DNA of 33,085 nucleotides, from the NCBI RefSeq assembly GCF_030164465.1, contig NZ_JASNJE010000041.1:1-33085 (forward strand), given 5' to 3'. Origin of the DNA: Sedimentitalea xiamensis. GTDB taxonomy: Bacteria; Pseudomonadota; Alphaproteobacteria; Rhodobacterales; Rhodobacteraceae. Below are positions 1-33,085 of this stretch, in pieces. Each line of letters starts with the position of its first letter. Position 1 is the first letter of the stretch. The notes under the pieces were generated by a model, which made no database searches, was not told where the DNA came from, and worked only from the letters and a program-made list of their open reading frames with translations. The position numbers were made by a program, and so were the translations under genes.

Positions 1-60
1 CCAACATCCCCAAATTGCTCCCTCAATCCTTTGAGGAAGCTTCTGAAACGAAATATCAGG

Positions 61-121
61 GGGGTCACTTTTGGACGCCGATTACCCCAATACAGGGGTC
101 AAATTTGCATGCCGGTTCACA
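61..121 (+). mobile_element. right terminal repeats of an IS21-family element
   Basis: Two related repeats lie in the same orientation, at 61-83 and 95-117. Both begin GGGGTCA and end GCCG(A/G)TT, and 18 of 23 positions match. The segment ends in TTCACA at about 121. Paired internal repeats ending in a terminal CA are typical of the right ends of IS21-family elements, downstream of istB. The rest of that element lies outside the window. Bases 1-60 may be its untranslated tail; I recognise no IstB coding there. The exact outer boundary is inferred. Bases 122-344 hold no gene I can support. Confidence 0.6.
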
Positions 122-344
122 CTTGTGACAAAAAGCAAATGTGGTGTTCCAACGCGGCCACGAAAGCGGTCACGGAAGAATAGACCGCATCAGCCCCACA
201 AATGGCGTTTCGCAGCATTCATGGTTTCGGGAAGGGCAGTATCGGGAACTGTCGGGCCCGGTTCTCCGGCTGGAATCCGGGAGCAGAAGGACAGGAGGGG
301 GCAGCGAGCCTATTTTGGGGCCTAAGTTGTGATCGAACATAAGC

Positions 345-374
345 TTGAATATTTATGTCAGTATCTGCTATGAT
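345..374 (+). promoter_or_regulatory. candidate sigma-70 promoter of the first parDE pair
   Basis: TTGAAT at 345-350 and TATGAT at 369-374 are separated by 18 bp and lie 22 bp before the chosen parD start. This is a good match to a housekeeping promoter. It is a prediction from sequence only. Confidence 0.5.
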
Positions 375-396
375 TGAGCATGGATTGGAGAGTCTG

Positions 397-639
397 ATGC
401 CAAACGTCCACCTGACCGAACCGATGCAGAAATATGTGCAGGCACAGATCGAGTCCGGCGCCTACGCCAATCTGAGCGAAGTCGTGCGCGCCGGCGTAAG
501 GATGCTGATGGAGAAGGATGGCGCTCGGCAATTCTATGCCCTCAAGGCCGATCTCGAGATGGCAGCCTCCTTGGCCGAAAATGGGGATTTCGCCGAATTC
601 GATGCCCAAGCCTTCGAACCGGATGCGTTTGATCGCTGA
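397..639 (+). CDS. parD: ParD-like antitoxin (type II toxin-antitoxin)
   Basis: This 80-residue protein begins MPNVHLTEPMQKYVQ and has the ribbon-helix-helix layout of ParD/CopG-type antitoxins. A short beta strand (NVHLTEPM) is followed by helices carrying the motif YANLSEVVRAGVRML, then an acidic, flexible tail (AEFDAQAFEPDAFDR) that would wrap the toxin. The reading frame is open further upstream to 355. I chose 397 because GGAG at 387-390 is well placed and the family normally starts with this strand. The parE gene follows after 5 bp, the standard operon order. The antitoxin should dimerise, bind the operator upstream and neutralise ParE. The family call is firm; the regulatory behaviour is inferred from the family. 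Confidence 0.85.
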   Translation: MPNVHLTEPMQKYVQAQIESGAYANLSEVVRAGVRMLMEKDGARQFYALKADLEMAASLAENGDFAEFDAQAFEPDAFDR

Positions 640-644
640 CCCAC

Positions 645-965
645 ATGATTATTCGGCTTTCCGGTCGGGCTAGGGCCGACCTTGAAGAGATACGCACCTA
701 CACCGTCGAGACATGGGGCAGGGACCAATGGCTCGTCTATTACCGCCAGTTGGTCACCGCCTTCGAGCGGATCACCGGGGATCCCGACGCGGGCCGGGAC
801 AGGAGTCTCTTTGTCCCAGGGATGCGGTCCGTCAACTGCCAGCGTCACGTGATCTTCTACAAGCGGCTAGATGCGGCGGATGGCGCGGCAGTCATCCTGC
901 GCATCGTGCACCAGCGCCGCAACATGCCCGCGCTCGTCTACTACGAGGATCTCGACGGCGGTTAG
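645..965 (+). CDS. parE: ParE/RelE-fold toxin
   Basis: This 106-residue protein is a full-length member of the ParE/RelE superfamily. It starts MIIRLSGRARADLEEI, followed by the helical hairpin TYTVETWGRDQWLVYYRQL. The core strands contain FVPGMRSVNCQRHVIFYKR, and it ends with the usual ILRIVHQRRNMP strand. ParE toxins of this subgroup mostly poison DNA gyrase; RelE members cleave mRNA on the ribosome. Sequence alone does not decide the target, although the closing IVHQRRN segment favours ParE. It is co-transcribed with the antitoxin 5 bp upstream. No damage is visible, so the pair may be active and could stabilise this mobile-element-rich replicon. Confidence 0.85.
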   Translation: MIIRLSGRARADLEEIRTYTVETWGRDQWLVYYRQLVTAFERITGDPDAGRDRSLFVPGMRSVNCQRHVIFYKRLDAADGAAVILRIVHQRRNMPALVYYEDLDGG

Positions 966-979
966 GTCAATGCGTTTTC

Positions 980-1216
980 TCATTTCAATAGCTCGACAAG
1001 CCTTCCATAGTCCCGGCTAACCTCCTGTGCCTCGTGAAACGCGCGTTGGCGCTCGGCGTCCAAGCAACGGAAGTATTCTTGTATGTTGGCGATGTAGCCC
1101 TCGAAATCAGAACGGAGCAGATCGGTATATTCTCGAATGTCTTCCGGCCGCTCGGGCAGGAAGGGCCGTTCCGGGGCGGTGCAGGCGTTTGCGATTTGAC
1201 CAATTAGCCTGAACAT
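980..1216 (-). CDS. hypothetical small helical protein, probably N-terminally truncated
   Basis: The 78-residue reading starts MFRLIGQIANACTAPERPF and continues with charged amphipathic helices (EDIREYTDLLRSDFEGY, QEYFRCLDAERQRAFHEAQE). I do not recognise a named family. The composition looks like a real protein: balanced charge, regular helices and few Arg/Pro/Gly runs. The frame remains open upstream through DPLLALVA, which also looks coding. The next segment upstream is a foreign IS3 transposase fragment on the opposite strand. The original start was therefore probably lost at that junction, and the annotated ATG may be internal. No convincing Shine-Dalgarno sequence sits before 1216. Confidence 0.45.
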   Translation of the reverse strand: MFRLIGQIANACTAPERPFLPERPEDIREYTDLLRSDFEGYIANIQEYFRCLDAERQRAFHEAQEVSRDYGRLVELLK

Positions 1217-1275
1217 CGCAACAAGTGCGAGCAATGGGTCGGGTTCTTTCCGTCCCACACCGGTCGCCCCGCGAC

Positions 1276-1467
1276 CGTGACGCGCCGGAGGATAAGGGAA
1301 TGGATCATGTTCGCGGTGCACCGCATCACCCGCAGACCCAGGGCAAGATCGAACGGTGGCATCAGACCATGAAGAACCGGGTTCTGCTGGAAAACTACTT
1401 CCTGCCCGGCGACCTGGAACAGCAGATCGGCGCCTTCGTCGACCACTACAACAACCACCGCTGCCAC
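1276..1467 (+). pseudogene. IS3-family transposase fragment (integrase core, C-terminal part)
   Basis: About 60 codons encode the late DDE integrase core of an IS3-group OrfB protein. They include APHHPQTQGKIERWHQTMKN and LLENYFLPGDLEQQIGAFVD, and end in HYNNHRCHES. The catalytic glutamate region (GKIERWHQ) is present; the first two acidic residues and the N-terminal half are missing. After HES the similarity stops and unrelated sequence follows, so the gene is cut at both ends. It lies between the small reverse-strand gene and the LysR remnant. Both of these are also truncated on the facing side, which indicates successive insertion and deletion events. Confidence 0.8.
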
Positions 1468-1777
1468 GAGAGCAGACGACCTCGGCGCAGCACGCCTCGT
1501 CCTGCGCGCCTCGGTGACGGTGTCCATCGCGGCGCGGGTTCGGCGCCCTTCGTGGCGGCCCCCTCTCTCCGCGACGCGACGAAAGTTCCGACGATCTCGC
1601 AGGCCAAGATCGACGGAGTGCTCAGGGTGTCGCGCCCTGATCTCGAGCGCCGGCGGGTCCCGACCGTCAAAAAGGTGCCCGAAGGCTCCCTGTTGCGGCC
1701 GCATAGGCAGGGCGATAGCTTCACTGGAAACAAATGAATCATGGTGGTCCTCCGGGGACTGTCGACTCCTTGGGGGG
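1468..1777. other. 310-bp gap without a recognisable gene
   Basis: Open frames exist on both strands, but their translations are Arg/Pro-rich and unlike any family I know. The gap runs from the broken IS3 fragment to the LysR start. It probably contains the LysR promoter and remains of a divergent target gene. Confidence 0.4.
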
Positions 1778-2287
1778 ATGGATTCCATGACATTGCGGCT
1801 GTCAAACTCGTTCTCCAAGCTCGAGCTCTTCGTCAAAGTGGCGGAGATGGGCAGCATTTCGAAGGCGGCGCACGTTCTCGGCCTCACGCCGTCGGCGGTC
1901 AGCAAGGGCCTGTCCCTGTTCGAGGCCCAGCTCGGAACGACGCTCGTCAAGCGCACGACCCGCAGCCTGTCGCTGACCGAGAGCGGGACGATGATGTATC
2001 ATCGCGCCGCCGCGATCCTTCAGGACATGGACTCAGCGCTCCACGAGGCGATGCAGTTCCGCACACCCTCAGGACACCTTCGTGTCTCATGCTCCATCGC
2101 CTTCGGGTGCACCCAGGTCTCCCGAATGCTGCGAGACTTCATGGCCGCATATCCGGAAATCGAGGTAGCGCTGACCCTCGACGATCGCCTGGTCGACCTG
2201 TCTTCCGAGGATTGCGACGTCGTCCTGCGAATAAGGGCGCCGGCCGACGGCAGCGATCCAGCGAGCACCGTCACGGCCCCCGGGTAA
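1778..2287 (+). pseudogene. LysR-type transcriptional regulator, truncated
   Basis: The protein begins MDSMTLRLSNSFSKLELFVK and carries a standard LysR winged helix-turn-helix (GSISKAAHVLGLTPSAVSKG, then LFEAQLGTTLVKRTTRSLSL). The first part of the effector-binding domain follows (GHLRVSCSIAFG to LSSEDCDVVLRI). Family members have about 300 residues; this frame ends after about 169 with a foreign tail (STVTAPG). Most of the second effector subdomain is lost. A second ATG at 1787 is equally possible as start and is better spaced from the G-run at 1772-1777. The break coincides with a 25-bp hairpin, and the ISL3 element lies about 130 bp downstream. The fragment might still bind DNA but should not respond to an inducer. 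Confidence 0.85.
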
Positions 2288-2299
2288 TACCCGGGGGCC
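2275..2299. repeat. perfect 11-bp inverted repeat with 3-nt loop
   Basis: The arms GGCCCCCGGGT (2275-2285) and ACCCGGGGGCC (2289-2299) are perfectly complementary around AAT. The hairpin contains the stop codon of the LysR remnant, exactly where LysR similarity ends. No T-tract follows, so a classical terminator is uncertain. It may be the end of a lost mobile element. Confidence 0.7.
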
Positions 2300-2418
2300 G
2301 AAACACGTCAAACGACATCACGGGCCAAGATGTCGCGTCATATCTTGGTTGCCACTCGGCCGGTCGGGCCCACAGCTCCATCCTCCGCCGTTGCCGGCTG
2401 GCGCGTTGCCCTAAAAAG

Positions 2419-4107
2419 GGCTCTGCCTCAATTTGTGTGGCGGAACGGTAGCATTCTCGCCCGCAACAGTTCTGGGCCGGCCCGGCCGTACATGGCGCGT
2501 TTGAGGGGTTTCAGGCGGTTGATCTGACCTTCCGCCTGGCCGTTGCTCCAGGGCATCTCGATTGCGTTTTTGACCGCATCGAAGTCCCGGTTCAAGGTGC
2601 GGGCGAAGCGTACGATGGGTGCCAGGTCGGTTTCGATCGCGTCGTCGATCCATGCAGGGAGCGGGGCTGCTTGGCGGCCACGCATGATACCGTTGAACCG
2701 CATGGCGAGGCTGCGCATCGTTGCGAAGGCGGGAGAGCCGGTCTTGAGAGCGTCGACTTTCCGCGCCTGATCCGAGGTGAGCTTTCCGCGGGGTTTGATG
2801 CACAGCGCGGCCGCGATGACCGGAGAGATCGCGTGCCCCGTTTCCGGGTCCCGGACCGGCTCCAGGATCTGGTGCTCCACGGCGGGGCCCTTCGTTTGCT
2901 TTTCGGCTCTGCGCCAGCCCGCCAGCAGCCGCTGTAAATGCGTCAGACTCCCCTCGTAACCACGCTCTCGGATCAGACTGAAAAGGGCGCTTCCAGTTCG
3001 AATGCCGTCCTTCCAACTTTGGCTTAGGAACTCTTCAAAGTACCACGGCGAAGTCAGTTTCAAAGCTGCCCGCCTGCGGTCCGGTGGTGTCTCGAACTGC
3101 AGCCATTTCGCGATGCTGCGACGCGGGAACCCTGTCCGTCGCCCGATCTCGCTGCAGGTAAGCCCCTGATTTCGGAGCGCATGGATGGTGGTGAAAATCT
3201 CTTCCCGAGACGTCCTGTGCGCAAGGCGGGACTTCAGAAGGCTTCCGGCTGCGTTGAAGTTGTCGGCGTCGGACAGCAGCGCCCTGCCGGTCGCACGGCC
3301 GTGAAGGTTCATCTGCTCCTCAATGGCCTGCCGCAGGTTCTGCACGATATGGAAACGGTCAGCGACCTGTTCCGCCTGCGGCGCCCCTTGCCGGGTAGCC
3401 TGGGCGTAGAGACCGCAGCGATCTCTGCTGATCACTTCTACCTCGGGATGTCGCTTCAGCCAGTTGGTGCAGGTGACGACATCTCGATCCTCGATAATGT
3501 CGATGACCACGCGACGCTCCAGATCGACAATGATCGTGTCGTAGGTTTGCGACTTCCGCTAGCTCCAGTCGTCGATCCCGATGACCGTCGGCGGCTCGGC
3601 GGTGCCTTGAGCACGCTTCTTCAACTGCCTGAGCACCGTGTCATCACTGATCCCAAGGCCCAAACGGTGCAAGAGCCGCTCGGCAGGCCGCCCGCCGGCC
3701 GCATGCCCAAGATGACTGACAATCTCCCCGACACGCGAGGTGCGCCGCGCAAAAAGGACGCGCAATCGAGGCGATCTGGTCCGAGAAAGTCCGACGCGGG
3801 CAAGCGAGCGCCAAACATCGCCAACGGCAAACCGCGAGATCAACCGTTACCTCGTCTCCATGCGCGGGAAAATCCTGCAGCCGCCGACGCCGCCAGCCGT
3901 GACGTCGTGGTGAATGCAATCCACAGTCTGGGCAGATGCCGTTTGGTGTCAGACTGCCCGATACAATCCACCCGCCGGATTCACTTCGCTCAACGCTTTG
4001 AACCGAAACATCGCTGCCGGGCGACCAGTGGTGCTTCGAAATCATGACTAGCCCTCCTGAATTTTCCAGTCTCAGGATAGTGGCGCCACACAAAATGAGG
4101 ATGATCC
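2419..4107 (-). mobile_element. ISL3-family insertion sequence (about 1.69 kb, decayed)
   Basis: The element is bounded by 24-bp imperfect inverted repeats. The left repeat is at 2419-2442 and begins GGCTCTGCCTCA. The right repeat is at 4084-4107 and, read on the minus strand, begins GGATCATCCTCA. Both continue with TTTGTGTGGCG, and 20 of 24 positions match. Ends beginning GG-TC fit the ISL3 family, as does the single transposase gene inside. I see no matching 8-bp direct repeat in the flanks (CTAAAAAG on the left, TCTTTTTC on the right). Either the target duplication has eroded or the flanks have recombined. The transposase is broken (see its entry), so movement would need a helper. Confidence 0.8.
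2428..4045 (-). pseudogene. ISL3-family transposase, disrupted by a frameshift and a nonsense codon
   Basis: Read on the minus strand, the gene starts MISKHHWSPGSDVSVQSVER behind a strong AGGAGGG. It encodes the N-terminal zinc-finger/helix region (CPDCGLHSPRRHGWRRRR, later CRWRCLALACPRR). Then come the helix-turn-helix and the DDE core (GIDDW near the first acid; DRFHIVQNLRQAIEEQMN; C-terminal WSNGQAEGQINRLKPLKR with the last acid). Two lesions are visible. A run of five A at 3751-3755 has one base too many and shifts the frame inside the RPF-ARR stretch. An in-frame amber codon (CTA on the plus strand at 3559-3561) replaces what is normally Trp after GIDDWS. The stop codon lies inside the terminal repeat. 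Full family length is preserved otherwise. Confidence 0.85.
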
Positions 4108-4232
4108 TCTTTTTCCGAGATGCCCGGCCTGCCGGCCTCGCGCCTGGCGGGCCGCTCTCTGGCCACCCCTGTCGCAACATGCGCAGGGATGACCTGTCGT
4201 GCGCTTTTCCCGCGATGCGGAAGCGGCCCGGA

Positions 4233-4826
4233 TCAGCCGGCGATCCTTGCAGTCATCTCGACCAGGCGCCTGGCCTGATGGGCGACCGCCCCCTTACCCG
4301 CATCGTCCAGGCCACCGGCATTGGTCGAAAAGCCATAGGGGTTGCCGCCGGCGGCAAAAATCGTCTCGTCGGTAAAGCCCGGCGCGACGATGATGGTGCC
4401 CCAGTGCATCGCGGTCGTGTAGAGGCTGAGGATTGTCGCCTCCTGCCCGCCATGCGGGTTCTGCGCGCTGGTGGTGGCGGTGAAGGTCTTGTTGGCCAGC
4501 TTGCCGGCACCCCACAGCCCGCCCAGCGTGTCGATGAAGGCGCGCATCTGGCTGGCGGCGACGCCGAAGCGGGTGGGCGACGAGAAGAAGTAGCCGTCGG
4601 CCCAGTCCATGTCCTCGGCGGTCACTTCGGCGATGTCGCTCATCTTGTCGAGCTGCGCCTTCCAGGCCTCCTGGCCTTCGACGATCTCTTTCGGCGCGGT
4701 CTCGGGGATGCGGCGCAGGCGAACGTCGGCACCCGCGGCCTGTGCGGCCTCGGCGGCAGCCAGCGCGACAGCGTGGTTGGTACCGTAGGTGGAGTAGAAG
4801 ACGATTGCGATTCTGGGCTGTGCCAT
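4233..4826 (-). CDS. WrbA-like flavodoxin-fold NAD(P)H:quinone oxidoreductase
   Basis: This 197-residue protein opens with a flavodoxin strand and FMN phosphate loop ([18 protein letters not shown]). It has the family signatures [27 protein letters not shown] and [20 protein letters not shown]. It ends with a loop region containing [11 protein letters not shown]. WrbA proteins bind FMN and reduce quinones by two electrons in the cytoplasm, avoiding semiquinone radicals. The length is normal and no lesion is visible. It lies directly downstream of the pirin gene on the same strand (about 30 bp), and a glutathionyl-hydroquinone reductase fragment lies beyond. This points to a former quinone-detoxification operon of which this is the surviving intact member. 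Confidence 0.88.
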
Positions 4827-4856
4827 TGTGATTTCCTTTTCTGGGTTGGGTCGATT

Positions 4857-5770
4857 TCAAGCGTGCTTGATGAAGGTGCCGTTGTTGAGCTCGCGGAAGG
4901 CCTGCTGCAATTCGGTTTGCGTGTTCATTACGATAGGCCCGTGCCAGGCAACAGGCTCCTGGATCGGCCGTCCCGTCATCAGCAGAAAGCGGATGCCCTC
5001 GTCGCCCGCCTGGACCGTGATCTCGTCACCCGATCCGATCCGAACCGGACCAGCGTGCGGTTGCCGGATTGGTCGCGGATGTTCAGTTCCCGCCCGCGAT
5101 ATTCCTTCTCGACCTTGATGCCGATGGGATCGCTGGCATCGCGGAAGGTGCCCGAACCCGCAAAGACATAGGCCAGCGCATTGGAGCGGGTGTCCACCGG
5201 CAGTACCTTGCGGCGCCCGGCGGGGACCGAGACATCGAGCAGCATCGGGTTGGCAGCGATCCCGTCCACCGGGCCGGTCTTGCCCCAGAAAGAGCCGGTG
5301 ATGACCTTGACCACCGTGCCGTCATCATCTCCCTCGACGGGAATGTCGCTCCCCGTAATGTCCTGATAGCGCGGCACCGTCATCTTCAGTGACGACGGCA
5401 GGTTCGCCCAGATCTGGAACCCGTGCATCTGGCCCTTTTCATTACCCGAGGGCATTTCCTGGTGCAGGATGCCCGCCCCGGCGGTCATCCACTGGACACT
5501 GCCGGCGCCAAGTACGCCGCGGTTGCCGAGCGAGTCGGCATGTTCGACATGGCCATCGAGCACATAGGTGATCGTCTCGATCCCGCGATGCGGATGCCAC
5601 GGAAAGCCCTTGGAGTAGAGGCGGGGATCGTCGTTTCGGAAATCGTCCATCATCAGGAACGGATCGGTCAGCGACGGGTCACCGAATCCGAAGACGCGAT
5701 GCAGGTGGACGCCCGCACCTTCGATTGCAGGTTGTGCATTGCTGGTGGCAGCCACGGGTCTGAAGGTCAT
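4857..5770 (-). pseudogene. pirin-family protein, frameshifted by a 5-bp tandem duplication
   Basis: The gene starts MTFRPVAATSNAQPAIEGAG behind AAAAGGAG. It contains the pirin cupin core: DPFLMMDDFRND, the metal ligands in WHPHRGIETITYVLDGHVEH, and MTAGAGILHQEMP. Near the end, CGATC is repeated in tandem at 5031-5040. The frame shifts after VRFGSD and terminates at 4979, giving 263 residues. Removing one copy restores the normal C-terminus (GDEITVQAGDEGIRFLLMTG ... AWHGPIVMNTQTELQQAFRE ... FIKHA) ending at 4857, total 302 residues. Pirins are iron cupins, some with quercetinase activity. The N-terminal metal cupin is intact, so a shortened protein with residual activity cannot be excluded. 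Slippage at the duplication could also be reversible. Confidence 0.85.
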
Positions 5771-5886
5771 GGGACGCTCCTTTTTTCCTTTTACCCCCGA
5801 TTTGGGAACATCAGGGCAGATTTCGTATTGGCGATGATGTGGCACCCGTTGTGCGTTGACGCACGGATGGGGGTATATAGAGGCCG

Positions 5887-6327
5887 TCAACCCGTCTTGC
5901 GCAGCGTGAAACGGCCGCGGTCATGCGGGCGTGCGAAATCCGGCTCCGCGCCCTTGGGCACGATCTGCGTCGGATTTATGGTGCGCTGGCTGACGTAATA
6001 GTGCTGCTTGATGTGCCAAAGGCTTACGGTGTCTGCGATGCCCGGCATCTGGTAAAGGTCGCGGACGTAGTTCGACAGGTTCGGATAGTCCTCGATCCGG
6101 TGCAGGTTGGTCTTGAAGTGACCGTGATAGACAGCGTCGAAACGCACCAGCGTGGTGAACAGACGCCAGTCGGCTTCGGTCAGCCGGTCTTCCAGCAGGT
6201 AGCGCGAGTGGCCGAGCCGGACCTCCAGCGTTTCGAGTGCATCGAATAACTGGTCGAAGGCATCTTCGTAGGCCTCCTGAGTGGTGGCAAAACCGGCGCG
6301 GTAGACGCCGTTGTTGATCAGCGGGTA
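5887..6327 (-). pseudogene. glutathionyl-hydroquinone reductase (Xi-class GST), C-terminal fragment
   Basis: About 146 codons match the C-terminal helical domain of Xi-class glutathione transferases (YqjG/PcpF type). Examples are YRAGFATTQEAYEDAFDQLF, SRYLLEDRLTEADWRLFTTL, RFDAVYHGHFKTNLHRI and the tail WHIKQHYYVSQRTINPTQIV. These enzymes use an N-terminal-domain cysteine to remove glutathione from glutathionyl-hydroquinones; that whole domain is missing. At about 6327 the coding changes abruptly to a FecCD permease on the same strand. The two genes were therefore joined by a deletion. The fragment keeps an authentic stop codon at 5887 but has no start or ribosome-binding site of its own. Confidence 0.85.
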
Positions 6328-6995
6328 CCCCAGGTGGCCTTGGTCAGGCTGCCCATGGTCCAGAAGACCACCGCCGAAAGAGCCTGTTCGGAGGCAAAAT
6401 ACTGCAAGAGCGCCAGCGCAGCGTTGAAGGAAAACACCAGAGCGATACCCAGCAAAACGATGGTTTCCACCGTTACGCCCCGCAAGCTTGACAGGCCGAA
6501 TATCAACAGGGAGGCGGCCATTGCCATGGCAAAGGCATTGATTGGCACCATCAGCGCAATCGCAGCCGGAAACAGGGCAACGCCCAGCACCATGGCCAGC
6601 GCCGCACCGAACGAGGCCGCCGCCGACAGGCCCAGGGTGAAGGGGCTGGCCAGCGGGTTGGCGAGTATCGTCTGCATCTGCGCGCCCGCCAGCGACAGGC
6701 TCGCCCCCACGGTCACCGCCAGCAGGGCCATCGGCATCCGGATGTCCCAGACCACCACCCGCATCTGTACCTCCACCGAGCCCGGCGCAAAAAGCGTCTG
6801 CAACACATCCCCGAGCGCATAACGTGCCGGCCCCAGCGACACGTCCACCGCCATCGACAGCACCAGCGCTACCGTCATTGCCACAAGGAGCGTTTGGTCT
6901 GCCCAAATCCCGCTGACCCAAGAAACAACAGTGGCGGCGCAGATGGCCAGCCACCGTTTGCGGACATTTAGATCTGGGAAAACAAACTCACGCAA
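6328..6995 (-). pseudogene. FecCD-type ABC transporter permease, N-terminal fragment
   Basis: About 220 residues begin near REFVFPDLNVRKRW. They comprise several transmembrane helices of a FecCD (BtuC-like) permease for iron-siderophore or cobalamin import. The signature segment RVVVWDIRMPMALLAVTVGA is followed by GASLSLAGAQMQTILANPLA. Coding ends after FWTMGSLTKATWG, where about a third of the family length should follow. The deletion junction to the GST fragment is there. The beginning is also uncertain: the only in-frame start is TTG at 6995, while an ATG at about 7017 (MTDRTARVA) is one frame off. No ATPase or binding-protein gene of the transporter remains. The fragment cannot form a working permease. 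Confidence 0.85.
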
Positions 6996-7207
6996 CGCGG
7001 GCAGTCCGGTCCGTCATCTCCGAGAGTTCAACTGGCGCTATTCTGAGGCCGTTTCGTAATGGAGGCTCTGGTTCGGTTTGTGTTCGAGTTTGGGCGGAAG
7101 CGGCTTGGTGCTGCAACCGGAGCGTTCGGATTGTCTCTTTCTTGACCTTGACCTGAGACTCGACTTCCGTCCCGCCTTGGGGAGAATCCGTCGGTTGATT
7201 TCTGACT
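6996..7207 (-). mobile_element. probable non-coding 3' end of an IS3-family element
   Basis: This stretch follows the IS3-family transposase stop codon (minus strand). I find no credible gene in it. It is best read as the terminal part of that element, but I could not pin down its inverted repeat. Confidence 0.35.
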
Positions 7208-7375
7208 TCATGCGGCCTTGGTTTCCAGTCTCGACTTCCTTGCAAATTCCTGCGGCGGGAGATTTCCCAGGGATGAGTGGGGCATGTGTCGGTTGTAGTC
7301 CTCCTTCCATGCGGTGATTTTCTCTCGGGCTTCGGCCAGCGATGAGAACAGCGTTTCGTTCAACAGTTCGTCCCG
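7208..7375 (-). pseudogene. IS3-family (IS407-like) transposase, C-terminal fragment
   Basis: The last 55 codons of an IS3-family OrfB are preserved. They run RDELLNETLFSSLAEAREKI, then TAWKEDYNRHMPHSSLGNLP and PQEFARKSRLETKAA, with a natural stop. RDELLNETLF is usually preceded by the catalytic-glutamate motif (ESFNGRL), which is absent here. Upstream the frame stays open but reads unrelated sequence. The fragment differs from the IS3 fragment at 1276-1467, so at least two IS3-type elements have visited this region. Confidence 0.85.
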
Positions 7376-7715
7376 GAACAGAAAGGTTGAAGGTTTCTGG
7401 CTTCTCCAATGACAATATTCTTGCTGGAGCGGGACGGCTGGATGGGCCAGGGCTGCGCGGTGCCGTACCTGCCGGCGAAGGGCGACGGAAACTATTGCGA
7501 CGGTGGGCCGGGACATGCCTATCTATTCATAGGTGACCAAGACGCTCTTGTTCCGGGCGTCTGTTGGAAGCCGGGAGAGGGGACTGCGCGATGAAATGGT
7601 GTGGATTGCAGGTGACCTGATTTCCAATTGAGCGATTGGAGAAAGCGATATCTGCGACGACCCGAAAAATGCCATTCCGCCAAGCCACGACGCAATATGA
7701 ACCCAGGGGGACCGC
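7376..7715. other. 340-bp gap upstream of the enolase-superfamily gene
   Basis: Short open frames exist on both strands, for example plus strand 7409-7594, but none has a recognisable family or convincing ribosome-binding site. It should contain the promoter of the downstream gene. I cannot point to a specific promoter. Confidence 0.35.
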
Positions 7716-8861
7716 ATGGCGCATTTTCCGGATCTGATTGGCGCGACGCGCTATGAATCACTCCTCGGCAAAGCTGAAATGACGATCGGCGACATCCGGT
7801 TGCGCGCAGCCTTGCCGCCATTGCCCGTGCCACTGAATACAGCCAGCGGTCAATTGACCCATGCTCCCGTTGTGTTGATCGACTTGGAAATGTCGTCAGG
7901 TGTGGTCGGCGTGAGTTACCTGTTCAGCCCACGTCCGGACATGTTGAAGCCGCTGATGGAGACAATCCGCGCGCTTTTCGAAATGGTGTCCGGAAAACTC
8001 TGCGACCCGGTCAGGCTTTCCGCGCATTTCGACCAACAGTTCCTGCTTTTTGGCGGCACAGGCCTGGTCACGATGGCCCGCTCCGCTCTTGACATGGCGC
8101 TCTGGGACGCAATTGCGAAGCAGCACGGGCAACCTTTGTTTCGGTTGCTCGGAGGCGTCGCAGAACCGATCCAGGCCTACGAGAGTTCTGGTTTGGGGCT
8201 GTCGGACTCTGGCGCTATAGTACGAGAGGCCGGCAGATTCATCGACAACGGCTTTGACCATATGAAGTTGCGCCTTGGCTACCCCGCGTTGCAAACCGAT
8301 ATTGAGGTGCTGGAAGCCCTGCGTCGTGAGATTGGCGACCGGATCGGTCTCATGGTAGACTACAATCAGGCGATGGACCGCGAAACTGCTCTGGGGAGGT
8401 GCACTGCACTGGATGAATTCCAGCTGGTGTGGATCGAAGAACCGCTACACGCGGCCGACCTTGAAGGCGCTGCGGCGCTGGCAGAAAGACTCACGACACC
8501 CATCCAGATTGGCGAAAACCTGTTCTCCCCATTGGAGGTCGACCGGGCATTGAGCCTGCAAGCGTGTGACTATTTGATGCCGGACGTGATGAAGATCGGG
8601 GGTGTCATGAACTGGCTATATGCGGCAGATCGCGCAAATCACAAAGGCCTGCCTGTTTCCAGCCATTTGTTTCCCGAAATCAGCGCGCATCTGCTTGCTT
8701 GCGCTCCGAACCGGCATTTCCTTGAGTATGTGAACTGGGCGGACGCCATTCTTCAGAGCCCGGTCACGCCAAAGAATGGGAATGTGACCATCGCCGAAAC
8801 CCCGGGTACAAGTCTTGCTTGGGACGAGCGGGCCGTTGCACGATTTCAAGTTGCAACCTAG
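7716..8861 (+). CDS. mandelate racemase-like enolase-superfamily enzyme
   Basis: This 381-residue protein has the two-domain architecture of the enolase superfamily and strongly resembles the mandelate racemase subgroup. A capping domain contains PLNTASGQLTHAPVVLIDLE. The barrel then shows the lysine strand (FDHMKLRLGYPAL) and the metal ligands D in MVDYNQAM, E in VWIEEPL and E in IGENLF. The general-base His is in SSHLFPEISAHLLA, and a Glu follows in HFLEYVNWAD. The second residue of the usual K-x-K pair is Arg (K-L-R), which may alter the stereochemistry handled. The reaction is Mg-dependent abstraction of a proton alpha to a carboxylate; the substrate is unknown. AGGGGGA before 7716 supports the start. 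Its base composition is less GC-rich than the catabolic locus, and both neighbours are IS remains, suggesting separate acquisition. Confidence 0.85.
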   Translation: MAHFPDLIGATRYESLLGKAEMTIGDIRLRAALPPLPVPLNTASGQLTHAPVVLIDLEMSSGVVGVSYLFSPRPDMLKPLMETIRALFEMVSGKLCDPVRLSAHFDQQFLLFGGTGLVTMARSALDMALWDAIAKQHGQPLFRLLGGVAEPIQAYESSGLGLSDSGAIVREAGRFIDNGFDHMKLRLGYPALQTDIEVLEALRREIGDRIGLMVDYNQAMDRETALGRCTALDEFQLVWIEEPLHAADLEGAAALAERLTTPIQIGENLFSPLEVDRALSLQACDYLMPDVMKIGGVMNWLYAADRANHKGLPVSSHLFPEISAHLLACAPNRHFLEYVNWADAILQSPVTPKNGNVTIAETPGTSLAWDERAVARFQVAT

Positions 8862-9357
8862 CTGCCCGACTACATGTGATTTTTGGGATTCAACGACGGC
8901 TTTTCGCCCAAATTTTCCATGCAATGGCCGCTATGCGCGTCTTATCGAAGGTCGATGCGCCGAACTGCCGAAGCTCGCCTAGAGTGTCCTTCGGGTTCTC
9001 AGCTGTCAGCTTGTCGAGTTCCTCAATCGGCTGCGGTGGTACGAGATCACCAACCAAGCTCGAAGGTTCATCACGCATGGCTTCGACTGGGGAGGGGTGG
9101 GTCAAATCTCTCAGATCGTGAAGGCCGCAAACCCGCACCTACCCGCACGCGCAGATTTTTTTCTGCTCAGCGGTGTTTTCCAGACCAAGCCCATACCAGA
9201 CATAGCTCATAGCAGATCAATTGGATGAAGCATCTGATCGCGTAGTTCACGAGAAATTATTCTATTAATATCAATTAGTTATATTCTGGAAATGCAAGCG
9301 GCAAGCGACCCCACGATTAACTTGGCCTGAAAGCCGTTGAATTCGGCTCGACCAAAA
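8862..9357. other. 496-bp stretch without a supported gene
   Basis: One minus-strand frame (8890-9138, 82 codons) contains a protein-like segment (PQPIEELDKLTAENPKDTLG, then FGASTFDKTRIAAIAWKIWA). I cannot assign a family and no ribosome-binding site is clear. Bases 9230-9300 are AT-rich. The stretch may be an eroded gene or part of the IS256 insertion scar. Confidence 0.35.
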
Positions 9358-9663
9358 TCATTTTTCCCTGATACACATTGCGCGCTTTAAAAGCCCAATA
9401 AGGCGCGAGATCGAGGCTTCGTTGGGAAAGATGCCGACCACGTCGGCCCGGCGTTCCACCTCTTTGTTCAATCGCTCAATTGGATTCGTGCTGTGAAGCT
9501 TGGTGCGGTGCTGACATGGGAAGCCCATGTAGGCCAGTACGTCGTGTTCGCTTTCATCGATGTCCTTGCAGAGCTTGGAGAGTTGCCTTTCGCAGACGTC
9601 CCAATGCCTTTGTACGAAGGTTTCCCCAAGCAGGCTCAAGACGAGGGCGGCCCAAGTCTTCAC
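9358..9663 (-). pseudogene. IS256-family (mutator-type) transposase, C-terminal fragment
   Basis: About 100 codons match the C-terminal part of IS256-group transposases: KLCKDIDESEHDVLAYMGFP, then HRTKLHSTNPIERLNKEVER and RRADVVGIFPNEASISRLIG. The catalytic glutamate is the E of NPIERLNKE. The DDE N-terminal half is absent. The end is also altered: after RLIG the usual AVL-EQNDEW segment is replaced by LLKRAMCIREK. It ends 6 bp from the stop codon of the TPR regulator, so a mobile element has inserted at the very edge of the catabolic locus without damaging it. Confidence 0.85.
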
Positions 9664-9669
9664 AGCTTG

Positions 9670-11448
9670 CTACTGCGATACCACGGCACGCACTCGGTCG
9701 AGTCCCGCGACGAACGCATCGACGAGGGCCGTGTCAACGTTGTAAATTCTTAAGGCGGCTCTGGGGTCTTCGGCCAGGAGAGGCCAGCGCTCCGCCAGTC
9801 TCAGGTAGTCCGTTCTGGCGGCCGAGACGTTGCCCAAATTGGCATTGGCGATGGCCAGCAGCATGTAGCTGATGCTGCTGCCGTCGGCGGCGGAGTACGT
9901 CGCGGCCGAAAGCATTTCGTCCCAGCCTTCGTTCATCATGTGAGCCATCGCCATGAACATGAAGTACCTTGGAGCCGGAGATATCGAGCGCTCGATTGCG
10001 AACTCAAGGCTTGGCTTGGCTTCCGAAAACCGACCCTGATACCCCAGCATGACACCGAGATTTCCGACAGTTTCAGGATCATTCGGGTTTGTCTCGACGG
10101 CGCGCCGCGCATAATCGATCGACTGCTCGAGATCTCCTTCGAAGTGCAGGATATGCGACATCGCTTTCAGTGCATCCGTATCTCTGGGGTTCAGGGTCAA
10201 GGCATGAGCCGCGGCCTCACGCGCCTGCGCGTATCCCTCTTCCCTTGTCAGGTTTTCCTCGTAGTTGAAACGAGCCGCATCAAAGCGAAGGTAGGCAAGC
10301 ATTGCCCAGCCGCGCGAAAATTCAGGTTGTCTTTGAACAGTCTCCTCGAGGCAGTTCCGCGTGTCCCAATAGAGATCCCTGCTTTGGATACGCCGATATT
10401 CCGTCGCGCGTGCAATGCAGGCGTAGCTTGTGAGGCTCGGGTCGGATGTCTCAGCGAGAAGCCTATCGCGGGTTTCACTCCGCACGACTCCATATTGCTG
10501 ACCGATCGCGGCCGCGACCTGGGACGAAATCTCATCACTGATGCCGGATATGCCACGTTCGCCGTCGCTCTCCGAATACCGCTCGGACCAGAGAACCTCT
10601 TCGTCCTCATTTCGCGAAAGCTCGGCCCGGACGAACATCTGGTTTTCTTCCCGCCACACGATCCCATGCACCGTGTAAAGAGTCCGACCAGGGAGTGGGA
10701 CCGCAGTTGCCCCCTCAGTCTCGTTCTCCCCGGTCTCCAAGGTGGTGTGCGCGCGGATGTCAGGAAACTTCAAGAGAGCGCCGGTGATGTCTTGGGCCAG
10801 CAATCGGGCGACCAAGGTCGCCTCGGCATCGCGGTTGGCCGTCTCGAAGGGCTGAACCAGAATGCTTGCGCCCCTGAATGGCAAGTCGGTGTAAGAATGG
10901 TCCTCGTCATCGGGCTGCATGACCCAGAACAGGACCGAGCCGACTAAGGCAACGACGCCAATAGCTACCAGCGCCACGAACGGAATTGGCAGCTTTTTGA
11001 CCCGGGGCGCGTCGGCAATTTCGGGTGCTGCGGGGTCAGCCGCGTCGGCCTCCGTCGGCATTGTCGCGCCGTGCTCATGATCCAAAGCCAGTTGACGCGA
11101 AAATTTGGGCCGGTAATGCCCTTTGGGAACCTCGATCCGAACGGGATCTGTGCGGCCCGGGCCGGCATAGTAATTATCAAGGTCACGACGCAGCTTGCGT
11201 GCCTCGAGCCGAACGATCGGATCGCTTTGCTGGTCGAAATCCGCTCCCCGATCGAAAACCGCCATGGCGATGGTTGTCGCTTTCAGTTCCGACGCGCGAC
11301 CAGCAAGTGCTTCATCCACAATGAATGCCAGCATTTCGCGCCGTCGTGCATTCGCCTGCAGTTGGGAAAATCCCAGAATTCGTTCGAGTTGCCGGCGGAC
11401 CTCGATATCGTCGATCAACTCCGGGCTGTCGGCATTTCTGCGGGGCAT
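9670..11448 (-). CDS. membrane-anchored regulator candidate: N-terminal DNA-binding-like domain, TM helix, periplasmic TPRs
   Basis: This 592-residue protein starts MPRRNADSPELIDDIEVRRQ behind GGAAGG; upstream Met codons lack one. Residues 15-115 form a helical, winged-helix-like domain with the motif FDRGADFDQQSDPIVRLEAR and RIEVPKGHYRPKF. This domain is found in alphaproteobacterial TolB/TPR proteins often annotated as adenylate cyclase-like or CadC-like. One transmembrane helix follows (about 154-177). A TolB/FlgO-like segment (GASILVQPFE, ALLKFPDIRAHTT) comes next, then TPR repeats from about 370 to 560 (including ALTLNPRDTDALKAMSHILH and RRAVETNPNDPETVGNLGVM). The topology suits a one-component sensor with cytoplasmic DNA binding and a periplasmic ligand or partner domain. 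It is divergent from the catabolic genes across 170 bp that hold a perfect palindrome. Control of that locus is my inference; direct DNA binding is unproven. Confidence 0.72.
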   Translation of the reverse strand: MPRRNADSPELIDDIEVRRQLERILGFSQLQANARRREMLAFIVDEALAGRASELKATTIAMAVFDRGADFDQQSDPIVRLEARKLRRDLDNYYAGPGRTDPVRIEVPKGHYRPKFSRQLALDHEHGATMPTEADAADPAAPEIADAPRVKKLPIPFVALVAIGVVALVGSVLFWVMQPDDEDHSYTDLPFRGASILVQPFETANRDAEATLVARLLAQDITGALLKFPDIRAHTTLETGENETEGATAVPLPGRTLYTVHGIVWREENQMFVRAELSRNEDEEVLWSERYSESDGERGISGISDEISSQVAAAIGQQYGVVRSETRDRLLAETSDPSLTSYACIARATEYRRIQSRDLYWDTRNCLEETVQRQPEFSRGWAMLAYLRFDAARFNYEENLTREEGYAQAREAAAHALTLNPRDTDALKAMSHILHFEGDLEQSIDYARRAVETNPNDPETVGNLGVMLGYQGRFSEAKPSLEFAIERSISPAPRYFMFMAMAHMMNEGWDEMLSAATYSAADGSSISYMLLAIANANLGNVSAARTDYLRLAERWPLLAEDPRAALRIYNVDTALVDAFVAGLDRVRAVVSQ

Positions 11449-11541
11449 GTGCCTTCCTGAGATAAATTTTCCGGCAAATTCCGCTGATACGTAACATGCC
11501 AATTTCGCCGCTGCCACGGCTGTTTGGCCCAGGGCGATCCT

Positions 11542-11563
11542 ACGTTGCAACATGTTGCAACGT
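11542..11563. promoter_or_regulatory. perfect 22-bp palindrome, candidate operator
   Basis: Two copies of the self-complementary octamer GTTGCAAC are separated by AT and flanked by AC on the left and GT on the right. The result is a perfect 22-bp palindrome. The octamer centres are 10 bp apart, one helical turn. It lies in the divergent intergenic region, 55 bp before the first catabolic gene and 93 bp before the TPR regulator. Tandem TTGCAA-type boxes are bound by some XRE-family short-chain acyl-CoA regulators in Rhodobacteraceae, so the cognate factor could also be one of these encoded elsewhere. Confidence 0.75.
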
Positions 11564-11618
11564 GCCGCTTCGCCCATGGTTCCGTCTAGGCTCCGGGCAT
11601 AACAGCTCCGGAGGGGGC

Positions 11619-11906
11619 ATGGACGCCACTTATCTGCAGACACTTGTGCGACGGTTCCCGGACCTCGAACTCGGCATCAAGAGGCTGCATCGCGACGATG
11701 CCGATTTCCAATCCATCTGCGAAGAGATGGAGATGGCGGAAATCGCGTGTGATCGGTGGAAGGACCTTCCGGATCGCGCTGACGAATATCAGAAGATATT
11801 CGACCGGCTCCAGGACGAGTTTCTCGACTACCTATCGGGGAAGACACGTGAAGCGTTTCTGCGACCGCTGCAACAAGGGATGAAAGACAATGGCCGGAAT
11901 TCTTGA
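11619..11906 (+). CDS. small conserved-looking helical protein, first gene of the catabolic operon
   Basis: This 95-residue protein begins MDATYLQTLVRRFPDLELGI behind a strong GGAGGGGG. It is almost entirely helical and acidic: RDDADFQSICEEMEMAEIAC, RADEYQKIFDRLQDEFLDYL. The frame is open further upstream, but the ribosome-binding site fixes this start. I recognise the general pattern of small proteobacterial proteins with a DADF...CEE...EY...L-DE layout. No function is established that I can name. Its last 17 bp overlap the start of the CoA-transferase gene, so the two are likely translationally coupled. It is the gene nearest the palindromic operator. Confidence 0.75.
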   Translation: MDATYLQTLVRRFPDLELGIKRLHRDDADFQSICEEMEMAEIACDRWKDLPDRADEYQKIFDRLQDEFLDYLSGKTREAFLRPLQQGMKDNGRNS

Positions 11907-13104
11907 AGGAATAAAAGTGATCGAGGTCGCTTCGATGGCGGCCGCGCCGAATGCGACCGTGATCCTCGCCGATCTCGGCGCGGAGGTGATCAAGGTCGAG
12001 CCTCTTGGCGGCGATCCCTGGCGGTACGGACACATGACGCCGGGCCTGCCGCCAAGCAAGGTGCCATGGACGACCTACATCCAGAACCGCACCAAGAAGT
12101 CGGTGGCTCTGAATCTGAAGAAACCGGAAGCGCAGGAGGCGCTGCTCAAGCTGGCGGCGACGGCCGATGTCTTTCTGACCAACTCGCCGCACCCGGTTCA
12201 GAAGGCCCTGAAGCACACCTACGAGGACATCAAGGCGGTCAATCCAAGGATCGTTTACGCCTCCATCAACGGCTTCGGTCAGGAAGGTCCGGACAAGGAC
12301 GCGCCGGGGTTTGACGCAACAGCGTGGTATGCCCGAACCGGGATCATGGAGGAGCTTCGGCCCAAGGATGGTGGCCCGGTGGCGCTGCCCGTCGGTCTCG
12401 GCGACCTCGGGACCGCGTCGACCCTGGCGGGCGCGGTTCTGGCGGGGCTTTTCCACCGGGAGCGGACCGGCCAGGGATCCGAAGTCTTCACGTCCCTGAT
12501 GCACAACGGGCTGTGGGCGAACTCCTGCATGACACAGGCGGCTCTCGTGGGCACACCGCCGATGCAGAAATACGATCTTGAGGAATGGCCGAACCCGGTT
12601 TCCGGCGGCCGTTTCAGGACCAGGGATGGCCGATACGTCATCATCATGGAGATCAATCCGAACAATATCGGCAATCTCCGCGACGCCTTTGGCGCAGACC
12701 ACCTGAAGGGGGATGAGCGTTTCGCGACTCCGCAGGCACGAATGCTGAACGCCAAGGCGCTGTTCGAAGAGATGCAGAGCATCATCGGGCTGCATGACCT
12801 CGCTGTCGTCAAGGAGCGCCTGCAGAAATTCGGGGTGAATTTCAGCGTTGCGCAAACGACCGAGGAAAACACCCGGGACGAGCACATGATCGCGAATGGC
12901 TGTTTCCCGGAGGTCGAGGGCGCAGATGGTATCCGCACCGTCGACAGCCCGATGCAGATCCACGCAGAGGGCTACGAGAAGGTCAAACCGCAAAACCCGC
13001 CCACTGTGGGTGAGCACACGGTCTCTGAACTCAGGGCCGTTGGGTTCAGCGAAGAGGACATCAAGGCGATGGCGGAGGCAAAGGCGGTGGGATTGCCGAA
13101 GTAG
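11890..13104 (+). CDS. CaiB/BaiF-family (class III) CoA-transferase
   Basis: This 404-residue protein is a full-length class III CoA-transferase. It opens ILEGIKVIEVASMAAAPNAT, then LADLGAEVIKVEPLGGDPWR, the nucleotide-binding start of the family. YIQNRTKKSVALNLKKPE and VFLTNSP follow. The catalytic Asp should be D142 in PGFDATAWYARTG, which aligns with the active-site aspartate of formyl-CoA transferase. GLGDLGTASTLAGAVLAGLF and the C-terminal VGEHTVSELRAVGFSEEDI complete it. These cytoplasmic enzymes move CoA between carboxylic acids through Asp-acyl and Asp-CoA anhydride or thioester intermediates. Next to a CaiC-like ligase and two crotonases it would activate the acid handled by this pathway, perhaps recycling CoA from product to substrate. 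The exact acid is unknown. Confidence 0.9.
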   Translation: MAGILEGIKVIEVASMAAAPNATVILADLGAEVIKVEPLGGDPWRYGHMTPGLPPSKVPWTTYIQNRTKKSVALNLKKPEAQEALLKLAATADVFLTNSPHPVQKALKHTYEDIKAVNPRIVYASINGFGQEGPDKDAPGFDATAWYARTGIMEELRPKDGGPVALPVGLGDLGTASTLAGAVLAGLFHRERTGQGSEVFTSLMHNGLWANSCMTQAALVGTPPMQKYDLEEWPNPVSGGRFRTRDGRYVIIMEINPNNIGNLRDAFGADHLKGDERFATPQARMLNAKALFEEMQSIIGLHDLAVVKERLQKFGVNFSVAQTTEENTRDEHMIANGCFPEVEGADGIRTVDSPMQIHAEGYEKVKPQNPPTVGEHTVSELRAVGFSEEDIKAMAEAKAVGLPK

Positions 13105-13156
13105 CAGGTCCGAAACCCGCATTGCCCCCTTCCAACCGAGCAACTGAGGACAAAAC

Positions 13157-13609
13157 ATGGCTGATGAGAGCAAGTTCTTCGAAGACTTCGAGATTGGCGA
13201 CACCTACATGACCGCCGGTCGCACCATCACCGAAACCGATATCGTGATGCACGCGATGCATTCCGGTGACTTCATGCCCCACCATACGGACGAGGAATTC
13301 GCGAATTCGCAGCCGATCAAGCACCGGATCGCGCATGGCAACCTGACGTTCGTCATCAGCACAGGGCTGATCTTCCAGTCGCAGGGCATGAACGCCAACG
13401 TGATGAACTATGGCTATGGCAAGATCCGCTATCCCGGACCGGTCTACATTGGCGATACGATCAAGACCGAGGTCAAGGTTGTCGACAAGCAGGATGCCAG
13501 GCAACCGACCCATGGCGTGCTGACACAGACCGAGACGACCACCAACCAGCGTGGGGAAACGGTCTGTTTCGTCGAACACCTTCTTTACGTCAGGAAGAAG
13601 AATACCTGA
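13157..13609 (+). CDS. MaoC-like hot-dog-fold enoyl-CoA hydratase
   Basis: This 150-residue protein has the single hot-dog domain of MaoC dehydratases. It begins FFEDFEIGDTYMTAGRTITE, followed by the hydratase signature HAMHSGDFMPHHTDEEFA, in which D38 and a following His (H42 or H43) would be the catalytic pair. RIAHGNLTFVISTGL and the beta core (MNYGYGKIRYPGPVYIGDTI, KTEVKVV) follow. Such enzymes hydrate trans-2-enoyl-CoA to (R)-3-hydroxyacyl-CoA or do the reverse. The pathway also has two crotonases of the other stereochemical type, so the two systems together could epimerise a 3-hydroxyacyl-CoA or process branched intermediates. It sits 52 bp after the CoA-transferase and 27 bp before the ligase. 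Confidence 0.88.
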   Translation: MADESKFFEDFEIGDTYMTAGRTITETDIVMHAMHSGDFMPHHTDEEFANSQPIKHRIAHGNLTFVISTGLIFQSQGMNANVMNYGYGKIRYPGPVYIGDTIKTEVKVVDKQDARQPTHGVLTQTETTTNQRGETVCFVEHLLYVRKKNT

Positions 13610-13636
13610 GCGACGCAAGACGCCGAGGACAGAGCA

Positions 13637-15229
13637 TTGATCAAACCATCCGACAGCACGGCTGCCTCAAAAGGCGATGCGTTCCGCGGCATGAGCGTCA
13701 CCTGGCTGCTCGACCAATGGGTCGAGCGCCAACCGGACAAGACCTTCGTGATCTGGGCGCCCTTCGACCAGCCTGCGCGGAGTTGGACCTATGCCGAGAT
13801 GGCGCACGAGGCCAAACGCTTCGCCGCGGGCCTGCATGCTCGGGGTGTGGGGGGCGGGGATTTTGTCCTGATGCACCACGACAACGCGCCCGAGTTCCTC
13901 GGCGCGTGGCTGGGCTGCGCCTATGTCGGCGCGGTGCCGGTGACGACCAACACCCGTTCGGTGGCGGAGAACGTGGCATATTTCGCCGAACTGATGCAGC
14001 CCGCCGCTGCGATCACGCAGCCCTCGCTTGCCCCACTTGTGTGCGAGGCTTGTGGCCCCGATACGCCGATGATCGTCACCGGCGATCCCGCCGCCGACTA
14101 CGACGCCGATGCACTTGTCGCCACACCGCTTGCAGAGATCTTCTCGGACGGCCCGCTGCCCGATCTGGCCGCCGACCATACAAGGAACTTCGCCGTCCAG
14201 TTCACCTCCGGCACGACTTCGCGGCCCAAGCCGACCGTCTGGACCAACGCGAACGCCCTGTGGGGCGGCAAGACGACGGCCATGACCCTGCGGCTACGGC
14301 GCGAGGACGTCACGCTGCTGTACCTGCCGCTCTTTCATGCCAACGCGCAGGTGACGTTCTTCTCCGCCCTATGGGCGGGCAACACGGTCGTCGTTCACCC
14401 CAGCTTCTCGGCCTCGCGGTTCTGGGACACCTGCGCCGCCCATGGCGTCACCTGGGTGTCGATGATCCCCTTCGCATTCAAGGCGCTCAGCGGGCGGCCC
14501 GTGCCGGAGCACAAGGTTCACACCCTCATCGGGCTTGCCCATCTGCCGGAGGCAGAAGCCGAATTCCGCACGCGGACGATGGCGCTCTGGGGGATGACCG
14601 AAACCGGCACCGTCGCCATCATGACCGACGCGGACCATCCGGGGCCCGCGGGCACGATGGGACGGCCGCTCCCGCATTACGATGTCGAGGTGCGCAAGCC
14701 TGATGGGGCTCCGGCCGGTCCGGGGGAGGAAGGGCTTCTCTATATCCGTGGCGAGCGCGGTGCGTCGCTCTTCAAGGAGTACTATCAGCAGCCCGGGAAG
14801 ACCGAGGAAGCGTTTGACGCCAGCGGCGCGCTGGATACCGGCGACATCGTCCGCATCGACGACGGAGGCTGGCTGTTCTTCGTCAACCGCGACAAGGACA
14901 TGCTCCGCGTGGGCGGAGAGAACGTGGCGGCGCTGGAAATCGAAACGGCTATTCTCGAAACGGGCCTGATCATGGAGTGCGCCGTCGTCGCGCAGAGGCA
15001 CTACATGCTGGGCGATGTCCCCGTCGCCTTCGTCACACTGACTGATGCCGGCCATGCTCTGACGGCAGAGGAGCTGACCGAACTGGTCCTAGCCCAATGC
15101 CGAGCGAAATTGGCCGACTTCAAGGTGCCCCGCTCGGTTTTCGTCGAAGAGGATCTGCCGCGTTCGAGCCTCGACAGGGTCGCCAAAGCCAAGCTACGCG
15201 ACGGGTTGCCAAAGATCGAGGCCGACTGA
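13637..15229 (+). CDS. AMP-forming acyl-CoA synthetase (CaiC-like)
   Basis: This 530-residue protein is an ANL-superfamily adenylating enzyme. The start is TTG at 13637 with GAGGA in front; the first ATG would remove 18 residues. The P-loop reads FTSGTTSRPKPTVW (about 189-202), which keeps the Thr/Ser/Gly core and the Lys but has S for G and P for the usual G after Lys. Other motifs are LPLFHANAQ, WGMTETGT (318-325), the hinge region LDTGDIVRIDDGGWLFFVNR with DKDMLRVGGENVAALEIE, and DFKVPRSVFVEEDLPRSSLD with the C-terminal catalytic Lys in RVAKAKL. The loop before the TETG motif is shorter than usual. It would convert a carboxylate, ATP and CoA into acyl-CoA. The closest pattern I recall is crotonobetaine/carnitine-CoA ligase; the substrate is open. 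Confidence 0.88.
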   Translation: MIKPSDSTAASKGDAFRGMSVTWLLDQWVERQPDKTFVIWAPFDQPARSWTYAEMAHEAKRFAAGLHARGVGGGDFVLMHHDNAPEFLGAWLGCAYVGAVPVTTNTRSVAENVAYFAELMQPAAAITQPSLAPLVCEACGPDTPMIVTGDPAADYDADALVATPLAEIFSDGPLPDLAADHTRNFAVQFTSGTTSRPKPTVWTNANALWGGKTTAMTLRLRREDVTLLYLPLFHANAQVTFFSALWAGNTVVVHPSFSASRFWDTCAAHGVTWVSMIPFAFKALSGRPVPEHKVHTLIGLAHLPEAEAEFRTRTMALWGMTETGTVAIMTDADHPGPAGTMGRPLPHYDVEVRKPDGAPAGPGEEGLLYIRGERGASLFKEYYQQPGKTEEAFDASGALDTGDIVRIDDGGWLFFVNRDKDMLRVGGENVAALEIETAILETGLIMECAVVAQRHYMLGDVPVAFVTLTDAGHALTAEELTELVLAQCRAKLADFKVPRSVFVEEDLPRSSLDRVAKAKLRDGLPKIEAD

Positions 15230-15363
15230 ATGCTGTGCCCCGGGAAACTTCTTTGGCGATACGGACCGTTTCCAAGGAAAGCCCCGGGAGAGCGATGCCG
15301 TGCTGAACGTTCTTCTCGCATCGGTTCTGGTCGGGTCAGGCGCGTCAACTGGAGCAAGAAGAA
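15230..15363 (+). other. 134-bp spacer between ligase and first crotonase
   Basis: The spacer contains two CCCCGGG blocks (around 15238 and 15282) that could pair into a weak stem. I see no coding sequence. It may be a processing or attenuation site within the operon. Confidence 0.3.
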
Positions 15364-16140
15364 ATGGCCGACTACGAGTTCATGATCACCGAGCGCCGGG
15401 GAAACCTCGGCATCGTGACCTTCGACCGACCCGATGCATTGAATGCACTCAACGAGCAGGTGGCGATGGAAGTCACCGATGCGTTGGCCGCGTTCGATGC
15501 GAACGACAGCATCGGGTGCATGGTCCTTGCCGGTGGAGACAAGGCTTTTTGTGCCGGCGCGGATCTGAAGTGGATCGCGTCTCAGGATTTCGAAAGCGCC
15601 TATCGCACGGACCTGGGTGCCTACATGGACAAGGTCGCCGAGCTGCGGAAACCCGTCATTGCCGCGGTCCGTGGCTTCGCCTTCGGAGGCGGCACCGAAA
15701 TCTCGCTGATGTGCGACATCATCGTGGCCGACACGACCGCGCGGTTTGGGTTGCCGGAGGTCACGCTTGGCGTCATCCCCGGCGCCGGTGGACCGGCCCG
15801 CCTGACCCGCGCCGTCGGCAAGGCCAAGGCAATGTATTTCATTCTGACCGGCGACACGATCAGCGCCGAAGGTGCTGAACGCATGGGGATCATCACCAAG
15901 GTTGTGCCAGACGGCACGCATCTGGAGGAGGCGCTCCGGATCGGATCGGTCATTGCGGGCAATCCCCGCCTGGCCGTGCTGGCGGGCAAGGAGTCGGTGA
16001 ACCAGCAGGCGGAAACGCCTCTCGCTCCGGGATTGAAGCTCGAGCGGCGGCTGTTCCACGGGCTCTTAGGAACGGCCGATCAGAAGGAGGGCATGGCGGC
16101 CTTCGCCGAGAAGCGAAAACCGAACTACACGAAGTACTGA
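15364..16140 (+). CDS. enoyl-CoA hydratase/isomerase (crotonase) family protein, copy 1
   Basis: This 258-residue protein is a full-length crotonase. The N-terminal strand pair is followed by FDRPDALNALNEQVAMEVTD, and the CoA/oxyanion loop is DKAFCAGADLKWI. The helix with the first catalytic Glu is FAFGGGTEISLMCDIIVA. The second catalytic Glu and product loop read RFGLPEVTLGVIPGAGG. Both glutamates needed for syn hydration are present, so hydration of 2-enoyl-CoA to (S)-3-hydroxyacyl-CoA is expected. The C-terminal helices end in FAEKRKPNYTKY, the usual trimer-contact tail. A GGAG about 10 bases upstream supports the start. CaiD-type crotonobetainyl-CoA hydratases have the same architecture, so the context allows a carnitine-like substrate. 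Confidence 0.9.
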   Translation: MADYEFMITERRGNLGIVTFDRPDALNALNEQVAMEVTDALAAFDANDSIGCMVLAGGDKAFCAGADLKWIASQDFESAYRTDLGAYMDKVAELRKPVIAAVRGFAFGGGTEISLMCDIIVADTTARFGLPEVTLGVIPGAGGPARLTRAVGKAKAMYFILTGDTISAEGAERMGIITKVVPDGTHLEEALRIGSVIAGNPRLAVLAGKESVNQQAETPLAPGLKLERRLFHGLLGTADQKEGMAAFAEKRKPNYTKY

Positions 16141-16218
16141 GACAGCGATGGGGGTGGACGCGGTCGGCCTGTCGAACCGGCGCCCTCTCACCCAACATCG
16201 AGCGTGAAAGGAACAGAC

Positions 16219-16974
16219 ATGGACAAAGTGATTGTCGAAAAATCGGGCGGCATCATCCACGTGCGGATCAATCGCCCCGAAGTCTACAATGCCTGTGATG
16301 GCGAAACCTACAATGCCATCGCGGATGCCTGGGACGAGCTTGAAAGCGACCCTGAACTGAGGGTGGGCATCCTCAGCGGCGAAGGGAAGGCCTTCTGCAC
16401 GGGCACCGACATCGGGTGGGTCAAGACGCCCAATGCAGAAGGGTTCGTCGATCGCCTGTATCCGCGGTTGCTGTCCCTGACCAAACCGGTGATCGCGGCG
16501 ATACAAGGCCATTGCAACGGCGGCGGGCTGGAGCAGGCACTTGGCGCCGATATCCGGATCTGCACGGAAGATGCCAAATTCGGCTCGGGCGAAATCCGGC
16601 TTGGCTGGATCCCCGGTGGCCACGGGACCCAGCGACTGCCGCGCGTGATCCCCCTGGGGCCTGCACTTGAACTCCTTTACACCGGAGGCCGGATCGACGC
16701 GGCGGATGCTTATCGGCTGGGCCTCGTCAATCATGTGGTTTCGCCCGATCAGCTCCTCGAGAAGTCCAGGCAGATCGCGGGCGAAATCGTGAAAAGCGCC
16801 CCGCTTGCCGTCCAGAAGATGAAGACCACGGTCATGCAGGGCCTGGGCATGCCTTTGGAACAGGCGGTCAGGTTGGAAAAGGAAAGCTTCGAATTCCTCA
16901 TGCGGACCGAGGACTCCAAGGAAGGCGCCCTGGCATTTGCCGAAAAGCGGGCCCCGAACTGGAAGGCCAGGTAA
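16219..16974 (+). CDS. enoyl-CoA hydratase/isomerase (crotonase) family protein, copy 2
   Basis: This 251-residue protein starts MDKVIVEKSGGIIHVRINRP with AAAGGA 6 bp ahead; an upstream in-frame GTG at 16204 is less likely. The oxyanion loop is KAFCTGTDIGW. The catalytic Glu residues are in CNGGGLEQALGADIRI and KFGSGEIRLGWIPGGHG, both retained. The ending EGALAFAEKRAPNWKAR is standard. It is clearly diverged from copy 1, for example in the segment KTPNAEGFVDRLYPRLL. The two are probably not redundant and may act on consecutive intermediates, or one may act as an isomerase or hydrolase. It is the last cytoplasmic enzyme before the exported hydrolases begin, and a hairpin follows its stop codon. 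Confidence 0.9.
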   Translation: MDKVIVEKSGGIIHVRINRPEVYNACDGETYNAIADAWDELESDPELRVGILSGEGKAFCTGTDIGWVKTPNAEGFVDRLYPRLLSLTKPVIAAIQGHCNGGGLEQALGADIRICTEDAKFGSGEIRLGWIPGGHGTQRLPRVIPLGPALELLYTGGRIDAADAYRLGLVNHVVSPDQLLEKSRQIAGEIVKSAPLAVQKMKTTVMQGLGMPLEQAVRLEKESFEFLMRTEDSKEGALAFAEKRAPNWKAR

Positions 16975-16977
16975 TCG

Positions 16978-16994
16978 CGGGCGGGTTTCGCCCG
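16978..16994 (+). terminator. short hairpin after the second crotonase
   Basis: CGGGCG (16978-16983) pairs with CGCCCG (16989-16994) around GGTTT, starting 3 bp after the stop codon. There is no T-run, so it may be a weak terminator or an mRNA-stabilising stem separating the CoA genes from the hydrolase genes. Confidence 0.35.
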
Positions 16995-17040
16995 GTCAGA
17001 CCAGGTATCCCGCGGGAAGCTGGGGCACCAATAGGGCAGC

Positions 17041-17135
17041 TGGACCCTGCCTGAAGATTTCTCGGTCCTTACGCTTATCGACCCGGCGCCCCGACCATGA
17101 AGGACGGCGCCATCTGCAAGACCACACTGGATAAC
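17041..17135 (+). pseudogene. eroded 3' end of an amidohydrolase gene
   Basis: Two out-of-frame pieces reproduce the C-terminus of the intact amidohydrolase found later in this locus. The first, from 17041, reads PEDFSVLTLIDPA and corresponds to LEDINLIADPEA. The second, 17097-17135, reads MKDGAICKTTLDN and corresponds to MKDGVIYKNTLEN. The linking NFVVI is deleted and the frame changes between the pieces. The match at both ends of a short deletion, in the same orientation and order, is hard to explain by chance. The remnant lies directly upstream of the first beta-lactamase-fold gene, the position an amidohydrolase would occupy in a duplicated unit. Confidence 0.65.
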
Positions 17136-17151
17136 TCAGGAAAACAGAACC

Positions 17152-18456
17152 ATGCGACCCATGATACTAACGACCTCCCTCGCGCTACTGGCGGCTTCGG
17201 CCGCTTTGGCGCAGGATCGCACGCCTCTGGACGAATTCGTCGACGGCTTCCCGATGGCCCTCGAAGAGGCGACGCGGAACGCGGACTATAACGAGCTGTT
17301 CCGTGGCGGTGACCCGTCCGCCTATTTCAACGTGCGCGCCTCCGAGTTCCTGCCGACTGCGATCCTGCCGTCCCGCCCGGGCGTCATGCCGCTCGCCAGC
17401 AACCCGATGCCTGAGATTGGCGAGATAGAATCCGAGCTGACGTCCGAGAGCAATCTCGAGGGTCCGCTCACGCTGGACGAGTTTCTCGAGCAGTCCGATT
17501 TCGCGCAGGCCTATATGGTCGTCCACAAGGGCGAGATCGTCTACGAGAAATATCCGCGGCTGCGGCCCGAGGATTCCCATCTCTGGATGTCCGCCGCGAA
17601 GCCCACGGCCAGCCTTGTCATCGACCAGCTGATCAGCGAGGGCAAGATCGACGAGAACGCGCCGATCACGACCTACATGACCGATTTCCAGGGCACCCCC
17701 TGGGACGGCGTCACGGTGAAGGACGTGATGGACATGGCGACGGGCATGGACCTCGAGGACACCAGCGAGTCCCGTTTCGACCCGGACAACATCGCGCGGC
17801 GCGTGTATGAATCCGAGTTCGGCTTCCCGAACGAGACACGGGGTGTCGAGAATCTGCGCGATGTGCTCAGAAGCACGCCCAAACGTGAAGAGCCCGGCGA
17901 AGCCTTCCGTTACTCGTCCGGACTGACGCAAATGCTGGTGTTCCTGGCCGAAGACGTGGAGGGCGATCGCTGGCATCAGATCTTCGACCGCCGCGTGTGG
18001 TCCAAGGTCGGGGCCGAGGGCGCGTTGCAAATGCACATGACGCCGGACGGCATCGTGGCGGCGCACGGGCTGGTTTCGAGCAACCTGCGCGACTTCGCCC
18101 GCTTCGGCATGCTCTACACGCCCAGCTGGAACAAGATCGCAACCGAACAGGTGGTCTCGGACGAGATACTCGCGCGCATTCGTAGCGAGGTGCGGTCACA
18201 CGAGTTCGTCATGGCCGGCTTTGACGGCGCCGTTTTCGTCGATTTCCTCGGTTCGGACGACTTCATCGCCAACAGCCGCCAGTGGGACGTCGTCTGGCCT
18301 GACGGGGACATGTGGAAAGGCGGGCTGATGACCCAGGGTCTTTATGTCTCGCCGTCTCGGGATCTCGTCATCGTCTACTTCAACGTGAACAACGACGACC
18401 ATTCCGGCCACCGCTACGCTCGCAAGATCGCGACATCAGGGCTGTTCGACGAGTAG
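17152..18456 (+). CDS. exported serine beta-lactamase-fold hydrolase (NylB/S12-like), copy 1
   Basis: This 434-residue protein has a Sec signal peptide (MRPMILTTSLALLAASAALA, cleaved before QD). The catalytic domain shows the class C/S12 motifs: S147-A-A-K150 in WMSAAKPTASLVID, Y254 in FRYSSGLTQ, and a KGG triad (K389) in WKGGLMTQGLYVSP. The layout resembles 6-aminohexanoate-dimer hydrolases and related esterases or amidases rather than true beta-lactamases. It should hydrolyse amide or ester bonds in the periplasm via an acyl-serine intermediate. An N-terminal region of about 110 residues (including RASEFLPTAILPSRPGVMPL) precedes the fold and is shared loosely with the two paralogues. The start is supported by the signal peptide. 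The true substrate is unknown. Confidence 0.87.
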   Translation: MRPMILTTSLALLAASAALAQDRTPLDEFVDGFPMALEEATRNADYNELFRGGDPSAYFNVRASEFLPTAILPSRPGVMPLASNPMPEIGEIESELTSESNLEGPLTLDEFLEQSDFAQAYMVVHKGEIVYEKYPRLRPEDSHLWMSAAKPTASLVIDQLISEGKIDENAPITTYMTDFQGTPWDGVTVKDVMDMATGMDLEDTSESRFDPDNIARRVYESEFGFPNETRGVENLRDVLRSTPKREEPGEAFRYSSGLTQMLVFLAEDVEGDRWHQIFDRRVWSKVGAEGALQMHMTPDGIVAAHGLVSSNLRDFARFGMLYTPSWNKIATEQVVSDEILARIRSEVRSHEFVMAGFDGAVFVDFLGSDDFIANSRQWDVVWPDGDMWKGGLMTQGLYVSPSRDLVIVYFNVNNDDHSGHRYARKIATSGLFDE

Positions 18457-18476
18457 GACTTAATTACCGCCGGCGG

Positions 18477-18493
18477 GCCGAGACTAACTCGGC
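18477..18493 (+). terminator. small stem-loop after beta-lactamase-fold copy 1
   Basis: GCCGAG (18477-18482) pairs with CTCGGC (18488-18493) around ACTAA. It lies 20 bp after the stop codon and just before the amidohydrolase remnant. No T-tract follows; termination is uncertain. Confidence 0.35.
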
Positions 18494-18505
18494 TCAGCCG
18501 GCTCA

Positions 18506-18559
18506 AACTTCGATCTGATCATGAAGGACGGCAAGTTCTTCAAGAGCGAGTTGGAATAG
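18506..18559 (+). pseudogene. 3' remnant of another amidohydrolase gene
   Basis: Eighteen codons read NFDLIMKDGKFFKSELE and then stop. They align without gaps to the end of the intact amidohydrolase (NFVVIMKDGVIYKNTLEN). The tail is out of context: upstream sequence in this frame is not amidohydrolase, and a hairpin lies there. It is in the same orientation as the locus. With the remnant at 17041-17135, this indicates two lost amidohydrolase copies. A short peptide gene is possible but less likely, since no start or ribosome-binding site is evident. Confidence 0.7.
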
Positions 18560-18649
18560 TTTGTTTTGCGGCACGAGCACTCTGTGAAATGGACTTCGCA
18601 TGATTACTCGTGCAACCAAACAATAGGACACCGTAGAAGGACCGACCCC

Positions 18650-20170
18650 ATGAAATTGAAGCTTTTCACTTCGACAATTTCGATGCTCGCATTTGCGACG
18701 TTTGCCACGGCGCCCCATGCGCAAGACACGCAATTTCCTTCGCTCCAGATGCAGGGCGTTGAGCGGGTAGAGATTGAAGTCGATATCGAAGGGGCGACCG
18801 AGCGCCTGTCCCGGGCGGTGCGGTTCCCCACCATCTCGAACCAGGATCGCGACGACTTCGACACCCAGGCATTCGACGACTACCACGCCTTCATCGAGGA
18901 GTCCTATCCGCTGGTCCACACGACGTTGACGCGGGAAATCCTCGGCGACCCGCGCCCCTACAGCCTGCTCTACACGTGGGAGGGCAAGAACCCCGACCTG
19001 CCACCGGCGCTGTTTTACGCGCACCAGGATGCGGTGCCGGTTCCGCCGGATTCGCTCGACCAGTGGGAACAGGATCCTTTCTCGGGTGCGGTCGTGGACG
19101 GATACATCTGGGGGCGCGGCGTGCTGGATGACAAGAACCAGATCCACGGCATCCTCGAAGCGGCTGAAATGAAGATCGCGGAAGGCTGGCAGCCGGAACG
19201 GACGCTGTATTTCGTCTTCGGTCAGGACGAGGAGGTCGGCGGGCCGGAAGGTGCCAGATACATTGCGGAGGTTCTGGAAGGACGTGGGATCGAAAGGTTC
19301 GCCTTCGTCATGGACGAATCCGCGCCTCTGGTCCCGGGTATTTTCCCGGGCCTGCCGGAGAACACGGCTCTGATCGGCATCGCGCAGAAGGGTTATGTGA
19401 GCCTCGAACTGGCCATCCATGCCCTCGGCGGCCACTCCTCCCAGCCGCCTGCGGAGTCAAATATCGGCATCCTCGCGGAAGCGATCACCAAGCTGGAGGA
19501 CGCGCAGTTTCCCTATCGCATCCATCCCGCCCTGCGGCATCAGTACCGCTATCTCGGGCCGGAACTGGATGAGGCGCTTCAGCCGCTCTACTCCGCGGTC
19601 GCCTTCGGCAAGGAAGGCGAGATGACCGATCAGGAGAAAGAATTCATCAAGATGATGTCCGCCAACCTGGTCACCCGGGCCATGATACGGACTACGATTG
19701 CGGTCACCATGTTCAACGCGGGTATCAAGGACAACGTGCTGCCGCCCGCCGCGACAGCGGTTGTCAATTTCCGGCCGATGCCGGGCGATACGCCCGAGGT
19801 GATCATCGAACACGTCAAGAAGGCCATCGGCGATGATCGGATCACCGTGAGGGACATCTCCGCCTCAACACCCGCGACCGCCATGGCGGACCCGGAAGGG
19901 CCGGGCTACAAGGCGCTCGAAAAGACCATTCGCCAGATCTGGGGAAATGACCTTGTCGTCGCCCCGTTCTTCGTGATCGGTGGCTCGGATTCCAAGCACT
20001 TCCAAGCCCGGCTCTTTGCCCCCGATGTCTATACTATCACCGGCATTCAGCTTGAATCCATGAAGGAATTCGAAGGGTTCCACGGGGTCAACGAGCGGAT
20101 CCTGGTGGATGAATACGCCAAGACGATCGCGTTCTTCTACCAGATCATGGAGAACCTCGACGATCTGTAG
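18650..20170 (+). CDS. exported M20-family metallohydrolase, CPS1/PM20D1-like N-acyl-amino-acid hydrolase
   Basis: This 506-residue protein starts MKLKLFTSTISMLAFATFAT with AGAAGG upstream and carries a Sec signal cleaved near PHAQ. The dinuclear zinc site of M20 peptidases is complete: H125 and D127 in YAHQDAVP, D160 in GRGVLDDKNQIHG, the catalytic E194 with ligand E195 in FGQDEEVGG, D222 in MDES, and H478 in EFEGFHGVNERI. The dimerisation/lid domain has GGHSSQPPAESNIGILAEAI. RGVLDDKN, the KG-LEL strand and GHSS-PP--S-GIL are distinctive of the carboxypeptidase S/PM20D1 branch. Members of that branch cleave or form N-fatty-acyl amino acids and hydrophobic dipeptides. Periplasmic N-acyl-amino-acid or dipeptide hydrolysis is therefore expected. 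A hydrophobic substrate is inferred. Confidence 0.88.
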   Translation: MKLKLFTSTISMLAFATFATAPHAQDTQFPSLQMQGVERVEIEVDIEGATERLSRAVRFPTISNQDRDDFDTQAFDDYHAFIEESYPLVHTTLTREILGDPRPYSLLYTWEGKNPDLPPALFYAHQDAVPVPPDSLDQWEQDPFSGAVVDGYIWGRGVLDDKNQIHGILEAAEMKIAEGWQPERTLYFVFGQDEEVGGPEGARYIAEVLEGRGIERFAFVMDESAPLVPGIFPGLPENTALIGIAQKGYVSLELAIHALGGHSSQPPAESNIGILAEAITKLEDAQFPYRIHPALRHQYRYLGPELDEALQPLYSAVAFGKEGEMTDQEKEFIKMMSANLVTRAMIRTTIAVTMFNAGIKDNVLPPAATAVVNFRPMPGDTPEVIIEHVKKAIGDDRITVRDISASTPATAMADPEGPGYKALEKTIRQIWGNDLVVAPFFVIGGSDSKHFQARLFAPDVYTITGIQLESMKEFEGFHGVNERILVDEYAKTIAFFYQIMENLDDL

Positions 20171-20361
20171 GGCGCATCAGTTGCAATCCCTGGTCCGGTC
20201 CTTCGGGCGTAGCAGCAAGGCGGAGCAAATACAGTTCCGCCAGACTGCGCACAGACGGACAGAAACGGGGAGGCTGCGTGATGTCCAGACTCCCCCGAGA
20301 CGGTCGGGCGCAAGACTAGGCGGAAGAGTCCCGAGCCGACCAATGCCAAGGACAACAGCCA

Positions 20362-21690
20362 ATGAAACCTGACTTGGGAGTATACTGGATGTATCGCACT
20401 GCACTGACCTGCGCCATCTTGGCCACCTGCGTTCTCGCCCAGCCACAGACTGTTCTGGCACAGGAACAGACCCCGACCTCGGAAACCCCGCTGGCTCGGG
20501 TCAAGGACATCCAGGAATACTTCGCCCAGCCGGAGAACGCGGTGAGCTTCCAGTTCGCCAGTCCGGAAACGCACTACGCCTGGCAGCACGTTTCGCAGTT
20601 TTATCCGACCGCGCGTTTCGCGCGCTCCGGTATGCCGACGGTGCTGGAGTCGGCCATCGACGAGTCGCTGGGCGACATTTCCTTTTCCGGAATGGATGGC
20701 GTGACCCGCACTGTCTCGGAGCATTTCGAGGCAATGCCGCTCGACGCGATGCTGGTGATGAAGGACGGCCAGATCGTCTACGAGCGCTACAAGACGATGA
20801 CGCCGGACACCGCCCATATCACCTTCTCGTCCAGCAAGGTCTTCAGTTCCACGATCCTCGCGCTGCTGGAGGAAGAGGGAAAGGTGGACCTGTCGAAGCC
20901 GGTTACCGACTATGTCGAGGAACTGAAGGGTTCGGTCTGGGACACGGTCACGCTGCGCGAGGTTGCTGACATGCAGACCGGCCTGAACGGAACGGAGCAT
21001 GACGAGCCGAACCCCGACAGCCGGACGAACCCCAAGCAGATCTGGTATCGCTGGGCGGCAACACTCGGCATCTTCCCCAATCAGGGCGAGAACGACACCT
21101 TTGCCGTCCTGCGCGCAATGGAGCGGAACAAACCCGGCGGCGAGGTCTTCGAGTACAACTCGATCAACACCTGGCTGCTGGCCCGGATCGCGGAGGCTGT
21201 CGAGGACCGACCCTTCGCCGAGATCTTCACCGACCGGGTCTGGAGCAAGATCGGCGCCGACCATGACGGCACCTTCATCATGTCTCCCAACGGTTATGCA
21301 CTGGCCTTCGGCATGACCAGCGTCACCCTGCGCGACTTCGCGCGCTTCGGGTCGATGTTCACCCCCAGCTCCGAGGCGGTCACCGGCTCCAAGGTGGTCA
21401 GCGACGAGGTCCTCAAGCGCATCCAGACCTCGGGCAACCCGGACGCCTATCCCGATGGCTACGTGGGCAAGGTGATGTCGCCGAAATTCGCGGACGCCGC
21501 CGGCGAGATCTCCAATGCCTATATGTGGGACGCGATCCTGCCGGATGGCGACATGTTCAAGGGCGGGGTCGGCGGCCAGGGGCTTTATGTCTCGCCGTCC
21601 AAGGATCTGGTCGCGGTCTGGTTCACCACGGGCGACGGCTCCGAGTGGAACGAGGCGATGGCCCGGGCCATCGCGCTGCACTTCGACTGA
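20362..21690 (+). CDS. exported serine beta-lactamase-fold hydrolase (NylB/S12-like), copy 2
   Basis: This 442-residue protein has a signal peptide ending near VLAQEQ. The start is ambiguous: ATG 20362 (AAGGA upstream) or ATG 20389 (GGGAG upstream, giving the more compact signal MYRTALTCAILATCVLAQPQ). Catalytic motifs are S156-S-S-K159 in ITFSSSKVFSSTILALLEEE, Y265-N-S in VFEYNSINTWLL and K-G-G in FKGGVGGQGLYVSPSKDLVA. YNS is closer to the classical YxN motif than the YSS of copies 1 and 3, and the insert EHDEPNPDSRTNPKQIWYRW is specific to this copy. The active-site pocket therefore differs and the substrate may too. It lies 79 bp before the intact amidohydrolase, which suggests co-transcription. 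Confidence 0.87.
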   Translation: MKPDLGVYWMYRTALTCAILATCVLAQPQTVLAQEQTPTSETPLARVKDIQEYFAQPENAVSFQFASPETHYAWQHVSQFYPTARFARSGMPTVLESAIDESLGDISFSGMDGVTRTVSEHFEAMPLDAMLVMKDGQIVYERYKTMTPDTAHITFSSSKVFSSTILALLEEEGKVDLSKPVTDYVEELKGSVWDTVTLREVADMQTGLNGTEHDEPNPDSRTNPKQIWYRWAATLGIFPNQGENDTFAVLRAMERNKPGGEVFEYNSINTWLLARIAEAVEDRPFAEIFTDRVWSKIGADHDGTFIMSPNGYALAFGMTSVTLRDFARFGSMFTPSSEAVTGSKVVSDEVLKRIQTSGNPDAYPDGYVGKVMSPKFADAAGEISNAYMWDAILPDGDMFKGGVGGQGLYVSPSKDLVAVWFTTGDGSEWNEAMARAIALHFD

Positions 21691-21769
21691 ACCCAGAGTA
21701 TGCGCAGGCTCGGCGCAGCACCCCAGCTCCTCAGGAGGGGCAAACAACACCAACAGGAAGATCAATATC

Positions 21770-23131
21770 ATGAAAACCAGCAATCAGCGCCGCTACCTCA
21801 AGGGCGCAGCCGCCACAGCGCTCGCCCTTGCCGTCGCCAGCAGCGCCGTGACCGCGCAGGAGGGCACGGCGCCGATCCTCTTCACCAACGCCCATATCTT
21901 CGACGGCACGTCGCCTGACCTGTCCGGTCCGATGAGCGTGCTGATCGAGGGCAACACGATCAGCAGCATCGCGGCAGAGATCACCGCGCCCGAAGGCGCC
22001 ACCGTGATCGACGCGGGCGGCGACACGCTGATGCCCGGCCTGACGGACTGCCACTGGCACACGATGCAGGCCAACACGACCAACGCGCTCTTCCTGACCC
22101 AAGACCTCGACTACATTGCGCTCGAGGCGGCCGTCGGCGCCGAGAAGGTGTTGATGCGCGGCTTCACCACCCTGCGAGACATGGGCGGGCCGGTCTTCGG
22201 CCTGAAAAAGCTGATCGACAACGGGACCTATGTGGGTCCGCGCATCTATCCCTCCGGCTCCTACATCTCGCAGACCTCCGGTCACGCCGATTTCCGCTCG
22301 ATGCTGGAGGTTCCGCGGGACTACGCGCGCGACCTGACCGCTCAGGAGCAGCGCGGCATGCTGATCATCGCCGACGGCAAGGCTCAGGTCATGCAGCGGG
22401 CGCGCGAGAACCTGATGAAGGGCGCCGTGCAGCTGAAGGCCATGGCTGGCGGGGGCGTGGCTTCGCCGTCGGATCCGCTCGACGTGGCGCAGTTCACACA
22501 GGAAGAGCTTCACGCCATCGTCGAGGTGGCCGAGAACTGGAACACCTATGTCTCCGTACACGCCTACTCGGCAAAAGCGGTGCAGCACGCCCTGGCCGCC
22601 GGCGTCAAAAGTATCGAGCACGGTCTGATGATTGACGAGGAGACCGCGCAGATGGTCGAGGAGGCGGACGCCTGGATCTGCATGCAGCCGATCCTGAACG
22701 ACGAGGACGCGATCCCGATGCCGGATGGCTCGTTCGAGCAGCAGAAGTTCTTCCAGCTGACGGATGCCGTTCCCACCGCCTACGAGCTTGCCAAGCAATA
22801 TGACCTGAAGGTCGGCTTCGGCACCGACACGCAGAACTGGCCGGAACTGCAGGACCGCCAGGGCGCACAGCTGGCGAAACTGACCCGCTGGTTCGAGCCC
22901 TGGGAGGTGCTGCGCATGGCCACCAGCCAGAACTACGAGATGTTCAAGATGGTCGGCCCCCGCGATCCCTATCCCGGCAAGAACGGCGTGATCGAAGAGG
23001 GCGCGCTGGCGGACATCCTGCTGGTGGACGGCAACCCGCTCGAAGACATCAACCTGATCGCCGATCCCGAGGCCAACTTCGTCGTGATCATGAAGGACGG
23101 CGTCATCTACAAGAACACGCTCGAGAATTGA
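21770..23131 (+). CDS. exported amidohydrolase (Xaa-Pro/Xaa-Arg dipeptidase-like, imidazolonepropionase-related)
   Basis: This 453-residue protein starts MKTSNQRRYLKGAAATALAL, a signal peptide cleaved near VTAQ; longer in-frame readings upstream lie inside the preceding gene. The binuclear metal site of the amidohydrolase superfamily is complete: H95 and H97 in LTDCHWHTMQ, K223 (carboxylated) in VQLKAMAGGGVASP, H264 in VSVHAYSAKA, H284 in SIEHGLMID, and D353 in VGFGTDTQNW. The sequence pattern, with GFTTLRDMGG and DGNPLEDINLIADP, is that of bacterial prolidase-like enzymes cutting Xaa-Arg, Xaa-Pro or N-acyl amino acids. It is probably a periplasmic dipeptidase or N-acyl-amino-acid hydrolase. 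Its 3' end is the template matched by the two remnants at 17041-17135 and 18506-18559. Confidence 0.88.
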   Translation: MKTSNQRRYLKGAAATALALAVASSAVTAQEGTAPILFTNAHIFDGTSPDLSGPMSVLIEGNTISSIAAEITAPEGATVIDAGGDTLMPGLTDCHWHTMQANTTNALFLTQDLDYIALEAAVGAEKVLMRGFTTLRDMGGPVFGLKKLIDNGTYVGPRIYPSGSYISQTSGHADFRSMLEVPRDYARDLTAQEQRGMLIIADGKAQVMQRARENLMKGAVQLKAMAGGGVASPSDPLDVAQFTQEELHAIVEVAENWNTYVSVHAYSAKAVQHALAAGVKSIEHGLMIDEETAQMVEEADAWICMQPILNDEDAIPMPDGSFEQQKFFQLTDAVPTAYELAKQYDLKVGFGTDTQNWPELQDRQGAQLAKLTRWFEPWEVLRMATSQNYEMFKMVGPRDPYPGKNGVIEEGALADILLVDGNPLEDINLIADPEANFVVIMKDGVIYKNTLEN

Positions 23132-23144
23132 GGAGAACTGACCA

Positions 23145-24446
23145 ATGAGACGTAATGACTCCAAGACGCCAACCGAAGCTGCCGCAATCCCGGACGTCGT
23201 GGACTTTGCGGCGCCGGCCGGCTCCACCCGGCGCGAGTTCATCGAGGCCTTTACCGCCATGGGCGGGGCCGCAGCGGCGGCCATGGTTCTTGGGCCCAGC
23301 AAGGCCTCAGCAGCCGACATTCCGGCCACGAATGCATCGGTCAGCATGCCGGAGTTCGAGATAAAGGACTACTCGGACATTCCGCAGCGCTCTCATGTCT
23401 ATCCCGCCTCTTCCGAGGCGGAGGCGATCGTGCAAAGCTCCAAGACCATGGACACGCTTTTCTCTGCTATCTGGCCTGACCAGTGGTCCAGCCCCGAAGC
23501 CCCGGAGTTTGCAGATGAGATGGCGCGGTGCAAGGCGGCCGGCTTCAAGGTTCTGGCGGTCTGCCCTTCGGCGGATTCACTGGACGCGTCCATCCGCGGT
23601 GTCGCAGGCGCGTTGATCTTCTACCTGAACAAGATCAGCGAGCGGCCTGACCTCTACAAGATCGTCCGCAATGCCAGCGATATCGATGCCGCGATCAAGG
23701 AAGACAAGCTCGGCATCTACTTCACCCACCAGGGAACCGCATTGTTCGAGAACGATGTGGACATGGTCGGACTGTGGCGGCAACTGGGCTACGGCTACTG
23801 CCTGCTGGCCTACAACCAACGCAATTCCGTTGGGGACGGCTGCTTCGAGACCGCCAACGGCGGCCTGACGGCCTATGGCAAGCAACTGATCGATGCCTAC
23901 AACCGCCACGGCATGCTGGTGGACGTCAGCCACACTGGCGAACAAACCTCGCTGGACGCTATCGAGCGCAGCAGCCAGCCGGTGATTTCTTCCCATTCGG
24001 GTGCCTTGGCCATCGCAGACTATCAGCGCAGCATCTCTGATGCGGTGATCAAGGCCATTGCGGAGAGTGGCGGCGTCTGCAGCCTGAATTTGGTTGGGGC
24101 CTTTCTCGACAAGTCCAACCCGGACATTCTCACTGCCGACGCTGTCTTCCGTCACATCGATTACATGGCCGAACTCGTGGGCATCGATTATGTCGGGTTT
24201 GGCTCCGACTACATCCCCAATATCAATTTCACCGCGTCGCTGATCCAGACACCCATGGGCGCGGCGGTCTTCCCTGACGGAGGGTACAGCGCAGAAATGG
24301 GGGCCAAGGGCGTGCCGACTCCGGCCCCCTACCAGATCGCGGCAGCCCTGGTCGATAAGATGCTCGAACACGGCTACTCGGACGAAGATTGCAGCAAGTT
24401 CCTTGGCGGCAACATGTACCGTGTGATCGGGGAGGTCTGGCGGTAA
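23145..24446 (+). CDS. Tat-exported M19 (membrane dipeptidase) family protein with altered metal site
   Basis: This 433-residue protein carries a twin-arginine signal (STRREFIEAFTAMGGAAAAA, export to periplasm). It belongs to the renal dipeptidase family by GMLVDVSHTGEQTSLDAIE (H263), PVISSHSGALAI (H284) and VGFGSDYIPN (D355). Two parts of the normal dinuclear zinc centre are not where expected. The N-terminal His-x-Asp motif is replaced around SSKTMDTLFSAIW (Thr in place of His). The bridging glutamate strand (usually IEGG) reads GIYFTHQGTALF. It may therefore use one metal, recruit other residues such as H195, or have another function. It begins 13 bp after the amidohydrolase gene, so the two are very likely co-translated. 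A stem-loop lies downstream. Confidence 0.83.
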   Translation: MRRNDSKTPTEAAAIPDVVDFAAPAGSTRREFIEAFTAMGGAAAAAMVLGPSKASAADIPATNASVSMPEFEIKDYSDIPQRSHVYPASSEAEAIVQSSKTMDTLFSAIWPDQWSSPEAPEFADEMARCKAAGFKVLAVCPSADSLDASIRGVAGALIFYLNKISERPDLYKIVRNASDIDAAIKEDKLGIYFTHQGTALFENDVDMVGLWRQLGYGYCLLAYNQRNSVGDGCFETANGGLTAYGKQLIDAYNRHGMLVDVSHTGEQTSLDAIERSSQPVISSHSGALAIADYQRSISDAVIKAIAESGGVCSLNLVGAFLDKSNPDILTADAVFRHIDYMAELVGIDYVGFGSDYIPNINFTASLIQTPMGAAVFPDGGYSAEMGAKGVPTPAPYQIAAALVDKMLEHGYSDEDCSKFLGGNMYRVIGEVWR

Positions 24447-24512
24447 CGCGCCCGAAAAGTCGAGGTCTGCCCGCGGCTCGACGAAGGCGCGGACGACCTG
24501 CCTCGTAAACGC

Positions 24513-24566
24513 GGCGGTGAAGCCGGCCCCTCCTGCAACCGCGCAGGACCATCCGTCTTCACCGCC
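24513..24566 (+). repeat. two-tier inverted repeat between M19 and D-aminoacylase genes
   Basis: Outer arms GGCGGTGAAG (24513-24522) and CTTCACCGCC (24557-24566) enclose inner arms TCCTGC (24531-24536) and GCAGGA (24543-24548). The internal loops on the two sides are both exactly 8 nt and the hairpin loop is 6 nt. It sits 67 bp after the M19 stop codon in a 197-bp gap with no gene. It could terminate, attenuate or stabilise transcripts; there is no clear T-run. Confidence 0.6.
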
Positions 24567-24643
24567 CTCCGCGCCATCAATGCGCCAGGTTCAAACTGAC
24601 GATCAAGATACAGACAACGTTTCAATTTCCGGAGACCAAGCCA

Positions 24644-26317
24644 ATGACTGATACCCCTATCTCCCGCCGCGAATTCAATGTCGGAGCAACCGCAACTGTC
24701 GCCGCTGTAAGCATGGCCGGAAAGGCGATGGCTCAAGCCTCGGCCCCTTTCGACCTGGTGATCTTGAACGGTCGGGTCATGGACCCCGAGACCGGGTTCG
24801 ATCAGGTCGCAAATGTGGGAGTGAAAGACGGCCGGATCGTTGCAATCACTGCCGATATGCTGGAAGGCGCCCGCCAGATCGACGCCACAGGTCACGTTGT
24901 GGCGCCGGGCTTCATCGACACACATTTCCACTGGGTGCGGCCCATGGGCCACAAGCTCGCGCTTCGGGATGGCCGGACGACGGTGATGGATCTCGAGATG
25001 GGCACGCTCGGCACCAAGGTCGCCGATTGGTATGCTGAACGGGAGGGGACCACCCAGATCAATTTCGGCTGTTCCTCCTCGCACGAATTTGCGCGGGCCC
25101 TTGTCCTTGACGGGATCACCACACCCGATGCGCCCGAGGCGCTGAACCACCGCGGTTCGGAAAAGACCGGCTGGGCCCTGACCAGGCCGGACATCGAACA
25201 GGGCAATGCCATTCTGCGCGTCATCGACGAGGGGCTCGCGGCCGGTGCGATCGGAATGGGCTCGACCCTGGGCTACATGCGCGACGGTGCCAGTGCGCGC
25301 GAGGTGTTCGAGCTTCAGAAGACGGCGGGGAACTATGGCCGTCCCTCGGCCTTCCATTTCCGTTACACGCCGGGAACCGACACGACGGAATCAAATGGCA
25401 TTCAGGAGATGCTGGCGAACGCCGCGGCCCTCGGCGCGCCCGCCATCGCCTGCCACTTCAACAACCCCGGCTACAACCTGGTCCATGAGCTTCTCACCCG
25501 CATGCGCGGGCGTGGGATGAACGTCTGGGGCGAACTTTACCCCTACGCCGCGGGCTCGACGGCGCTGAACGCGGTCTTTCTGGAACCGGAGGTCTGGGTC
25601 GACCAACTCGGCTATCGCTACGAAGACACGATCCAGGATGTGCTGACCGGAGAGTGGTATACCGCGGAAAGCCGTGCCGAGATGATCGCGAAGGAACCTG
25701 CCCGTCTTGTCCTCGTCTACAAGATGCCGCCGGAAGCCATCGTCGACTGGCTGAAACTGCCGGATGTGGCGATTGCGTCGGATACCGTGCCGGTTCTCGG
25801 AGACATTCCATGGGACACGCCTTTCGAGGACCTGCCCAACAGCCATCCGAGGGGGGCCGGCAGCTTCGCGAAAGCCCTGCGGATGGGCCGCGAGAATGGC
25901 ATTCCGCTGATGCAGACGGTGTCCCAGACCAGCTGGAACTCGGCCCGCCCGTTCAGCGAGATGGGGCTGAAGTCGATGCAGGAACGCGGCCGGATGCAGG
26001 AAGGCATGGTCGCCGACATCACCATCTTCAATCCCGAAACGGTGACGGACAATGCGACCTATGCCCAGGGCACGCTGCCCTCGAGTGGGATTCCGTTCGT
26101 CATCGTGAACGGCACCGTGGTGGTGGACGACTCCGAAGTGCTGAAGGACGTCAATCCGGGACAGCCGATCCGGTTCGAGCCGCAGGAGAGCCTCTTCGAG
26201 CCGCTGGAGGTCAGCACCTGGACGCAGAAATTCTACAACGTGCCGCAGGACTTCGGCGGAGGCGTTCCCGGCACCCAGCCGCAGTACGACAAGCGAATCA
26301 TCAATTGCTGTGACTAG
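24644..26317 (+). CDS. Tat-exported N-acyl-D-amino-acid deacylase-like amidohydrolase
   Basis: This 557-residue protein begins MTDTPISRREFNVGATATVA, a clear twin-arginine signal that ends near AMAQA. The metallo-dependent hydrolase fold follows: ILNGRVMDPETGFDQVANVG, KDGRIVAIT, then H94-F-H96 in PGFIDTHFHWV. TTVMDLEMGTLG carries an acid where D-aminoacylases have the bridging Cys. Further metal or catalytic residues are the His in SAFHFRYTPG and CHFNNPGY and the Asp in AIASDTVPVLGD. LGYMRDGASAREVFELQKTA and the C-terminal ADITIFNPETVTDNATYAQG with VIVNGTVVVDD match the D-aminoacylase family. It would remove N-acyl groups from D-amino acids or a similar amide in the periplasm. Cofactor loading before Tat export fits a metal enzyme. 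A strong hairpin follows the gene. Confidence 0.86.
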   Translation: MTDTPISRREFNVGATATVAAVSMAGKAMAQASAPFDLVILNGRVMDPETGFDQVANVGVKDGRIVAITADMLEGARQIDATGHVVAPGFIDTHFHWVRPMGHKLALRDGRTTVMDLEMGTLGTKVADWYAEREGTTQINFGCSSSHEFARALVLDGITTPDAPEALNHRGSEKTGWALTRPDIEQGNAILRVIDEGLAAGAIGMGSTLGYMRDGASAREVFELQKTAGNYGRPSAFHFRYTPGTDTTESNGIQEMLANAAALGAPAIACHFNNPGYNLVHELLTRMRGRGMNVWGELYPYAAGSTALNAVFLEPEVWVDQLGYRYEDTIQDVLTGEWYTAESRAEMIAKEPARLVLVYKMPPEAIVDWLKLPDVAIASDTVPVLGDIPWDTPFEDLPNSHPRGAGSFAKALRMGRENGIPLMQTVSQTSWNSARPFSEMGLKSMQERGRMQEGMVADITIFNPETVTDNATYAQGTLPSSGIPFVIVNGTVVVDDSEVLKDVNPGQPIRFEPQESLFEPLEVSTWTQKFYNVPQDFGGGVPGTQPQYDKRIINCCD

Positions 26318-26335
26318 GACCGCGACCTGAAGCGG

Positions 26336-26359
26336 GCGGTCCCGGTTGACCGGGACCGC
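26336..26359 (+). terminator. perfect 10-bp hairpin, probable terminator
   Basis: GCGGTCCCGG (26336-26345) pairs perfectly with CCGGGACCGC (26350-26359) around TTGA, 18 bp after the deacylase stop codon. Only a weak T-content follows, as is common in GC-rich alphaproteobacteria. It may end the main transcript and set the last gene apart. Confidence 0.6.
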
Positions 26360-26498
26360 GTTACCTATTCGAATGAAAGAGCGCGACTCGATCTACCGAT
26401 CGCTTGAAGGTGCCTCCCGGGTCTACTTTTACGGTGCCCCGGTCAGGACAGTCTCAGATATGCATCCTCAGGGTGTTCCATAGAAGGAAACCGATCCA

Positions 26499-27863
26499 AT
26501 GCACGTCATCAAATTGCCCGTCGCTTCGGCCCTGATACTTGGCGCCTTTGCCCTGCCGGCCCTCGCGCAGGACAACCCGCTGCAAAAGTATCTCTCCGTG
26601 CCGGGGGCCATGACGACGCTCCCTGTCGAGGCTGCGAAGGAGCCCTGGTCGCTCCAGTTCTCCCGCGACGCCCGGGCCGCCTTCGAGAACTTCCACTACC
26701 AGATGGGTGGGGACCACGCGCTCTATTACCAGCAGAATCTCAGCGAGATGCTGCCCACGGCCTATGCCGCGCCGCATTCCGACTACATCCCGCTGGAACG
26801 CGCCATTGACGACAGCATCGGCGAGAATGTGCGCTGGACGACCTCCGAGGGAGAGATGCCGCTGTCGGAGTATATCGTGCATCCCAACCACCGGGTGCAG
26901 GGCATGATGATGATCCACAAGGGCAAGGTCGTCTACGAACAATACCCGGGCATGAACCAGATGGACCGCCACGCCTGGATGTCGCCGGGCAAGGCGACCG
27001 TCGGGCTGATCCTTGCCCTGCTCGAGGAGGAGGGCAAGCTCGACATGTCCAAGGACGTGGTCAACTATGTGCCGCAACTTGCGGGCACGAACTGGGATGG
27101 CATCTCGGTCCTTGATGCGGCCAACATGGAGACGGGGTTGGCGCTCGAGGAAACCCTCGATGCGATCATCGACCCATCCTCGATCATCGTACGCTTCTTC
27201 GCGGCCGAATTCGGCTCCCCGAACCCGTTGACCGGGGAAATGGAGAACTGGCTCGACATCCTGAAGACCGCGGAAAAGCTCGAGGGCGAGGAGCCCGGCG
27301 AGGTCTTCCGCTACTCCTCTGCGGTGACGCAGGTCAGCGTGCTCCTGGCCGAGAACCTCGACAACATGACCTGGGCGGACCTGTTCCAGGAACGAGTCTG
27401 GGGCAAGGTCGGCGCACGCGAGGACATCATGTTCCACCTGATGCCGGACGGCACCGCCGTGACCCACGGGCTGATCTCCACCACGCTCGAGGACTTCGGC
27501 CGGTTCGGCTTGCTCTTCACCCCCAGCTGGGCCGCCACCGCACATGAGGACATCGTTTCCGACGCTGTGTTGGAGCGGATGCAGACCGCAGGCAACCCGG
27601 AAGCCTTCCGGCGCGGTGCCAAGTTCGCCGGTCTGACGGACGAGTTCGGAGAGGAGCCCAAAGCGAACTCGCTGCAATGGGATGCGGTCTTCGAGGACGG
27701 GGCGCTCTACAAGCACGGCAATGTCGGACAGGGCCTCTACGTCGATCCGGCCCGGGATTTCGTGGGCGTCTACTTTTCGACCAACGGCTACATCCCGCCC
27801 TACGGGGAAGACCGGGCTCAGGGCTTCCTGCGTCAGGCCGCGAAGTACCTGGGCGGAGAGTAA
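26499..27863 (+). CDS. exported serine beta-lactamase-fold hydrolase (NylB/S12-like), copy 3
   Basis: This 454-residue protein starts MHVIKLPVASALILGAFALP, a Sec signal cleaved near ALAQD; GAAGGAAA precedes the start. The active site has S162-P-G-K165 in WMSPGKATVGLILALLEEEG, Y272-S-S in FRYSSAVTQVS, and K-H-G in YKHGNVGQGLYVDPARDF. The third motif is thus KHG rather than the KGG of copies 1 and 2. The extra N-terminal segment FSRDARAAFENFHYQMGGDH is specific to this copy. It follows a strong hairpin and a 181-bp gap, so it may have its own promoter. Its stop codon is followed within a few bases by IS110 sequence, which marks the right border of the intact locus. Confidence 0.87.
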   Translation: MHVIKLPVASALILGAFALPALAQDNPLQKYLSVPGAMTTLPVEAAKEPWSLQFSRDARAAFENFHYQMGGDHALYYQQNLSEMLPTAYAAPHSDYIPLERAIDDSIGENVRWTTSEGEMPLSEYIVHPNHRVQGMMMIHKGKVVYEQYPGMNQMDRHAWMSPGKATVGLILALLEEEGKLDMSKDVVNYVPQLAGTNWDGISVLDAANMETGLALEETLDAIIDPSSIIVRFFAAEFGSPNPLTGEMENWLDILKTAEKLEGEEPGEVFRYSSAVTQVSVLLAENLDNMTWADLFQERVWGKVGAREDIMFHLMPDGTAVTHGLISTTLEDFGRFGLLFTPSWAATAHEDIVSDAVLERMQTAGNPEAFRRGAKFAGLTDEFGEEPKANSLQWDAVFEDGALYKHGNVGQGLYVDPARDFVGVYFSTNGYIPPYGEDRAQGFLRQAAKYLGGE

Positions 27864-27865
27864 CC

Positions 27866-27992
27866 CCGACGCAATGTGGGTGGGTTGTCTGACGTCAGCG
27901 CCTACCGGATAGATTTAGGGGTTTGAGCAACGGAGATGCGGTCATCGGGCCGAGTCGCCACAATTGTTGTGGTGATTTACAGTCCAGAGGAG
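27866..27992 (+). mobile_element. left end and 5' non-coding region of an IS110-family element
   Basis: The 127 bp between the last hydrolase gene and the IS110 transposase start contain no gene. A small inverted repeat is present, CCACAA/TTGTGG around TTG (27959-27973). In the IS110 group, as opposed to IS1111, the non-coding region ahead of the transposase encodes the structured guide RNA. This segment is where it would be. I cannot identify the guide loops by eye. Confidence 0.45.
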
Positions 27993-28780
27993 ATGACCAT
28001 GACTTACTATATTGGACTTGATGTTTCAGTCGAAAACACAGCCATTTGCGTGATTGACGCCACTGGCCGCGTCGAAAAGGAATTTTCTGCGCGCAGCCAT
28101 CCTGATGATCTCGCAACAGCGCTTGATCCGTTTTCTAAGGCGATTGGCCTCGAAGCTGGGCCCATGTCAGCTTTTCTGGCGGATGGGCTGAAGCAGAGAG
28201 GTCTGGACAGCGTTTTGATGGAAACGCGACGGGTCCATGCGGCCTTGTCTGCCGTTCCGATCAAGACGGATCGTCGGGATGCCCGCGGGATCGCCGAGTT
28301 GCTTCGAATGGGTTGGTTTCAACCGGTTCATTTGAAGACCCCTGCTGCCCGGGACCTGCGGTTGATGCTGTCGGCGCGCGATACTTTGGGTCGTCGCGTC
28401 CGTGAACTCGACAATTCGGTTCGAGGCCTTCTTCGAGGGTTTGGCTTGAGGGTTCCCACAGGAGCGCGAGGCCGATTTTGTGATCTGGTTCGCGATCTGG
28501 TCGCAGGCAACCCGGTTCTGGAGGCTGCAATCTCCCCACTCCTGGCAGCCCGCGATGCGATGGCAGAGGAGTTTACCAAATTGGACAAGTTGGTTCGGGA
28601 TCAGTCACGCAACGATGACGCCTGCCGTCGCCTCATGACCATTCCCGGCGTTGGTGCCGTGGTCGCGACGACGTTCCGAGCCGCTATCGACGATCCGAAA
28701 CGATTTCGTTCATCAAAGTCGGTGGGTGCCTGCTTTGGCCTGACGCCACGACGATACCAATCCGGCGAAACTGATCGGGT
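27993..28780 (+). pseudogene. IS110-family transposase, C-terminally truncated
   Basis: The protein starts MTMTYYIGLDVSVENTAICV behind AGAGGAG; a second ATG is at 27999. It has the RuvC-like DEDD domain: D in YIGLDVS, E in IGLEAGPMSAFL, and KTDRRDARGIAELLR. The helical linker follows, then the start of the transposase_20 domain (RRLMTIPGVGAVVATTF, FRSSKSVGACFGLTPRRYQS). After SGETDR the usual continuation (GRISK-GD and the Ser-containing catalytic helix) is lost. The frame runs into foreign sequence and stops at 28874. Because the serine region is gone it cannot transpose. The frame is otherwise clean, suggesting a recent loss. Confidence 0.85.
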
Positions 28781-28885
28781 CGCCCAGACCTGTTTCGGCA
28801 GCAGAGGCCGTTTCCGGCCAACGAGCCTGCCACGGTTCCAAGGGCGTCGCTTCGGCTTGATGGCGGGGAGCTGAATTTTGGACAT
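28775..28885 (-). pseudogene. tyrosine recombinase/integrase, N-terminal fragment
   Basis: Read on the minus strand, about 37 codons start MSKIQLPAIKPKRRPWNRGR and continue LVGRKRPLLPKQVWATR. This resembles the start of a widespread family of short phage-integrase-like proteins in Proteobacteria, in which PWN-G--VG-K-PL-PK--WAIR is conserved. Similarity ends at about 28775, exactly where the IS110 transposase is cut from the other side. The two fragments thus meet head-to-head and share a few bases (CGGGTCG) at the joint. The catalytic domain is absent. Confidence 0.6.
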
Positions 28886-28920
28886 GAGACTTTCTCCATC
28901 CGCCCCTCCTGGCCCAGGCG

Positions 28921-28956
28921 TCGACATCGCGTGACCCCGCGATACTAAGCGATGTC
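28921..28956. repeat. 9-bp inverted repeat upstream of the integrase fragment
   Basis: CGACATCGC (28921-28929) and GCGATGTCG (28948-28956) are separated by 18 bp. They lie about 35 bp upstream of the integrase fragment's start. They could be a regulatory or recombination site of that element. No gene is seen between 28886 and 29157. Confidence 0.45.
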
Positions 28957-29157
28957 GCGAATGACCGGTGAAGAAGATTGGCTCCGGGGCGCCGCCGCCG
29001 CGTTGCCGCAAGGCTGGTTCGAGCCCAAACTCCGAGACGCAGCGGTTTGCGCGAATGTCTGAAAACTGTGCGCCACAGCTTCCTCGTGATTGTCACGCTG
29101 TTTCTTCAACACATGAATTGATGGTAGCCTTCGTGCCAGCGACGGAGGAACAATTCC

Positions 29158-29937
29158 ATGGGTATGGAATATGACGACGCAGCTGCAGAACGTCTGGAAG
29201 CGGTTTATCTTGGGCCGGACGTCGTTGCGCAACGCAATGACACTCTTCAGAGGATTGCGGTCCAAGCGGGAGAACGCGTTCTGGATATTGGAAGCGGTCC
29301 GGGATTCCTCGCCGCCACGATAGCCGATCACACAGGTCCAGACGGGAAGGTCGTCGGCATCGACATCTCCCAACAAATGGTTGATCGCGCCAGTCGAAGA
29401 AATCAGCGCGCGTGGCTTAGCTATCAATGTGCAGATGCGGCCGCGCTTCCGTTTGAGGACAACTCTTTTGACGTCGTTGTCAGCACACAGGTGGCCGAGT
29501 ATGTCCCTGATATAGAGGCGTTTTCATCAGAGGTTTTCCGGGTGCTCAAACCGGGAGGGCGCGGCCTGATCCTCGCGACCGATTGGGAGGGAGTCTGCTG
29601 GCACAGCGAGCGCCCCGATCGGATGGAGAAGGTGCTGAAGGCATTCGCCCCCCACTGCGCCGACAGCAAATTGCCGAGAACGCTGACGGCGCGTCTCAGA
29701 AAGGCTGGACTGACTGTCCGCGACGTGAGCTATTTCTCTATCGTGAATGTGGACCGCCACGATGGTTGTTACGGAGAAATGGTGGTGCCGTTCATAATGG
29801 CCTATGTGAAAGGGCGGAAGACTGTGCCAGACGACGAACTTCAGGCGTGGGCGGATGAACAGGCGGCCCTGAATGCTCGAGGCGAGCACTTCTTTTCGTC
29901 TGGCCGATTCAGCTTCTTTGTCAGCAAGCTTTCCTGA
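29158..29937 (+). CDS. class I SAM-dependent methyltransferase
   Basis: This 259-residue protein has the Rossmann-like methyltransferase fold. Motif I is GERVLDIGSGPGFLAATIAD, and motif II with the acidic end is VVGIDISQQMVDRA. Motif III is CADAAALPFEDNSFDVVVST, and the post-motif is EVFRVLKPGGRGLILATDWE. The pattern is closest to UbiE/COQ5-like or arsenite methyltransferase-like (type 11) enzymes acting on small molecules. The C-terminal segment, with VNVDRHDGCYGEMVVPFIMA, would form the substrate lid. I cannot name the substrate. GGAGG 11 bp upstream supports the start. It stands alone between mobile fragments and a toxin-antitoxin-like pair and is lower in GC than the catabolic genes, indicating separate origin. 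Confidence 0.85.
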   Translation: MGMEYDDAAAERLEAVYLGPDVVAQRNDTLQRIAVQAGERVLDIGSGPGFLAATIADHTGPDGKVVGIDISQQMVDRASRRNQRAWLSYQCADAAALPFEDNSFDVVVSTQVAEYVPDIEAFSSEVFRVLKPGGRGLILATDWEGVCWHSERPDRMEKVLKAFAPHCADSKLPRTLTARLRKAGLTVRDVSYFSIVNVDRHDGCYGEMVVPFIMAYVKGRKTVPDDELQAWADEQAALNARGEHFFSSGRFSFFVSKLS

Positions 29938-30221
29938 TCGAACAGCTGATCTAGGCAGAGCCGCAGCAAGGGGCCGAATCGTCCGCTGTACAGCCACTGC
30001 TTCTGAAAAATTCGCTGCATTGCGCACGAACGACAGGATCCACGGCTGCGATGCGGCATGAATGTTTGCTGCGCCGAAGCAAAGATTCCGCTGCGTGCGC
30101 GTGCAGCGCAAAATTGGCTCTCTCCGCGCTTTCTCTGCGCAAGATACCAATGGCGGCTATCTCGTAGCCACGGCGTGATTGGCAAACGTTGGGTTGCAAA
30201 TGACGTATCCTGCGACCTTTT
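29938..30221. other. 284-bp gap without a supported gene
   Basis: Several short reverse-strand frames exist but are Arg/Ser/Cys-rich and do not resemble known families. I see no RNA gene. It separates the methyltransferase from the convergent antitoxin-like gene. Confidence 0.35.
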
Positions 30222-30785
30222 TCACGGGTGAAGGGAAACAGGTTCGTCGCGCTCGGGTCGAGGCGCTCGCTCGATCGTCGCCGGGTCGATCTCACGCATT
30301 GTCAATTGAGCGTTGACCCTACGGGCCGCAGGCCCCGCACGAAACCACTTGGCGGCGGAAGCGAGATTGAAGCGAGGGCGACGCTGCCCCTTCGCCGGCC
30401 TGGAGGCCTCCATCAGCACCTCGATCATCTCGTCTATGCGGTAAAGGCCCCCCGCAACGGGAAGGGGCATCTTGCGCTGCTGCAGCGCCTGTCGCTTAAC
30501 CTCAAGTTTCTCGGCAACATCCGCGAGAGTCACGAGATCGGGACGGACCTCGCGCAGGACAGTGCCCGGGGGCAGTGCCTTGATCAGCGCCCGCGCCGCT
30601 TCAAGGATCGCGCTCTCGGCCTCATCCCCCTCAATCTCCAGTTCCACACCCAGCAAACCGGCATGACCGGTGCCGACGAGAGCATCTTCAAAACCCGCTT
30701 CGAAGACGGCATCAGAGAGCTCAAACGCATCGTGCTCCCCGTCGGGGAGCGCAAAGACCAGTTCGAATTCGAATTCTTCAGCCAT
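30222..30785 (-). CDS. antitoxin-like protein with helix-turn-helix segment
   Basis: This 187-residue protein begins MAEEFEFELVFALPDGEHDA, with ATG at 30785 only 5 bp after the preceding gene. The first half is an alpha/beta domain (DAVFEAGFEDALVGTGHAGL, LGVELEIEGDEAESAILEAA). The second half has VTLADVAEKLEVKRQALQQR, a helix-turn-helix-like motif, and GGLYRIDEMIEVLME. I have seen this family paired with a small HicA-like protein encoded just upstream, as here, which suggests an antitoxin/autorepressor. The name and mechanism are inference. The C-terminal region ends with RRVNAQLTMREIDPATIERA. No lesion is visible. Confidence 0.6.
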   Translation of the reverse strand: MAEEFEFELVFALPDGEHDAFELSDAVFEAGFEDALVGTGHAGLLGVELEIEGDEAESAILEAARALIKALPPGTVLREVRPDLVTLADVAEKLEVKRQALQQRKMPLPVAGGLYRIDEMIEVLMEASRPAKGQRRPRFNLASAAKWFRAGPAARRVNAQLTMREIDPATIERAPRPERDEPVSLHP

Positions 30786-30790
30786 AGGCT

Positions 30791-31057
30791 TTAACCTTCG
30801 TCGTTCTTCGGCAACTTCACGCAGGCCAGAGCCTTCTGTCGGATCCTCTTCGCGAACTGCTGCGGGTTCTTCGGGGTCGACCAGACTGACATCTGACAAA
30901 ACTCGCCACAGCGGCATTCCTTATCGTTGGCCGGGCATCGGAGGATCCCCCATGCGTGCCCCTTGCCTTCAACAAGGTCCCATCCCAGCTCTTCGAGCTC
31001 CTGGATGACAGCCTCGATTTCCTTTGACGTGTGCTTCTTCCTTGGCGCCTTAGATAC
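30791..31057 (-). CDS. HicA-like toxin candidate lacking a standard start codon
   Basis: A clean 88-codon frame reads SKAPRKKHTSKEIEAVIQEL, then GWDLVEGKGHAWGILRCPA, a Cys cluster (C-P-A-N-D-K-E-C-R-C-G-E-F-C), and SVWSTPKNPQQFAKRIR to KNDEG. The GWDLVEGKGHAWG stretch, with its His, resembles the HicA/double-stranded-RNA-binding-like toxin core. The antitoxin-like gene follows 5 bp later. A start codon is missing. An in-frame TAA lies 9 bp upstream of SKAP, and the codon where ATG is expected is GTA (31055-31057), preceded by a reasonable AGAGGG. The next in-frame ATG is after the Cys cluster. Either a non-canonical start is used or the toxin has been silenced by mutation while its partner is kept. 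Confidence 0.55.
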   Translation of the reverse strand, partial: VSKAPRKKHTSKEIEAVIQELEELGWDLVEGKGHAWGILRCPANDKECRCGEFCQMSVWSTPKNPQQFAKRIRQKALACVKLPKNDEG

Positions 31058-31293
31058 TCCACCCTCTTAAATTGTCAAGTGACAAGCTATTATGTCGGCA
31101 ACAACACCGCTGCAAAGCGCTAACCGTCACCAGCACATCCCACGGGAAGCTTGCCAGCACATTTCTTGATCGAAAAGGGAGATACAGGAACGAAGTTCCA
31201 AGCATCAGCACCGACGCTGATGCCGTTCGATTCTGTCGCAAATAACATCTGCCGCCAATACAAGCCACTGTCATCGCTGACAATCGGCGGCAG
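31058..31293. other. gap between the HicA-like pair and the second parDE region
   Basis: I see no convincing gene. It should contain the promoter of the reverse-strand toxin-antitoxin-like pair. Bases 31070-31100 are AT-rich (AATTGTCAAGTGACAAGCTATT), with TTGTCA-like and TGACAA halves forming a small inverted repeat, TTGTCA/TGACAA, at about 31072-31085, a plausible operator. Confidence 0.4.
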
Positions 31294-31437
31294 ATGGAGA
31301 TGGATTTCGGGCGTCTGGAGGCGCTCAAACTCGATGACCCGACCGAGCGGGATGTCGAATGGGTCGAGGAGGCGCTTGGCGACCTGGACAGGATGGAGAG
31401 CGACCTTTCGGTGGCACCGTCGCATGCGCAAGGTTGA
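31294..31437 (+). CDS. short hypothetical ORF or gene remnant
   Basis: Forty-seven codons read MEMDFGRLEALKLDDPTERD and VEWVEEALGDLDRMESDLSV, ending APSHAQG. The strongly acidic, amphipathic composition looks like genuine coding rather than a shadow frame. There is no clear ribosome-binding site, and the frame continues a short way upstream before a stop. It is probably the C-terminus of a gene whose front is lost. I do not recognise the family. It stops about 50 bp before parD. Confidence 0.35.
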   Translation: MEMDFGRLEALKLDDPTERDVEWVEEALGDLDRMESDLSVAPSHAQG

Positions 31438-31447
31438 ATCTTGAAAG

Positions 31448-31474
31448 ATACGCATATATCGTCTTTGTGCGTAT
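31448..31474. promoter_or_regulatory. inverted-repeat operator candidate of the second parDE pair
   Basis: ATACGCA (31448-31454) and TGCGTAT (31468-31474) form a perfect 7-bp inverted repeat separated by 13 bp, immediately upstream of the ribosome-binding site GGAGG and parD. ParD-type antitoxins repress their own promoters through such repeats. Confidence 0.6.
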
Positions 31475-31487
31475 TTCGGAGGTAAGC

Positions 31488-31739
31488 ATGGCAAGCACCA
31501 GCGTGACACTCGGCCCGCATTGGGACCAATTCATCGCCCTGATGCTGAAGGAGGGTCGGTACGGGTCGACCAGCGAGCTGATCCGTGCCTCGCTGCGGCT
31601 CATGGAAGAGCAGGAGGGACAGCGTGCCCGGCTGCGCGTCGCCCTGATGGAGGGCAAGGACTCCGGCGATGCGGGATCGCTGGACATGGCCACGATCAAA
31701 CGCGAGGCGCGGGCTAGGTCTGGCGCCAATGACGCGTGA
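31488..31739 (+). CDS. parD: ParD-like antitoxin, second pair
   Basis: This 83-residue protein starts MASTSVTLGPHWDQFIALML with GGAGG at good distance. It has the ribbon-helix-helix of the ParD/CC2985 family (TSVTLGPHWDQF, then GRYGSTSELIRASLRLMEEQ) and a charged tail that ends ATIKREARARSGANDA. It is only distantly related to the first ParD of this window. The two systems should therefore not cross-neutralise, but this is inference. The ATG of parE lies inside this gene (11-bp overlap), so translation is coupled. The inverted repeat just upstream is the likely autoregulatory site. Confidence 0.88.
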   Translation: MASTSVTLGPHWDQFIALMLKEGRYGSTSELIRASLRLMEEQEGQRARLRVALMEGKDSGDAGSLDMATIKREARARSGANDA

Positions 31740-32031
31740 GATCCGGCTCAGTGAAGCGGCCAGAACCGATCTCATCGAAATCTGGGCGGAGACATCCCAT
31801 AAATGGGGACCCGACCAGGCGGACAGATATCTCGACGACATCGAACATTCCCTGAACGGATTGCTCGAGAATCCGCGGATCGGAACGGACTGTTCGGATC
31901 TCTTGCCGGGATGCAGGCGGCTGATCACAGGCCGCCATCTTGCGTTCTATGAGGTCGATGGCGCCACGATCTTCGTGATCCGGGTCCTGCATCAGTCCAT
32001 GGATGTGCCGCGACATTTGAGGGATCGGTGA
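31729..32031 (+). CDS. parE: ParE-like toxin, second pair
   Basis: This 100-residue protein starts MTREIRLSEAARTDLIEIWA, the typical ParE N-terminal strand and helix. It continues TSHKWGPDQADRYLDDIEHS, LLENPRIGTDCSDLLPGCRR and GRHLAFYEVDGATIFVIRVL, ending HQSMDVPRHL. The IRVLHQSMD strand is characteristic of ParE proteins, whose known members inhibit DNA gyrase. It is intact and full length. The 11-bp overlap with parD ensures that antitoxin is made first. Confidence 0.88.
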   Translation: MTREIRLSEAARTDLIEIWAETSHKWGPDQADRYLDDIEHSLNGLLENPRIGTDCSDLLPGCRRLITGRHLAFYEVDGATIFVIRVLHQSMDVPRHLRDR

Positions 32032-32103
32032 CGGCAGGGGCATTCCGGTTAGCCGAGAGAAGAGAACTCGCGACATGATCGAACGGACCTCGGGACGCCA
32101 ACA

Positions 32104-32159
32104 TTTGCCAACCTGTGGCATGGCAGGATTTTCCGGACGCCATGCCATGATCTGGCAAA
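32104..32159. repeat. 56-bp symmetric two-tier inverted repeat
   Basis: Outer arms TTTGCCA (32104-32110) and TGGCAAA (32153-32159) and inner arms GGCATGGC (32117-32124) and GCCATGCC (32139-32146) are perfect complements. Both internal loops are exactly 6 nt and the apical loop is 14 nt. The element occupies the gene-free gap between parE and the following hypothetical gene. It has no T-tract on either side. It could be a small miniature element, a structured RNA or a bidirectional terminator. Confidence 0.6.
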
Positions 32160-32237
32160 GACAGGACACCGACATCGAATTGTCACGACGGGCAGTATGA
32201 TATATTGATCGCAATGTATCAGCGCGAGGGTGACGAG

Positions 32238-32576
32238 ATGACTCCTGTCGGCCATGACCTTTTGTCCCACAAAGGCAAGATCCTGTCTCTCATCACGATC
32301 GACGGCGTAAAAGATTGGACCGCCAAAGGGATCGGGTTCCAATGTGCTTATGACCTGGTCGGCTTCACGACTGATCAGAAGCCAAGGTACCGTTGCATTT
32401 ACGTTTTGAGCGAAAACTCCGAGGCGTTCGTCCTGGTCACGACGCGCGTCGGGAAACACGGCGCGGACGTCCGGCTGTTCAACATCTGGCCGGGGCTTTT
32501 CAGGCATCACAACGAATTCGGCGATGGCCGCAGGCTGTGCTTCGACCGAGAGTTTGGATTGATCCTCGTTCCCTGA
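32238..32576 (+). CDS. hypothetical protein
   Basis: The 112-residue reading starts MTPVGHDLLSHKGKILSLIT, with GAGGG 8 bp upstream; an ATG at 32214 or TTG at 32205 would add 8 or 11 residues. It has alternating strands (YRCIYVLSENSEAFVLVTTR, GADVRLFNIWPGLFRHHNEF, RLCFDREFGLILVP) and no membrane segment, so it is probably a small cytosolic beta-rich protein. I do not recognise the family. It follows the parDE pair and the symmetric inverted repeat and may be part of the mobile cargo. Confidence 0.55.
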   Translation: MTPVGHDLLSHKGKILSLITIDGVKDWTAKGIGFQCAYDLVGFTTDQKPRYRCIYVLSENSEAFVLVTTRVGKHGADVRLFNIWPGLFRHHNEFGDGRRLCFDREFGLILVP

Positions 32577-32694
32577 TGCGGCACGACGCTACCAATCCAG
32601 ACCCGTTCTTTAGCTTGCCGCAATCGCTACCTACGGAAAGGGTTTGGGCCACCAGAGAGCCTGTTCCCGATAGACTTGCTTCTTCTTGTCAGCG

Positions 32695-32965
32695 CTACCG
32701 TCGGCCCAGCCTGCTCAGACGGGCCAACTGAGCCATCATCTTTGCGCCTGTACCGGGAGGGCCGGATCCGGGAGAAACTGGTGTGTTCTGATTGATACCT
32801 GGCCTGTGAGGCATCGTCTGCACGCCAAAGAACTGCCGGGCGCGGAGTGCTGCATACTCTGCCCCACTTGCTCTGCCAATAAGATACCGGTTGTAGGCCT
32901 GCTGGCTGCCGCCAAGCGCTCTGCCAAACCCGTAGGCACCACCCATCCCTGCCGAGAGCGCAGGC
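32695..32965 (-). pseudogene. C-terminal part of an unknown gene cut by an IS21-family element
   Basis: About 90 codons of clean, protein-like sequence read into the IS21 left end: GGAYGFGRALGGSQQAYNRY, LIGRASGAEYAALRARQFFG and a Pro/Gly-rich segment INQNTPVSPGSGPPGTGAK, ending RLSRLGRR. Similarity to a particular family is not apparent to me. Gly-rich stretches with many Ala and Arg can occur in phage structural proteins, but this is weak. The frame continues artificially into the IS end (to 33027), so the native N-terminus must lie beyond the insertion. Confidence 0.5.
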
Positions 32966-33085
32966 TGTTGATTTCCGCTGAGAAGTGACCCGGTAGCCCC
33001 ATAATTTTCCACTGAGAATTGACCCATGTGAACACGCTGCCCCGACGGAATCGGTCGGGGAGAGAAGGAGTGATCGACATGGGAT
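32966..33085 (+). mobile_element. left end of an IS21-family element with the start of istA
   Basis: The end begins TGTTGATTTCCGCTGAGAAG at 32966 and contains two 20-bp direct repeats (32972-32991 and 33006-33025) that match at 18 positions and end TTGACCC/GTGACCC. This is the usual architecture of IS21 left ends. A hairpin-like CCCCGAC...GTCGGGG follows. The sequence GGAG at 33067-33070 then precedes ATG at 33079, the probable istA start, of which only two codons are inside the window. The repeats differ from those of the IS21 right end at the start of the window, so these are two different elements. Confidence 0.8.

Follow-up and report, generated by a model that had tools for sequence, protein, structure and literature searches.

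The stretch of DNA analysed here, referred to as the window, comprises 33,085 nucleotides of Sedimentitalea xiamensis (contig NZ_JASNJE010000041.1). Twelve genes, all on the plus strand, lie at positions 11890-27863, and each of them matches its family in Pfam and NCBIfam profile searches (Table 1). They follow the order class III CoA-transferase, MaoC, AMP-binding ligase, two crotonases, S12, M20, S12, amidohydrolase, M19, D-aminoacylase-like protein and S12. The block thus combines five genes for CoA attachment and hydration of an acid with seven predicted exported enzymes of amide- or peptide-cutting families. The initial annotation had described CoA genes followed by hydrolases on one strand, which is borne out by both profile collections. 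Its interval started at 9670 and thereby took in a TPR protein gene on the minus strand, which diverges from the plus-strand genes that begin at 11890. This divergent protein has one transmembrane segment, as read by eye, and no Pfam match in its first 381 residues; Maritimibacter carries its ortholog (58% identity) in the corresponding position. On the other side, an IS110-family transposase gene starts 72 bases past the last hydrolase gene and forms the right edge of the locus. A scan with the sigma-70 consensus returned 0 promoter-like sites, compared with 2.8 expected by chance.

Table 1. Features of the locus, in window coordinates.
Feature	Positions	Strand	Basis
REG, divergent TPR protein, putative regulator (from its position)	9670..11643	-	Pfam TPR only
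CaiB, class III (CaiB/Frc-type) CoA-transferase	11890..13104	+	PF02515, E 1.6e-85; GxGD present
MaoC-type hydratase	13157..13609	+	PF01575
LIG, AMP-forming acyl-CoA ligase	13637..15229	+	PF00501 and PF13193
ECH1, crotonase	15364..16140	+	PF00378; 77% to Persicobacter
ECH2, crotonase	16219..16974	+	PF00378; 94% to Maritimibacter
S12a, NylB-like serine hydrolase, leader by eye	17152..18456	+	PF00144
M20 (PRK08262-like) metallohydrolase, leader by eye	18650..20170	+	PF01546
S12b, NylB-like serine hydrolase, leader by eye	20362..21690	+	PF00144
AHXP, amidohydrolase, prolidase/ochratoxinase-like	21770..23131	+	PF01979; 3mkv, 3feq, 4c5y
M19, membrane-dipeptidase homologue, twin-arginine-like leader by eye	23145..24446	+	PF01244, E 9.7e-70; 2i5g
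DAA, D-aminoacylase-like amidohydrolase, twin-arginine-like leader by eye	24644..26317	+	NF006560; 1rjq, 3gip
S12c, NylB-like serine hydrolase, leader by eye	26499..27863	+	PF00144
IS110-family transposase, right edge	27936..28874	+	NF033542, 173.7 over cut-off 140, profile 1-271 of 343

The leaders of the three S12 proteins and of M20 appear Sec-like by eye, and those of AHXP, M19 and DAA twin-arginine-like. All catalytic motifs that had been claimed for six of the hydrolases were found by pattern check. For each of S12a, S12b and S12c, the nearest solved relative is the 6-aminohexanoate-dimer hydrolase NylB (E about 1e-35 for S12b), whose catalytic residues are named in PMC11052090. The SxxK motif is present in each of the three, and the Tyr was placed by alignment. 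In a tree of 52 rows, the Tyr of the Ser-Lys-Tyr centre is found in every row and the Ser and Lys in 51, the remaining row being incomplete. The three proteins fall in three distinct clades, each with Alphaproteobacteria and Bacteroidota: the S12a clade (13 rows, 100/100), the S12b core clade (21 rows, 99/98) and the S12c core clade (13 rows, 98/99). These clades are repeatedly found together, which, along with their leaders, distinguishes the window proteins from NylB. The His of the NylB HG motif is kept at the aligned position in S12a (12/12 rows with a letter there) and is replaced by Phe or another residue in S12b.

The best model family for M20 is the PM20D1/CPS1-like one, and its metal-ligand motifs AHQD, DDK, DEEVGG and SDSKH are all present, but the PRK08262 equivalog cut-offs are missed (408.6 of 825, 373.9 of 503 and 284.9 of 510). 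Matches with 72-76% identity to this protein occur in Vibrionaceae, Persicobacter and Flammeovirga. The longest mechanical frame of AHXP opens at 21515, inside the S12b gene, and 21770 was taken as the start. Its HxH-K-H-H-D motif is present and its closest solved relatives are two prolidases and ochratoxinase, with the same metal-ligand pattern in the 3mkv alignment, but it scores below the cut-off of the Xaa-Pro dipeptidase model NF051886 (210.9 of 500). The label of M19 relative is correct according to PF01244 (235.7 over 26, with the match starting at profile position 36). Since the N-terminal HxD is absent from this protein, the sole H.D match being HID at residue 337, a canonical dipeptidase role is doubtful. 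DAA carries the HxH-H-H-D motif and exceeds the cut-off of NF006560 (367 bits over 340), a model named just 'amidohydrolase family protein'. Its closest solved relatives, D-aminoacylase and N-acyl-D-glutamate deacylase, are matched with just 80-88 bits.

In the CoA module, the orthologs of LIG are 88% and 59% identical. ECH1 contains both Glu at the hydratase positions, and both were likewise read in ECH2 from the printed sequence stretch. The (R)-enoyl-CoA hydratase RipB/Ich equivalog was missed (63.3 of 340 in NCBIfam), and itaconate-type membership was rejected on the missed NCBIfam cut-offs.

The ensemble is also found in Maritimibacter alkaliphilus SY-2-18, as two blocks on two contigs, with enzymes 82-95% identical to those of the window (92% for CaiB). 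Since both window halves (9668-18480 and 18693-27859) align collinearly, with gaps, to these two blocks, the grouping of the genes exceeds chance. Maritimibacter has four copies of the AHXP family. Its OprB gene has no counterpart in the host at 1e-10, and its MarC gene finds just MarC-family matches of 26-32% there. Furthermore, one 81-kb plasmid of Persicobacter (Bacteroidota) encodes relatives of CaiB (74%), ECH1 (77%), M20 (75%), LIG (59%) and MaoC (58%), together with all three S12 types at 38-48%; a plasmid search with the whole locus at the DNA level gave no match. The record of the plasmid gives soil as its source, and JZB09 is called a polysaccharide-degrading marine bacterium in a reference title in PMC10978810.

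S12b served as the marker for locating the ensemble in other genomes. The set of hydrolases is found again in Vibrionaceae, Ferrimonas and the order of Flammeovirga; subsets of the window hydrolases in Vibrionaceae, Ferrimonas and Flammeovirga are often accompanied by AraC regulators and DcaP porins. At least one other window hydrolase type was found within the inspected stretch at 12 of the 19 non-host S12b loci examined, and none nearby at the other seven. A close ligase is present in three of six genomes or records searched, namely the host, Maritimibacter and the Persicobacter plasmid. The CoA module is therefore not obligatory, because V. variabilis, Ferrimonas and Flammeovirga SJP92 gave no close ligase at E 1e-60. 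In the genomes sampled from the family and class of the host, close relatives of the ligase or the CoA-transferase are nearly absent, so that conservation across Rhodobacterales is not supported. The initial annotation had also tied its proposal to synteny in some relative, and both Maritimibacter and the Persicobacter plasmid do combine parts of the CoA gene set with parts of the hydrolase set. Literature searches aimed at the gene set or its carriers found nothing on this gene set. The partial recurrence of the block in distant bacteria hints that they share a hitherto undescribed route for living on an amide-linked compound.

Genes neighbouring the relatives' loci include Ntn-type amidases, both choloylglycine-type (CBAH) and C45 (128.5 over cut-off 85), and members of the amino-acid transporter families Gly_transporter, ThrE and NAAT/MarC (104.3 over 99.2). 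The transporters, whose substrates are assigned by family names alone, occur in 7 of 30 distinct loci, and five of these seven supplied search queries; none lies in the window. The Gly_transporter protein reaches 117.5 of 326 with its NCBIfam model, which is named 'hypothetical protein'. Some of these neighbours would fit a breakdown that sets free an acid together with a small amino acid. The recurrence of Gly and Thr/Ser transporter families raised the possibility of a mycosporine-like amino acid as substrate, which was set aside since these compounds have imine instead of amide links and offer no obvious acid for the ligase.

A second S12a operon lies on host contig C29, together with LysR, a TRAP transporter and enzymes leading from 2-oxo-acid to acyl-CoA. 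Besides this operon, four non-host S12a orthologs of the host's family were examined, and none of the five was accepted as a copy of the locus. Two (L021 and L022) belong to similar operons and are flanked, like the one on C29, by LysR, TRAP and 2-oxo-acid genes, and the other two (L023 and L025) have neither these nor window genes around them. The lack of a transporter, pointed out in the initial annotation, can be explained in part: porins occur in relatives, amino-acid transporters at some of the loci, and on C29 a TRAP transporter gene neighbours the other S12a gene of the host.

Combined, these results slightly favour a horizontally moved catabolic island that pairs an exported-hydrolase module with a CoA module (probability roughly 0.55). 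Here, a single compound or class of compounds, possibly an amino-acid conjugate or a short N-acylated peptide, would be cut in the periplasm by the seven exported proteins, at different amide (or ester) bonds. S12a, S12b and S12c would serve as acyl-enzyme amidases with NylB-type Ser-Lys-Tyr chemistry (NylB relatives can be esterases too), and M20, AHXP and DAA would trim N-acyl-amino-acid or dipeptide pieces by metal catalysis, so that a carboxylic acid and small neutral amino acids would be set free. The acid would then enter the cell, where the ligase would prime it, the CaiB-type transferase would pass CoA to it by exchange, and MaoC and the two crotonases would hydrate it. Since a CoA-transferase is able to move CoA from the product back to new substrate, the module might, like the carnitine Cai cycle, need no dehydrogenase or thiolase of its own. 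More tentatively, the island may represent a dedicated mobile cross-phylum pathway for dismantling one class of marine N-acylated peptides or amino-acid conjugates, with three ancient, repeatedly co-inherited NylB-like amidases, four metal-hydrolase types, dedicated transporters for the released small amino acids in some hosts and a CoA-recycling hydration cycle for the released acid.

Synteny in three genomes or records supports the link between exported hydrolysis and CoA catabolism that the initial annotation proposed; against it, the two modules of Maritimibacter lie on separate contigs. The further proposals of that annotation, a stepwise order of cleavage and a substrate with D-residues or of lipoamide type, are speculative. 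Two unrelated mobile catabolic modules could instead be neighbours by chance, one being a CoA-dependent acid pathway that includes S12a and the other an independent set of exported scavenging hydrolases, with an apparent junction in the window at about 18480-18693; V. variabilis, Ferrimonas and Flammeovirga SJP92 have hydrolases without a close ligase. However, within the samples searched, close relatives of CaiB or the ligase were confined to the Persicobacter plasmid, Maritimibacter and the host, and each of these also has S12a, S12b, S12c and M20. In addition, the CoA module of Maritimibacter contains S12a, which is itself among the three linked S12 types. We therefore regard two independent modules as rather unlikely. 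Improbable is an esterase/lactonase or a xenobiotic- or antibiotic-inactivation island, in which S12 and choloylglycine-type enzymes would detoxify β-lactams or acyl compounds instead of serving feeding. Both families include β-lactam-active enzymes, the Persicobacter CBAH protein scores 137.7 of 600 on a penicillin V amidase model, and S12b has weak class C β-lactamase matches. Against this, S12b reaches 30.9 of 415 on the general class C model and 20-40 bits on the listed ones (cut-offs 415-887), S12c only 18-19 bits (cut-offs 810-860), and β-lactamase membership was rejected on these missed NCBIfam cut-offs; the neighbours are also mostly catabolic (porins, CoA ligase, hydratases, transporters). 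Carnitine- or betaine-type acid metabolism, the alternative offered in the initial annotation, is most improbable: the window has homologues of all three families (CaiB, CaiC and CaiD) and shares with the Cai cycle a ligase, a class III CoA-transferase and a crotonase that could recycle CoA, but differs from it in an extra MaoC, a second crotonase and the link to leader-bearing hydrolases, the carnitine route is not known to need amidases, and the alternative is left unsupported because the CaiB, CaiC and CaiD equivalogs are missed by far (85.8 of 413, 250 of 651 and, for ECH2, 170.6 of 500).

If the catabolic island is real, an unnamed amide-linked compound would be used by several bacterial phyla, and a natural role would be provided for NylB-like enzymes, which are known mainly from nylon by-products. 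Several carriers of the hydrolase and CoA genes belong to marine genera.

The window is one complete contig (C35, 33,085 bases) of the 4.75-Mb, 90-contig host assembly, and the gene locus found in it is genuine. Five CoA enzymes are followed by seven hydrolases, among them three NylB-like S12 enzymes (S12a, S12b and S12c), and this gene set is not described in openly licensed PubMed Central papers as far as our literature search there reached. The initial annotation had counted six motif-bearing hydrolases plus an M19 relative. A pattern check found the family motifs in those six and in all five CoA enzymes, and the N-terminal HxD was not found in the M19 protein. The M19 homologue may belong to a separate M19 subgroup with altered metal binding. 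Leader-like N-termini were read by eye on all seven hydrolases.

Coordinates of the features in the window and at compared loci
Feature	Location	Strand or position	Remarks
Mobile debris-like stretch	window 1204-6995	left end	ISL3 transposase, WrbA-like and pirin genes
Open frame	window 5887-6954		glutathione S-transferase C-terminal part; first part unlike it (by eye)
Enolase-superfamily gene	window 7716-8861		top NCBIfam match L-talarate/galactarate dehydratase, 212 against a cut-off of 500; no match among compared relative loci
TPR protein, putative regulator	window 9670-11643	divergent from the 12 genes
Twelve genes: class III CoA-transferase (CaiB), MaoC hydratase, acyl-CoA ligase (LIG), two crotonases (ECH1, ECH2), S12, M20, S12, amidohydrolase (AHXP), M19, D-aminoacylase-like (DAA), S12	window 11890-27863	+	Pfam and NCBIfam; intergenic gaps of 13-197 bases
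M19 homologue	window 23145-24446		nearest solved structure 2i5g
IS110 gene	72 bases downstream of last hydrolase	right edge
Second host S12a operon: LysR, TRAP transporter, S12a, indolepyruvate:ferredoxin oxidoreductase, ELFV amino-acid dehydrogenase, dihydroxy-acid dehydratase	L024, contig C29, 5293-16960
Phage tail-fibre-like frames (by eye)	Maritimibacter L032, 66-4234	upstream of hydrolase block
Alkyl-sulfatase-like gene	Vibrionaceae L095, 3628-5415	adjoins AraC, S12c, DcaP, S12b cluster
Amidohydro_3 enzyme, then directly CobW-type GTPase	Bacteroidota L028, 8327-11043; L036, 11510-14255; L094, 10759-13522		GTPase perhaps a metal chaperone

Synteny in relatives had been proposed as the test of an outline in which hydrolases are coupled to CoA-dependent acid catabolism, and the outline passes it: both modules recur in Maritimibacter and partly on a Persicobacter plasmid. 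In Maritimibacter SY-2-18, a 99.7-kb contig collinear with window positions 9668-18480 (with gaps in the nucleotide alignment) carries the TPR protein (58% identity), CaiB (92%), MaoC (88%), LIG (88%), a MarC/NAAT transporter, ECH1 (93%), ECH2 (94%), S12a (94%) and an AHXP relative (47-50%). A 1.7-Mb contig, collinear with 18693-27859 and again with gaps, encodes M20 (85%), two AHXP relatives (43% and 60%), an OprB porin, S12b (82%), AHXP (91%), M19 (95%), DAA (91%) and S12c (93%). The strongest rival reading is that the window joins two independent modules. Because the frames upstream of the Maritimibacter hydrolase block resemble phage tail-fibre genes, this block may adjoin a prophage.

The plasmid of Persicobacter JZB09 (Bacteroidota) encodes CaiB (74%), MaoC (58%), LIG (59%), ECH1 (77%), M20 (75%), S12a, S12b and S12c (38-48%) and an extra S12c-like protein (32%), with transposase-like frames seen by eye between some module genes and one S12a copy interrupted by an internal stop. 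A separate ECH2, AHXP, M19 or DAA gave no match at 1e-8 in the two stretches covering this plasmid. In Persicobacter psychrovividus, an M20 gene with a DcaP neighbour occurs on two plasmids (L089 and L090), with identical DcaP and M20 accessions.

The hydrolases also keep company elsewhere. Among 19 non-host S12b loci (L028, L032-L036, L059, L060, L091-L101), which are not independent events given the near-duplicates L036/L094, L095/L096 and L099-L101 and the shared genomes L033/L059/L060 and L092/L093, 12 contain at least one other window hydrolase type (S12c at 9, M20 at 5, S12a at 4, AHXP at 3, DAA at 2 and M19 at 1). The neighbouring M20 is 72-73% identical in three Vibrionaceae loci and 50% in L091. 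No other window hydrolase was found within the stretch examined at the remaining seven (L033, L035, L059, L060, L093, L097 and L098). AraC regulators occur at 10 of the 19 loci, DcaP or OprB porins at 8.

In a tree of 52 S12 proteins, S12a forms a single group (13 rows, support 100/100), and the S12b and S12c cores comprise 21 rows (99/98) and 13 rows (98/99), with two b-labelled and three c-labelled rows outside the cores. Each window copy pairs with Maritimibacter. Bacteroidota appear in all three clades and Gammaproteobacteria also in those of S12b and S12c. The catalytic Tyr is present in all 52 rows, Ser and Lys in 51. For all three types alike, the top solved-structure matches were named 6-aminohexanoate-dimer hydrolase (NylB).

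Amino-acid transporter families, searched as Gly_transporter (L028, L036, L059, L094), ThrE (L091, L093) and NAAT (L055), turned up at 7 loci among the 30 distinct ones tested (31 counting the overlapping L053); five of these seven were noticed first and served as queries, with L094 and L093 as the added finds. Choloylglycine-type or C45 amidases are encoded at L028, L033, L091 and L093. In the C29 operon, the indolepyruvate:ferredoxin oxidoreductase scored 1389 bits against a cut-off of 816 and the dihydroxy-acid dehydratase 947 against 710. Operons resembling it, partly by eye, occur in two host-family genomes (L021, L022); one includes a 2-hydroxyacid dehydrogenase and one an AHXP relative (Pfam). 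Together, transporters, amidases and C29-type operons fit, without proving, hydrolysis of amino-acid conjugates followed by activation of the acid to acyl-CoA.

From the observed families, motifs and recurrence, we infer location, bonds, order and products as follows. In the periplasm, S12a, S12b and S12c would act alongside the metal hydrolases, each cleaving different amide bonds of one compound class; the freed acid would be taken up and primed by the ligase, the CaiB-type transferase would exchange CoA onto further acid, and MaoC, ECH1 and ECH2 would hydrate the acyl-CoA. The carnitine Cai cycle is the model for this CoA recycling. Less probably, the genes could form a detoxification island. 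Carnitine-type metabolism, offered earlier as another option, is disfavoured, as the CoA genes scored below the NCBIfam cut-offs for Cai pathway membership.

Conservation of the gene set was not borne out within the host family. The ligase (1e-90) matched 2 of 149 genomes including the host, the other being 39% identical. The marker S12b (E up to 1e-30) matched 23 of the 149, host counted. Among the matches listed, the highest non-host identity is 39% and spans part of the protein; proteins of the S12a clade in the tree are present in the four non-host genomes that match best. At 1e-120, the host was the single genome with a CoA-transferase match among 385 from its class, and none of 194 genomes of Flammeovirga's order, a set without a positive control, gave a match. 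Two S12b peptide patterns, run across the species-genome collection, matched 134 times and yielded five loci (Maritimibacter alkaliphilus, Vibrio variabilis, Ferrimonas balearica, a Sulfurovum MAG and Flammeovirga sp. SJP92), a lower bound because S12b searches of two further genome sets found more members. An S12b match at 1e-60 occurs in 5 out of 194 genomes in Flammeovirga's order and in 15 out of 197 in the family of V. variabilis; both totals count the centre genomes, and a few of the matches are weaker relatives at 35-41%. Among 72,556 plasmid records, the CoA-transferase (1e-110) matched that of Persicobacter sp. JZB09 alone. In a separate set of six genomes or records, the ligase at 1e-60 matched three, namely the host, Maritimibacter and the Persicobacter plasmid.
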